64,000 nt of DNA, from NCBI RefSeq assembly GCF_022605165.1, contig NC_063076.1:1-64000 (forward strand), in the 5' to 3' direction. The DNA comes from Purpureocillium takamizusanense. Its lineage: Eukaryota > Ascomycota > Sordariomycetes > Hypocreales > Ophiocordycipitaceae. Positions 1-64,000 of the stretch are shown here, piece after piece (within the stretch, counting starts at the first letter, position 1; the number at the start of each line of letters is the position of its first letter). The notes below the pieces were generated by a model. That model ran no database searches. It was given only the letters and a program-made list of their open reading frames with translations, and was not told where the DNA came from. Both the position numbers and the translations under genes were made by a program.

Positions 1-183
1 TTCAGACCCTAACCCTAACCCTAACCCTAACCCTAACCCTAACCCTAACCCTAACCCTAACCCTAACCCTAACCCTAACCCTAACCCTAACCCTAACCCT
101 AACCCTAACCCTAACCCTAACCCTAACCCTAACCCTAACCCTAACCCTAACCCTAACCCTAACCCTAACCCTAACCCTAACCC
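1..183. repeat. Telomere repeat array (CCCTAA)n
   Basis: Twenty-nine complete CCCTAA units run from base 7 to 180, followed by a partial CCC. Read on the other strand this is TTAGGG, the usual filamentous-fungal telomere repeat. The units are perfect and the first six bases (ttcaga) do not fit the repeat, so the true chromosome end may be slightly trimmed or have an adapter-like residue. The array shows that the window starts at a real chromosome end and that everything in the first tens of kilobases is subtelomeric. Confidence 0.99.
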
Positions 184-471
184 AATATAACTTTAATGAG
201 AAGGCTGCAAAGGGTTTTCGGCCAACAGGCAAGCAAACAACCAGAAGGGCAAACAAGAAAGCAGGCCGGTAAACAGACAAGCAGACAGCCAAGGACTGGA
301 GGCAAGAAGACAGAGACATGGACCGACAGACGGAATAGAGCCACAACATGTAAGCGTGTCCTGGACTATATGGTACAAAATGTAATTCGCAGAATGATTG
401 AAGATGTAATGTATCGTTTCAACGTATTCTTCCAACTTGGAGAGGAGTCCTCGGTGCATGTCAAACTTTAG
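184..471. other. Telomere-adjacent spacer
   Basis: Non-repetitive sequence between the telomere and the first gene-like feature. It is purine-rich at 200-330 with loose AAGCA/ACAG-type short repeats. No convincing coding region or transposon end is seen. Confidence 0.5.
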
Positions 472-1411
472 CTAAACGAAATAGCGCCCTTCTCTAAGCA
501 TCTCCTCGGCAAACTTGAAGCTGGCAGAGACCGCCTCCGCTACATCCGATCCATTCGCCAAGTGCGCCGCAATCGTCGCTACGTGACTATTAGCATTGTC
601 ACTCATCTTTGTGGGCTCGTTCTGGGACTCACGAGGAATGCTATAACTTGCGCCAAAAAAGCGTGTCGGATTTGGAAACCGCAAAGTCGCCATGATCGGA
701 TCGGCTCCTCCGCACAGAACGTAATGCAACGTCGTCATTCCATCGCTTTCGTCAAAGACCTCACGTTTGATGATGACGTTCTTCGGACCCAGACGTCGAA
801 GCGCATTGGCCATTGACTTGACATCGTCAAGGCTTTGCGGGTACGGCATCGGGATGCTTGCTTCATCTAATAGTATCTTGGCCTCCGGAACCGTTGCCGA
901 GAGCACGTCGATCGACGGCAAGATTTCCTCCCTGAGCGCAGCAACATGAATGGCCGCCGACTCTGGGGAACCCGTTTTGAGGAGCGGTTCGGTGTCTATG
1001 ATGGATACTAGGTGCCCACGTAACAAGACCGTAGATACGGCTTGAAAGGCGGCATGAGACAGAAGCGCTCCTAGTTCCGTGTTAGATGTGATTGCAGCTC
1101 GTCGCTAATAATGCTTACCAATCTTGACCACAGAATACGTAAAGCCCGCCTCAAGAGCAGCAATCTGACCGTCAAGTTCTGATGCCGGTGTCTCGATCAC
1201 TGTCGGGGCGCTTCCGTTTCGAGTGACGGAGCCAGTTGAAATGAGTGACACCGGGACTCCCTGCGCCATCACGGCCTTTTTGTCGGCGTCCAGGCCCCTG
1301 AATTCCCGGATGAGTTAGCATGATGAATAGGAGGAAGGTGTGTTGGGGAGAGCCTTGCATGTTCGCCAGGGTGTCCGAACATCCAAAGACCAATACCCCC
1401 TTTGCCTCCAT
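472..1411 (-). pseudogene. ThiD/THI20-like HMP-phosphate kinase, degenerate
   Basis: The translation resembles the hydroxymethylpyrimidine (phosphate) kinase family of thiamine biosynthesis. It has an N-terminal VLVFGCSDT near 1390, GLDADKKAVMAQGV near 1270-1300, then SVVKIGALLSH across a canonical intron (GTAAGC at 1118 down to TAG at 1071), and a C-terminal ANSHVATIAAHLANGSDVAEAV. The glycine-rich GSDSSGGAG-type loop is largely missing, and the usual catalytic Gly-Cys segment before the last helix is replaced. The first two segments cannot be joined with a canonical GT-AG intron in frame. I therefore call it a decayed paralogue; a divergent, still expressed family member with a later start is possible. 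It is the most distal gene on this chromosome arm. Confidence 0.6.
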
Positions 1412-2450
1412 GGTTGAAGTTGGTGCCTGGGAGAGTGAGCAAGAAGAGAGATGGACTCTGCCGTATAATCCAAGACTGCAAGACTTGAACGGGGCAACGA
1501 TCTGGCTCCGCCCCCGTGCTGTTCGCTGTGGATTGGAGAATCGTGTTCAGGCGTCAGCGTCTCCCTATGGATGTGGACGAAATGGGTCCTTGTTTTTGGA
1601 GGCTCCGAATGAGTCCTCTGGGACAGACTGTGGGGTTTATTTATTAGGGCTTCGTGCAGCGCCGTTGGCTGACGATTCATCACTTGCGCCTGTGGGGGGC
1701 CGCCGTTGGAATGGCGCCCTGCGGGGACTGGGCCGTAGACGCCTACTAGGATCGGCCGCTGCCGAAGCGTGCTGACAGGGCCCTTGTGTTTGTACCGCCA
1801 TGGAACCACCCGTTTTGCCCCTGTACAACGCTTCACTTGCTGCCCAGAATAGAGCGTCATTGTAACTACCAACAGCATCCCGAGAGGTGACCTTGCATCA
1901 ATAGCGTTTCAACACCCTGCTCCCTTCCGCAACGATTGCTGTGCGTCCCACCCTTCCCCTCAAGAGCTGAGCCGCGGGCCCCATGACGGTCCCTGATTCC
2001 ATCAACTTCTTGATCTGAGCCGTCGAGGCTAGCCCGGCTTGCTTCAAGCTCGCGATATGCTCTTGCACGTCGCAGAAAGACCATCAGGTAACTATTTGAT
2101 GGCCTGGCACCCCGGCTTCTATTGTAACGCCGATCGCAACGTTCCCGCTTGTACCTGCAGCCCGACCAGTCAGTTTGGCCGCTGAAAGGCTCCCCTCCAG
2201 GCACGCCCCTTTGGTATCTTCAGACGGCTCTACGCAGACGAGAGTGAGTCACACGAGGCATTCCGCAGATTCATGCAGATCTTGATACTTTCGTTCCGCG
2301 AGGACTGATGTACAAGATCGAACCGAACCGCCAGAGATGCAAAACGGAGCACTCGTCGCGCGGAGGCAAGATCTGTCTGCGCTGGACACCCCTTGGCCCG
2401 TCTCGCGTCATCTTCACCAATCTGCCACATGCCATAGAAGAGATTTTATA
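1412..2450. other. Gap, no recognisable gene
   Basis: Several overlapping open frames occur on both strands (for example 1315-1878 and 1866-2204 on minus), but none shows a signal peptide, known motif or splice-consistent continuation. I see nothing supportable here. Confidence 0.4.
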
Positions 2451-3610
2451 CTAGAATATTTCTGGTAGATCATGTTCCCCATGCTTATACACCGCATTCT
2501 TCAGCACGACCTGATTCGTCTGCATCCATCCCAAGATCGCCTCCGGGTCTCGACACGTATGCTATGTCAAGGTTAGCTATGCGCCGAAGAGGCAACTGCA
2601 AAGCGCGTCTGCTTGACGAGCCAGGACTCACCACGGTGCTAAAGTCGGGAACTGGGTCTGCATATCCCTTGACCCAATGGTATACAATCAGTGTGGTGTC
2701 GCCGTGGCACATGATGGATTCTCGCAACATGTCCACACAATGGTCTAGAAGTATCAGATCCTGTCTGTATGTGATCCTCTAACATGCCAAGTCAGGTGCG
2801 CTGTTACGTGCATGTCCTCGAAGATACGGCTGTGCGAACCAGCCAGGGTCCGTTTCTTTATAGTGATCGAGGTAGATGAATTTCCGGAGCATGTTCTGCC
2901 AGGGTAAGAGCTACCGTTAGTATCTACCATGTAGCTTGCCAACACCATGGTCGTGGCTCACCAGGCAGTGTATTTGATGAAAGAACCCCAAGCTTGCCAT
3001 GAACCCAACATTCTGGGTCTCGTTAAGACGGACGGCTGTCTCCAGGCGATAGCTTGTGGACGCGCGGGCATCTTCTATCGACACGTTCAGCACGGGGGGA
3101 TAATCTGGCATTGACTCTGGATCCACACGTAGTCAGAAACGATGCCAGAGAGCAAGGTGGCGGACCTTTAGATATTTTGACCAACATACTGCTGCCAGCT
3201 TCTGTGAAACGCCCCCAGGTTAATTCCATCTCGTCCGTTGGGGGGCCACTATATGCACTGCGCCTGAACAGCGATCCATTGAACCGTTGCTCGCGCGGCT
3301 CGAAGTGTGTCCCGTCATCTTCAACAAGTCAGTCTACAATACCGGTACCCAGCCCCAAGTACTTACAGAGACGGAGATGAGACGTATCGGCAAATGTGAG
3401 GCCTCTGCAATCTCCTGATAACTGCAGGTTGTAGCCAACAACACTGCCCATAATGAATGGGATGGCAGTCCCGAGGGCATATAAGAGCCAAGGAAACTTC
3501 GAGGTTGTTGTCAAGTCCGACATCAATTTTTCGCCCTCTTTGCAAGGCAGAAAAGCCTCCTCCTCGGCCTCGGCGATGGGAACATAATCAAATGCCCTGG
3601 GCTTTGGCAT
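2451..3610 (-). CDS. UstYa-family (DUF3328) oxidase-like protein 1
   Basis: Six exons join in frame: 3367-3610, 3190-3318, 2962-3116, 2808-2895, 2632-2744 and 2451-2561, giving 279 residues. All introns are GT-AG and 48-73 nt long. There is a cytosolic N-terminus, one membrane segment at about residues 42-60 (LLYALGTAIPFIMGSVVG), and the two family signature motifs, HQIHC near the end of exon 3 and HAHHC followed by VDMLRESIMC. The exon ending at HQIHCL is a typical intron position for this family. UstYa proteins are membrane-anchored proteins that catalyse oxidative cyclisation in dikaritin peptide pathways; relatives also occur in other secondary-metabolite clusters. The gene is intact as modelled. 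It lies near the candidate precursor at 4539. Confidence 0.85.
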
Positions 3611-4050
3611 CCTGTTCGCCGGAGCAGATCAGATGGTGCAACATATAAATGACTGCCGTTTTCCCCAAGTATGCTGGGATATAACGAGAGTAGACAGGCT
3701 TCAAGGGACTGAGACGATTCAGCTCCAAGATGTGCAAAATGCGTCAGGCCGTATATATAGCAGCCATAGAAATCAGCGTTGCGGATGCTCCTGTTCAACG
3801 CACTCTCCGGTTCCCCGGGCTGCCGTGATTCAACTTAGGGGGCGACGAAACGCCGGCTTGGCTGTTCGTGGATGAATTCGATACTACTACATGTCCCACC
3901 CTATGAGTGAACACTGCAATCTGGCGTACGTATTAACTAGCGTTCTGCTCATTTTAGCTCAGGGTCATTATGTACCCACATAGCTACTAATAATCCATCT
4001 TTGACCGGATCTAAGCGCATGGCCCCCATCTGCATTCTGCAGGGCCTCCT
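3611..4050. other. Intergenic, upstream of UstYa gene 1
   Basis: Promoter side of the minus-strand UstYa gene. No coding region is supported. The 15-bp repeat begins at its right end. Confidence 0.4.
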
Positions 4051-4155
4051 GCAAGGCCTTCATCTGCTAGGCCTCCATCTGCAAGGCCACCACCTGCAAC
4101 GCCACCACCTGCAACGCCACCACCTGCAACGCCACCACCTGCAACGCCACCAAGC
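4051..4155. repeat. 15-bp tandem repeat, about seven units
   Basis: Units of GCAACGCCACCACCT, or close variants, occur at 4051, 4066, 4081, 4096, 4111, 4126 and 4141. Because the unit length is a multiple of three, every frame stays open. The minus frame reads GGVAG/GGLAD pentapeptides in an ORF at 4011-4295, and a plus frame reads HHLQR. No ATG with a signal peptide was found for the minus frame (it opens with GTG), so I do not call a gene. Confidence 0.85.
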
Positions 4156-4538
4156 ACAGCCTCTGTGTGCACGTCCGTCGCGTTGATGTCCTCCTGGTTG
4201 GGGATTTCTCGATTTTTTTTTCGTTGCAACGGCACCACCGAGGTGAGGTTCTGGAGGGCCCAAAGGGTGACTTTGACGCCTAGAGTGAGCAGCACGCGTT
4301 CCTTTGACGCGATAGCTTGTTACAAACGGTTGCTAAGTGTACACCAATCCTTCCGGCGCTTCCCGGTGTATTTGTCAAGCCCTCGGCGACAGATCCGCGA
4401 CGTAGCCGTGGCCCTCTATCAAGGCCATCCCATCTCACCTCTTCCGAGGATCTTGGCATTTGGCATTACTAAAGCTTTTCTTCATACCATCAAACTTTCT
4501 AACTCGAAGCATAACCCTGACCCTTACCAGCAACTAAA
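4156..4538. promoter_or_regulatory. Upstream region of the candidate precursor at 4539
   Basis: About 380 bp between the 15-bp repeat and the start codon. The stretch just before the ATG is pyrimidine-rich with CCAGCAACTAAA directly in front, as is common in fungal 5' leaders. No specific operator can be named. Confidence 0.3.
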
Positions 4539-5000
4539 ATGTACTTCACCAGTCTTTTTACCGGTGCCATCCTGGTCGCAGGCTGTCTCGCCGCTCCCCG
4601 TGCGGCCGAGAACGCAAACGTGATTCATCACTCGATCCCGAATTCCTGTGAGACTGCTACTGACCGTGTATAGGTGGCCAAGTCGGTTGAGATGTCTCCT
4701 CGCGAGTACTGGGCCTTCGCGATCAAGCTCCGTGACGATGACCCCGATAAGATCAAACGCGATGCCGGAGCAGATCTTGCGGCTCGAGAATATTGGGCTT
4801 TTGCAATCAAACTCCGTGACGGTGTTCCTGCAAAGCGTCAAGTGCTCGATTCGCGTTGCGAGCAGGCAGAGGAAGGGATCTACTGCACCTACACCAGTGC
4901 TGACATTGAGGCATATGGAACCGGGCCTCGGCTCCAGGATGGTTGTGTCACCACTGATACGGGAGTATCGTGCTTCTATCCAAACCACAACTTAGGCTGA
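4539..5000 (+). CDS. Candidate RiPP precursor with two REYWAFAIKLRD repeats
   Basis: Modelled as exon 4539-4619 plus exon 4674-5000, 135 residues. The 54-nt intron has an unusual GTGATT donor, a CTGAC branch-like site and a TAG acceptor. The in-frame TAG at 4671 makes some intron necessary. Residues 1-19 are a clear signal peptide (MYFTSLFTGAILVAGCLA). Residues 37-48 and 65-76 are identical REYWAFAIKLRD copies 28 residues apart. Dibasic KR at 55-56 and 81-82 suits Kex2 cleavage after each unit. Across the 12 codons there are seven synonymous and no amino-acid differences, so the peptide is under constraint. The C-terminal part (83-135) has four cysteines and no repeat. UstYa-family genes flank it on both sides. 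The precursor role is inference; a secreted small effector or pheromone-like precursor is the alternative. Confidence 0.6.
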
Positions 5001-5815
5001 GGTACGCCTTTCCGCGCGTTCGACTACTTATGAGCATTTTTCTCACCCAGTCAAGGTGGAATTGGAGCCTCCGGGACACTGCGTGGATTGGGGAATTTCC
5101 AGACTTGCAATGGGATGTGGGCAAACTGCCTACAGACCAGTTGCTGGATTTGAACTTTGTCCTGCCTCTATAGTCACTTTTTATGGCAATATATTCCATG
5201 GCGTTGTATCCCAGAACCAGCTGTGGTGGAGCTATAACAAGTGCGATGCCACATCAAGGCGAAGTATAAGAGGTGGCCTTTACTCAGCTGCAGTCATCCC
5301 CAACCGTCTGTGTGGCGAGAAAACATCTGCATTTGCGCCGTTATGTCGTGGTAACAAACGAGGCATGGAGTTTGCCGGGTCCGCATCCATGCATATGAGC
5401 GAGCATTTTCAGGCGTGAGCTCATGCGGGGAAAGGTTGCATGCACTGCAGTTGCTCAGACACTTATTTTGCCAATTATGATAAGTGTTGGTTGGCCGCGC
5501 AATCATAAGTCCCTTGCAGGGCGGCACAGTTGAGGACTAAGTGTAGGGCCATGTGCCACTACCCTATTATTAACTCTATGTGGCAATATTGACAAATTTC
5601 AAGGAGCCAAGTTCCTGGACCTTGGTCCCAGACTCAAACATGGACTCTCGCCTCATGGCAAAGGGGAGTATAACATGCTGCACTCTTGGTCGCGCAGTCG
5701 TTTTTAGCTAATACGCTCGCCTTCTAGATCTTACGAGGCTTATTCAGCAAACGCTCACAAAGTTCTCGATAAAAGAGGCTATTGCAGGCAGGCTAACCAA
5801 GGGATCTAAGGCGCG
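5001..5815. other. Gap downstream of the precursor, possible Cys-rich coding remnant
   Basis: An open plus frame at 5056-5418 continues with several cysteines, but it has no signal peptide and cannot be spliced to the upstream gene without removing its TGA at 4998. It may be the 3' untranslated region, or a decayed extension of the precursor. The remainder up to 5815 shows nothing recognisable. Confidence 0.35.
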
Positions 5816-6748
5816 ATGCTATGTTTTCGTCGTGCTCTATCCGCCATTAATCACGCGGAAGTCGAGTATCAACATTTGGCATCCGCTGAAGCTGCGCTCT
5901 ACTGTGCACCAAATAGATGGAAACCAAGGTTTATAGCGTTGGGAATTGTCTATCTTCTTACACTGTTAGGCGGAGTAGTTGCTTTCCTATCCGTGTCGCA
6001 ACCACACATATCTGTCATGGCGGGTCAAGCATCACGGACAGATGCCATCTTTGGTGACAGTACGCGGATTGCGAATAATGTCTGGCTCTCGACTGACATG
6101 GAAGCAGTCCCCTTGGAGACAATCGTCTTCACTCCTAATCGGACACAACACGACAGAAGCTTCGAGTCCTCAGCGGCAGCCAACCAAACACAATGGGACA
6201 CGTTGCAGCCACGTACGTACCTTGCGCACCAACTTCTATCCACTTTCTATCTTGCCCACTTTAGCAGAGAATTGTTGACCATCGCTAAAGTTTTAAGCGC
6301 TAGGAGGCGGGGGGTTCATTGCAGTTACCCATCCAAGCGACTACGGCCTTATCGGTGGACTGCCGCTCGAAGAAAATGCTGACGATGGTTCGACACGAGA
6401 AGGTTACGGCATCTCCATGTTTCATCAAATTCATTGTCTGGTAGGTTTTCCCACTACAAATAAGACTCACCGGCCGGCTTACGGCTTACATCTTCGTCAA
6501 AGGTGTCCATCCGCGCTGCTTTCCAATTGGGCACCTCTGATCAACGGCACCTCCACCACTGCTTTGACTACCTTCGCCAGGCAATCATGTGCGCAGGAGA
6601 TACGACCTTGGAGAAGGTAGCAGTGAACACCGATGGTCAAAAAATGCCGGATATTGATGGCTGGGGAACTGCTCATACGTGTAGAAAATGGAGCATGCTT
6701 TTCGATTTTGCTGAGAGTCAAAGGGTCAAGGTTATTGGAGACGACTGA
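5816..6748 (+). CDS. UstYa-family (DUF3328) oxidase-like protein 2
   Basis: Three exons join in frame: 5816-6212, 6304-6440 and 6503-6748, giving 259 residues. The first donor is GTACGT and the acceptor CGCTAG; the second intron is GTAGGT to AAAG. One membrane segment lies at about residues 41-61 (ALGIVYLLTLLGGVVAFLSV). The segment GGGFIAVTHPSDYGL precedes the first motif HQIHC, which is again at an exon end. The second motif is HLHHC followed by FDYLRQAIMCAGDTTLE. The length is normal for the family. It is transcribed in the same direction as the precursor at 4539 and about 0.8 kb downstream of it. The expected role is oxidative crosslinking of a secretory-pathway peptide. Confidence 0.87.
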
Positions 6749-7335
6749 CATGGTAGCGGACGGTTCCCCAATGTATGCTACAGAGGTATAATAAGGGCCA
6801 ATTGCCCTGTGAGCCAAACTTAACGATAACGCCATCAACGAAGTCGCTTACGCCATTGCCCCACGCCCGTCTAGAGAGCCTGGCCACAATATGTGGCAGC
6901 GTCTACGTAAAAGCTATACAGACTTGTTGGTCAGCCTCCACTAAGCTGGCATCAGAAGGCATCACAATCGAGTCGATGTTTTTCTCAGCTGGAGCACGAG
7001 AAGTCGCTACCTTGAAGCTTGCTGCATCCTTGACAGAGTTACCAAGGTCTTAACGTGCGTAAGCCGACTTAATTCGCCAGCAGCCGCTATGGTAACTAAG
7101 TTTTACCCGTGTAGGTAATAGAACTTTTTACGCCCTCTCGCCAGGCTCCTTTTGCTCAGTAGTCGTCTCCATGTTGGCGGCCGCTCTGTACTTTTGTTTG
7201 ACGGGATAATGAGTGCACTGCGGTAGGTAAGGACGGTGAATTGCAGTCAAACACGAGCAGTGCCATAAAGTGTGGGGTTATGTCGCCCGCCTCATTATCG
7301 ACATCGGCTTACTCCTTAAAATAGGCTAAATAGTA
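6749..7335. other. Intergenic gap between convergent UstYa genes
   Basis: Lies between the 3' ends of the plus-strand gene ending at 6748 and the minus-strand gene ending at 7336. No gene is supported. Confidence 0.4.
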
Positions 7336-8103
7336 CTACCCTCTAAATTTGTTTGTAACTGTATCACCTCTTTGCCAGTCCCATGGATCTAGAGGCTGTT
7401 TTTCTGAGGCCTGGGCAACTTCCCACAAAAGATCCGTTTCCCTACACTGGTGCTCGACCCCGATTCCATCTACACCTTGCTTAATAATGCTCCCAGCGTC
7501 GTCTGTATGTAGCCAGGGTGGCTCGATAGTATCATCTCCAGAGCATATAATATACTAAGATAAAACATAAAGCATTAGCAGATATCCAGACCAAATTTTA
7601 TCTGTATACCAGACCTGTGCTAGATATCCAAGGCAGTGTGGTGCGTGACTTTCATGTAGAAATCGCTCAGCCGAGTCGTTTCGACTATTGTAATGGTGTG
7701 AAGCGTTATTGAGCGTGGCGCCCTCGTGGCTAGGGAGCCTTTCTTGTAGCATTGCACGCATAAGAGTTAGGCAATGCAGAGCGTGAAACATTGATATTCC
7801 CATCTTCAGCTCAAAGGTCTCGTTATGCTTGACCATGATGAATCCTTCCTTCTGAGGCAAGAGTGCGGACAACCAGGCACGGTCATTGTCGCGTGATATA
7901 CCCTCCAGAGCTTGAACCTGTCGAAACGCCCGAGAGGTAAGTGGAAGACCATTCAGCTGGCCGGGAGGTTGGATGTCCTGATGCCTGTCCCTGTATATAT
8001 GGAACGCGATGCTCGATTGGCTGTGAAAGAAGGCAACGAGTAACACTAAGCCCAGAGATATAATAGCCGCGGCTGCATTATATCTTGCCCTTGAAGAAGG
8101 CAT
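7336..8103 (-). CDS. UstYa-family (DUF3328) protein 3
   Basis: Two exons, 7615-8103 and 7336-7554, separated by a 60-nt intron (donor GTCTGG, acceptor TTAG), encode 235 residues. The membrane segment is near the N-terminus (about residues 10-27). Motif one is HALHC and motif two HAPHC. The splice restores the classic ending HCLGYLAQ-YIICSGDDTIEPPW, which a single open frame would miss. A further conserved tail (GVEHQCRE) follows. This is the member of the five that looks closest to canonical UstYa itself, whereas the others have divergent C-termini. It is divergently arranged with the next UstYa gene at 8702, sharing a promoter region of about 600 bp. Confidence 0.87.
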
Positions 8104-8701
8104 TTTCGATACTCTAGGAAAGACGAACTATAGGGAAGGGCAAGAGTTGTGGCGTAAGTTGACCTTGTGTCTCAGTGAGGAGGCTTGGAAGAGAGTTGGT
8201 TGAAAAGGCAGCGTATATACTGAAGTGTCGGTCCCAAGCCAGTCTTAGATTTGATCGGTCCGGCTTCTGCAGCTTCGAGTGCGGCCGTGACGGTTACATT
8301 GCGTCTTGGTCAGTGCAGCGGCAGCAAAGGTTCTGAGCGAGGTACCGGATCTAACAGCGCATGCGTAAATAATCACGCACCACCCTTGCCTCTCAATACT
8401 GGAAGAGGTATAGCCAAGTTTTCTTTAAGTACCACAAGTATAAGATACCTTGCTGGTACGTTACCCCGCGAGGCCATTACCTGCCTCCTGAAAATCTTGG
8501 GACGTACGTATATGCCTTATCAATTAGGTGCAAGTTTCGGGTAGCCTCCGTCATATCAATGCAAGCAAATACCAACGTACTCTCCTTCTACATTGTCAGG
8601 CCGCGCCTCTTAATACACGCCTCTTTACCCACCTCACTTCAGATCGTAAGTAAATCACGACATATCTAGTTTTTCTCTTTAAATGCCTGTCTATCCTTGG
8701 T
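8104..8701. promoter_or_regulatory. Shared promoter region between divergent UstYa genes 3 and 4
   Basis: A 598-bp spacer between two divergently transcribed UstYa-family genes. A bidirectional promoter is the simple reading. No specific transcription-factor site is identified, and the small open frame inside (8251-8544) looks accidental. Confidence 0.4.
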
Positions 8702-9679
8702 ATGGATATGAGCATCTTTGCACGCTTTGGCTTCTTGAAACGCGCAGCCTTTGACAACGACGAGGAGCGAGGATCCTTCCTTAGTCGGCGACATGGCGCC
8801 CTATCGAATGATACGCACCCGACAGTCTGGATCAAGTGGCTTCTTGTAGTCTCTTGCAGCATGAACCTGCTTCTATTCTTTACGACGCAGAGTAGGCATA
8901 GCACGTTATCGTCACAGGTGCTATACTGTACGTGCCTATCAATTTCTCATCATGCTTCTAGAATATTAATACCTTACTTAGCTCCAGCGCAAGATGCTGT
9001 CCGTTATAAGATCCAAAAGTTTCACAGAGGATTTGGAGAAGACAAAACGATATACCAAGGGGCGCCTTCCCCGGAAGTGGACGAGGCCTGGAAAGCGCTA
9101 TATGACTGTGCGTTTTCGCATAAAGCCCCTGTTCAAAGTAATTGGAAAGGCGGAAACTGATACACAATGGTCAGCTATTGGTATCATTAGAATCCCAAGG
9201 TCTGAAGCAGAGCGCCTTCCGAACCAGACCTATCCTTTCATAGGAGACAGTGGGTATTATATCGCAGAACTTGCAGTGTTTCATCAGCTTCACTGCCTGG
9301 TAAGTGATAACCCAGTCTTGCCTGGAATCGTCGTTCGTTGATGTCGTTGTAGAATGCTATCCGAATTGGCCTAGCAAGGGCCTACTACGAGAAGGTTTTC
9401 AACCTCAGCGACTTTGACCCCCTTGAAGGCTCCTATGGGAGGGACCATTTGAGCCATTGCTTAGATGCCCTTCGTGAGGCTGTCATGTGTGCCTCGGACA
9501 TCAGCGTCATTACTTGGAAGTGGAACAGCAAGGCTCAGAAATCCCTAGGGCACGGTGATATTGTCCACTCTTGTCGCAGCTTTGAGGATATACGCGATTG
9601 GTCTGCCAGACACAAAGCCACATTGAAATTTGACAACACTGTATTTGTGGAGAACGACCTCATGATCCCCGAATTCTGA
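8702..9679 (+). CDS. UstYa-family (DUF3328) protein 4
   Basis: Four exons join in frame: 8702-8927, 8982-9107, 9175-9299 and 9353-9679, giving 267 residues. A membrane segment lies at about residues 43-61 (WLLVVSCSMNLLLFFTT). Next comes the family-typical luminal segment YQGAPSPEVDEAWKALYD, then HQLHC at the end of exon 3 and HLSHC leading into LDALREAVMCASDISV. The C-terminal HSCRSFEDIRDW is also a recurrent DUF3328 feature. The introns are GTACGT, GTGCGT and GTAAGT types. The gene is intact as modelled, with no missing signature residues. Its tail resembles UstYa proteins 1 and 2 more than protein 3, so the locus carries at least two subtypes. Confidence 0.88.
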
Positions 9680-9802
9680 TATGCTATGCACGTTTATATC
9701 AAGAGAAAGATTCATCAGGCAACATCTATCTAGGGCGTTCCTAAGCAAATAATCTTCTTATGCATTGAATATCGTGCGAATTTGAGCTTTATTGCTTCAA
9801 AA

Positions 9803-11770
9803 CTATGAGGTTGAGGTCTGGGAACAAACGAACCGCAGTATTCGGCTCGTGAGATCCTCAACGTGCTGTCTCTCCCTAAAATAGTGGCCCTCCCTTGGAT
9901 AAATAACAAACTCAAAGGGCACGTCTGCCTCGTCCAAGGCTCGCCGAAAACCGTGTGCTTGTGAGATTGGTACTCGAAGATCCCGTTCTCCATGAAGCAT
10001 AAGCATGGATGGAATTCTACCGTCCCTCAGCGCGTTCTTAAGTTCCCAGAGCGGGGAATCTTGCCGCCCCGTAGTGTCAGACTTTTGCTTTGTCCATGGA
10101 GATCCGCCTGCATGTTCTGCCTGTGAGTATCCGAGGTCAGACACGAGGGTCATGCTGTCCCAGTCTGTGATGCCGGCACCAGCTACAACCCCTCTGTATT
10201 TCCATCCGAAGCCATGAGTGCCGTTGCGAACGGCGGAGAGATATGCAAGGTTGCCACCTTGTGACCAGCCAGCGGCTACCACACGAGTTTTGTCGGTGTA
10301 TCCTAGTTCGATAGCATGCTGGACCATAGCAACGATATCATCATGTGCACCTCCACCACCACATGCGTAATTAGCAAATGTCTCCCCCTTACCACTGCTT
10401 CCACGGTAGTTAGGGATGAGGATGCCGAATCCTTGTAACAAGAGGGATTGTATCAAAATGTAATACGGGTCGAAGATGTCAAATGCGTCAGTGTTGCGAC
10501 AATACGGCCCTCCGTGTATAATGATTAAAGTTGGGAGAGGCGTTTTCGGTCCGCCGTCGCTGGAGCTGTGCTGCCTCGGTACGAGGAATAGGCCATCGAG
10601 TCTCACTTTATCGTCAAGAGACGCGCAACTTAGGAAGCAGCAGTGACCGAACTGCGTACCGGCAAATGCTGCGCCGTGATCTGAGAGTTGCAAGGCGTTT
10701 CCTTCATCCACGGTACAAAACACCTCAGTTGGATGATTCACATCTCCCTCAGAATATACCAAGGCTGTGCGCTGGCTGCAGACAAGATCAAAGTCTACAA
10801 CGCGTTTCTTCTGACAGAGAATGGTTTTCCCACCGAGGAAAAGAAGTCGATCCTCAGGACCGTGTTCAACGTGCACTACAACCTTGCTGCCCGCTGCGGC
10901 AAGATCATGCGCACAATCGACGTCGCCATGAGCTACCTTTTGGTAGTTCCCTTTCTCACTGACCGAGTAGATCGCCGTTCCAGATGTGCCTTCTTCGGGC
11001 TTGTTATTCGCAAGAAAGAAGAGGTCTATACTGGGCCATACCATCTTCCACACTTCTCCAGGGAAGTGACAGACTTGACGGATATGCATCGTCGCCAGCT
11101 CCAGAATCCACAACGTAGTGCCGTAGAGGTATGCACTCTCTGCATGAGGGGTCCGGTGTGTAGTGACAGCAATTTTGCCACCAGTACAGCTCCAAGAAAA
11201 GCCAGTAACGTGGGTGTCTGTTCCAAATGCTGCCCGCGTGGTGCCAGAATCAAGGTCTAACAGCCATAGGTGCGCGCGGTCCCAGTCACGGCCCCAGACA
11301 ATCGCGTCTTCCCCTGCTGCCTCCCTAGCTCGCCTCAGTGGCGACTTCTCGGCGGCTGCCACAAACGCAATGCTTTTCCCGTCGGGGCTGAATTCGAAGG
11401 CTGTGATCTGCGCCTCATTGCTCTGCGGCGTTGTCGCCTTCGGATCAGAATCAGAACCGTCCACACTCACAACATAAATCGCGCACGCACGGCCTTGTGC
11501 ACCACGATCGGACATAAATGCAACATGACGCCCATCTGGCGACCAGCAGGGCATTCGATCGTTGTATGAGCCATCCGTGAGTGGACGCGCCGACTTTTCG
11601 GTTTCTGTCTCGGCGATCCAGATAGCTGCGGTGGTGTATTGCCCCTTTCTGTGGTTCCATTTCAGTCTTGTGGAGTACACCACTTTAGACCCGTCTGGCG
11701 AGAGCTTCAGTGTTGCCGGTACGACAAGATCCAAAGTGTCCTGAATCAAGGCTGTCACTTTCTCAGTCAT
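9803..11770 (-). CDS. S9-family prolyl oligopeptidase / acylaminoacyl-peptidase-like serine peptidase
   Basis: A single-exon gene of 655 residues. The N-terminal half is a beta-propeller-like region with WD40/TolB-type segments (WSPDGRHVAFMSDRG, FEFSPDGKSIAFVAAA). The C-terminal half is an alpha/beta hydrolase: the oxyanion strand region has HGGPY near residue 420, the nucleophile is in GWSQGG (about 501), the acid in GERDLRVP (about 595) and the histidine in EGHYF (about 629). The catalytic triad is complete. There is no signal peptide, so it is expected in the cytosol. Family members release N-terminal residues or cleave after proline in short peptides. Its place among five UstYa genes makes a peptide-trimming or detoxifying role in the pathway possible, but this is inference. 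Confidence 0.85.
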   Translation of the reverse strand: MTEKVTALIQDTLDLVVPATLKLSPDGSKVVYSTRLKWNHRKGQYTTAAIWIAETETEKSARPLTDGSYNDRMPCWSPDGRHVAFMSDRGAQGRACAIYVVSVDGSDSDPKATTPQSNEAQITAFEFSPDGKSIAFVAAAEKSPLRRAREAAGEDAIVWGRDWDRAHLWLLDLDSGTTRAAFGTDTHVTGFSWSCTGGKIAVTTHRTPHAESAYLYGTTLWILELATMHIRQVCHFPGEVWKMVWPSIDLFFLANNKPEEGTSGTAIYSVSEKGNYQKVAHGDVDCAHDLAAAGSKVVVHVEHGPEDRLLFLGGKTILCQKKRVVDFDLVCSQRTALVYSEGDVNHPTEVFCTVDEGNALQLSDHGAAFAGTQFGHCCFLSCASLDDKVRLDGLFLVPRQHSSSDGGPKTPLPTLIIIHGGPYCRNTDAFDIFDPYYILIQSLLLQGFGILIPNYRGSSGKGETFANYACGGGGAHDDIVAMVQHAIELGYTDKTRVVAAGWSQGGNLAYLSAVRNGTHGFGWKYRGVVAGAGITDWDSMTLVSDLGYSQAEHAGGSPWTKQKSDTTGRQDSPLWELKNALRDGRIPSMLMLHGERDLRVPISQAHGFRRALDEADVPFEFVIYPREGHYFRERQHVEDLTSRILRFVCSQTSTS

Positions 11771-13450
11771 GGTGGTGGTTTGTACGGTGGAGATACGTCA
11801 GAAGAAAACTGTTTCCTGGCACCTGTTGTGAAATTTCCACTTGCTCGTTCATTTTGGGCCCCTTCCTCCCCTTTATACCCTACTCACCCCGCTCATAAGC
11901 GGCAGGAACAACAACTACGTAGCTAAGTGCGGTTGTCGATCACGTGTCGCATTTGCACTTATACGCGGGGACGTGTGAGACAAATCAAGACGAGAAGCAA
12001 GCGTGGTCTCTTCTCTTGATCGACTCTGGTTGAACGACAGTTGAGGAGTGAGAATACATACCCTTCGCTACTGCTATTATTTATTTCCCGTAAATCCGAA
12101 CTAGGCTGTTGAGTTCAGCGAGACGCCAGCGTATACAGCAATTGCGTCTCGTGGCTGGTCGTCCATTACCACGCCACCGCAATGCATGATATGACACAAT
12201 TGATCATACCGCCGGTCCACACCCCGAGCGATCTGCGGAGCGCGGAACTTCCTGAGCCAGTAGAAATTGCAGTGCGCCACCTGCCATCCCCATATGCTGT
12301 ATCAGAATCGCCTCGTACGCCCAATTAGTGCAACGTCTTCCGTGGTAATGGGCAGTGTGCCATTGCTATCGGCCCAGTACGGCAAGGGCCCAGGTCCGGA
12401 ACTGTTGAACCCGGCCGTGAGCTCATGGTCGCGGCATTATCAGTCTTCCGCCACTATAATTGTATACAGGAACATGGCAGAATTGAGATACAAAGTACTC
12501 AGGTTCATCCCCCACAAACAAGCTACAGGGTCACGTATATTCACAGAAAATGTTATCTGGTTGAATCGCCGCTAGTCTAACAAAAGCATAATGAGATATA
12601 CAACTGAAACTCAGGCCGGTGGCTGACGTGCCGGAACCAGATAGGATGACGGGTACATCTGGGCTCGTCTACTCAGTGGTTTGGGGAGAGGGGGAGTTGG
12701 GCTCATAGTACAGTTCCGCGTTGCTGCCGGTCGGCTCTTGCGTCCATCGCAGCAGCGGTCCCAGTCGGGCATATCACCGTCGACATCAACCTGCGCGCTG
12801 CGCCCTGAGCAGGTCATAGTCACATCGGGATACCTTTATCGGGCTAGTTTACAGTTGGGAGTTGGGTTCATGTATGTACTCATGCAAGACTTGTACATGT
12901 ACATAGTCATACCAAAGCTTCTGCAAGATGTGGCTCTCTGGCGCAATACCCGTCTCTTATTAGTATAACCCCGACGTCCCTCGTAACATCAACCTGCGCT
13001 TGTCTTACGGCTGCTTCGCTATGGCAAGATCGGCATCGGAAAGGATGATCCAACGGTTCAGCTGAATCGCCCTCCTAGGCATACCTCCCTAGCGCAGCAC
13101 ACCTGAGTAATCGATGATGGCCTCCTCTGTCGCAAGTCGTGTCAGGTGCGCCTGCTCAAGGACAGAAAGCCAGATGATGATGCTGTTGGTCGAGGGCGAT
13201 CGACGCAGCACGACCTGGGCAATGGCGATCAGCGGAAACACGCCGAGGTTCTTACAGCGGAGCTCCCTTATTGTAGATCGACGTCCCAAGTTAGGCAGTA
13301 TGTTAGTAGCTTTCACATGTTGTGATAGCTCACTTTCCTGCAGGTAACCTTGTGTTAGACGATGCCAATTTGCTATAGCAAATACTGTGATTCGCTCAAA
13401 AGAAGACGAATCCAGGCTACGATAGAGCTAAATGACCTGCATATGCAAAG
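11771..13450. other. Long gap without recognised gene
   Basis: About 1.7 kb. The left end is the promoter of the S9 peptidase. Short open frames on both strands (for example 12267-12575 plus and 13089-13316 minus) have no recognisable domain. I see no transposon ends. The right end may belong to the unknown minus-strand gene near 13.5-14.1 kb. Confidence 0.35.
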
Positions 13451-13532
13451 CATATGGCCGTCTATCAAGGCCGATGGCGCGTGATATTTTCGTGCAAGCG
13501 CCATTAGTCCAGTCGTAAGATGTACACCTCCG

Positions 13533-14098
13533 CTATCCATCTACGCGACACAGCATAGGACGCCCGTGGTGGTCTTCTTCTTCCTTTACGCCGCCGTTCT
13601 GGCTCTCTGGGCTGCAATAAATTGGCACGGCATCTTTCCTATCGGAGGGATCACGAGACCGGTCCGAAGTTGCCATAGCCAGCACTACCAGATATACTTG
13701 TTCTTGCGAGACTCCCTTATACACAGTATCAGAACCATCTCGACTAGACGGCTTATGTTGGCCGTTGCGTTCCAAATCAGGCAAAGGCTCACCTATCATG
13801 GTGAATGGGAACTTGGGTGTGTTGACAGGATAAATGCCGAGATCAACGGTTTCATCTGTGTGTCCAACCTGAACAGGTGATGGTCAGTCAGCTTTCTCAG
13901 TTCGTATGTCCAAACACTATACCTTGGGGAACTTTTGCTTGTCGAGGTAAGCTTGAGCTTGCACTCGGCTGAGACATGAAGAACCAACTGCATCATTACC
14001 GGCATAGATGATCCGTCATAATTCACGGAGCATCTAGGGCCAGGACTGCATGAGTCTCCTAGTTGGGTTGGGTATTGGGTTCTTGCAGTAGCAAGCAT
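13533..14098 (-). CDS. Unrecognised minus-strand gene or gene remnant
   Basis: Coding character is suggested by spliced segments that keep one frame: RIIYAGNDAVGSSC and VQAQAYLDKQKFPK end at a GTATAG donor near 13924. After a CAG acceptor near 13870 the frame continues VGHTDETVDLGIYPVNT up to a GTGAGC donor near 13793. The repeated use of plausible splice signals in one frame argues for a real exon pair. I do not recognise the family. The true 5' and 3' ends are not defined and the gene may be decayed. It lies head to head with the small secreted peptide gene at 14364. Confidence 0.35.
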
Positions 14099-14363
14099 GC
14101 CGCGCGTAAAAGAGCCGTCTAGGAAATACTGGTACTCATCAAGGCTTCAATCGATCCTCATAATACGCAGGCAGCATCAATTCACGCCATGTATGGGCCA
14201 TTGCCGGAGTCACGCAGACACTGGGAAACATTTTCACATAAATGAAGCCTATATCGTTTCAATTTTCCAAAACTGTCCTATAAGAATTACACTTGCTTCT
14301 TCACCACCTTTAAAATTATATTGAGCTTTAAATTCCTTGCCTCTAAGTTTTTCACATATCAAG

Positions 14364-14689
14364 ATGAAGAACATTCTCACTTGGATCATGGTCCTTGAGG
14401 CTGCTTGCATCGGTGTCCTATCCCGTCCACTGACAGAGGGCGTACGTGCTACTGTTGTACGGTATCGCATAAGTGCTAATCGTCGTATAGGAAGCCATTA
14501 ATGTGCTGAGCGGAAACGGAGGTTCGACACCTCAGGCGGACAAGGTGACGCAGCGTGTAAGTTGATATGATATTCCAGTCTGGCTGGCCTGATCTAAATA
14601 TAATATTACAGGATACCGTTGATGTACTCAATGGAAACTCAGGCTGGTCACCTCCAGTAACTCCCAATAATGTACAGAATGGGAATTGA
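14364..14689 (+). CDS. Small secreted peptide gene, one repeat per exon
   Basis: Three exons, 14364-14441, 14491-14556 and 14612-14689, with clean GTACGT/TAG and GTAAGT/CAG introns of 49 and 55 nt, both in phase 0. They encode 73 residues. Exon 1 is a signal peptide (MKNILTWIMVLEAACIGVLS). Exon 2 begins EAINVLSGNGG and exon 3 DTVDVLNGNSGW, so each later exon carries one copy of a diverged unit. A further unit DVVDMLNANS, ending in a stop, lies at 14782-14814 behind an AG acceptor. It would join in phase if the GTACAG at 14672 were used as a donor, giving an alternative C-terminus. No KR site is present, so classic Kex2 processing is not supported. It could be a small effector or an unusual peptide precursor in this UstYa-rich locus. 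Confidence 0.5.
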
Positions 14690-15653
14690 GTCTGGCGGCC
14701 TCCGCTACGAAGGGTGAAATGTTGCGTGAGTCGATCTGAGCTCCCACCTGGTCAAGCTGGTCTTAACGTCAGGCAACATAGGATGTCGTCGATATGCTGA
14801 ATGCAAACTCCTGATGGACGCTTTCTGCGGACAAGGAACTTGCCTTTAACGAGACCGGATAGCTGCGGAAGAAGAAGTATGTTCTAGTTAGTCATAGGCT
14901 GGGTATCTCAAAGCAAACGCTGCGCTCATATCTAGTGGATTAAGATGGCCACTTATTGAGTGCATATACTTAGCTCTTGGCAAGTTCTTTACTTGGATTC
15001 TTGAATTTCAATTTTGATAGTTGAGTGCTTCATGATCTCAAGACTGCTACGAACCAATTTATTCTAGTCAAGCTGCATGCTTTTTGATATAGCGCCAGTG
15101 TGTGCTTCCCCAATCACGTAGCGTTAGATCCTTCCCAATACCTTGCACGAAACCTATCCAAGCAATAATTACAACCGTAAAGCCGCGACTCGAAGAGCTT
15201 AAGCATGACTGGTATTTCTGCTTATGCTGGCTATAATACTAGATATGGCTGGTTCGCGGTTTAGGCATCCTTATGTTGATCATTGATATACCGTGAGAAA
15301 GCTATACATAGCTTAGCGGCTTCGTTAGCATTGAATCCCGCCGCAGTTCTCAGCCCGCCGCCCGCAGCCCGCAGCTCATGCAGCGTTGGCATTTGGCCGA
15401 TCCTACCCATCGGGCAGACAATCAATAATACCACGCAAGGCAGGCACATAACAGGTAGTTACTTTGAAGCCGGTGAGTCTATGTCAGTCAATCCTTTCAA
15501 TCAGAAAAAGGCAGATAGATACGCAGTGATGGTAGTGGATTGTAAATGCATAGGGTTACTACTTCACCTCGACACAACTGGTCTATAGACTATATTTTCA
15601 TCAAGAAGAAACCGCAATACACTCTTCACTCTAGTTCGGGACATTCATCCAGC
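14690..15653. other. Intergenic region with one extra peptide-repeat exon
   Basis: Contains the fourth repeat-like exon (14782-14814) of the preceding gene. The rest is AT-richer sequence with no gene; the right end is the sedolisin promoter. Confidence 0.4.
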
Positions 15654-17525
15654 ATGTTTAAGCATTCTTTACCGCTCCTGGCGCTCACTACTTTCGTACT
15701 CACTACTAACGCCAAGCCCTCGCTGGCAATTTCGGAAGGATGGCCTACGTCTTGGAAGCCTGCAGACGGCGAGATGGACACCTTCACAATCGTATTGACA
15801 ATGCAGAATATCGAGCATCTAGAGTCCATGCTGCTATCAGTCTCAACCCCAGGTGCGAACCTATACGGTCATTATATGGATGTAGAGGAAGTCAACGCTA
15901 TCTTCGCGCCTTCACATGCGGCTATTGAAAGCGTGATTAGTTGGCTACATTCATATAACATTACCGACTATGTTATTGACGGAGCATTCATTGACTTCAG
16001 AGCCAACATCCGTACTGCAGACGCGCTTTTGCATGCATCTTATCGCTACTACAATAGAAGTGGTGACACGAAGCTAGGGACACTCTCCTATTCCATTCCG
16101 GACGATCTCCGAAAGCACGTAGCTCTCGTGTATCCGGGCACCTACTTTAGTGGTGCAAGCACTGCATATACTGGGCCTCTGCAAGAGGAAAGCGATGTCA
16201 AGGCCACCAGAACGTCTGCAGATGAGCCTTGTCAGACATCCATCACGCCACCCTGTCTGAAGTCCATGTATAACGTGGGAGGATATATACCTGATAAACA
16301 GGCTGGCAGCAGGCTCGGTTTTGCGAGCTTTTTAAATCAGTCTGCTATCTACGCCGACCTGCTTCAGTTCGAGGACCAATTCCACATCCAGCCACAAAAT
16401 TTCACGGTAGAAGTCATAGCCGGCGGTATTGACAACCAGAGCACTACACAATTCGCAGAGGCAAACCTGGATGTCCAGACGCTGATCGGCATGGCGCACC
16501 CACTCCCAGTTATAGAATACATAACTGGCGGCTCACCGTAAGTCCTTCTACTTGCGTAATTTCGGGCAAAAGGCTGATCAGATCGAGACCATTCATTCCA
16601 AACATCGATCACAAAACCGCGTCTCGTAACTTCAACGAACCTTGGGTCCCATACTATAGGCATTTGCTATCGAAACCGAATCATGAACTGCCACAGGTGC
16701 TCTCCCACTCCTACGGGGAGCAAGAGGATGTAAATACGACCCCCACTTGTCTCTATCACTGTTGACTGATGCCTTTAGTCCGTTCCGTATGATTACGCAG
16801 TGCTCACCTGTAACCTCGTTGGCTTGATGGGTCTCCGTGGCATTACAATCCTCCAGTCTTCTGGTGACAGCGGTGTCGGGAGTGGCTGTCTTGCACCCGA
16901 CTTCGCTACTGTCGAGTTCTATCCAATCTTCCCGGCGAGCTGCCCATGGTTGACAAGCGTAGGCGGCACTTCCCAAGTGACTCCAGAGAGGGCGTGGGAA
17001 GGCAGTTCGGGAGGTTTCAGCAAGTATTTTTCGCGCCCGGCCTACCAGGATACCGCTGTCGAACAGTATCTTGAGACGGTAGACCCGAAAACTTACGACT
17101 ATTACAAGAATTACACGAACTGGTCAGGCCGCGGCATCCCTGACGTGGCTGCCCACAGCCTCTCCCCGAGCTATCAGGTCGTCTATCGCGGCCAGCTTTC
17201 GAGTAGCGGAGGTACCAGTGCCTCTGCGCCGGTGTGGGCCGCTGTTGTAGCGCTCTTGAACGATGCCCGGCTACGTTCCGGAAAGCCGAGCCTAGGTTGG
17301 CTTAACCCACTGCTATACGCGGTTGGCTATAGGGCTCTCAACGACATTGTGGACGGCTTCACGTTCGGCTGTAACGGTACGAATCCGGGTACCGGGGCAA
17401 AGGAACCAGACGGCGCCGGAATCGTGCCTTGGGCGCAATGGAACGCAACTGTTGGGTGGGATACTACGACAGGCTTCGGAACGCCAGACTTTCAGAAACT
17501 GAAAGACTTGGTTCTCAGCATATGA
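15654..17525 (+). CDS. Secreted sedolisin (S53 serine-carboxyl peptidase), copy 1
   Basis: Three exons, 15654-16537, 16582-16729 and 16779-17525, encode 592 residues. The start at 15654 gives a signal peptide (MFKHSLPLLALTTFVLTTNA); an upstream in-frame start would bury it. A pro-kumamolisin activation domain covers about residues 25-190. The catalytic pair is in FAEANLDVQ (ExxxD), the oxyanion aspartate in SSGDSGVGS, and the serine in GGTSASAPVW. The calcium site uses ALNDIV and GWDTTTGFGT. Introns are GTAAGT/CAG and GTAAAT/TAG. All catalytic residues are present. Sedolisins act as acid endo- or tripeptidyl-peptidases outside the cell. A (CTTCA)n microsatellite directly follows the stop at about 17553-17580. 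Its presence in the peptide locus may be incidental. Confidence 0.9.
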
Positions 17526-19499
17526 GATGCAAGACGCGAATATAAAATCTCACACTTCACTTCACTTCACTTCACTTCACTATACCCTTGGCGTATATTT
17601 ATCCTGAACTCAGATTCACCCAAATATCCCTACCGTGGCGGAGCATTGCTATGGCCAAACTCGTTTCGTGCAAATATACTGCTATGGCGAATGTGTATCT
17701 CATACACTCGACAATAGAGAGCAGCGATATGCTATTGAGTCGCCATGGCGGGCTATGCGCATGACCCTGCCTGTTTCAAGGGGCGAGGTTGCCGCATGTT
17801 CCCATCGGGATGCTGGCCTGAGGAATTCTCTGGTCTGCAGACTACGGGACGATGGCTTGTGCATTTGGTTGGTATAGGGACTCGAGAGACGGGCCCAACG
17901 GCGACTTGTTGACTTAATCATGGCACAGCATCACCACCAGGTTTGAGGTTGCACGCCTACCTGAGCTTCAAAGGGAAGGAATCCGTGGCAACTAGGGACA
18001 CCTGTGGGCGGCTTCATTCGACCTGATTTGAGGCCGAATAAATTGCCGTACAGCTGTGCATCGCGGGTCGCGTGAATTGATGTACGGAATCCCTTGAGCG
18101 GGGAGTGAGGAACCAGCGTTAGCGTCCTCTTTTATTCTCCTTCCTCGTTTGCCTTGGCGGCCGTGGACGTCTCATGCCATGCGCGACTTGTGATGGCGGC
18201 GAAGAGGGGCAAGGGATCAACGAAAGCATTGCTCTACAGCGCAGCGTGCCCCGTTCCTTGGGGAGCACGAGATTGGCGCGATGGCGAACTGCTGTCGCTA
18301 TATCGACTCAGCGGTGAAGATGCATCGTGCCAGGTAAAGGTTCAATGGCTCGTAGGTTGATGCTTTTGTGATGAGGGCCGGTCGCGTCCGACGACGTCGC
18401 GGTCTGCCCACAACATAGAGCATCCATCCTCAGTCGTGAGCCGGGAAGGCTGAGGCAGCGACAAGCGATCGGCTGCGCACTCGTCAGCGGCCATCGTCAG
18501 CGAGTTAGCCGGAGAGCAATATGCCTTATTTTGTGCGAATCTCGCCGGCGTTTGTGACGCTGCAATCCGGACTCGGGGTCGTGTTAGCGATTCAACGACA
18601 TTACTTCCCGGTGTCGCCCTCAGCCCAGGGTAGGAACAACAGCTGCAACACCAGGGCAGGCAGTATCTCACTCGCTCACGATCATGCTTTGCGTCAGGTC
18701 GGGTATGTCGGCCCTGAAGATGACTTGTGAGCGTCGCAGCATGGTCGCGATGGGCGACTCGTTGGTGAACCTGTGTCGTAGCGGCGGTGCAAAGTTTCAG
18801 CGCCCTACTAACCAGAATGGCCTCGCCCATGCTCACAACGACGGCGCTGTGCGTGAGGGCCGTTCACCCGCCGTGCAAACGGTACAAAATTACGCAATGC
18901 GTCGGCTTCGGTCTCATCCCCAACCGCCCAGCGGATGCAGTCATAGTCATGGCGGTTTATTTATGTGAGTGATGCACCCGTGGCTTGTTGGCAAACCTAC
19001 CTTATTATTGGTGTCACGAGCCTTCTCGAGTCCTCGACAATCAGTCGACGACATCATCAAGCTCCCGTGGGCATGAGCAGGCGGCGTTCCTCAGCGGCGG
19101 GCTCATCAACTGGCCAGAGTCAGTCAGAGAGTACTCACTCATTGAGAAATAGATGAGACAGGCAATGGATGACTGCCATCATTTCGAGATGACAAGCGCA
19201 CGCGACCGATGGCTGTGGGAAGGCGCTGGAGCCCATTATTACTGCAGCATGTTGTCCTCTCATCATTCACTCAAGTTACCGAAACGGGCCACACAAGCTA
19301 GGATACTCTCTACCTTTCGTATTGACCTAAGGTTGGAACCTGTAATAAGAGGAATCTAAGCAATACTACATGTTGAATGTAGCATTTTGACCATAGTGCG
19401 TTTTTCGCACTCAGCTGCTTCAAGCAGCTTACCACACGACCTCAACGTAAATCCAATCCTTCATTGCCGCATCCCGGGCTGACTTCGATACAGGTTTAG
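17526..19499. other. Two-kilobase gap, GC-richer, no recognised gene
   Basis: Starts with a short CTTCA microsatellite. Sequence from about 18.1 to 19.1 kb is GC-richer than its neighbours and has open frames on both strands (18342-18836 minus is the longest), but these show no known domain, signal peptide or repeat ends. It could be a decayed transposon or gene; nothing firm is visible. Confidence 0.35.
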
Positions 19500-19987
19500 T
19501 CACTTGGCCTCTGGCTTTGCGGTCCCATCATGCTTATTGTAGCCCCGTCGGCTCCGACTGGCGAGCAAGTCAACCTTGTTCCCATCAGATCTCGGCTCGC
19601 TGGCCTCTTCGCGCTTAGAGTAGTACCAGCCACTGCGGAGAGCATACGAGTCGACCTTGTTGTCGCTGGGCTCTGGAATGTCAACCTCATCGCGCTTGGT
19701 GTAGGTCCAGCCGCTGCGGAGAGCATATGAGTCGACTTTATTGTCGCTGGGCTCTGGCATGTCGGTGTCGCCGCGCTTAGTGTAGTACCAGCCACTACGG
19801 AGAGCATATGAGTCGACTTTATTCTCAGGGTGCCCCTCATACCCCTTGAACTAAACGAGATTAGAACCCAATATCGGACAATGGCCTAAGACTGTATTAG
19901 ACTTACAGGGCTGTCAGGCTTTGGCACTGGCGATGCGACGACCGTAACAGCCATATAGACCACGGAAACCATGCCGATAAACTTCAT
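19500..19987 (-). CDS. Kex2-processed repeat precursor, dikaritin (UstA)-type RiPP candidate
   Basis: Exons 19907-19987 and 19500-19850 are joined by a 56-nt GTAAGT/TTTAG intron in phase 0, giving 143 residues. Residues 1-19 are a signal peptide (MKFIGMVSVVYMAVTVVAS). From residue 37 the protein repeats with an exact 27-residue period (37, 64, 91, 118). Each of the first three units starts NKVDSYALRSGW and ends YYT, TYT or YYS directly before KR, a Kex2 site. The fourth unit is degenerate and lacks KR. Acidic, Pro-containing spacers (PEPSD) separate the units. This layout of signal peptide, equal repeats, aromatic core before KR and variation at the core matches known dikaritin precursors, whose tyrosines are crosslinked by UstYa proteins. 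A UstYa-family gene lies 1.1 kb away. The product structure is unknown. Confidence 0.8.
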
Positions 19988-21135
19988 TGCGACGACTGCC
20001 TGATGATGAATGGTAGCTTAGACGATGTGGAGTGTTTATGACAAATTGTCCGTGAAGTGTGGTCGCGGGACTGTTCTGCCGTTATGCCTCCCTCAAGGGT
20101 GCTGTAGAGTCCTTTTATAGTGCAAGGCACGTTTGAGTATACTATCCTTAGCCGTAGATCAACATCAATGTGAACTAAGTGCCGAAATCTGCCCCGAAAG
20201 GCTATAGACTTCCTCGCTGGAGACTTTTTCAAAATAGTTGACCTGTCAACAAAGGATAATATAGTCGTAATCCACGGACCCCATTACACGCGCAAAGGCA
20301 TTGCCTCACGCTCTTACGAAATCGTAGATAACTTGTCAAAATCTACCGCTGATCTCATCGCTTATAATTTCTGAGTACAACATCTGCCCTAGATATCAGC
20401 TAGATTTACTAACTGTCGATTTTTCTCTTGTCGTATTCCGGAGGCGAGCCGAAGAGTGCCGGATAGACGGCATGTTATGGGAGTAACGTTACTTATATAG
20501 GAAATATGCTAATATATCAGTTCGCTACTATCACAGTCGTGAATTAGTCTCGAGCTTTGGTATACTTAACTCGAACAAGGGAGAGGCGTGGTCTAAGGGC
20601 AGGGTGATGCATCAAATATATTTCACTGAGCCTAGAGAACGCTACGGGCAATAGTCATAGCGAGTCTCATAGCATAGACCACTATGTTACGTGTTGCTTT
20701 AACCATAAAAGCGAATAAGGCACGAGCGGACTTACCTCGGTGATAATCAAGGTCTTGTCAATTACTAGTGTAAGACGCTTAAAGAACAGCCATTTTATTA
20801 TGACACTATTACAGCACGACATCCGATGTCGACTGTAGAAGAGACAACGCAATAGACCGCGCCTAACGCGACGGACTGCATCTCGATCATGGTAATCGTA
20901 AAAGCGTACGGGGGATATTGAAGCACTCTCATTTAGTGAAACCTATCATTCGGGTTCTCATAGATTTCCAGACACCCATTTAATATCACAACTTGCTGGT
21001 GCGCGGAGCGTTGGTGATGCATAACAATCACAGAGGCCAGATGACAAGTTCAAGAATTTACAGACGAACAGATCAATACCGATAGTAGTAATATAGCAAA
21101 TTCAGATCAGTAACTAACTCTGCCAGGCGCCGTGC
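19988..21135. other. Intergenic region between precursor and UstYa gene 5
   Basis: About 1.15 kb of AT-rich sequence holding the precursor promoter at its left and the 3' end of UstYa gene 5 at its right. No gene or repeat is recognised. Confidence 0.4.
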
Positions 21136-22130
21136 TCAATCCCAAACCTCAGCCCCCTCTGGGCGCGTAAAAGGTGGCTGCGTGTGCGCCATATTCTCCG
21201 CTGCCCAGCGTTCAAAGTGGTTCCAGTTTGCGCAGCGATGACTAGTGAAAAGATTGACCCATGCGCCTTTATGACGATTGACCCAGTGATGTGAGTAAAC
21301 ATTTAAATCAGGGTTGCACATCAGCCGCTGTCGTAACATTTCGATGCAATGATCCTTGTGGTGTCGTCGGTCTTCAAGTGTCTCACCGACCATATCGAAG
21401 TCAATTTCCCCGTAGTAATCCATATAGGTATACATTCTAATGTAATTCTGGAGGTGTCAACGGCGTTGTCCGCAAATTGAGGAGCCTAGAGGTTACTTAC
21501 GAGACAGTGTAACTGATGAAAGACCTCCATGCCAACTTGGTATAGACCCGTGCTTTCGAATTGTATAGCGCCGCGGGACCGATTAATAGATTTCAGAATT
21601 GCGCCGTCAATTCCAAAATTTCGTACTATTTCTTCAGTGACTTCACGTTTACGTTATAATGTATAGTGGAATGTGCTTACTTCCTGAAAGTTTGGACCAA
21701 CGAGCATCAATGTCGGTTGTTGGCTCACCCATATATGGTGATGGGTCCCCCGTGAAGTAAGGGTTGAACTCTCTAGTCTCAAACTTGAGACCTGCTCTTG
21801 CTGATGCTAATCAACCCGCACATTAAGTTCCAGGCCGCGTATAATAATAGAGGGCAACTTACGCCAAGCAGTGTCGAAGCAACTTCTCTGGTCGGTAGAT
21901 AGTAGGTCATGGGCAATGAAGCCAGAGATAAATAGTCCGAGACATATCAGGAATGCCCCGAAGGTCTTTAAAGGTCCCCAGGGGCTAAAGACTCCCATCT
22001 GCTCAGCAATACATCGCCGTGACTGGTTATAGAGACGTGAAGGTTTGTTGTTAAGTCCCATCGGTGGACTTTCAAGATCTGATATAGCCTCCGAATCAGT
22101 CTCACTGCTGTGAACTTTGGAGTATTTCAT
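21136..22130 (-). CDS. UstYa-family (DUF3328) protein 5
   Basis: Four exons, 21863-22130, 21681-21806, 21501-21631 and 21136-21447, join in frame for 278 residues. A long cytosolic N-terminus precedes the membrane segment at about residues 56-75 (TFGAFLICLGLFISGFIAHD). The luminal segment TTDIDARWSKLS fits the family consensus. Motif one is HQLHC at the end of exon 3, and motif two is HKDHC followed by IEMLRQRLMCNPDLNVYSHHW. The exon 3 acceptor (GAAG) is weak but keeps the frame. It lies 1.1 kb upstream of the repeat precursor on the same strand, the closest pairing of oxidase and precursor in the window. The retrotransposon begins 0.5 kb beyond its start. Confidence 0.87.
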
Positions 22131-22612
22131 TGCAACTGCTAATAAAGGGGTAGCGCGCTCGTTAGTACGTAGTACGAATGTTAACTCTTAACTTATCAAA
22201 ACCAGGTGCGACCCAGGGTTAATCCTGGCCCTTTTGTTATATCCCTGGTAGAAGTAGCAAGGTATCGGTGCTTACAGTAGCAAAGAATTCTTAGTAGATA
22301 TGACCGAAGTGTTTTACTGCTAGGTTGACGCAATAGCATTGCAAGTTTACAAAACATATCATAGTAACACATTAAGGGCTGAGCGCTATGCTGTCATATT
22401 TCGCAAGCCAAAAAAGTGTTTTGGCACGGAGGCCGTGTTATACACTCTTTATTATAAGCACTTAGTGCTACATTACGAAATAATATAGGTTGCTGTGGGC
22501 TAGATACTGCGTGTTATATCAAACAGGACGTAAAGTCGGCCCTACTCTTACGCACCGATTACTATGCACTAGACGCTCGGAATGATTGCGCTCGGTGTCT
22601 CCTAACCCATGC
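22131..22612. other. Spacer between UstYa gene 5 and the retrotransposon
   Basis: Promoter side of UstYa gene 5. No gene is seen. The CpA/TpG content is normal, so RIP did not extend far leftwards. Confidence 0.45.
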
Positions 22613-22850
22613 TGTTATAAGGGGTGCTTTTTCCGGGTCATAAGAGCCTTGATTTTCTATCTATTATTAGGACCTATGCCCCCTATATATATATATTTGA
22701 GGTCCGTCTATAGGGGCTATATAACGCCTAGCCGGGCTAGCTATAGGGGATGTATAACCCTTAGATAGGGGTTATAACGATATTAATGACCCCTATATAT
22801 AGCTATATTAGGCTACCTCTATAGGTACTATAGCTATAGGCTATATAATA
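22613..22850. repeat. Left LTR (238 bp)
   Basis: Begins TGTTATAAGGGGTGC. Its outer (left) 70 bases are less mutated than the same bases of the right LTR (CCGGGTCATAAGAG against CTAGGTTATAAAAG), whereas its inner end is fully RIP-converted. Confidence 0.85.
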
Positions 22851-25800
22851 TACCCCCCTATATTAATAATTACGGTTAAGATAAAGCTATCGTTAGGCCC
22901 GGCTATAGGCTCTAATTAGTCTAATATAATATAACCCGGGTAGTTAAAAAAGGTATATTTTTGCTTCTATATATAATATATACTATATATACTATAAGCT
23001 CTTAAGGACTAGTTTTTTAGCCTATTCTTCGGTATCTAAGTCGGGCTCTTATTATAGTAGCTCTTAGATATTAATAAGCCCTAGCTACTTAATAAATTAG
23101 GTAAATTTTTAGTTAAGTAGGGTCTTTATTAAGCCGTCTATTAGTATATATACTATTAGGGTATATTCGACCTTAAATTATCCCTTTTAGTAGGCCTATT
23201 AGGCCTAATAGCTATAGATATTAATATACTTAAGGGCAGTCTTAATCCGCGGGCATTATAAAGTTATAAGCTAAATAGTCTATAAGTTATTATATTTAAT
23301 AATAGTAAGCTTATCTAACTATAGCTATAGCTGCCTTAATAGCTATATAGTAGAAATAGCTTCCTTTACTATATATATAAAGGTAAGTAATTCTATTTTT
23401 ATTAATAACGTTATAATTATACCTTATTTTCTAGCTTTCTAGCTAATAGGGCCTCTAAATAGGTATATAATATACCCTTAAGTTAACTACTAGGTCTCTA
23501 GATTATTTACGAAAGCTATATTTAATACTATTTTAAAGTCCTTATAGCTAGCTTAAGAGCTCTTAGCTATAGGCTTAGCTATCTTAAAGTCCTTAATATT
23601 AAAGTAGAAGCTTTTAATCGCTAGCCTAGCTATTAGGCTAGGGCTATAGTTACTTAGCTAAATAGCTAAGAAGTATATTATATAGAGATATCGAATAATA
23701 TTACTTATAATAGCTTAGTATTATAGTAATAAGTTAAGTAGGAATTCGGCTAGCTTAGATATAGCTATAGCTATATTTACCTATATAATAACCGTTATAT
23801 AATTAATTCTACCGATTTTATACTAATATAGTAAGATCTCTACTTTTATAGCTTAACCCCTATTTAACTATAGCGTTATATTAGGTATTAGATTTCCTTT
23901 AAAGGGCGCTTAGTTTAGCTTAGCTAAGCTAAATTAAGTAGCTAACTATTTAATATAGGCTATCTAGTATAGCTATAGACGTCTTTAAAGTTAGTCTTTT
24001 AAAACCCTAATATTAAGGAATTAATAAAGGGGCCTTAGATCCTTTATTTAATAGCGGGCTTTAAGTCTATCGATTAGGGTCTTTATTTACTATTTATATT
24101 ACTAGCGATATAGGAAGACGATATTATTAACGAAGAAAAAGACTATAGCCTAGCTATTATTAAAGATATAAAGGTCTTTTAGGTATATCTTAAGACCTAG
24201 CTCTATAAAGGTCTTTAAGAGGTCTTACTACTATAGTAAGGGAGATCTATAGAGCTTATATAGGGCTCTCTTAAGCTATAAGGTCTATCTAAGCCTATTA
24301 AAACCGTTAGGATAGTATATATAGACTTCCTTATCTAGTAAGCTATTTATAAACGCGTTAATAATATTTAGCTATTAAGTCTTAAGATCGAATTAAGCTA
24401 TAATAGTAGCTAAGATCTAAAAGCTATAGCTAGCTAAGGTTACTATATAGGTCTCCTTATATAACGGTAATTATATATTTCCCTAGGTATATAACTTAGC
24501 TTTTAGCTTAGTAAGATAGCTATACTTATTATATTTATATTTAAAGACTTAAGTTAGGGGTAGGGCTTGCGACTAATTAACTATCTTTAAGGTTAGCTCG
24601 AAAGTACTTATTTAAGTTAATTTGCCGAATTTAATACTTATAGCTTCCTTAAAGCCCTACTTAAATTAATACCTTAAGACCTCTCGATAGGTCTTAAGCT
24701 TAAGTAATAATAACTATCTATATAGATATATTTTCTATACTTAAGTAAAGCTACTATTAAATATAGTAAATATAGCTAGGCTATTATAGTTAGCTAAGCG
24801 TTAAGACCGTTAGGGCTATAAGCTAATAGCTAATACCTTAAGGGTCTATATAGCTATTAGTATTAAATAGGCGTCTTAAAAGTCGTCTATAATCTCTAAC
24901 CCCTTTAAGAGGTCTATTAGCTTTAGCCCTAAGCCTTATATATTAACTATTATAGTAGATAAGGTATCGTCTTCGTCCTTAAAGTAGCCTACCCTTATAT
25001 AAAGCTCGTTATTATTTAAGATATAGTCTAGTAGCTATAGGTATACTATTAGCTCTTACTATTACTACCTTATGCCTTAAAGCTTTTTTAAATTAAAGAA
25101 CTACCTTTTATCGAAGGTTATATCCCTAACTTATCTAACTTCGTCTCTTTAAGGGATCTAGACGCGGAAGATATTAGTCGAATCGTAGCTAATAAGATAG
25201 CCTATCTTAGTATATATTATAACTTTAAGCTCTCTTTTCTATATACCTTTAAGAGCTTTATTTATTAAGGGATAGGCCTTATATCTATATGCCCTTAAGT
25301 AGGCTAAGTCTAGCTATATAGAGATATAGCCTAAGTCTTTATTATATACTTATAGCTAATTATAAAGTAATTAAAAAGGCGTTTTCTAGCCCTTTAACTA
25401 TTAGGGTAACTTATTATATAGGTATATAGCTACTTTTTAAGTCTTTAGCTATAGCTCTTTAGGTAGATTAGCCTTAAGCTATATAGCCCTAGCTTTAGAC
25501 TTAATTACCCCCCTAGAATACTCGGTAGGGCCGTTTTAAGCTAAGGTCTATAAGGCTATAAGTTTGTCTTTAATCTAAGTTATTTAAAGCTATTATTAAT
25601 AGCCTATTATAAAAGCTCTATTATTATCCTTATATATCCGGGCTAGGGAGAGCCTAAACTAGCGTTAGATTTAGGTCTCTAGCCCCTATAGGTATTATAG
25701 CGTTATTACTTTAGTTTAGTCTTTTAATTCGAAGTTATAGACTAAACCTATATATTAGTCTTTAATTAATAATATAGCTTACTTATTATTATATACTATA

Positions 25801-28378
25801 GGTATAGGGAAGAAGTTAATATATACTCTTTAAAATAGTCTCTCTATAATTATCTATAGGGCCCGGCGGGCCGGGATCTTATATGCCTTAGCTAGTCTAT
25901 AGGGCTTATATATATTATATATAGTGCCCTTAACTTTAGAGCCCGTTATATAGCCTTCTAGCTACCCTAGGGCATTAGCGTTAATATAGCCTATCCGTTA
26001 ATATTATAGCTATACCTTTACCGCTTATAATAGCCTAGGCTTAATAGAAGAGGTTATAAAATAAGCTTCTTTATCGTCTTTATCGCTTAAGTCCAGTATC
26101 TCTATTACCCCTTTTTCTTCTATCTTACTTATAGCTATTATAGCTATTATAGGCCGTTAGTCCCTATATAGGCTAGCTAAGATATTATTAAATTTAATAA
26201 CTAGCTATCTATATAGCTATTTAGTCTAGAATATAAGTATATTATCTTTAGTTATATCTCCGGTCTAGAGGTTCTAATTATACCCCTTTTAAAGTAAGTA
26301 GTTTAAAGAGGTTATATTTATATAGAAGCTAGGGATAAAAGCTACCCTTTATAATAGGAAAACCCTTCCTTAATCTAGCTAGACTTTAATCGATCTATAG
26401 CCTATAATTTTAGCTATACTATCGCTAATATAGGCGCTTTTATAGGTCTTATAAGGCTTAAAGACTAGGAATCTAGCCCTATTATTATAAATATATATAT
26501 CTAACCTAGAATTAAAGATTTAAGAATCCCTTAGTAAGTAAGGCCTCGAAGTAACTATTAAGAAGGTGCCTAATATAGGCTCGGGCCCTTATTTTATTAA
26601 GTTACTTATAAAAGCCACTCCTTTAACCTCTTATTATAGCTTATTGCTTTCTTTAGTCTATTATAGTCCCTTAATAAGGGTTATATTAGCCCGCGCTAGG
26701 CTATACGTAACTATATTATATATACGCTACTTAAATAGCTGCTTTTTAACCTTATTAGCTATAGCCTCTTATAGGCTCTAGTTACCTTATCTTAACGACT
26801 TAACTAAATAGGGGTACATTACCTATATATACTTATTTCTATAGAGATAAGGCTTTTAGTCTAGACTAACTATAGTACTATTTAATCTATTACTTAGCTA
26901 TTAAGTAAATTACTTAGCTAACTACTATTATAGCTATTAGTCTTAGTCTACTATACTGCCTTAAAAGGTTATAAATATACCCTTAAGAGGGTTCTTTTTG
27001 CCTTATTATATTTACTCGAAAAGCTCTATTATTTTAAAGCTATTATATTAATAAGAGAAGGCGTAGGAAAGAACTATAGTAGAGAGAGAGATAAAGGAAA
27101 GGGAGGGCCCGAGAATAAAAATAGCTAGGGGTAAAAGGGAGCTATAAGGATAAGACTATAAGGATAACTATAAAGGAAGGAAGCCTTCCTAGTTAGAGAG
27201 GACTCGTTACGCCTCTTTAGTTATAGCCGATAATACTCTCTTTTGCCCTATTCTTATACTTTAGATATAAGTATGCTTTATTAATATAAATATCTCATAT
27301 CGTCGCGAATAGCTATATAGTTTTATATACTATCGTAAATACGGATATCCGACGCCTAAGACTATTTAATTAGAGCTTAACGGCCTTTTTACTATACTAA
27401 TATATTAATATATAAGAGTCCTTATATTATAACGCGCTAGGTAAAGATAGGAAGAGTATAAAAGGAACGCGCTTTATGGTTTAGTATCTTTCTCGCCCTA
27501 ATATACTATCTAGGATCTCCCTTTATTAGTTAAGGCTACTAGACTAGCTTATATTAGCTATTCGATTAGTCTAATAGTCCGAAAATATAGAGTTAATTAC
27601 GCTAACGGACTATATAATATATTACGTTAGTCTTAAGCTAGTTATATCGGGTAAATTAAGGGCTTAAGCTTCTATTAAGACCCTATATTAATTAATTACC
27701 TATTAGCTAGCTTTAGTCCGTTTTATTACTTTTAGGGTCTTATAGAATCTCTTAAGGACCTCTTACTTATATACCTAATCTATAGGCTTAACTTAAGCTT
27801 ATAGTAGCTCGAGCTATTTATTAACGTTATAATAGCTAACGATAATTACGCTATAAAAGCCTATAGTCTTAATAATATAGGCCTATATCTAAGCTAGGCC
27901 CTTACTTTATTAAGTATAGACTTATTACTTAAACCTATATATATTATATAATATCCCTAGATTTATAGCTTCTTTAATAATTATATTAGGGCTTACTAGA
28001 GGGGGCTTAATAGGCTTATATATACTTAGCCTACCCTTTATATTAGGGTCTATATAGTCTTATAGGTCCTAGGCAGTAGTATATTTATAGATATTATTAA
28101 TCTACTATCTCTAGTTACTAGGGCCTTTAAGGGTTACTTAGGAAGTCTTAAGCTATTCCGGACTTTCTATAGCGTTATACTTATAGTAGAAGGTTATAAG
28201 AGGAATAGGGGATATTATAGTACCGTTAGTAGCTATTACTTTAATTTCCTATCTTTTTAAGGTCTTTAAGGCTATTTTAAGCTAATATATAGCTTATAGG
28301 GATATTAAATATATAAGGGGATTAAAAAATAAGTTAAAAAGCGGCTCCTTATAGCTCTCTATAGACCGGGCTTATAAC

Positions 28379-28616
28379 TATTATAAGGGGTGCTTTTTCT
28401 AGGTTATAAAAGCCTTAATTTTCTATCTATTATTAGGACCTATGCCCCCTATATATATATATTTGAGGTCTATCTATAGGGGCTATATAACGCCTAGCCG
28501 GGCTAGCTATAGGGGATATATGACCCTTAGATAGGGGTTATGACGATATTAATGACCCCTATATGCAGCCACATTGGGCTGCCTCCACAGGTGCTGCAGC
28601 CACGGGCCGTGCAACA
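28379..28616. repeat. Right LTR (238 bp)
   Basis: Aligns end to end with 22613-22850. Its outer 55 bases from 28565 keep CA/TG dinucleotides (GCAGCCACATTGGGCTGCC) and end GTGCAACA, giving the original TG...CA termini. The inner bases are RIP-converted. Confidence 0.85.
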
Positions 28617-29218
28617 TATAACCTCTGATTCAAATCAAAGACTTATTTCAAGGCATCTGACAAGCTCATATCGAGGCGCTCGCAAGCGGTAATTCCTTTG
28701 CGCTGGAAGCATCGCCACTCGCCAGTGTGTTACATGACAATTAGAATGCGCGATGATGTCGTCAATGATGTGATACCAGCTACCTTGGCTATTGACTTTA
28801 TCGCAGTGCTTGTATTGGCTTCGCTCCTTGGCAAAATATGGCATGGACGCCACAGTGCGACGACCATTCCAGAAGTGCGGTCGCCCGCAATGCCAATGTT
28901 CTTTCCGGCCTACTCAGACAGCATTGCCTTGTGAAATGTGATCCTGTAGCTGTGTCGCATCAATCTCCCCGTAATCTGTTGGTCGTTCAGGTGATACGCG
29001 ACCGGCGGCACGGTTGATGGCCAACACCAGGCGGTGTGCCTCGTTCGTGTGTGATATATGACAAATACAACCTTGCTGTTGCTTATGAAGGAGCCAAATT
29101 AGCCCTTATTACTAGCCGTGTGAGGACCTTCCCCACGGCGAGGAAAGGATGTCATCCCCTCTTCATAAACTGCCAGGGTGGAAAGACGTTCACGTCCGCG
29201 ACTCACTAACTTGCCACT
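28617..29218. other. Gap right of the retrotransposon
   Basis: Base composition returns to normal directly after the LTR. Two short open frames (28635-28853 minus, 28698-28934 plus) lack recognisable motifs. The right part is the leader of the kinase-like gene. Confidence 0.4.
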
Positions 29219-30177
29219 ATGGTCAAACGACAAATTTCGACTCCGTCTCCAATTATCTATGACCTCAGCGGACTGTTGCAGCTGAAGGTTCTAGATGTAA
29301 TTCAGCAGGCCCAAGTCCGTGGTGGGGGGCGGCGAACGAATGTGTATATCGTGGAGGCGCGGCGCTCATCACAGCTTGTGATTCAAAATCCCTCTGTGCC
29401 GAGAGATCGCACTACACAGAGTATTAAATTGGTCTTGAAAGCGGTATGCTACCTCTTTCAGATGCAGCAAGTTCATCGTTAATGGCATGAGCAGTTCCCA
29501 CCTGGTAGTCTCACTGACGACCTGTTTCGACGCGAGTTGGCAGCAAATACTGAGCTAACGCGTGACGGCGCGCCATCAAGTTCAGCTGAGGCCTTGGAAA
29601 GGGTATTTGAACTGCCGGATGTGTCGAAAAGAAGGCCATGGCCGCAGTGTTTTGGCACGCTTTGTTTCCCCCAGACCAATATTAACCAAGATGATCATTG
29701 GTTCGAGACTACGAGCCAGCGTCAAGACATGACGTATAAATCTCTTCTCTTTGAGTATGCGTCTGGTCTAAAGCCTCTCACGAATGATTTAATCGACGAC
29801 AGAGTGGCAAATGCGTTCAAAAGCATTATACAAGAGCTACATACTCTAAATGTGGTTCATCGTGACCATGTGGACCAAGCAGCCTGGCCGGAAATCCGCT
29901 TCGGCAACGTATTTATGCGTCCAAACCCTCGCACAGGAGTCGATGGTGAGTAGCTTTATACCCATGGTTATTGTTACGTGTAGTCTTATTGATATCGAAC
30001 ATAGAACCTTTCATACTGGACTTCAATCGTGCGCTAGTAGTCGACAATAACTCAAGAGACGAAGCGTTCAAAGAGGAAGAGAGGGAGAGGCTAGACGATT
30101 ACCTAGGCCGGATATTATCTAGAAGACTGGCGGTGGATCACGTTCCCAAGGAAGTACAACGATTACTCAAGTCCTAA
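29219..30177 (+). CDS. Atypical protein-kinase-like protein
   Basis: Three exons, 29219-29443, 29495-29945 and 30005-30177, give 282 residues. The first intron (GTATGC to GCAG, 51 nt) removes the in-frame TAA at 29480 and keeps phase; the second is GTGAGT to ATAG. The C-lobe pattern of fungal kinase-like proteins is visible: LLFEYASG for the hinge, IIQELHTLNVVHRDH for the catalytic-loop region, EIRFGNVFMRPN, then PFILDFNRALV in place of the DFG segment. The HRD is followed by an insert and the metal-binding loop is DFN, so catalysis is uncertain. Such genes are common in fungal subtelomeres. The alternative is a decayed gene with a real stop at 29480. Confidence 0.55.
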
Positions 30178-30320
30178 GCGCAAAGGTCTTTCACTCCCTC
30201 GAACGAGCACGCATCAGGTGCGAGATACATCTAGCTCAATGATGAACTGTTTCCTAGTGGTGCAGTAAAAGTAGACAACTATATTGATATTGATAATTGA
30301 AGTCTCGTTGAATTAAGTCA

Positions 30321-30965
30321 TTAGATGTTGCCCATCAGGCGCTGTCCAACGTCCAGTGATATTCTCTGCATCTGACCCCCATTTGGATCCCACAACCAAT
30401 GTTGTTCTTGAATGGTTGTCGGCTGCGGGTCTTTGATGGGTTGAATAAGGTATTTATGCTCGTGAATGTGAATCGAGCGAGTACGTGTAGGCTCGTAAAT
30501 CGTGTGCACATGCGGCCGTATGTGCTCTTCGACAACAGCGGGTCTCACGTGTGTCGTGACGTCGCAGTATTCGCCCTTGGTTGAATCGGTGACTCCTTCG
30601 ACGGCTTTATTCTTACGCGTCGGAGAACCACTGGCGCTGGCCGTGTCCTCTCTGTGACTGGGCTGTGCGTCGTGTAGCGCCTGGTTTCTCCCAGCAGGTA
30701 GCCCTTGGAACTGCTTAGCCGGCCGCTCATCGTCGCTTCTATATATTTCCTCTGTTTTTATGTTTTCCTCGTATCGAGGAGTATTATAGTTTTGTTCTTG
30801 TTCGTTGCCCGGGCCATTGGTCGTGCCCTTGGGGGTTGCTGTATTTTCAGGCATCCCCTGCCATCGAGGCGTATCTTTGCAGTGGCTTTGATCCGTTGAT
30901 GGAGCAATTTCGCTGCTCATGCAACCCCCCTGCCGAGCAGTTCCCTCGTCATCATTGGCATACAA
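30321..30965 (-). CDS. Histidine-rich 'allergen'-family protein, copy 1
   Basis: A single open frame of up to 214 residues; starts at 30965 or 30920 are equally possible. The N-terminal half is low-complexity, polar and Gln/Glu/Ser-rich. The C-terminal half contains VEEHIRPHVHTIYEPT, IHIHEHKYLIQPIKDP and a closing HWLWDPNGGQ. The EEHIRPH segment is shared with the protein at 32056, so the two are paralogues. Fungal databases label such His-rich proteins 'allergen' or IgE-binding from weak similarity; their function is unknown. There is no signal peptide or membrane segment. The pair lies in opposite orientations about 1.1 kb apart. Confidence 0.6.
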   Translation of the reverse strand: MYANDDEGTARQGGCMSSEIAPSTDQSHCKDTPRWQGMPENTATPKGTTNGPGNEQEQNYNTPRYEENIKTEEIYRSDDERPAKQFQGLPAGRNQALHDAQPSHREDTASASGSPTRKNKAVEGVTDSTKGEYCDVTTHVRPAVVEEHIRPHVHTIYEPTRTRSIHIHEHKYLIQPIKDPQPTTIQEQHWLWDPNGGQMQRISLDVGQRLMGNI

Positions 30966-32055
30966 CTGGCCTAAGCTGCCTCTCGCGATGTGAGACGTCG
31001 CATCTTCTGTACAGCCATGTTGGCCTCAGCCAGGATCTGGGTCATTGTCCGAAGGAATTGTCCTACCATGTTTGTCATCAGAGCCTGCGGTAGGTCTTCG
31101 ACCGCCTGATGGTGCTGCCGCTCTTCGACTAGCAAAACGCTTAAGCCATCTGATTAATTTATTGCCGTGTTGGGGCGACATGGTAAAACTGGAAGATGGG
31201 CAAGTGGCTGCGACAGCACGAAATGGTGTTCTTAGCTAGCATCTTTGTTGACATGATGTGCTCTCCTGATGGGGTACTCAACAATATTTAGCCCTGCTAC
31301 ATTCGGGCTTCACATGCCGAAGCACAAAGGAATCTATCATTCGCGACCACGACTACGTCAATGGAGACAAAATTTAGGATGACAAATGTGACTTTGGACG
31401 CCCAAGACGCCTAAGCTGCTGGAGAGTCTCGGTGCCAACACGCAAATCACTCCGGCCGCCGACGGGCGGACTCTGGGACGGCGATAAGTTGCGTCAATCG
31501 TTACTTCGTCCGATGCATCAGCGTCATATCTCCCACCTTGTTGGCTCCGAATGCAACGGCGTCAACTTTAATATTTACCGACGCGGTTTATCAGCTAAAC
31601 TAAACGCACGTTTCTCCAGCCCTTTGGAATGAGCACTAGGTCTAAAATGGGCGCCCCGCATCTATGGGGAACTCAGAGCGGCTCATCATTGGCACCCGCT
31701 GATGGAACTGGATGACGTACTTTCGTCGCATTGGATTGAGTTTCACTACCCCCATCGAGGCCCAGGAGAGCAGCCCGCAGCTCAAGAGCTCGGCGTAGGA
31801 CCAGATGCCCACTCGCACCGTCATATTGCCTCGGAAGAAGGCATGCCTCGGGCCCTTCAAGCGGTCCTCAATTGCTAGTCAAAGTTTGTTGCTGTATGAC
31901 GTCTATGGAGTTATACTCGGGTCGCGATGGGACGGCATCAAGGCCATGACATCAATAAGTCGTTCGCTCGGTGTATATAAGAGAACGTGTAATCCCTGAA
32001 ACGAGCATCGTGATCAATCTGCACCAACTCTTTAAAAAAATAAGTTCATTTCATC
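30966..32055. other. Spacer between the two 'allergen'-family genes
   Basis: About 1.1 kb between divergent paralogues. Short open frames on both strands have no recognisable content. A pyrimidine-rich leader precedes the gene at 32056. Confidence 0.4.
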
Positions 32056-32798
32056 ATGGAGAAAGCTAAACAAGCCGTCGCGAACTTTGTCTCCCGTGAC
32101 GGGAAGCACACCACCACCGTCGACGAGGATGTGCGGAAGGCCGTCACCGAGGAACATATTCGCCCGCACGAGCATGAGGACATTGTCACTGCGGTAGACA
32201 AGGAGATCCACCAAGATCACCATCACACTACCGTGCAGCCCATTACTATGAAGGAAACCCTGTGCGTCTCCCATGTGCCTACCTTCACCAAACACCACGT
32301 ACGGTGGCTGACTCATATAGGCCGGAGAAACACACACATCACGCCCTCCCCGTGGAACACAAGTCTTATGAACATGGAAACGAGAAAGATGTCAGCGCCT
32401 TCCTTGAGCGCGACGCTAGCAAGTACAGAGACAGTTCTGTCACTCACGAGGCGACCCACTCGTCGTCCACTGCTCCAGTTGTGTCCGGAGAACATACGCA
32501 CCACCATGTTCACGAACACGTTCAGCCCGTCATTCAGAAGGAGACTGTAGAGCGTCATGTTGTCCATACGACTGTCCCAGTCCACGAGGTTCACCACGCG
32601 GCCGCAGTCCAACATGGCACTTCTACTCTGCCCCCGAAGACGCTTGAAGAGTTCACGAGCGGTCGTGGGACCCTTGAAGGTCGAAACACCACGAAGGTCA
32701 ACGAATTCGAAGGATGTCCCAACATCAGCCACAAAGACCTCCATGCCAAGGAAGCAAAGTCGGCGTCGCAGGCACAGGGGCTTGGCAACAGCGTGTGA
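32056..32798 (+). CDS. Histidine-rich 'allergen'-family protein, copy 2
   Basis: Exons 32056-32261 and 32321-32798 are joined by a 59-nt GTGCGT/TAG intron, giving 227 residues. The protein is unusually rich in His, Glu and Thr. It has repeated EH-type segments: TEEHIRPHEHEDIV, EIHQDHHHTTVQPI, GEHTHHHVHEHVQPVIQKE and VHTTVPVHEVHH. The C-terminus ends GRGTLEGRNTTKVNEFEGCP, a recurrent tail in this fungal family. No secretion signal or catalytic motif is visible. The spaced histidines suggest metal or pH-dependent binding, which is inference only. This copy looks complete, whereas its paralogue at 30321 keeps only the first repeat region. Confidence 0.78.
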
Positions 32799-34824
32799 CG
32801 AGAGTGTTTGCTTGCGGAGATGATTTCTGTATTACAGTATTGGAGCTTTATTGATGGTCTTTTTTGACAAGGTTTGGCCTTTTGGCAAAACTGCACGTAA
32901 ATAATAAGTCCGCAACACTGCGAAGTCCTATCACGTTACTACACTCGTGACTGATTGGTGTGCTGGGCTGCGCGGTCTAAGTACCGGATGAGCTTGGGTT
33001 TTCATACGTCGCGTGGGGAAGCGATATGCTCCCACGCTTCATGGTATTTTTGATCGCTATCTATCGTAAGGCGAATGTCCGAGGGTTGAGAGCGAGTGTT
33101 GTTGTCTTGCGTGGAGCGGAGGATTGCACTCGGTCCCGCGATGCGAGGATTATTGATGCACCCCGCAGTTTCACTGCAGCCGCTGCTACAAGAATGACTT
33201 CTACGGTGATACAAATGCGGGGGGGAATGAGGGGAACCCGGTCCAATGGACGCGACAACGCGCACGCCCATGTCAATTCGCATGCGTCGATTACCAGCTT
33301 GGAGGTTCTGAGCTCTTAGCTACCAGCGGTCGATGAAACCGGCCTACCACGAGCTTCCGGCACTGGAGCTATGAAACCGAAATCAGTTGCAGATATAAGT
33401 CACACCTTGCGAGACAGGTCCCACCAAAAAAAAACATGGCTCCTTATGTCGTGCTTTCTATGTTTAAGAACCCCTACCTCATACCTAGTCAAAATGTCAG
33501 TGTAGGCGCGGTCACACGTAGCTCGACATCTGTTATAGCCCGTGATGGCTATCGCATGCCAGCCGCGTCACCGCCTCAGTTGTCGTGCGGAGATTGAATA
33601 GGGGCTGATGCTACTGATGGAGCCCAATCGCGATGCGCATGTGCTAATAAACCTGTGAGTGTGGGTAACAAAAGAGGGGGTTATAGTCCACCTACGCGGT
33701 GTCTCAATGGTCAGATCAGAATTGTCTGCTTGTCCTATTGTCAGCATCGCTAACCGACACAAGAGAAACTGCTCTCTACCGACATTCAAGCTATCTCTCA
33801 CTGCGTGATGTAAGATGTTATCCAAGGCGGGCAGTTCAATGTCAGCCGCACTCTTCAACATGGCCAGCAAGAGCCTGGACCCACTCAAGGGCCACGGCAA
33901 AACCGGCATGTCTGCGTTGCGCTGGGACTGGATCGGGAAGTACGCCAGGTGCGACCTTCTGTAAACGGATTGGCAGCATCCTTCCCGGCAGTGTCGGCAT
34001 CAAGATCGCATCAACCACTGCGATCTCGGCTTATCTTACAACCAATATGAGAGAGGCTGTCGGATTTGGAATTGCCTCGGCTTCGGCTTGTATCGAGCTG
34101 CCGTACAGATCTCATGTCGCATGACCATGTGAGGCATGATTTGTAAACTATATTAGTGAGGATTGCCAGCCCTCAACTGTCTCAAGAGCAATATCCACCA
34201 GCGCTCTTTGCATGCTCAACGCAGAAGTCATCTCGCTGTCTCCTTACTGCTATGGCTCCCTGTAACTCGAATGCCCTGCAGTGGGATGGGACAGTGCATC
34301 TGGTAAAGTACGGAAAATGGTGGCCGTGTCAGGTGACTGTACTGTGCAAGTCAGGAAGCCCTTTTCTCCGCTGGCGATAATGGCAAGACCTACAATGGTG
34401 GTGTGGTATGACTTTCTACTTTGAATCTAGGTCGACGAGATGGTCCGTTGCGAACTTGTGCTACTACTTACTCACAAGGGATAAGCGGGCAGCCTCAGCG
34501 CTCCTCACGTTAGACTGTCTCCTTCACGAGGTTGTACAATGGTCTCAAAGTAGAAGTTGAGAGCCCTTGGTGGCGGTTTGGCTACTCCTGTGTCTCAAGC
34601 CCACATAGACGACGACGATGGGTTGTCTAGTAGAAGACCAGAGCTGCTATAGTCGATACGCCTTCCTATATCGTCATAAGTAGTTTAATGCTCAAGGTGA
34701 CGAGGTAGAGAGAGAGACGGATCTATATAAACGATCAAGCGAACCTCTCATTTGCAGCTTCTCAACAGTGAGATAAACTGGCACTCTCAAAGTAGCATCT
34801 CTGGTCGGCAAACACCAAGCCAAC
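32799..34824. other. Two-kilobase gap, no firm gene
   Basis: Several frames of 60-140 codons occur on both strands (33568-33909 minus, 33699-34124 plus) but none has a recognised domain or a splice-consistent extension. The last 100 bases, with TATATAAAC at about 34724-34732, look like the promoter of the sedolisin at 34825. Confidence 0.35.
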
Positions 34825-36549
34825 ATGTTTTCAGCCATCCACGCCACCATCTTGGCATGTGCCACATTGGCATATGGAAGCCCCCTACAGGATAGACGTG
34901 CTGCTGACTTTGGCCACCACTCGGTTCTGGAAAAAGTCGGCGTGCCAGCTTCATGGGTCCCAAAAGGCCACCCGCACCCAGAGATGGTTATGAACATGCA
35001 AATAGCCCTCAAGCAAGGGAACATGGGAGCATTACAGTCAAAGCTGCAAGACATTTCCAACCCCAAAAGTCCCAACTATGGCAAGTGGCTCTCCAAAGAG
35101 GAGCTGGAAGGCTTTACCCGGCCATCAGAAGAGTCGGTTAAGATGGTCAAGCTTTGGCTATCGTCGTACGACATCCACGAACGGGACATCACGCAGACGA
35201 CCCCCGACTGGCTAGAGGTAAAGGTGCCTCTCAGTAAAGCCGAGGGCATGCTTGACTCCAAATTTTCGCTCTACCACGATTCTGTGTCTGGCAAATCAGC
35301 ACCACGGACCACGGAGTATTCTATTCCGTTGCTTCTTCACGACCACATTGACACTATTCAGCCCACCACTGCCTTTCATAGGGCTATGGGCCCTCAGGTG
35401 GCTCAAAACCAGTCTGATACCGCCATGCATAAGCGCCAGAGTGGGTGCGATCCGAACAACATTGTTCCATCGTGCATCCAGAGTCACTACAACGTCGACT
35501 ACAGTGGGAAGGGCCGAGCTTCTCTCGCTGTCACCGGTTTTATCGGCCTTTCAGCAAGCCACAGCGACGCAGCCAGCTTCCTGAGCTCTTACGACTCGGC
35601 CGCCAGCGGTTCCGATTTCAAGGACGGTTCAATTGGCGGTGCAAGCAATGTTCCAAGTAACCCGGACCTGGAAGGCAACCTGGATACGCAAATCGCGCTC
35701 TCGATCGGTCACCCTAACCCGGTCACGTACTATGCTGTCGGGCCGAACAACGACCCGGACAACCAATTCACCGACGAGCTGATCAACTTTGGCACCTACC
35801 TCAACTCAGCATCCAACCCACCAACAGCTGTTTCCACTTCGTACGGTGGCGAGGAGCAGTTCTTCTCTCACAGCTACCTGGACCGAATCTGCAACGAATT
35901 CATGAAGGCTGGCTCCCGAGGAATCTCAGTCTTCTTCTCGTCCGGTGACTTTGGCGTTGGCGGCAACGGCGAATCCAACTGCAACGACGGATTCTATTCA
36001 CTTTTCCCCGCGTCGTGCCCGTACATCACGTCCGTTGGTGCTACGCAGTTCTCTAATGGGGCGGAAATAGCAGCCACATTTGAGCGCGGTGGTTCGACGG
36101 GTGGCGGCTTTTCGTGGTACTTTCCTGCACCATCCTACCAGAGTGCTGATACGAAGAAGTACATCAGCAACAACTTGGACAACTCATACAGCGGTTACTA
36201 CAATCCCAGTGGCCGCGGTTTCCCCGACGTTGCCCTTGTTGGGGAATACTATGACATCATTCTGAACGGTGGGACGCAGCGAGTGTATGGAACATCGGCG
36301 TCTTCCCCGGCATGGGCCTCGCTTATTTCTCTCATCAATGACTACCGAATAGGCGAGGGCAAGTCGACTCTGGGATTCTTGAACCCATTGTTGTACCAGA
36401 ATGCCGGTGTGCGAGCCGCTTTGAATGACATCACCCAAGGCCACAACCAGGGGTGTGGTACATATGGATTCCCTGCTAGCGCTGGTTGGGACCCAACCAC
36501 AGGTCTGGGCACTATGAACTTCGCCAAGCTCCGAAAGGCCCTCGGGTAG
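34825..36549 (+). CDS. Secreted sedolisin (S53 serine-carboxyl peptidase), copy 2
   Basis: An intronless gene of 574 residues. It has a signal peptide at 1-18 (MFSAIHATILACATLAYG) and a pro-kumamolisin domain to about residue 200, ending in a processing region with HKRQSG. The mature enzyme has ExxxD in LEGNLDTQ (about 281/285), the oxyanion aspartate in SSGDFGVGG, the nucleophile serine in GTSASSPAW (about 493), and calcium ligands in ALNDIT and GWDPTTGLGT. All essential residues are intact. The family digests proteins at acidic pH. Compared with copy 1 it lacks introns and is clearly divergent, so the two are not recent duplicates. A TATA-like element lies about 95 bases upstream. Confidence 0.93.
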   Translation: MFSAIHATILACATLAYGSPLQDRRAADFGHHSVLEKVGVPASWVPKGHPHPEMVMNMQIALKQGNMGALQSKLQDISNPKSPNYGKWLSKEELEGFTRPSEESVKMVKLWLSSYDIHERDITQTTPDWLEVKVPLSKAEGMLDSKFSLYHDSVSGKSAPRTTEYSIPLLLHDHIDTIQPTTAFHRAMGPQVAQNQSDTAMHKRQSGCDPNNIVPSCIQSHYNVDYSGKGRASLAVTGFIGLSASHSDAASFLSSYDSAASGSDFKDGSIGGASNVPSNPDLEGNLDTQIALSIGHPNPVTYYAVGPNNDPDNQFTDELINFGTYLNSASNPPTAVSTSYGGEEQFFSHSYLDRICNEFMKAGSRGISVFFSSGDFGVGGNGESNCNDGFYSLFPASCPYITSVGATQFSNGAEIAATFERGGSTGGGFSWYFPAPSYQSADTKKYISNNLDNSYSGYYNPSGRGFPDVALVGEYYDIILNGGTQRVYGTSASSPAWASLISLINDYRIGEGKSTLGFLNPLLYQNAGVRAALNDITQGHNQGCGTYGFPASAGWDPTTGLGTMNFAKLRKALG

Positions 36550-36790
36550 CTTTCCGGGCGACTTCGTCATGGAAACACTTGGCCTTCTCAGCGATCAGGT
36601 CCTTCAACAGGATTTACAGAGAAACGCTTCTTCTGAGTTATAGGGACTCTTCTTCTATATAGTATCATCGGTCTACTCCGTGCTGATAAGGCCAGGATCG
36701 ACACTTACTGTCTCCCACTCAAATAGTATCTCCTTGATGAATTTATTACATATACAGGCCAGATAGGGCTTGTCCAAGAAAATATGCCGC

Positions 36791-38989
36791 TCAGTGAGGA
36801 CCTGTTTCCCGAGTACGACAGGTACCCTGGTCATCTTCCCCAGGTTCTGGTACAACTTGTCTGGTCTTTCCCCACTTGAAGTCATCCGCATTGAACAGCG
36901 AATAAGCCAAAACTATAATATTGAGAAACGGAGACGTTATGAGATGAAAAAAGAACCCAACAAAGTATTGGATGCGCTCCAAGTTATTCCGAGGTAGCCA
37001 GAACCCTATGCAGAAGGAATAGACCTGCAGTAACTCCATGTCAGCAACGTGCCCTTGTGTCTCGATATTTGGCCGCGCTGTGACTCACATATCTGAACCA
37101 TAGGACACATATCAGACCTAGGAAAACAGGGTCCTTCATGACCTCCGAACCACGCTTGACAAGAAGCATAAGAAGCTCGGCAAGAGCTGCGATAATGAAT
37201 GGCGTAATAGCCCAGGTAAATACAGCGATGAAGCTTTGCATCCTCTCTATAAGGATGATGCCAGGTCGGAATATCATCACAAATTCGTTTGAGATGCTTC
37301 CCAGAGCCCACCGCTTGCGTTGTGAGAGGAAGACTTTCCAGGTCTGGGGTACAATGGTAAAGGCCTTGGCTCGCAGCGCTTGAGCAGTCTGCTTCTTTGG
37401 GAACAGGCTGAAGACAATGGAAGTGTGAATACTGTCCTCGGAGTAGTTGCTCATGATATGTTGCGTCATGATATCGTTTGGCTTCGGGTAATAAGCGAAC
37501 CGCTCGCGAAGGACCGCGTCGCCAAACGTGGCCTCCCCAACGCGAATAAGTTGGCAACATCCAGGAAGGCAATTGACTTTCCCCGTAATACGGGACTGGA
37601 ACAGGCGGCGGAGGCCTTGGGTCTGGGAATATTCGACTCCTTGATACAGCGACCACAGTCCAAAGTTCTTCCCGTCGTAGTCAACACATACGTGACCACA
37701 GATTCCAACAAGTTTTGGGTTTTTCCGTATCTCGTGCAGCATTTCGATGACGCAATATTCGTCAAAGACAGTGTCGGCATCCATCCCAACAAGAAAATCG
37801 ACATTATCAAGGTTGTGTTGAATGAAGATATTCCCGATGTATTCGAACAGGCCATTGTTGAACATCGTGACGACGTTTTCGGAGCGTTGTTTAAAATGAT
37901 AGAGGAACGAGCGGGCAAAGCAGAGGCTGTCTCGCTTGCCCTGGTTGTAGGTCTTGCCGACGAAGACGTATGGGAGGCCCTTGTAGTACCCGCTCTGAAC
38001 ACGAACCGGCATGAATAAGCCATCTCGTGCACGGTAGCCGTTGATAAAGTATCGAGAACGCCCTGGGCCAAGGATATCTTGTAGTAGATATTCCTGCGTT
38101 GTCTTTTCCATACCCGGACCGCGGGCGTTTCCATCAACGACGATAAAAATTACGCGATGGTGTTGATCGATGTCTTTCTGAGCAACGAGGGAGTCGAGCG
38201 ACCGAGTCAATTCCAGCTTTGTTTCATTGTAGCAGGGCAACAGCAACACCATCTTCTCTGGCGCATCCGGAATAATTTCTTTGCGAGGCCAGCCACAGCC
38301 ACACCTGAGTAGATTTGTCGCAAGAAAGTGAAGAATGATTCCGAGTATCATGAAAGCCTGCATGGCGGTGTTCGCGCTCAAGAGCACGATGAAGAGGTAG
38401 TATACCTGCCAGAACGCCCACGCGACATAAATGAGTGTTGCGTTGAGGCAGACCAGGCCAATGATTAGACCCCACTTCTGCAGGCGTAGGAGGTTTCTTG
38501 AAACCGATCGTAGCTCGAGTTCTGCGTCCCAATGTGCCTTTGCATCCTCCTGCAACAATGATGAGGTGAACGACGCGCTCGAGCCGGTATCTTGCCACGA
38601 AAGGCGAGACACTGGAGACTGCGGAGACTGTGCTCCCTGGTTGATGGAGTCACCCTCTCCGTCCATAGCCGCCTTCATTCATTGTCAGACTGTGGCTTAT
38701 TTTGTACAAAACGGGACATCTACTCACCGGTTCGTTGCGATCTTCCATTCCTGTTGATGCGGGGGGCGGGACAGGCTTCGACTCCGTATTCTCTACGCAA
38801 GCCTTATGGGCGCATTCTTGACTTGCAACCATCTAGATCAAACGTAAGCTCCTGATAAGTACCAGATGCTATGTTGGGCACTTGAAGACTCACCTGCCCG
38901 GTCGGATCCTCTGCGCTTGTCGGCATGGCTGGCGCCTGTACCTTCGGCTCCAACTCTGCCACAGAATCCCGGGAGACATCACTCGCCAT
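36791..38989 (-). CDS. Chitin-synthase-like GT2 glycosyltransferase
   Basis: Four exons, 38894-38989, 38728-38832, 37089-38672 and 36791-37024, join in frame for 672 residues, with GTGAGT donors throughout. After a polar N-terminus there are two membrane segments (GLIIGLVCLNATLIYVAWAF and a following one). The GT2 core follows: LLLPCYNETKLELTRSLDSL, IVVDGNARG, GMDADTVF (metal-binding DxD-type), PGCCQLIRVGE, and the acceptor-site SQRKRWALGS (QxxRW-type). Three or more C-terminal membrane segments end the protein. This is the short chitin synthase type without myosin or cytochrome b5 domains, near classes VI-VIII or hyaluronan-synthase-like enzymes; the exact class needs a tree. It sits 2.6 kb from a nucleotide-sugar dehydrogenase in divergent orientation, hinting at a modified aminosugar polymer. 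Confidence 0.85.
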
Positions 38990-41602
38990 GGGTGACTTTC
39001 AGCACGTCTCGATACGGAAGAGTAGCCAGGTGTCCTCGAGCAGAGAGTGTTGACTTGCGCAAGCGTCAAGGTCCTGCGTTCTTGGAGTGATGGTGACAGG
39101 GTAAGGCCCAAGGTAAGAAGAAGGAGAAGGAGGTGAATCTACGTTGCCCAATATGCTTGACGGGGCGAAAAGTGCAAGAGCAACCAACCCTTCGCATTGC
39201 GCAAGGACAACCTGAAAAGAAATCAGCCACATGCCGACAACGTCAATGGCTTACGGCGCACAACTTACAGTGCTCCGGCTGAAAAGACCTGAGCACTAGC
39301 GTCGAGCAGTAGGCCATGCTCGGGTTCCCAGCAGATGTTGACAAAAGTCGCTGTTACCACATGCTTCTGTATGTGCGAGTCCCGGTGTTCCGTACTGGAG
39401 GTAAATACACCAACAAGCCACCACGAGGCCCGCCTCCGTCCATGGAGCCTGATGGTATGCATGAGGGGCTTCTTAGACTGATTGAACTGTGTCTAACCAA
39501 CATGAATGACATCGCTGCCGTACGCTCAATGAGGTAACTCCTGCCTGCCGCATTAGGGGCCCTATAGATCTCCCTAATACCATGTGGTCACACAGGCACT
39601 GGATATCGTAGCACTCTAGACTTCACCGGCGAAGGCATCTCGCTACGCTGCAAGCCGAGAGCCTTCTCACATGTGTTGGTAGCAAACGCCATGGTCCGCC
39701 GCGATTCCCAAATCCGCAGTGAAACTCAATTCAGCTTTCCTCATTGGCGTTTGGCGAGGTCAGCTTCAGCAGCCATTCCGGCGGCCACTGGTTCTTTGGG
39801 GGGCTCCTCGGCCAAGACGGGTCAAGACTACCTGAAGACTATTTCCGCTTTTGCAACTCGGCTGCAAATCTACCGAACATTGGCGCCACGGGTTGCGGCA
39901 GACGGCGTCGACAAGGGGGGAAGTGTGGCGCGCCGGGAATGGCAATGCCTCAGCTCCAACGAGCCAACAAACACCACATCCACGATACCGTTGGTAATGA
40001 GCTCTCACGTGCATCTAGACGGCGCATCGGCAATCGCACGCGCGTTCTGCTTCCAGGCAAAAGAAGCCATATAGACGGTTTCCAGAGTGTCAGCTACAAG
40101 CGAGTCACAGGCTGTGAGTAGGCAATCTTCGACCGCTCGGCAGTCCTCAGGGGTAGGGTTAGACAGCCCTCCGACGTGCAGCGCGACGATACTACGACAG
40201 TACCCTGTTCGACAAACATCATTCTCAGCTGGCTCCAGGTCGGGAGTAGCGCGCTCTTGTGGCTCCCACAGCTCTTTCAGGCATGGCAATTTGCTCGAGC
40301 CCCCGCTACCGCGGCAAAGGAATGCTGGCAAGTTGGCCGCCGCCGGTCCCGGATGGCGAGCGGTGGATCCCGCCGCTCAACAGGGCACCGCTGTCACGTT
40401 GGCGCATCGCGCAGAGTGCAGTACGTTAGTTATTAGGATGCAGCACGCATCCGCTCGAAAGTAGGGGGGGCCAACTAGTTACATTACAAAGTTTCGATCA
40501 GTGTCGGGACTCCGGGCTCGCACTCATCGCTCCTCGGCTTATGACCCTGGAACACCAAGGCCCGAATGTAGAAGATGGCCCACGCTTTTCATTGCTGTGT
40601 CGTCCACATAACCCGTCCTATTTGATGGTGGCAAACAAGTCTTGTTATTAGGTCACAAGGATCGGCCAAGCTACCTAGTCAGGAACCAACAGGCATGCCC
40701 ACATCTCAGCGATGCTGCATGTGATACTCGTATACCAACGGCGGACTGCAATAGCCAACATCAGAGAACAGAGATGGGCGCATCTAACAACAGGCAATGA
40801 GCAGCAGCAAACTAACTACTGACGTCTGGTCCTAGCAGCACGCGCATTGTATCTCCGTTCCTGTCCCTCACACCAGTAATAGGTTCCACTTGATTGGGTA
40901 TGCCTCAAGCTTCAATAGCGGAGGGCCCTGTGGCGCCACGCTCTGGTCCATCGGCTTGTTGGGGCCCTGACCTATTGTTCAACGACAGGTGCTCGGTCGA
41001 GATGCCACTAATGGACACTGCTTCGTATTCGCGGTCCTCGACTGCAGTGCTGCAGACTCCGACGTCTGATTCAGATACGAGCAGTAGAGGTTCAACCAGC
41101 TCACGACTTCAGCCTCATTGCGCGGGTAACAAGACCCCTTGCAGTCTAATGGAAAGCCTTCACCAAAACACATCACACAGACCAACGACTGGAGCTCCAC
41201 TCAATATAAGTCGATACTGGAGGCACATTGGTCAAAGCTGGCGTGAGTCAGGAAGAGCGGTGTTCAATAGTCCACCGCCGAGCTGAAGTTGGTTGATCAA
41301 ATCTCGCAGATGGGCTTGACAATATCACGAACGCTGGATTCGATTCAAGCGCCTTTGGTTGATTGTATTATGTGGCGGACGGAACTTCAATATAGTGACG
41401 GAATAGCTGTCGGATGCCCGACTGACCATGTACTCAAGCACGAATGGACATTCTACATCTCCTTCGTAACTGCTATTGAACTCCTCTTGAACTCCTCTTG
41501 GTGCTGCCCGCTGTTCCAGCGGCTTATATGTCCCTCTCATCTCCATCTTTCAGGGACCAAATCTCCACTGCGCCATCTGCATCATCATCTCACTTACTAG
41601 TC
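38990..41602. other. Intergenic region between GT2 and sugar dehydrogenase
   Basis: About 2.6 kb. Frames up to about 130 codons exist (40894-41286 plus and 40005-40331 minus among them) but none has a recognised motif. The region probably carries the promoters of both divergent genes; a CT-rich leader lies at 41500-41600. Confidence 0.4.
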
Positions 41603-42961
41603 ATGTCGCAGGTTATCAAGTCCATGTGCTTTGCTAGTGAGCTGCACAACATTCGGACAGAGACTATACAACCATGGGGACTTCCCGAGCGTTCCTACTA
41701 CGATCTCACCCCCGAAGATGATATCGTCGAGTTTCACAACGTTCACCTTCCCTCGGAAGATGCTACCGAGAGGGTCAATGATCCTATCGTCGCCATCATT
41801 GGCGTCGGCTATGTTGGAGAGCAACTTGTCGACAACTTCTCATCGGCCTACGAGGTACTCGGTTACGACGTTTCAGAAGCCAGGATAAGCAAGCTCAAGC
41901 AGGTGTTTCAAGGCAACAATCGCGTCCGATTTACCCGAAATCCGGGAGACCTGGCAGCAGCCACACACTTTCTCATATCTGTCCCGACTTTGCTGCTTCC
42001 AGACAAGACGGTCGACTCATCATTCATCCGGAGGGCTTTGGTTGTCATTGCCAACTATGCGAGCAGGGGCTCGGTGGTTGTCATTGAAAGCTCCGTCGCC
42101 GTTGGCATGACACGACAGCTATTGGGCCCAATGGCAAAAGAGCATGGGTACTTTGCTGGAATGTCTCCGGAGCGCGTCGATCCCGGGCGTGCAGAACCCC
42201 ATTCGAGCGCTATTCCAAAGATCATATCCGGGCTTGACGACCTTGTTCCCGGTTCTCTCGACATGATCACGAAGCTCTACTCCCAAGTATTTCGACGAGT
42301 GGTCCCCGTTTCCAGCCCCGAGGTTGCCGAAATGACAAAACTCTACGAGAACTGCCAACGAATGATCTGCATCGCTTACGCCAACGAAATGGCGGACGCT
42401 TGTCGACTGCATGACATAGACCCGTTTGAAGTATGTCGGGCGGCAGCGACAAAGCCATTCGGGTACATGCCAATCACGCCGGGCTTGGGCGTAGGAGGCC
42501 ACTGTATTCCTGTCAATCCCTACTACCTACTCGCCAACAACCATTTTCCTCTCCTCGAAACAGCGTCCGAAACCATGAGAACACGTCCGGCCGCGATTGC
42601 GGAGCGATTGATCAATAAATTGGATACTGGTCTTGGGAAGAAGAGGCTGCGCCCAAACGTCTTGGTGGTCGGCATCGGCTTCAAGCCGGGCCAGTCCCAC
42701 CTGGCCAACTCTCCAGGACTTACCCTCTCCCAGGCTCTAGTTCTGACAGAGAGGGTGGAGGTGAGCTGGCTAGACCCTCTGGTCGCCCAGGAGGCCGTAC
42801 CGCAGATCATGCGTCTACATCCCAACGAATGGACTCCCGAAGTAGTGGAGGAAGCCTTCGACATGGTCGTTGTTGCTTTCCGGCAACATGGGGTCGACTT
42901 TGCTGTCTTGGACAAGATTCAAGGTGTACAGATTGAATGGTGGTGTCCACAGGAGGGCTAG
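41603..42961 (+). CDS. Nucleotide-sugar dehydrogenase (UDP-N-acetylhexosamine type)
   Basis: A single-exon gene of 452 residues from the ATG at 41603 (MSQVIKS); the frame is open further upstream, but only with weak starts. The Rossmann motif GVGYVG is near residue 69. VIESSVAVGMTR and GMSPERVDPGR match the UDP-glucose/GDP-mannose dehydrogenase family. The catalytic cysteine is in GVGGHCIPVNPYYL (about residue 300). That motif is typical of UDP-GlcNAc/ManNAc/GalNAc 6-dehydrogenases, while UDP-glucose dehydrogenases carry a GGxCFxKD-type motif. The reaction would be two-step NAD-dependent oxidation of C6 to a uronic acid. With the neighbouring chitin-synthase-like enzyme, it suggests synthesis of a uronic-acid-containing aminosugar polymer. 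The substrate is inferred from the motif only. Confidence 0.88.
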   Translation: MSQVIKSMCFASELHNIRTETIQPWGLPERSYYDLTPEDDIVEFHNVHLPSEDATERVNDPIVAIIGVGYVGEQLVDNFSSAYEVLGYDVSEARISKLKQVFQGNNRVRFTRNPGDLAAATHFLISVPTLLLPDKTVDSSFIRRALVVIANYASRGSVVVIESSVAVGMTRQLLGPMAKEHGYFAGMSPERVDPGRAEPHSSAIPKIISGLDDLVPGSLDMITKLYSQVFRRVVPVSSPEVAEMTKLYENCQRMICIAYANEMADACRLHDIDPFEVCRAAATKPFGYMPITPGLGVGGHCIPVNPYYLLANNHFPLLETASETMRTRPAAIAERLINKLDTGLGKKRLRPNVLVVGIGFKPGQSHLANSPGLTLSQALVLTERVEVSWLDPLVAQEAVPQIMRLHPNEWTPEVVEEAFDMVVVAFRQHGVDFAVLDKIQGVQIEWWCPQEG

Positions 42962-43901
42962 TCCGGCACGAGCCGAGGAGCAATAGATGTTGACTCAAGG
43001 CAAGGACGAGGCTTCCTGACTGAGCTTTGCTTTATCACGGCCGCCGTGCCAATGTCTTGAAGGGGAAACAGTGCGCAGATAGGTTTGAACTCTAGCCCAT
43101 TGGCTTGTTCACTTCGCCTCGACAAACACTCGAACAACCGCATGTCAATTCATGTCCTTTGGCTCGGGTTTCTGAAGCAGTGGTTCAAGAGAGCGTTACG
43201 AAGTACAGAGTGCTTGATGCTTACCCTGTACGAAGTAGCGAATCAACAACCGCAAGCAGTCAGTCAGCCCTTCGATATTGATAGGATAGAAACGACTTGG
43301 GAATGCATGGCAGCAACCAGATTTGCTCCTCGCCTGTCAAGGTGTTTCGTCTGCGAGCGCGTGTCGCAATGGCCACTTCAACGCTTGCTTGTTGGCATGA
43401 TGATTTTGTGAGTGTGTTCATTTCCGCCAAATCAGATGCACGTGACCGCTGCACCCGGGGTAGCAGTGACATTCGATTGTCAGGACAGAAGTAGGTGGAC
43501 TTGAGCGTACTGCATTTTGCAGCGAGTGGATCGGTAGAGCTACCCGCTCGCGAGCTTCGCTCACATTTGACAAGTCGCGAGGGGCTGCTGCGCAATGATT
43601 GGCTGCAGCTGGCAGCTTTGCCCCTCCAACCCCTCCATTGCCCCTCCCTCGAACGCACTGGAGGAGCTCATCAATTCGCAACGTCAGCAGCCACTCACTG
43701 CCAGCCAAGCAAGGTACCTTGTTGTTGCTGCGTTGAGAGGTACCGTCCCTCCCTCCGCCGCCCCCGCGATACAAAACCTGCCCCTTCCATCTTTCTTCTG
43801 CAACAACAACCACCTCATCTTGTCCACGCGCGACGACACAAGGCACCCGCACAACCCCATCATCGCCTCCAGCCCCGACGAATCCATTCCAAACCCGCAT
43901 C
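42962..43901. other. Gap upstream of the FKBP gene
   Basis: No gene is supported. The long plus frame from 43495 runs through the FKBP exon in another frame and is a shadow. The 43780-43900 stretch, rich in CCTCC/CAACAA, is the probable FKBP 5' leader. Confidence 0.5.
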
Positions 43902-44592
43902 ATGGGTGTCAGCAAGACTACCATTAAGGCCGGCAGCGGCGACCAGCCCGTCAATGGCAACACTGTCACCATTGAGTACACTGGCTGGCTCAAGGACCCT
44001 TCCAAGCCCGACTCCAAAGGAGATCAGTAGGCCTCGCACCCCCCCGTTCAAAGTCTTGATGGCGATCGGGTCGGCTAATGCCTCTTGCTCCTCCGTCAGG
44101 TTCGATTCGTCCGTCGGCCGCGGCGACTTCATCGTTAAGATTGGTGTTGGCCAGGTCATCAAGGGTATTTGCCACTCGTCGCCGCTTGCCCACACTGCAA
44201 ATGGGTATAGTAGAAAGAGGTCGCGCGTTGCTAACTGCGTCGTCGACAACAGGCTGGGATGAGGGCGTCACGCAAATGAAGGTGGGCGAAAAGGCCACGC
44301 TCGACATCACCGCCGACTATGGCTACGGCGCCCGGTAGGTCACACACATATGAGTTGCTGCAATGACTGCGGCCGTCGGGCTACAATAGATCAAAGAGGG
44401 CTGGCTGACTTATTCGCCACAGAGGATTCCCTGGAGCGATCCCTCCCAACTCCGATCTGATCTTGTACGTTGCCGCTTGACCTCAGCAGTGCCTCAAGCC
44501 CTGACGGCCAGAATCCCCCCGGACGCTTGTCGTGCCCAGGCAGTGCTGACACTTTGTGCAGTGATGTCGAGCTCAAGAACGTCAGGCGCTAG
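43902..44592 (+). CDS. FPR1: FKBP12-type peptidyl-prolyl cis-trans isomerase
   Basis: Five exons, 43902-44026, 44100-44164, 44253-44334, 44425-44466 and 44562-44592, encode 114 residues, the usual size of FKBP12. Landmarks are TVTIEYTGWL, FDSSVGRGDF, VGVGQVIKGWDEGV with the binding-pocket tryptophan, KATLDITADYGYGARG, IPPNSDLIFDVEL and a short end LKNVRR. The two ligand-pocket regions (YTGWL...FDSS and GWDEG...ADYGYG) are intact. It catalyses prolyl cis-trans isomerisation in the cytosol and is the FK506/rapamycin target in fungi. Five small exons with short introns explain why no single long open frame shows it. This is a conserved housekeeping gene, marking the move from subtelomere to core genome. 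Confidence 0.95.
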
Positions 44593-45249
44593 CTGCCACA
44601 GACGCGGCGGCGATTGATGCACTTTAGATTGAAACAGAATGTGGGCCATGGGAACTGCCAAAACATAGCTTCAAGCCGTGTGGCACAGCTTTTCTCTCTC
44701 CTCAGACGTTGTGACCGTGATGCGTACTGGATACATGTAGGCGGTTTCCATTGTCCTTGTCACATGCCATGGCTACTGTTCGGTGGTCTGCGGCTGTGAG
44801 GGCAATTGGCATGCCACCCAGGCCCTTTACCTAAAGTCTGAAAGGCGCTGTTGCTCCCACCGGCAAAGGTAAAGGTCGATGGGGTAATGAGGCGCCCTTC
44901 TCGCCATTCGCCCGTCCCCCTTGCCATGCCCACCCCTCTTTCACCACGCACTCGTACATAGAGCCCAACCTCACTCCTCCCTCCTCGACTTGGGCTCTCA
45001 ACTTTCTCTACTCCTCGTTTCCCTCGCCTTTGGCGCTAGTTACTATCTGAGGTTGCATTTTCCGCGGCCAGGGGGGTTGGAGTTTTGGCAGACCGCCAAC
45101 AGCGGAGGGGCCGCTGGCTCATCTCGAACCACTTCCCCCGAGGCTCCCCCACTCCCCGCCTTCTGGCCAGCCAACAGTTTCTCTCTACCATACCTCCTCC
45201 ACCTTCGATTCACTTCAGCACCACTCCAAATTTGTCACTCATCTAGACC
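44593..45249. other. Spacer between FKBP and kinase genes
   Basis: About 650 bp, pyrimidine-rich from 44900. It is probably the FKBP 3' region and the kinase promoter and leader. No gene is seen. Confidence 0.5.
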
Positions 45250-46742
45250 ATGTCCTCCTGTTCAGACTCTGAAGGAGACTATGACTTACGCTTCCTCCTC
45301 CCTCAGGATGTCGGGGATACCGAAGACGCCGAGGGATACCGCCTCGGAGGGTTCCATCCTGTTCACCTCAATGACAGGTACGATGACGGACGCTACAGAA
45401 TTGTGCACAAGCTCGGCGCCGGTGGGTTTTCCACGGTTTGGCTTGCGAGAGACGAGAGTGAGAAGAAGTGGGTGGCTCTGAAGATTGTCAAGGCAGACCA
45501 TTCTGTTTCGATGGCAACGACAAGTGCCCTGGCTCGGGCGGCTTTGGCGGGCAACCAGACACATTTTGTGGCCGGGCCACACCGACACTTTACCCTTGAT
45601 GGGCCAAATGGTCGCCATTTATGCCTTGTCCTACCCGTCTTTGGCTCATCCACAGCAGAGCTGTCATACGAGCTCAACTGCCGCCTCACGCCGCGATTTG
45701 CCCGGAGACTTGCTCATCAGGCCACGAAAGCGGTCGCCGATCTCCACTGATGCGGTTTGTGTCATGGAGGTGAGTCTCGCGAAGCTCGCTTGCTCTTGAC
45801 GGACAGCTGACAGACAGAGCACTAGATGTAACCGTGGGAAATCTTGTCCTCACCCTTTCGGATATTGACTGTTACGGCGAAGATGACATTTACCGACTAT
45901 TCGGCCGGCCCGTGACGGGAGTTCTAGAGACCCAATCTGGCGTGAAGCCTGGTCCTGAGGCACCGCGGTATATAGTAGGGAACATCGACTTTTTATCCTC
46001 TCCAGAGACCATCATCAAGCCCGACCTCAAACTGGTTGATTTCGACCAATGCTTTCCGGTTTCATCTCCTCCACAGAAGATGATGGGCACCCCTATCGAA
46101 TTCCTGGCCCCTGAAGTTGCCGTCGGACAGGCAGCCAGCCCTGCGAGCGACGTCTGGGCCCTCGGATGCTGCAGACTTCGACTTAGGTCCGGGCGGGGCC
46201 CATTCTCGAGCCCTTTCGACGTCGTTACTCCATGCGATCTGATGCGCTACGTCATCCATACTCTGGGAGAGGCTATGCCACCCCAGTGGCAGCAAACTGT
46301 CTTGTGGGACCGTCGGGGTCAGCCGACAAGAGATGCCAGCAAAGGAACGCCGCATGACCAGTGGTGGGCAGGCGAAGCCCGATCGTTGCGAAGTATTGTC
46401 TACAATATATGGGACGAGCCGAAGGACCGTGTTGTCCAGACCGGCATCTCGAGGCCCGAGAGGACATGGTGGGAGCATGAGCACCAACCCTTTCCTCCAC
46501 ACCTTTCAGATATGGTGTGGAACCCCAAGGCCGTCAAGATAGACAATATCTATGTATACAGCTACAGTGGAGATTGGGATGAGTTACTAGAGGCACTGCC
46601 AAAGATATCGGAACAGGAGGCAATTCTGCTCAATGATCTATTGGCCAAGATCTTCGTCTACGACCCGGCGGACCGTCTCACAGCAGAGCAGATGCTTGAT
46701 CACCCCTGGTTTCAGTTTGTTGGGCAGGATCAGGCGACCTAG
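45250..46742 (+). pseudogene. SRPK-like serine/threonine kinase with one in-frame TGA
   Basis: Exons 45250-45769 and 45826-46742 (GTGAGT/TAG, 56-nt intron) would encode 478 codons. Kinase landmarks are KLGAGGFSTVWLARD (P-loop), VALKIVKA (lysine), CHGDVTVGNLVLTL (catalytic loop, HGD for HRD), KLVDFDQ (DFD for DFG), APEVAVGQAASPASDVWALGC and DRLTAEQMLDHPWF. An in-frame TGA at 45748-45750 lies just before the catalytic loop, in the LH-x-CGLCHGD segment where a serine or similar residue is usual. No alternative splice removes it. The rest is undamaged, so this is a young nonsense allele, a sequence error or a case of readthrough. HGD/DFD variants are common in fungal SRPK-like paralogues. Confidence 0.8.
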
Positions 46743-48297
46743 GGCTGCCAAGGCGGAACTCTGCGGTGGGGTATGTCCTCAAACAAGATGTCGGTGAAGA
46801 AGCTATCGGGGCGAGTCTGGTATGCCGCAACATTTTCGCATCGCGGAATTCAGGGGTAAGCCTTGGTTATAGCTTGAAGGCCGTCGTCTGCGAGCATATG
46901 TGGTTAAGGAAATGGGGGTGGTTATAGATTGCCAACATGAAGAAGCTCAAGCGACCCGAGCGGTCCGTGGTGTTGCATTGGGCGCAGTATGTCACAGAAA
47001 TAGATGTCTCCAGCTGTTCACGGCTGAACAATGTGTCGTGAAATTTTTCTTGAGCCTTCTCTCTCCTGTATTTTGTAACATGTGTGATTCCACGTCGATG
47101 ATCGAAGCCGGCGCAAGCACGGCAACGGCCAGAGCTTGGCTCCACATTGAATCACCACCCATTCCCCCGATCAGTGTACGAACATCCCAACTCAGAATGG
47201 TCCGTGTGAGAGATCTAAGATCCCCATGGCTATCCTCTCATTCTTCTACCATCTGTGCCGGCGCCTCGCATCACCTGCCTTGTCCAATCGTTGTGTCGAT
47301 GCCCTGTAGACCGCCCTTGGGATTTCCCCATGACCACGCATTGTGCGCATGTCTGCGACGGCAACAAATCCCGTCGATAGTCTAAGCGGCACTTAACTAG
47401 TCAACTACCTTTGCTGAGTGATCGGTTGCTGATTGGCGCTGGGCAGTCCCGGCAAGGGGGAAATCGGTCGGGCCCATGCGATCTGAGTTTGGCAGTAGGT
47501 TAGCAGCTTGTTCTCAAATAGCCTAGCGCTAATGGCACAATCGAATCACTCTAGAGGAACCCTGAAGAGCGCAAGTCGATCCGGCATCGCGGCACATGGC
47601 TATACAAGAACCTACCCTTTTCAGAAGCCTCCGGGCCATCTCATTCGACTGACCGCGCGCCCTATCGTCAGAAGTTCCTAGGCTCCGCTGCCGGACTCCC
47701 GGCAAAACAGCCCAACGTCCGGCGGCGGGTCGGAAGTTTGTCAAACTGTTAGGAGGGGGGCCGGCACGTCTCCGTGGACAGAGAGTGAACTGTGCGCTAG
47801 ACGGCGGCACATAACAAACGGACGGCCTCGCGCGCGCTCCCGGCTCTCACGTGGTGCCCCTTCAAGTTGATGAAGTCGCAAAGGTCCCTCCCCTCCGTGG
47901 CATCACCATCGCCGACGCAGTCTGTCTGGCTTCCGCTCTGAGCTAGCGTTACGCCGATTGCAGTCATGGATGCGCCAGCACGTCTCCTCTGTGGACAGAG
48001 TGACCTGCGCGCGCCGAGGACTGAAGCTGAAGACTACGACCTTCTCTTCTTGTCCGCAGATCATCATCGTGGGCTTCGGCGACATTTTATCATCAAGCCT
48101 CGGTTTTCAAGCGCGGTGGAAGACGGCCTCGGGTCGTTTGTACAGGTCGTCCGTCCGCAATGGTTTAAATACGGCTCTTGTGAAGCTCCTTGGAGGAGGT
48201 TTCGAGAGCAGAGCAGAGATCATTGCATCTTCTTGTCTTGTACGCAAAAAAAAAAAAAAAGGCTACATTGTAAACACTCAGCCTCCCTACGCCCATC
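46743..48297. other. Gap between kinase and aspartic protease
   Basis: About 1.55 kb with no recognised gene. The promoter of the protease is at the right end and includes a 15-nt poly-A run at 48246-48260, about 40 bases before the start codon, like an A-rich fungal 5' leader. Confidence 0.45.
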
Positions 48298-49518
48298 ATG
48301 CAGCCCATGTCGTCTTTTGGCAGCTTTCTTGTCGGCGTCTTGACGGCCTCGTTGGCGGCGGGCAGCGTCATTCCCACCGTCCAGCCGGCTCAGCAGGGCT
48401 CGTTTGAGATTAAACGCTCCGTCAATGAGAACTTTGCCGGCCGGAACGGACCGCTAGCCCTGGCGCGGGCCTACAACAAATACGGCATCCCCGTGTCAGA
48501 GGCTCTGCTCAAGGCCATTGAGACGACCCATGCTGCGCACAACGGCCAGAACACCAGGCGCAGCTCCGGCAGCGTGACCGCCATCCCGGACAAGGACGAC
48601 CTCGAGTACCTCGTGCCCGTGCAGGTCGGCACGCCGGCGCAGACGCTCAAGCTCGACTTTGACACGGGCAGCTCGGACCTGTGGGTGTTTTCCACCGAGA
48701 CCGACGGCGGCTCGTCCAAGAACCACAACCTGTACAGCCCGAGCAAGAGCAGCACGGCCAAGAAGCTCCGCGGCGCCACCTGGGAGATCACCTACGCGGA
48801 CATGTCATCCTGCTCCGGAGACGTCTACACGGACACGGTCACGGTCGGGGGCCTGACGGTGAAGACGCAGGCGGTCGAGTCCGCGCAAAGGGTCTCTCAG
48901 CAGTTTGCGACGGGCGCCAACGACGGCCTCCTCGGTCTCGCCTTTAGCTCCATCAACACGGTGAAGCCGACGCAGCAAAAGACGTGGTTCGACAACATCG
49001 CCCGCGGGCTCGACAGCCCTTTGTTCGTGGCCGATCTTCGACACGACACGCCCGGCAGCTACATCTTCGGCGCCGTCCCGTCCGCGGCCAGCAAGGTCCT
49101 CTACGCCCCCGTGGACAACAGCGAGGGGTTCTGGCAATTCAGCACCAGCAGCGACACTGGCGGCGGCCAGCAGTTCTCTGCCATCGCCGACACCGGCACC
49201 ACGCTCCTGCTGGCCGGCGACGACCTCGTCCAGGCGTACTATCAGAACGTCCCCGGCGCCACCAACGACCAGGAGGAGGGCGGATACATCTTCGACTGCA
49301 GCACCAAGTTGCCCGACTTTACCTTCACGGTGGGCGGCGGCAAGATCACGGTCCCCGGCGCGCTCATCAATTACGCCAAGGCGACCGGTAACAAGTGTTT
49401 TGGCGGCATTCAGTCTTCGGGCGGGAACCCGTTTGCCATCTTTGGCGACATTGCGCTCAAGGCCGCGTACGTTGTCTTTGACGGCGGCAAGACCCGGCTT
49501 GGATGGGCGCAGAAATAG
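48298..49518 (+). CDS. Secreted pepsin-family aspartic protease (A1, penicillopepsin/endothiapepsin-like)
   Basis: A single exon of 406 residues. It has a signal peptide at about 1-20 (GSFLVGVLTASLAAGSVIP region), then a propeptide rich in basic residues up to about residue 85. The mature enzyme has both catalytic motifs, DFDTGSSDLW (Asp near 121) and AIADTGTTLLL (Asp near 297), the flap region ITYADMSSCSGDVYTDTV, and the C-terminal FAIFGDIALKAAYVVFDGG. The length matches fungal penicillopepsins. The codons are strongly G/C-ending, unlike the subtelomeric genes to the left, consistent with a highly expressed core gene. It digests proteins at acidic pH outside the cell. Confidence 0.96.
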   Translation: MQPMSSFGSFLVGVLTASLAAGSVIPTVQPAQQGSFEIKRSVNENFAGRNGPLALARAYNKYGIPVSEALLKAIETTHAAHNGQNTRRSSGSVTAIPDKDDLEYLVPVQVGTPAQTLKLDFDTGSSDLWVFSTETDGGSSKNHNLYSPSKSSTAKKLRGATWEITYADMSSCSGDVYTDTVTVGGLTVKTQAVESAQRVSQQFATGANDGLLGLAFSSINTVKPTQQKTWFDNIARGLDSPLFVADLRHDTPGSYIFGAVPSAASKVLYAPVDNSEGFWQFSTSSDTGGGQQFSAIADTGTTLLLAGDDLVQAYYQNVPGATNDQEEGGYIFDCSTKLPDFTFTVGGGKITVPGALINYAKATGNKCFGGIQSSGGNPFAIFGDIALKAAYVVFDGGKTRLGWAQK

Positions 49519-49768
49519 TAACCACCAAGTTGACTGGGTGCTTTCTCACCCAGGTGTGTGTGTGTTTCGATCCGTGCATACATTGAGCCTGGCTGGGGTG
49601 TGGCCTGGGATACGTGTATGTAAATGGTTCATACGTACTTTGCAAATGACGCAGGTATTGTTTGACTACTATTGTTGCATCTCATCAACAGCCAACCTTT
49701 GAGACGCCCGTGTATGGAGCTCAGTGTGAGGCCACCCTTTGGTCTATTTCGTCCCTTCGCTCGCGCTC

Positions 49769-50104
49769 CTAACATCGTGCCCTTGCCACCTGGCCCACCA
49801 ACGCCCTGCCCGGCCCGCCATTGTTGATCCATTCGTCGGGCGTGAAGAGGTCAAACATGCCGACTTTTGCAAGGACAGGAACCGCCGCTCGGATGGCCGG
49901 CTCCAGGGCCGCTCGGGTCCCCTCGTCGCCAGCATCGAACGCTCTGATGTTGACGAGCAGGGCGCCCACCGTGCCCGTAGGCAGCCTCTCGCCATTTGGG
50001 AGGGTGACGACTGGAAAAGACTTTGCGTTTGTCCCGAGGGTGGTGTTGTTGATGGATTGTAAGTCGTCGGCCTGGTTCGATGCGGTAAGGTGACTGCTAC
50101 TCAT
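49769..50104 (-). CDS. Small conserved-looking protein of unknown function
   Basis: The open frame begins at 50482, but the ATG at 50104 (MSSSHLTASNQ) is the likely start, giving 111 residues. The upstream part is low-complexity and looks untranslated. The core VVTLPNGERLPTGTVGALLVNI, DEGTRAALEPAIRAAVPVLAKVGMFDLF and TPDEWINNGG is compact and helix-rich, and looks like a real domain. I do not assign a function. There is no signal peptide or membrane segment. It is convergent with the aspartic protease and divergent from the FAD monooxygenase at 51316. Confidence 0.65.
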   Translation of the reverse strand: MSSSHLTASNQADDLQSINNTTLGTNAKSFPVVTLPNGERLPTGTVGALLVNIRAFDAGDEGTRAALEPAIRAAVPVLAKVGMFDLFTPDEWINNGGPGRALVGQVARARC

Positions 50105-51315
50105 GTTGACTGCCAATGTCTTGGTCTGGGTTTGGAGCGGTGATGCAGTGTGCGTGCGCCTCTTCCACGACAAGATTGTTACGTTGATGGCTCGGTAGGA
50201 GACAAATGACTGAGTCTGATTTGAGGTAGTTAAGGCCTTTCGATTGACCTTTGTCTTGATCAAGTGATGAGACCGGTATTTAAAGTCCTCTGTCGCTGGT
50301 GTAAGTGCTTCAAGAGGCGTCTCCCTCCGCGGAGTGTCCGCGGGCAGCGTCCTCGCGAGCCCAGAGCCGCTCTTCTTACAGGAGCTTTCGCTTGGCCACA
50401 ACCAGCAACGCTGAAGAACTGGGGCGTCTGACGCTCTACCGGCCCCTCGTGCTCGTGCAGCAACGGCGGCTCGCAGGCTCATGTCAGCGCAACCAGGTGT
50501 AGAGGAGCTGTCGGCTTGTCGACAAGAGCCTGGAGATTATCGTCACATGGCGTTTGTCACTCGACAGCCTCGTCGTCGCTTCGAGCTGACGCAAGGCGTC
50601 TTGACAGAATTCGTCCATTGCGCGCTCGTCAATGCCGCTTATACACGCTTATCAATTGCAACAGGGCGGCTGACTGACGAGCAGGTCGTCATGCTTCTAA
50701 GCATGCTCTGACTCTGGCGACGCTGATCCCCAAAACGACAACTCGCGCTGTTTCATACGTGCATTATAGAGCCATGTCGAAATGGATCCGATTCCCCTTA
50801 TAGCGTCGCATCGCAGCGCCTACAAATATGTGTGCTGTGACGGGGGCCACGACAGCTCTTAGAATCTTCACATTGCTTCATCAATGGCAGCAGTGTTGCA
50901 GGCTGAGTCGCCACCGCGTCACAACTTCATCACGGCCATTTCTGGGCTGTCAGCGCATGATCAATACGGCAAATACGGATTGTGCCTATGTCGGGGCGAG
51001 TTCGCGCAGTGACTGTCACTGAACCATTCGTTGTTCAAACCAGCGACGATCCATCTCAGCCGCAGGCATGCAGGCATCATGGTAACATCGGCTCGCCCTT
51101 GATGCGTATCCGATTCCGCAGATCAAACCACGAGTCCAGTCCCTTCCCCTCCTTCAGCTCCCTACCCAGCGTCTGCATCAGAATAATAATAATAATAATA
51201 ATAACAACAAGCCGCCGCCCCGACGATCACGGCGCTCCCTCCATCTATCCCTCTTCATCATACGCACCGAATACCACCTCCCCCCCCTGGTACTCCCCCG
51301 ACAAAAGCCACAACC
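50105..51315. other. Gap upstream of the FAD monooxygenase
   Basis: No gene is supported. It contains an ATA/AAT trinucleotide run at about 51182-51203 followed by a CT-rich leader for the gene at 51316. Confidence 0.45.
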
Positions 51316-52923
51316 ATGATCATCCTCATCGTCGGCGCCGGCATCGCCGGCCTCTCCCTCGCCATCGCCCTCGGCCAAGCCGGCCACGCCGTCACCCTCC
51401 TCGACGCCGCGCCCTCGCTCGCCGAGATCGGCGCCGGCATCCAGATGACGCCGCAGGCCATCAAGTACCTCTTCGCGCTGGGCCTCCGCGACGACATCCT
51501 GCGCGCGTCCATCGCCCCGCGGCAGATGCTCATCCGCGACGGCCTCACCGGCGGCGTGCTCGGCGCCGTCGACGTCGCCGCCATGGAGGACTCCTACGGG
51601 GCGCCTTACGTGGTCGTGCACCGCGCGGTGCTGCACGCCATCCTCCACCGCCACGCCGTGCGCGCGGGCGCCGACATCCTCCTCGACAGCACCGTCGCGC
51701 GGTACGACTTCGCCGAGGGGGCCGTGGAGTTGACGAGCGGGAAGACGCTCACCGCAGACTTGGTAGTCGCAGCCGATGGTCCGCAACCAACCAACATGTT
51801 ACCCTTTATAATCGACGCGGGCTAATAACACTGGGGGTTCCTTCGCATCGCAGGCATCAACTCCACCGCGCGCGCGCAGCTCCTCGGCAAAGACGCCGAC
51901 CCGGGCAGCCAGCCCACCGGCTGGGCGGCCTTCCGCATGGCCGCCGAAGTGGCCAAGCTTCAGGCCGACCCCCTGACAGCCGACATCGTCGACCTGCGCT
52001 CCGGCAGCTCCAACTTCTGGATCGCGCCCGACGTCTCCGTCATGACGTACCTGGTCAAGGAGGCGACCATGCTCAACCTCGTGCTCTCGCACCACGACGA
52101 CATTGACACGAGGAACCTGTCGCTCGAGGAGCACAGAGCCATCGTCAACGACCTGTTCAAGACATTTGAGCCGAGGTACGTGCACGAGGTCCTCCTCTCC
52201 TCCTCCCTCCTCTCCCCTCCCTTCCTGTGGCGCGAGTTGTCGCCGGCGTAAACCGGCACACGCATCAGTCCCGTGACTGAACCGACTCCCTCCACTCCCC
52301 GAGACAGAGTCCAGCGCATGTTCGAGCTCTCGCGCCCCAGCATCACAAACTACCCCGTGTACGCCGTCCCCCCGCTCCCCCGGTGGACCCATCCCTCTGG
52401 GCGCTTCGTCCTGCTCGGCGACGCGGCACACGCCATGGCCTTTTACATGTCCATGGGCGTCTCCCTCGCCGTCGAGGATGCCGTCGCTCTAGCCGCAGCC
52501 CTCGAGTCAGTTGATCTCCCACAACGGAGAACAGAGCAGCGCAGCAAACCCCCCGAGGCCCAGCAGCAGGCGCCACCGCCACAACAAGAAGCGCTACAGC
52601 GCGCACTCGGTGCCTTTGAGACGGTTCGCAAGCAGAGAGTTGCGGCCGTGCAAGAGGCCAGCCTACACGGCGGCAACTCGCTGCACGTGCCGAGCGGCGA
52701 AGAGCGAGACTTTCTGTACGAGTCTCTCAGCCATTCACACGAAGATGGCATCTGGCCAGTCAAGGAGGATGGTGTCCAGAGCCCTTTCGTCAAGTATGGC
52801 TCGAGTGGCGACAGGCTTGGCCCGGGGGGCATCACAGACAGAGGTACAAGGGACTGGTGTTACGGTTACGACGCGGTCGCCGAGGTCATCACCGCCCTCA
52901 AAAGCACAAAGGGGCAAAACTGA
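51316..52923 (+). CDS. FAD-dependent monooxygenase (salicylate-hydroxylase-like)
   Basis: Three exons with introns near 51780-51854 (after VVAADG) and near 52176-52308 (after FEPR). The N-terminal FAD-binding GxGxxG is in IVGAGIAGLSLAIALGQAG, followed by LLDAAPSLAEIGAGIQMTP. The DG motif region is LTADLVVAADGINS once spliced. The second FAD motif is in GRFVLLGDAAHAMAFYMSMG. All are typical of class A aromatic hydroxylases. The C-terminal part contains a Gln/Pro-rich insert (EAQQQAPPPQQEALQ) that is unusual for the family and probably disordered. The likely role is hydroxylation of a phenolic or polycyclic substrate; the specific substrate is unknown. GC-rich codons match its right-hand neighbours. 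Confidence 0.88.
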
Positions 52924-53082
52924 TTAACTTAGAATAGACATGATGCTTAGGGTATCGGCCGTCGTAAAGACTGGTGGAGTTAATGATAAAGGTGTAGGTG
53001 TCTTTGGGCACACAACAGCGCAGGAGCTTCCGCCCGGATCTCCGCCCGGATCCCGATTCGACAACCTCACAATGTCGCCCTC

Positions 53083-55827
53083 TCAGCAGCCTGTTGAAAC
53101 TGTTAGCCATTTCCAGTCTGTCAGTACCAAAGGTGAAAACGTACCGCCGCCGCCGCCGCCGCCGCCGCAGCCTCCTCCGCCGCCGCCACCACTTCCACCA
53201 CAAGCACCACCACTACCGCCGCAGTTGCCTCCTCCGCAGCCACCCGCGCCGCCGCACGCACCGCCCTGCGGTGCATTGTCAGTTCCCGTCGTGTCAACTC
53301 TCAGAGGCTCATGACTTACTGCTGCGCTGCCACAGGCCCCAACGCCCCCGCAGCCTCCAATGCCGCCCGCTCCACAGGTGCCCGCAGCGCAGGCACCCCA
53401 CGCGCCAGCTCCCGCACTTACGTAGCAAGGATCCCACGTATAGTACAGCCCGGGGGCGTAGTAGTACGGGAACATGAACGGCGAGTACACTGCAAACATC
53501 ATTAGCACCCACGGGAAGCGAGAGCGCCACACGGCAAATCGTACTGTAATAGCTGTAGCCCCAGTGGTTGTAGTACTCCTCCTTGGGCGGCAGCTCGCGT
53601 CCCTTCTTCTGGGCTCGCTTCTGGGCCCGCTCGTAGTTCCGGTCGAGCTTCTCCTGATGCCGGGCTCGCAGGTAGCTCGTGACCCGTTTCCTGTCAGCCG
53701 TCTCGAGGGAACGCACGGCGTTGTGCGCGGAGATGTGGGCTGAATTGTCGGGCGGGCAGAGTTTCGCCGCGCCCGAGCTGTGGAACTCGTCGGCTATCTT
53801 TTGGTCCTTGGAGCCTAGGATCTTGCCTACCGACGACACCATCGCCGATCGAAGGGCTGCATTGTGTCTGTTAGCTTCATGCCTGTGCCGAGGGAAACGC
53901 CAAGGGCCTCCTACTCTCGCAGTACCAGCAGGTACACTCGCTGTATACTTCATTATACATCTCCTGGTACTTCGTGCTGGTCCATTCGAACGCCGCGCTC
54001 AGTTTGCTCTCGTCCATCTTGTCATTGTGGTCGATGAACTGTCCTGACAGTTCAACCGTGTGGTGATAATACGCTGTGTTGTGCGATTAGCTGGCTGTTA
54101 GTACCGCAGCACAGGCATCCGACTCGACTCGACCACGGCGGCGCTTACCGATGGGTGAGAGTTGGTGCGTGTGCCATGCCAGGTCCACGTCCAGGGTCGG
54201 GACCGCCACATGCGACGGATTCAAGTGCATGATTCGGATGAATCGCTTGTACTTTTTGATGAGGCGCTGCATAGTCTCTCGCGCCGACGGAGCATGCAGC
54301 CAGTCAAGCTTGACCATCTTGTCAATAAAGACGCCTTGGCGGATGACCGCGCCGCTCAGGTCGAGCGCAAAAGGAGAAAAGTTCTCCCAGTACCTGCTCA
54401 TCATCCGGCGTACGGATACCTTTGATTGAACGCGCGGCCTGTACCGACTTCGATAGGTGGATACAGAGTCGATCTTGCGCACGCGGCTGTCGCTTCCGAC
54501 CACCGACTCGACCAAGCCACGGACCGTCTCCATGGTTGGATGCAAGTCGCCATCAGGCCGTATGAGCTCCATGATCTTGATCCGCAGATCTAGTCTGATC
54601 ATTCTGTTGGGAAAGGTGCGCGAAAAGGAGAGAGATAGAGGCTCTCCCGGTATACGCTCTGGACGGCCCATCTTGGGGTCGAGAATGGTGCCGGGCATCG
54701 GCACGGAGCGGGTGAGAAGCAATGTCGAGTCTTGAACAAACTTGGTTACCGACAGAAGCTCCTTGTAGTTATGCAAGCCGCAGTTGTCGCAGATGTGACT
54801 GAAGTTGCCATCGCCGTAGCCGTTTCCAACAAGGCCCGGAGTCCTACCGACATGTTAGTCTGCGTTGACGGTCCCTCGAACGGGGGCGGGGGATCCTACG
54901 CGACTTGTTTCGCCTGCTCACTTATACCACACGTCGTCCATGGCACAGAGTTGGTGTGTTTGCAAAAGGCACAGGGCAGCGGCTTGGTCATGGCGTCATC
55001 CTGATTCGCCCACGCACGGTTCGTGATTTCCGACCATCTCTTCTTGGCAGAGTCCGGGACGTTGTAGTTGAACTTGGTGTCGATGGCGCCGTTGACAAGG
55101 CTCCACGGCATTCCCGCGGTCCACGTGGTGCCCATTCCGTGACGCATGGTATCCTCGAGAAATGATCGGGGATTGAGCATGTGGGCGTGGAAGACCATGA
55201 GCACGTCTTCAGAGGAAGAGAATCAGCTTACGACGGGCGGCATCGCGGGAGACGCAACAATGCCTTACCTAGGGGCGGTAGGATGTGTTCCCTCCAGTCA
55301 AGCAGCTCCCCATTTGATGGAAACCTGCTATAGCGCGGGTTGCCGTCCTGTTCCATGTCTTGCTCCGTCAACATGTGTCCCCTGGGGAGGGATCGCCACC
55401 AGGCCTCATATCTGTCAACGGCGCGGGCGACGAACAGGGCCCAACGCTTCTCGCGGATCCTGCTGAGAGCGGCCTTGGCACGGTCCTCCCCGGTAGGTCT
55501 GGGCTCGTCGGCGTCGGGCGTCAAGGCCTGCGTCGTGAAGAAGTCTTCGAGTGGGTTCTCGGCACGGGAATCCCAGATATCCCACAAGCCGTCCGTGTAG
55601 CCAACGTCCTCCTTCATGCTCTGGATGGCATGGAGAAGTTTCAGGTGGGCAAGGCACATGTCGGGGTCGGGGTCTTTGGGCTGATTGTCTAGGGAGAGCT
55701 TCACAAAGGTGGCAGCGAGGTCGACGTCGTCGTCCGGCGCCTCATTTCCGTTCGGAGCAACGTTGTATGCCGGCGGCGGGCTCTCATCGACGGGCTTCGT
55801 CGCGGTAGCGTTGGAGTGCGGAGCCAT
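53083..55827 (-). CDS. Glycine-rich domain-containing protein (GRDP/DUF1399-like)
   Basis: A multi-exon gene read from the ATG at 55827 (MAPHSNATATKPV); the frame is open further upstream. The first exon includes EKRWALFVARAVDRYEAWW and ends near the P-rich ILPPL. The next has DVLMVFHAHMLNPRSFLED. A Cys-containing segment (PCAFCKHTN, then ICDNCGLHNYKEL after an intron) may bind zinc. VAVPTLDVDLAWHTHQLSPI, then YYHHTVELSGQFIDHNDK, is the hallmark of the GRDP family. The C-terminus is a long Gly/Cys-rich tail (about 53100-53420). The role in fungi is unknown; plant relatives act in development and stress. I count six or more exons and exact boundaries are approximate. The tail explains the run of proline codons on the opposite strand. 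Confidence 0.85.
53143..53270. repeat. CCG/CCA-rich low-complexity tract
   Basis: Imperfect CCG/CCA/CCT triplets. On the minus strand they encode the glycine-rich tail of the gene at 53083, with interspersed cysteines. Length polymorphism is likely. Confidence 0.8.
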
Positions 55828-57992
55828 GATGGTGTCGCTGCACTCGCGCGGACACTGCAGTAGGAGCGGCTGGAGCTTGGATCCTGTAGTTGTTATGTCT
55901 GCCAAGTCGGTAAGCTCATAGCTCCCGGCTGGGTGCCTTGGCTGCGGCATCGGTGCACGTACCTGTTGAATAATGATGGAGTTTACGAAGTTAGTAGGTA
56001 CGGTGCGAGGTCTCATCCATGCGTTCGTTGACTCTCTGACGGCGGCGAGGGTCTGTCTCTGCCGAATGGTTCATGAGCGGTTCGTTTATGGAGGGAGGAG
56101 ATGTGGCGCCGGGCAAGCACTGGACACGGTAGGTATATGAAGGGATCTGAAGTGACTGTCGAGGCGATGTCGCTGCAGGTGTTCGTTTGGTGTCGGGGAC
56201 GGGCTCAAGAAGGGTTCGGCTCTGTCCCTCGAGTTCCAGAACGTCCCTGTAGTACGGCGGATGCTGGAGGTGGCCGGGGCTGTCAGCCCCGCAGACGTCA
56301 CCGTCCAGGGTCGTGCCCGCCCGGCTCAGCAGGCGCTTACAGCGACTGGTCCTTGGTGGCGACCGGGGTCGGGCCTTGGGGGCGGGGCGCTTCGGGGGGG
56401 ATCTTGGTAGGGACAGGCCACTGTGAAGCGCCACGAGCTGCTGCCACCCAAAGCGGGAGGCCGGGGACGGGCTTCAACGTCGACATGCATGCAGGAGTCT
56501 GGCTGCATGCGCGGGCGTGGCAGTGTCGACGCCATTGCCTTGATTCAACCATGGAGTCCGTCTCGCGTGTTGTTGACTTACGTGCAGTTGCGTCGCCGCC
56601 AGACGCCCGAGTACAGAGGGAGCGGCCTAGAGACTGATGGAGGCGCTTAGGTACTTGGAAGGTACAGATTCCGCCCGTCCCCGCCTGACAGCACCACCCT
56701 CGAAGCCGTAGGCTGCGGTGGTGGAGCGTGGCGTGTCACCTGGAGTAGATGAAAACTTAAGGAAGGAGATGGGAGGCTGGGCAAGAATTCGGGTGCCTGA
56801 TTGCGCTGCCAGCGGCCGGAGGAGGGTGTCGCCCGCCCCAACCTTCCATTCTCCCCGCGCTCTCCCCTGGGGAACCTGAAAGGCTGAGATCCACTAATCG
56901 CAGCGGGTGGGTTGCGCGGGCGTCCCCGTTGGGCGCTCCCTGTTCCCCAGCCGGCGTTTTGGGACCTGGCCGAGCAGCACTGCATTATAGGTAGGTCATG
57001 GAGGGATCGGGGTGCCTGGTTGTTAGCAGTTGAGCACCTGCGTGCGCCCCCCATGCTCACCATGCCAGATGCCAACCCATCGGTCCATCCATCATCATCT
57101 ATCCACACGTCGTTGCCGTTCATCCACACTACATCACGCCCGCACGAGATACCCAGACTGGGGATCAACGGCTACTACGTTAGTGCTCACTGCCCGCCCA
57201 CGTGAGAATGGATGCGCCCCCAGACTGCCAGCACAGCCTCTCTGCCTCGCCGCCCGCCGCCACCAGCCCGATCTGCCGCGACAAGCTAACACGCACCTAC
57301 TAAGCCAGTCCCTCGTCGCCTGGTAATCACTGCCAAGCCGCTGCCGAGGCGGCTATCTCGGTACCGCGGAAGTCTCCTCGCCGTGCTGGAAGGCTGACTG
57401 ATTCCACACACTGAAGGCGCCCAGGCCCACGACAGTCTGACACACCATCACACGGCGTGTGGGAGGATGGGCGCATGGCGGTTCCATTTCAGAGACGGGG
57501 GCACATCTCATCATCACTGTTGGCCACGATACCTTGCATGTCGCCGTGCTGGATGACGTCAATCGCTTTGGTTACAATGCTCCGCCAACCTGAAAACGCC
57601 ATGATGAATGAGGTGCGCCGCTCGATCCAAGGCGCTGGCATTTCCCAGGCCGATTGAAGCGTCCTTTTATTGGGTTTTTTTTTGAGGTCTATGTGCGTCG
57701 CGATGCCAGTCTGCGAATGGCAATCAGCATCACCGTGGTCCTACCAGTCGCTCCTCTGCGTCACCAGCATGCATTGCATCACGGGCATCACCCATCAGCT
57801 TTGGATGGCATTTGCGTAACCTGTGTCGCCGCTGCCATCGCTTGATCGTGTGGAACGAACCGCCGGAAGGGCCGATCGGTTTGGTGACGGCCAGGTATTG
57901 TTCTTTTATGTTGTTTGCTGGCGAGGGTGACCGCTCGCTTAGACTGAGTGAGGCTCCTCTACTGATAATACGCGTCTCGGCGCCGCCACATC
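55828..57992. other. Gap of 2.2 kb, no recognised gene
   Basis: GC-rich intergenic sequence. Frames such as 55991-56434 and 56647-57168 (minus) or 56101-56637 (plus) lack domains. The region serves at least as the promoter of the glycine-rich protein gene and the 3' region of the oxidoreductase gene. Confidence 0.4.
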
Positions 57993-59464
57993 TCACACGC
58001 GAACGACGAGCTTTCCCCCGCTGATCTCCCCCCTTCTCATCCTGTCAAGCGCCGGGTTCACCCTTTCTAACCCATGTTCCACGGCAATGATGCGGGGCGC
58101 AGAGATTCGGCCGGCCTCCAGCAATTGCTCCAGCCAGGAGGTCAACGCCCTGCCCACCGCGGGCACCTCGTGGAACAGTTTGATCGGAACAGTATGCAGT
58201 GCAACGGACGGCGGGATGTTCTCCTTGGGCAGCCCCGTCAATCCCACCAGATGCCCCCGCCGCAACCGATTCGGATCGAGGCGGGGTGGAGTGGATGGCG
58301 GCGACACAACAAACGTATCACTGCTATCCGAGACGGGCCCTCGTGCAAGAGCGCGAAGCAAGTGAGTTGCCGACTCCCTGCCCCGCGTGTCGATGCCAAA
58401 GTGCAGCTTGCCACCCGTGCTGGCGCGGATGACCTCGACCGCACGGTCGTTGTCGTGGCTGTCGACCAAGAGGTCGGGGCGGATGGACGAGTGTTGGCTG
58501 ATCCAGGAGCCGTGCTTTGCCTGGTCGACAATGACAACCACACGCAGCCCTGCAAGCTTTGCCAGCTGTATCGTCAAGTTGGCAGACGTCGCGGACCCTG
58601 AAGCGCTGTTTTATTAACTTGTTGTGCAAATCCTCTGCCGAAACAAGGCAACTCACCGCCCCAGATTGCGAGCCAGTCGCCAGGCTGCGCCCTCTCGTGC
58701 TCGTCAAGTGAACTCAACGTCTCACGACTGACGTCGTCGGGGATGCCCGCAACATCGACACCCCTGACGAGCCGGAATAGGTCTGGTCCTCCCAGCACGT
58801 GAGAAAAGTCGACCCCGAGGCAAATACCCAATGCCAGGGCGGATGTGACAAACGCGACGCCGATGGAGGCCCCCTCGTCCAGTGAGACGCCCCGCGGGAC
58901 TCGAACAACGTTGTAGTCCGACGCTACGACATAAAGCTGGTAGGCGCTCTTGCGATAGTCTCGGTAGTCGGTCGAAATGGCTATGACCTGCGCGTGTAAG
59001 CCTTTTATTAGGGACGGCGGACAAGATCCGGGACAGTGACATTCGACTCACTCTATCGCCCACCAAAACTCGAGAGCCAGCTGCGTTCACGCAACATATG
59101 GTTCCAGAGAGCTCTCTTCCAGACATGAACGGGAACTCGGAGATCCCAAAGTTATAATCACTTGGGTCATTAGTACACGGACCAGGGCTATAAGAGTAAG
59201 TAGTAGAACGTACGGCGCCTTCCAGTCAATCGGGTTCAGTCCAATGACGGCTGCCTTCACCAGGACTTCGTTGTCTCCGACCAGTTGTGGGACAGAATGG
59301 TTCCGGTGAAGGCGGTATGCTTGCCCGGGGCCGTGCAGCAGAAGCGCATCCTGCTGTTGGGGAACGTTCTGCTCCCAATATGCGCGCTGGTCTTTTGGAA
59401 CCGGTATGATGATGGGCTTACCACCGGCCTCCCCGGCCCAGCTGCTTTCGGATGCGCCACTCAT
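57993..59464 (-). CDS. Zinc-type alcohol dehydrogenase-like oxidoreductase (MDR, enoyl-reductase-like)
   Basis: Exons are inferred from the ATG at 59464 (MSGASESS). The first ends ...NPIDWKAP, the next covers FPFMSGRELSGTICCVNAAGSRVLVGDRV, the next YQLYVVASDYNVVRVPRGVSLDEGASIGVAF up to WLAIWGG, and the last begins SASATSANLTIQLAKLAGLRVVVI. The GROES-like N-terminal domain has GLNPIDWK, and the Rossmann part WGG...SATSANLTIQLAKLAGL replaces GxGxxG by an S-rich loop, as in the quinone-oxidoreductase/LovC-like group. The structural zinc cysteines are absent, as usual in that group. It uses NADPH to reduce C=C or C=O bonds. It is next to a luciferase-like monooxygenase on the same strand; co-function is inference. 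Confidence 0.85.
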
Positions 59465-59935
59465 GGCCACAGGACTCGGCAAGAAAGATGTTACCTTGTG
59501 ACAAGGCTGCCATTCTCACTATCAACTACTTACTTTGTATTTGAGAGAATACCGAGATGACTGCTGGCCCGCGGGGGTGCTAGGGTTGCAGTGACGTGCG
59601 AGCTAAATGGCGATTGCGCCATCCCGATGTAGGGGTTTCGGGTTCTGAACGCTCGACGAAGGCCGCCCCTGCACAACGACCGATCCACTGATCAGCTTAG
59701 AACCATGTGTAGGAGGGCTTTCGCGACATGAAGCCGATGGAGCACGTCCCGGAATGGTTGCTCAACACACGTGTGCCGCATGGCGCCAGCCTGCGTTGCC
59801 AATCGTACCTCCAGCATGGAAGTAGGATCTTGCAGTATCTTGACGACCACGCTACTCTCTACATAATGATTAGGCCTATAGATGCAGTGCTCGCCATCTA
59901 CATAAGGCATCTCGGTGTTAAATACAAAACGTCAA

Positions 59936-61511
59936 CTATATGTCTGCCTTCCAGTGATATTGGGCCGCAGGGTGGTCTGCGGGCGGTACGACCACCCCCC
60001 CTTTGCCGTACAGGTTCTCTCGATATGTCCCTCCATCGACAGCGTAGTCGCTCCAGAACAGGCCGCGCTCCTGGAGCACCGGGAGTAGCTGCTCAATGAC
60101 GTCCTCAAACGACTGCGGAAGCAAGGCGTACGCAATATTGAAGCCATCCACGTCCGCCTCCTTGACCCATCTCTCCATCTCATCGGCCACCTTTTCAGCC
60201 GTGCCAACGACTGTAGCACCAAGGCCGCCGACCTTGATGTGGTTCGCAACAGTGTGCTTGGTCCATCTGGGCACCTCGGGCGTGGCTTTGGACCAAGCTT
60301 CCACCGCTGAGCGGATTGCATTGGACTCGACATGCCTCAACTCCTCGTCATCCCCGTAGGTTGAGAGATCGATGCCCGTCCACCCTCCGAAAAGCGCAAG
60401 CGCGCCATCTTCCGAGCCATACGACAGAAACTCGCGATACTTGCGGTCGGCTTCTTCCTGCGACTGGCCAATGATGGGACAGAACATGGCCAAGAACTTG
60501 ATGGTGGCAGGATCGCGCCCGTACTGATCCCTGGCTTTGGCTCTGATCTCGGCGATGTTCTTCGCAACCGTCGAGGGGCTGTGGCCGGCGACGAATATCG
60601 CCTCGGCGTGTTTTGCTGCAAAGTTCCTACCAGAGGAAGAGGTGCCGGCTTGCATGATTACCGGTGTGCGCTGCGGCGAGGGCTGGCAGATGTGCGGTCC
60701 GGGTACGTTGTAATACTTGCCGACATGATTGATGGTGCGGACCAGCGCTGGGTCTGTGTAGACGCCTTTCTTCTTGTCTAGTTTCACAGCGTCATCTCTC
60801 CACGAAGATTGCCTGCACGCACGCCACCTGTCAGCTCGCGAAAACATTTGAATGGGAGGGAGCTGCAGCCGTCCGCTCACCAAAGCTTGTACGTCACCTC
60901 CACATATTCCTCAGCAATCGCATATCGCTCGTCATGTTTCGGCTGCTCCGTATAGCCCAAGTTGCGCGCCGCCGAGTCAAGATACCCGGTCACAATGTTC
61001 CAGCCGAGACGGCCACCGGATAGATGATCGACGGTGCTCAATCGTCTGGCGAGATGGTACGGCTGTTCGTACGTCGTCGCAACAGTCACGCCGAACCCGA
61101 GATTCTTCGTCGCGGCTGCCATGGCTGGCACCACGGCGAGGGGCTCGTTAACGGGCCATTGCGCTCCAGAAATGACGGCCGGGTCCGGGTTTCGAGGACC
61201 CTTGTAGACGTCGTACGAGCCCTGCCTCGAAGGGTCAGCGAGTGTGCAATCGCCAGGTGGAGAGAGAGCGAGGGGATGGGGAATCGGCAGCTCACCAAGA
61301 CATCTGCAATAAACATGCCATGGAACTTTCCTCGCTCAAGTAACTTTGCCAACTCGATCCAATGGGAGATGTTGTTGAAGCTAGTTGACTTATCGTCGGG
61401 ATGCTGCCATAGGCCGGGAGACTGATGGCCACTGCAAGATTCCACAAAGGCGTTGATGATGAAAGACTTTTTGGGCGTCGCACCAGGCCCTTCAATTGTC
61501 GGAGAAGCCAT
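59936..61511 (-). CDS. Luciferase-like FMN-dependent monooxygenase (NtaA/SnaA/DszA type)
   Basis: Three coding blocks: 61511 down to about 61300 (MASPTIEGPG...FHGMFIADVL), about 61225 to 60880 (GSYDVYKGPRNPDPAV...YVEVTYKLW), and about 60815 to 59936 (SSWRDDAVKLDKKKG...), together near 450 residues. Landmarks are NPDPAVISGAQWPVNEPL, ATKNLGFGVTVATTYEQPYHLARRLSTVDHLSGGRLGWNIVTGY and TPVIMQAGTSSSGRNFAAKHAEAIF. All are characteristic of the two-component flavin monooxygenases that use reduced FMN for nitrilotriacetate, sulfonate or dibenzothiophene-type substrates. The active-site region is complete. The family is bacterial in origin and common in Pezizomycotina. The substrate cannot be inferred. 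It lies between the MDR oxidoreductase and the symporter gene. Confidence 0.9.
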
Positions 61512-62225
61512 GATCGCGGAGAATGCTCTGTGCCGCTGGCGAGCAGAAAATGCGCACGAATTGGGGGAGAGGCCCTTTAGATCGCAAGACGACGACGAGC
61601 AATGCCTCAGACCATGAGGATTGCGACACTATCACTCGACAATCGTTGCGAGAAGCATACAATAACGGTAAATAGGCTAATCTGTCCCCGAAGTCGGATG
61701 TCACATATTCCGAGCGTCGTTGTTGGAGACGCAGACTTGGCGTCGATTCCATCATCAAACCCACAGACGGATGGCGCAATTGCGATGATACCCAACGCAA
61801 TTGGGCCGCACCCAATCAACCCGAGGTGATGAAAGACATTCACATGCGCAGATCTCGACGGGGAGTCAGGTTGCACAAAAGGAGGGGAAGGGATTCGACA
61901 AGCCCGGTACCGACAGCTCGGGTGCACGCAAGGCTCCCCGATGCCTGGTGTATGGCGCAGGGGCGGCCCCCCGTCGGCAGCAACTGCCGAGGGGCAGGAT
62001 CGCGCCATCCGAGCTAATGAGTTGTGCAGAAACAGCAACATGGAGCAAGCTGAGTCTGGAGGGATTGCGACAAAATTGAGCGTTGGTGATGATATAACTG
62101 GCAAAATGGGAGGGAGCCCTCAGCCACGAGCAGCCGCTATAGCTAGCTGGTCGCGGAACTCGTCGCGGGAGAGAACAAGACGGCCTTTCGCGTGCATATC
62201 ATCATCTGTAGAAACCACCGAAACC
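61512..62225. promoter_or_regulatory. Divergent promoter region of monooxygenase and DUR3-like genes
   Basis: A 714-bp spacer between divergent genes. Two GATA-core hexamers read GATGATATAA near 62088. No specific factor site is claimed. Confidence 0.35.
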
Positions 62226-64000
62226 ATGGCCTCGCTCGTGGAGCGCATCTCTCAAGATGCCGTCTCGCCTCCGCTCCCTCAGGCCGCGGGTTACGCAGTC
62301 GTCCTCGGCGTCGGCGTGCTCATAGCGCTCATCATGATGGCCTTGACGCGCCTGCTCAAGACGACCGTCGGCGAGGACAACAAAACCACGGAGATGTTCA
62401 TGACGGCGAACCGAAGCGTCGGCACGGGGCTCACGGCGTCGGCGGTGGTGTCGTCTTGGCTCTGGAGCACGGCCATGTTGGGAAGCACGCTCGTGGGCTA
62501 CAACTTTGGCGTTGCTGGGCCCTTTTGGTTTGCGGCGGGGTGAGAGAGACTCTTTGTTTGCACGCGGATGTTTGCGATGAGGGTGGTGTTTATGCTAACT
62601 CGAGCGAGCGAGCAGCTGCTCACCGATGATTGTCTTCTTCGCGGTCCTTGGCATCGCGTGCAAGATGAGGATCCCAGAGGCGCACACGTTGCTCGAGATT
62701 GTCAGGATCCGGTACGGGAAGCTGGGGCACATTGTTTGGATCGTCCTTTGCCTCATCAACAACATCATTGCCATAGCCAACATGCTTCTCGGAGCCAGCT
62801 CTGCAATATCCGCATTGTAGGTCTCAATGTTGGCCCCTGGCGTCATCGTGCAAACTCGCAAGCTCACCTTTGTGGAAGGACCGGCATGCACGTCATCGCA
62901 GCGACGTTTCTCTTGCCCGTGGGCGTCGTGCTTTATACCTTTGTCGGCGGCATCAAGGCGACGTTCCTGACCGACTACGTCCACACGGTGTGCATCACCA
63001 TCATCATCTGCTTCTTCACCGTCAAAACCTTTGTGGTCCCCGAGATCGGGTCGCCGGTTGGCCTGTACGATGCGATCGAGAAGCTGGGGCGTACAAACCC
63101 CGTCGTCGGAAACCAAGACGGCTCGTATCTCACGATGACGAGCAAAAACGTTAGCAGCCAGACACCCACCTCCCATCGATCTCACACCGCGTCGTCTCGT
63201 TTCGTTGCGGAAGTACTGACACCGTTCGTGGCAGGCCATCCTGTTCGGCATCATCCACATATTGGCAAACTTTGGGCTGGTCATCATGGACACGGGGTTC
63301 TTCTCCAAGGCCTTCTCGGCCGCGCCCCATGCCGTTGTGCCCGGGTACATCGTCGGCGGCATCGCCTACTTTGCCATCCCATGGTGTCTGGGGACGTTGA
63401 TGAGCTTCTCCGCGCTGGCGCTACAGGACTCGGAGCGGTTCCCGACGTTTCCGAGACGAATGTCGCCCGTGGAGGTGTCCAACGGGCTCGTGCTCCCTTA
63501 CGCAGCGGTCGCGATCGCGGGACAGGGCGGCGCCATCGCCGTGCTCCTGATTGTCTTCATGGCAGTCACGAGCACAATCAGCGCTCAAGTGATTGCCGTT
63601 TCATCCATCCTCAGCTTTGACATATACCGGCAATACTTCAATCGGCAGGCGAGCGACCGGGATGCCATCCGATGGAGCCACATCGGCGTGGTGGCCTTTG
63701 GCATCTTCTCCGCCGCCTTTTCGACGGCGCTGTACTACGGCAGCGTGGATCTCGGATGGACACTGTACATGCTCGGGGTGTTGACGTGCCCGGGCATCTT
63801 CCCCACAATCTTCACGATCCTGTGGAAGAAGCAGTCCAAAGCGGCCGCCATCATCTCGCCGCTCCTGGGCATGGCCATTGGGATCGCGGTCTGGCTGGGC
63901 TCGGCGTCGGCTCTGTACGGCGAGGTGAGCGTGGCGTCGACGGGCCAGACCCTGCCTTGCGTGTACGGCACGGTCGCATCGGCGCTCAGCCCCGGCATTC
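62226..64000 (+). CDS. DUR3: DUR3-type urea/polyamine:proton symporter, 3' end outside window
   Basis: Partial gene, open at the right edge. The start at 62226 (MASLVERIS) lies in the longer open frame. Exon 1 ends GPFWFAAG at about 62540 and exon 2 begins CSPMIVFFAVLG after a GAGCAG acceptor. Exon 3 covers MHVIAATFLLPVGVVLYTFVGGIKATFLTDYVHT, and exon 4 runs from AILFGIIHILANFGLVIMD to the window end. MFMTANRSVGTGLTASAVVSSWLWST is the DUR3-type signature of the sodium:solute symporter family. At least nine membrane segments are visible. It imports urea or polyamines; fungal members respond to nitrogen status. Nothing appears broken within the visible part. Confidence 0.9.

What the first reader, a model, noticed from the sequence alone, without database searches (positions are those of the whole stretch)
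2451..22130. Subtelomeric multi-precursor RiPP locus with five UstYa-family genes
Within 20 kb of the telomere lie five distinct DUF3328 genes, each with a membrane segment and both HxxHC motifs, plus two secreted repeat-bearing precursors with KR sites. Known dikaritin clusters usually have one precursor and one to three UstYa genes. Here no tyrosinase or methyltransferase is visible, while an S9 peptidase and a sedolisin are. The combination of two precursor types and five oxidases suggests either two interleaved pathways or one pathway making several crosslinked peptides. What is seen: the genes and motifs. What is known: UstYa proteins crosslink peptide side chains. What is inferred: that these genes work together.
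Basis: partly seen in the sequence, partly recalled or inferred. Interest (0 to 1): 0.92.

Follow-up and report, generated by a model that had tools for sequence, protein, structure and literature searches.

The report
Subtelomeric UstYa peptide clusters in Purpureocillium
At the end of a chromosome of an insect-infecting fungus lie the genes for at least two probable cross-linked peptides; one gene set has close counterparts in other insect- and fungus-attacking moulds, the other has no relative that was found.

Summary
The window is the telomeric end of scaffold C9 of Purpureocillium takamizusanense. Five intact UstYa genes (PF11807, E 4e-17 to 1.6e-47), each with two HxxHC motifs, lie in 20 kb with two secreted-type precursors bearing KR sites. 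"One to three UstYa genes" is wrong as a rule: phomopsin has five (PMC7329392). (1) U1-PA-U2, probably with U3-U4: PA (two YWAFAIK cores, four-Cys tail) has 13 relatives in the search; PA and U1 relatives bear consecutive locus tags in Cordyceps militaris, U1 and U2 relatives form single gene models in Beauveria, and three promoters share an element found four times in the genome, three of them here (post hoc). (2) PB-U5: a Kex2 repeat precursor without detected relatives beside one UstYa gene, an arrangement seen at 6 of 15 other UstYa places in this genome. Nothing found links the S9 peptidase or sedolisin to either. A known kind of system; I did not find the PA family described in the open-licence papers searched.

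The parts
6..183 (.). telomere repeat (CCCTAA)n, chromosome end
2451..3610 (-). U1, UstYa-family gene, 279 aa; exons 3610-3367, 3318-3190, 3116-2962, 2895-2808, 2744-2632, 2561-2451
   Evidence: PF11807 1.3e-41; relatives at 52-74% in Trichoderma, Beauveria, Cordyceps, Cadophora, Bisporella
4007..4021 (+). shared element GGATCTAA-GCGC-ATG between U1 and PA
4539..5000 (+). PA, precursor, 135 aa; exons 4539-4619, 4674-5000; signal-like start, two cores REYWAFAIKLRD, KR sites, four-Cys C-terminal domain; identical to public protein JDV02_008780
5802..5818 (+). shared element GGATCTAA-G-GCGC-G-ATG, its ATG being the U2 start codon
5816..6748 (+). U2, UstYa-family gene, 259 aa; exons 5816-6212, 6304-6440, 6503-6748
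   Evidence: 6.5e-25; relative in one gene model with the U1 relative in Beauveria
7336..8103 (-). U3, UstYa-family gene, 235 aa; exons 8103-7615, 7554-7336
   Evidence: 4e-17
8347..8363 (+). shared element GGATCTAA-CA-GCGC-ATG between U3 and U4
8702..9679 (+). U4, UstYa-family gene, 267 aa; exons 8702-8927, 8982-9107, 9175-9299, 9353-9679
   Evidence: 1.6e-47
9803..11770 (-). S9 prolyl-oligopeptidase-family protein, 655 aa; link to the cluster not shown
   Evidence: PF00326 1.7e-34
14364..14689 (+). PC, precursor-like gene, 73 aa; exons 14364-14441, 14491-14556, 14612-14689; repeats one per exon; a third repeat unit further on (about 14780) holds a stop; no KR site
15654..17525 (+). sedolisin-type peptidase (Pro-kuma_activ); read as two ORFs (15546-16541 and 16800-17525), introns not modelled; link to the cluster not shown; one of about nine in the genome
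19500..19987 (-). PB, Kex2-type repeat precursor, 143 aa; exons 19987-19907, 19850-19500; three good repeats NKVDSYALRSGW(Y/T)Y(T/S)KR and one degenerate
   Evidence: no relative found, one copy found in the genome
21136..22130 (-). U5, UstYa-family gene, 281 aa; exons 22130-21863, 21806-21681, 21640-21501, 21447-21136
   Evidence: 6.4e-47

Best explanation
Two neighbouring RiPP modules. Module 1 (U1, PA, U2, with U3 and U4): the precursor PA enters the secretory pathway, is cut by Kex2 after its KR pairs, and two copies of a YWAFAIK-centred core are released together with a four-cysteine tail; the UstYa oxidases U1 and U2 (with U3 and U4 as likely further tailors) oxidise the core, most likely cross-linking an aromatic side chain (Tyr or Trp) to another residue, without a tyrosinase. 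Module 2 (PB, U5): a separate precursor with YALRSGWYYT-type cores, handled by U5. Shown here: the genes, motifs, silent divergence of the PA cores, gene-order evidence for U1-PA and U1-U2 in other genera, the shared element. Inferred: secretion, Kex2 cutting, the chemistry, and that U3 and U4 act on PA.
For: PA relatives: 13 proteins besides itself, at 50-79% identity, 6 of them named (Coleophoma crateriformis, Trichoderma virens, T. harzianum, T. compactum, Cordyceps militaris, Beauveria brongniartii); first and second YWAFA core each kept in 13 of 14 rows, KR after the second core in 14 of 14. C. militaris: PA relative CCM_01011 and U1 relative CCM_01012, contig length 6,263,243 for both. 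Beauveria: 3 proteins (P0021, P0022, P0026) join a U1-like half (62, 74, 71%) to a U2-like half (60, 63, 42%; next best U3 at 32-35%); a tree puts the second halves with U2 and U3 and the first halves with U1 and the rest, split supported 100/99. Element GGATCTAA-N0-2-GCGC: 3 in the window against 0.06 expected; the N0-3 form 4 times in the genome, 3 of them here, reversed control 5; shared by the three intergenic regions in 1 of 1500 Markov shuffles, 0 of 150 shuffles for a wider set of forms and 0 of 60 triples of other window stretches. Core selection: 7 silent and no amino-acid change in 12 codons between the PA cores. Module 2: repeat precursors beside UstYa at 6 of 15 other UstYa places of the genome.
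Against: The shared element was found by looking and its form was chosen afterwards; the U2 copy runs into the start codon, an odd place for a binding site; its first eight bases alone also occur 0.5 kb before the sedolisin (15,124) and at 24,035. Against two separate modules: the 11-mer GATACCTTGCT occurs exactly twice in the window, before U3/U4 (8,444) and before U5 (22,256); with one mismatch 4 matches, reached by 3 of 100 shuffles. A single genome gives PA-U1 adjacency, by tag numbers only; Beauveria shows U1-U2 only, and there the single gene model could be a true fusion; where U3 and U4 relatives lie elsewhere is unknown. U1 and U2 flank PA here but are joined in Beauveria. No expression data were examined, and neighbourhoods of relatives could not be read.
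Confidence: 0.63

Rival explanations
1. One pathway with five UstYa oxidases and two precursor types (PA and PB), giving several products.
For: Five DUF3328 genes in one cluster are known for phomopsin (PMC7329392); all genes lie within 22 kb of one telomere; clusters with one or more precursor genes are reported for Venturia inaequalis (PMC9632046, passages); GATACCTTGCT is shared by the U3-U4 and U5 upstream regions.
Against: The GGATCTAA-GCGC element is not upstream of PB or U5; PB has no relative found where PA has 13; 9.8 kb with an S9 peptidase, PC and a sedolisin separates U4 from PB.
Confidence: 0.19
2. Three modules: PA with U1 and U2; U3 and U4 with PC (now decaying); PB with U5. It differs from the best explanation only in where U3 and U4 belong, so the two probabilities overlap.
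For: U2 and U3 form one subtype and U1, U4, U5 the other, so U1+U2 and U4+U3 would each be a mixed pair, like UstYa and UstYb (such pairs: PMC12048977, passages); U3 and U4 are divergent around one 598-base region.
Against: The same rare element lies before U1/PA, U2 and U3/U4; PC lies 4.7 kb beyond U4 behind the S9 gene; PC has no KR site.
Confidence: 0.25
3. PA is an unmodified secreted peptide signal; the UstYa genes nearby serve other substrates.
For: PA is conserved between genera and carries a conserved Cys-rich tail; about 78% of Kex2-repeat proteins have no UstYa neighbour (from the 22% that do, PMC7329392).
Against: A U1 relative bears the next tag in Cordyceps, and PA and U1 relatives turn up in the same genera Trichoderma, Beauveria and Cordyceps; mating factors almost never have UstYa neighbours (PMC7329392).
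Confidence: 0.12

Closest known systems
Phomopsin cluster (Phomopsis leptostromiformis)
   Same: secreted repeat precursor with KR sites and five DUF3328 genes (PMC7329392 and PMC6514808, passages)
   Different: tyrosinase and methyltransferase act in it, and S41 peptidases mark its cluster type (PMC6514808, passages); no Pfam match to these here
Asperipin-2a cluster (Aspergillus flavus)
   Same: no tyrosinase or methyltransferase in its four genes; one UstYa-type protein, AprY, is needed and proposed to do the cyclisations (PMC6514808, passages)
   Different: one UstYa gene, plus a transporter and an isoflavone-reductase-like gene; neither of the latter found here
Kex2-processed repeat proteins with DUF3328 neighbours (survey PMC7329392)
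   Same: PB-U5 and six other places of this genome fit the pattern; the survey gives 1.7 DUF3328 genes per such precursor on average
   Different: PA has two cores and a conserved four-Cys tail and is kept across genera, whereas the survey calls repeat sequences highly diverse; whether PA is in that survey was not seen
Epichloecyclins (gigA, Epichloe)
   Same: multi-core Kex2-type precursor in an ascomycete (PMC9233826, passages)
   Different: no gigA sequence was compared here

Membership tests
Dikaritin, strict definition of Ding et al. as told in PMC12048977 (passages) | precursor with N-terminal leader and repeated core | tested here: met
   PA and PB; leader judged by hydropathy only
Dikaritin, strict definition of Ding et al. 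as told in PMC12048977 (passages) | tyrosinase in the cluster | tested here: not met
   no PF00264 row on C9 among 10; none in the six-frame scan
Dikaritin, strict definition of Ding et al. as told in PMC12048977 (passages) | methyltransferase in the cluster | tested here: not met
   none in the six-frame Pfam scan of 1-22.8 kb
Dikaritin, strict definition of Ding et al. as told in PMC12048977 (passages) | multiple DUF3328 proteins | tested here: met
   five
Dikaritin, strict definition of Ding et al. as told in PMC12048977 (passages) | transporter or peptidase | tested here: inconclusive
   S9 and sedolisin genes lie between, nothing ties them to the pathway; no transporter found
Dikaritin, later definition by the class-defining enzyme (as told in PMC12048977) | DUF3328/UstYa protein with two HxxHC motifs | tested here: met
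   five of five
Dikaritin, later definition by the class-defining enzyme (as told in PMC12048977) | cross-linked or otherwise oxidised peptide product | not testable with these tools
   needs LC-MS
Kex2-processed repeat protein (PA, PB) | signal peptide and repeats separated by Kex2 sites | tested here: met
   PB with three good repeats and one degenerate, PA with two; signal judged by hydropathy only; the survey's minimum repeat number was looked for and not seen
Kex2-processed repeat protein (PC) | Kex2 sites between repeats | tested here: not met
   no KR or RR in PC

The most novel reading that the evidence does not exclude
PA founds a new family of fungal RiPP precursors: a conserved two-core precursor with a cysteine-rich follower domain that is itself conserved (a second, disulfide-bonded peptide or a recognition domain for the oxidases), processed by a dedicated U1-U2 oxidase pair without tyrosinase, kept from Hypocreales to Leotiomycetes (classes recalled) and therefore more likely a conserved signal than a variable toxin.
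Probability: 0.45. Interest if true: 0.68.

Novelty: new variant of a known kind. Interest (0 to 1): 0.52.

Why it matters
Only five dikaritins had been reported by 2022 (PMC10512285, passages). A precursor whose core is nearly the same in insect pathogens, Trichoderma and Coleophoma, with relatives of the same oxidases, is a tractable target: the product could be sought in the well-studied Cordyceps militaris, Beauveria and Trichoderma. It would also test whether UstYa enzymes, with no tyrosinase gene nearby, can work on a Trp-containing core.

Tried and rejected
'Recent tandem duplication of the five UstYa genes': rejected, they are only 22-34% identical over the aligned parts. 'Sedolisin as cluster peptidase': not supported; I count about nine such genes from 11 rows across the genome, a second one in the window at 34,825-36,549. 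'PC as an active third precursor': not supported; repeat units two and three run into stops and there is no KR site. Short shared words before the seven U and P genes other than PC: at k=8 the best count, 4 of 7, is reached in 7 of 100 shuffles, at k=9 a count of 3 in 25 of 100, at k=10 a count of 3 in 3 of 100, and overlapping upstream regions count double; this is where the element came from. GATACCTTGCT: weak, see the Against line. ACCGGATCTAA: with two mismatches at chance (14 against 14.9); exact, 4 in the genome with 2 here, reversed control 3. Longer similarity between the intergenic regions of the cluster: one 18-base match of weak score (E 0.88) between the U1-PA and S9-PC regions, none among the three with the element. 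Literature: core strings and tags of PA relatives not found (0 papers); CCM_01012 and CCM_01010 not found, Beauveria tags in one paper. The original victorin and phomopsin papers are not held, so statements on phomopsin rest on passages of later papers.

Full report
WHAT THE WINDOW IS. The window is scaffold C9, bases 1-64,000, of a 35.57 Mb genome in 14 contigs. The PA protein matches at 100% identity and coverage a protein of Purpureocillium takamizusanense, JDV02_008780, on a 2,226,199-base contig, the length of C9. The genome paper (PMC9302088, whole text) gives 35.6 Mb, 14 scaffolds, strain PT3 from a cicada. The telomere repeat is at 6-183; an AT-rich block with RIP-like dinucleotide ratios starts near 22-23 kb and ends near 28.5 kb, so the finding fills the stretch between telomere and AT-rich block.

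THE OBSERVATION. All five UstYa genes are there and open. I modelled their introns by hand with GT-AG sites and got proteins of 279, 259, 235, 267 and 281 aa, all above the PF11807 cut-off, each with two HxxHC motifs, one C..D motif and a hydrophobic stretch. My PA model equals the public annotation. PB and U1 did not return themselves from a database that holds this genome's PA, so they seem not to be annotated there in this form. A six-frame Pfam scan of 1-22.8 kb found only UstYa, the S9 peptidase, the sedolisin and a phosphomethylpyrimidine-kinase-like gene near the telomere: no tyrosinase, methyltransferase, transporter, P450 or transcription factor (single short exons could be missed; U3 was below the threshold in this scan as a separate hit but is clear when spliced). 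Tyrosinase has 10 match rows in the genome, none on C9.

NOT UNUSUAL IN NUMBER. Three UstYa homologues of phomopsin are needed for cyclisation and desaturation (PMC10512285, passages). Venturia inaequalis has nine clusters, each with one or more precursor genes (PMC9632046, passages). In this genome I count 24 UstYa genes from the 35 match rows: five here and 19 at 15 other places. I scanned eight 10-kb regions (seven other places within them plus the subtelomere of C2) and otherwise only the 3-3.7 kb match loci for repeat precursors. Strong repeats (score 36 or more, with KR or KK after the core) lie beside UstYa at 6 of the 15 other places: C4:2.80M, C5:0.58M, C9:0.42M, C9:0.59M, C12:0.26M, C14:0.04M. 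C2:0.07M gave a weak case (score 15); C1:1.93M and C9:0.87M gave none in 10 kb; C2:6k gave only a low-complexity repeat without KR; the remaining five were read only to about 1.5 kb on each side and gave none. As a rough background, the same scan over the window beyond 24 kb gave two hits, scores 10 and 11.

MODULE 1: U1-PA-U2, WITH U3-U4. PA has 13 relatives besides itself in the protein search: six named (Coleophoma crateriformis; Trichoderma virens, harzianum, compactum; Cordyceps militaris; Beauveria brongniartii) and seven without a name. In the alignment A1, 13 of 14 rows keep the first YWAFA core and 13 of 14 the second, and the four cysteines of the tail are kept (two invariant, two in at least 90% of rows). 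Some rows are fragments or odd gene models: P0010 lacks part of the tail, P0013 is displaced there, P0014 lost the first core and P0009 the second; none was dropped before counting. The two cores of the window's PA differ at 7 of 12 codons, every change silent; random placement of as many changes never gave that in 50,000 trials, so the peptide itself is under selection. U1's 19 rows are Trichoderma (4), Beauveria (7), C. militaris, Cadophora and Bisporella, all at 52-74%, and Zasmidium plus four unnamed rows at 27-49%. Gene order: in C. militaris the PA relative is CCM_01011 and the U1 relative CCM_01012, on contigs of the same length. Three of the seven Beauveria rows are single annotated proteins whose second half is a U2 relative (60, 63 and 42% to U2; next best 32-35% to U3); these are either adjacent genes merged by gene prediction or true fusions. 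The other four Beauveria rows are too short for that; I read the sequence of one of them (P0019). A tree separates U2, U3 and the Beauveria second halves from all others at 100/99; the placing of U3, U4 and U5 is unsure because of long branches.

SHARED PROMOTER ELEMENT. GGATCTAA-N0-2-GCGC, followed in all three cases by N0-1-ATG, occurs at 4007 (between U1 and PA), 5802 (running into the U2 start codon) and 8347 (between U3 and U4): 3 in the window against 0.06 expected. In the genome the N0-3 form occurs 4 times, 3 of them here; the reversed control occurs 5 times. A composite of this form shared by the three intergenic regions arose in 1 of 1500 Markov shuffles; a wider family of forms in 0 of 150 shuffles and in 0 of 60 triples of other window stretches. 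This is post hoc: I chose the regions and the form after seeing the match in a word count whose own statistics were weak. The three regions share no longer similarity. The full element is nowhere else in the window, hence not upstream of PB, U5, PC, S9 or the sedolisin; GGATCTAA alone lies 0.5 kb before the sedolisin. Against this division, the 11-mer GATACCTTGCT is shared by the U3-U4 and U5 upstream regions (3 of 100 shuffles reach the count with one mismatch). I take the element as moderate evidence that U3 and U4 belong with PA.

MODULE 2: PB-U5, AND PC. PB is a typical Kex2-type repeat precursor: three good 27-residue repeats, each with KR after the core, and one degenerate. Repeats 1 and 2 differ by 5 bases and one residue in the 17-residue core part, but by 7 bases and four residues in the 10-residue spacer. 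No relative was found at E 1 or better among 215 candidates, and one copy was found in the genome. U5 lies 1.1 kb away. PC, between the modules, starts like a secreted protein; its repeats sit one per exon, and units two and three run into stop codons. It has no KR site, and looks like a decaying precursor; one copy was found in the genome.

HOW IT LIKELY WORKS. From the literature: UstYa/UstYb homologues carry out the cyclisation of Kex2-released cores (PMC9233826, PMC6514808, passages); for asperipin-2a one such protein is proposed to do the cyclisations in a cluster without tyrosinase (PMC6514808). By analogy, U1 and U2 act on the YWAFAIK core of PA; Tyr and Trp are invariant in the first core in 14 of 14 rows and are the likely sites of oxidation. 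The role of the four-Cys tail is open: follower for enzyme binding, or a second secreted peptide. The membrane anchor is judged from hydropathy. All of this paragraph's application to the window is inference.

EXPRESSION LEAD. [quoted passage not shown] 'Tat pathway signal sequence' is also the name on some U1 relatives, but I could not establish that these tags are U1 or U2 relatives.

VERDICT. Real, and of a known kind, with one part, the PA-U1-U2 set, that I did not find described (searches, open-licence papers only).

Noticed in passing
G000 C1:1,930,691-1,933,263 (L042): A tyrosinase match lies about 1.2 kb from a UstYa match: a more classical dikaritin-type place elsewhere in this genome; no repeat precursor found in the 10 kb read.
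   Followed up: partly
L040 (C5:573000-582999), 4520-5101: Secreted-type precursor with six repeats SEAQSPD(I/V)LYNNQAGWGKR between two UstYa genes.
   Followed up: partly
L041 (C9:418500-428499), 2667-3389: ORF with 15 repeats of AEPDRHQAYIKR type near two UstYa matches.
   Followed up: partly
L038 (C2:1-10000): A second telomere end (repeats at 3-140) with two UstYa matches at 5.9-7.9 kb; the second is the closest own-genome match of U3 outside the window among the loci searched (31%).
   Followed up: partly
window 22,700-28,500: AT-rich block (about 28-32% GC from 23 to 28 kb) with RIP-like dinucleotide ratios (TpA/ApT 1.6-1.8) bounding the cluster.
   Followed up: partly
window 472-1300, minus strand: Phosphomethylpyrimidine-kinase-like gene next to the telomere; completeness not checked.
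   Followed up: no
window 4049-4152: 15-base tandem repeat array inside the U1-PA intergenic region.
   Followed up: no
window 34,825-36,549: Second sedolisin gene, one ORF of 574 aa, beyond the AT-rich block.
   Followed up: no
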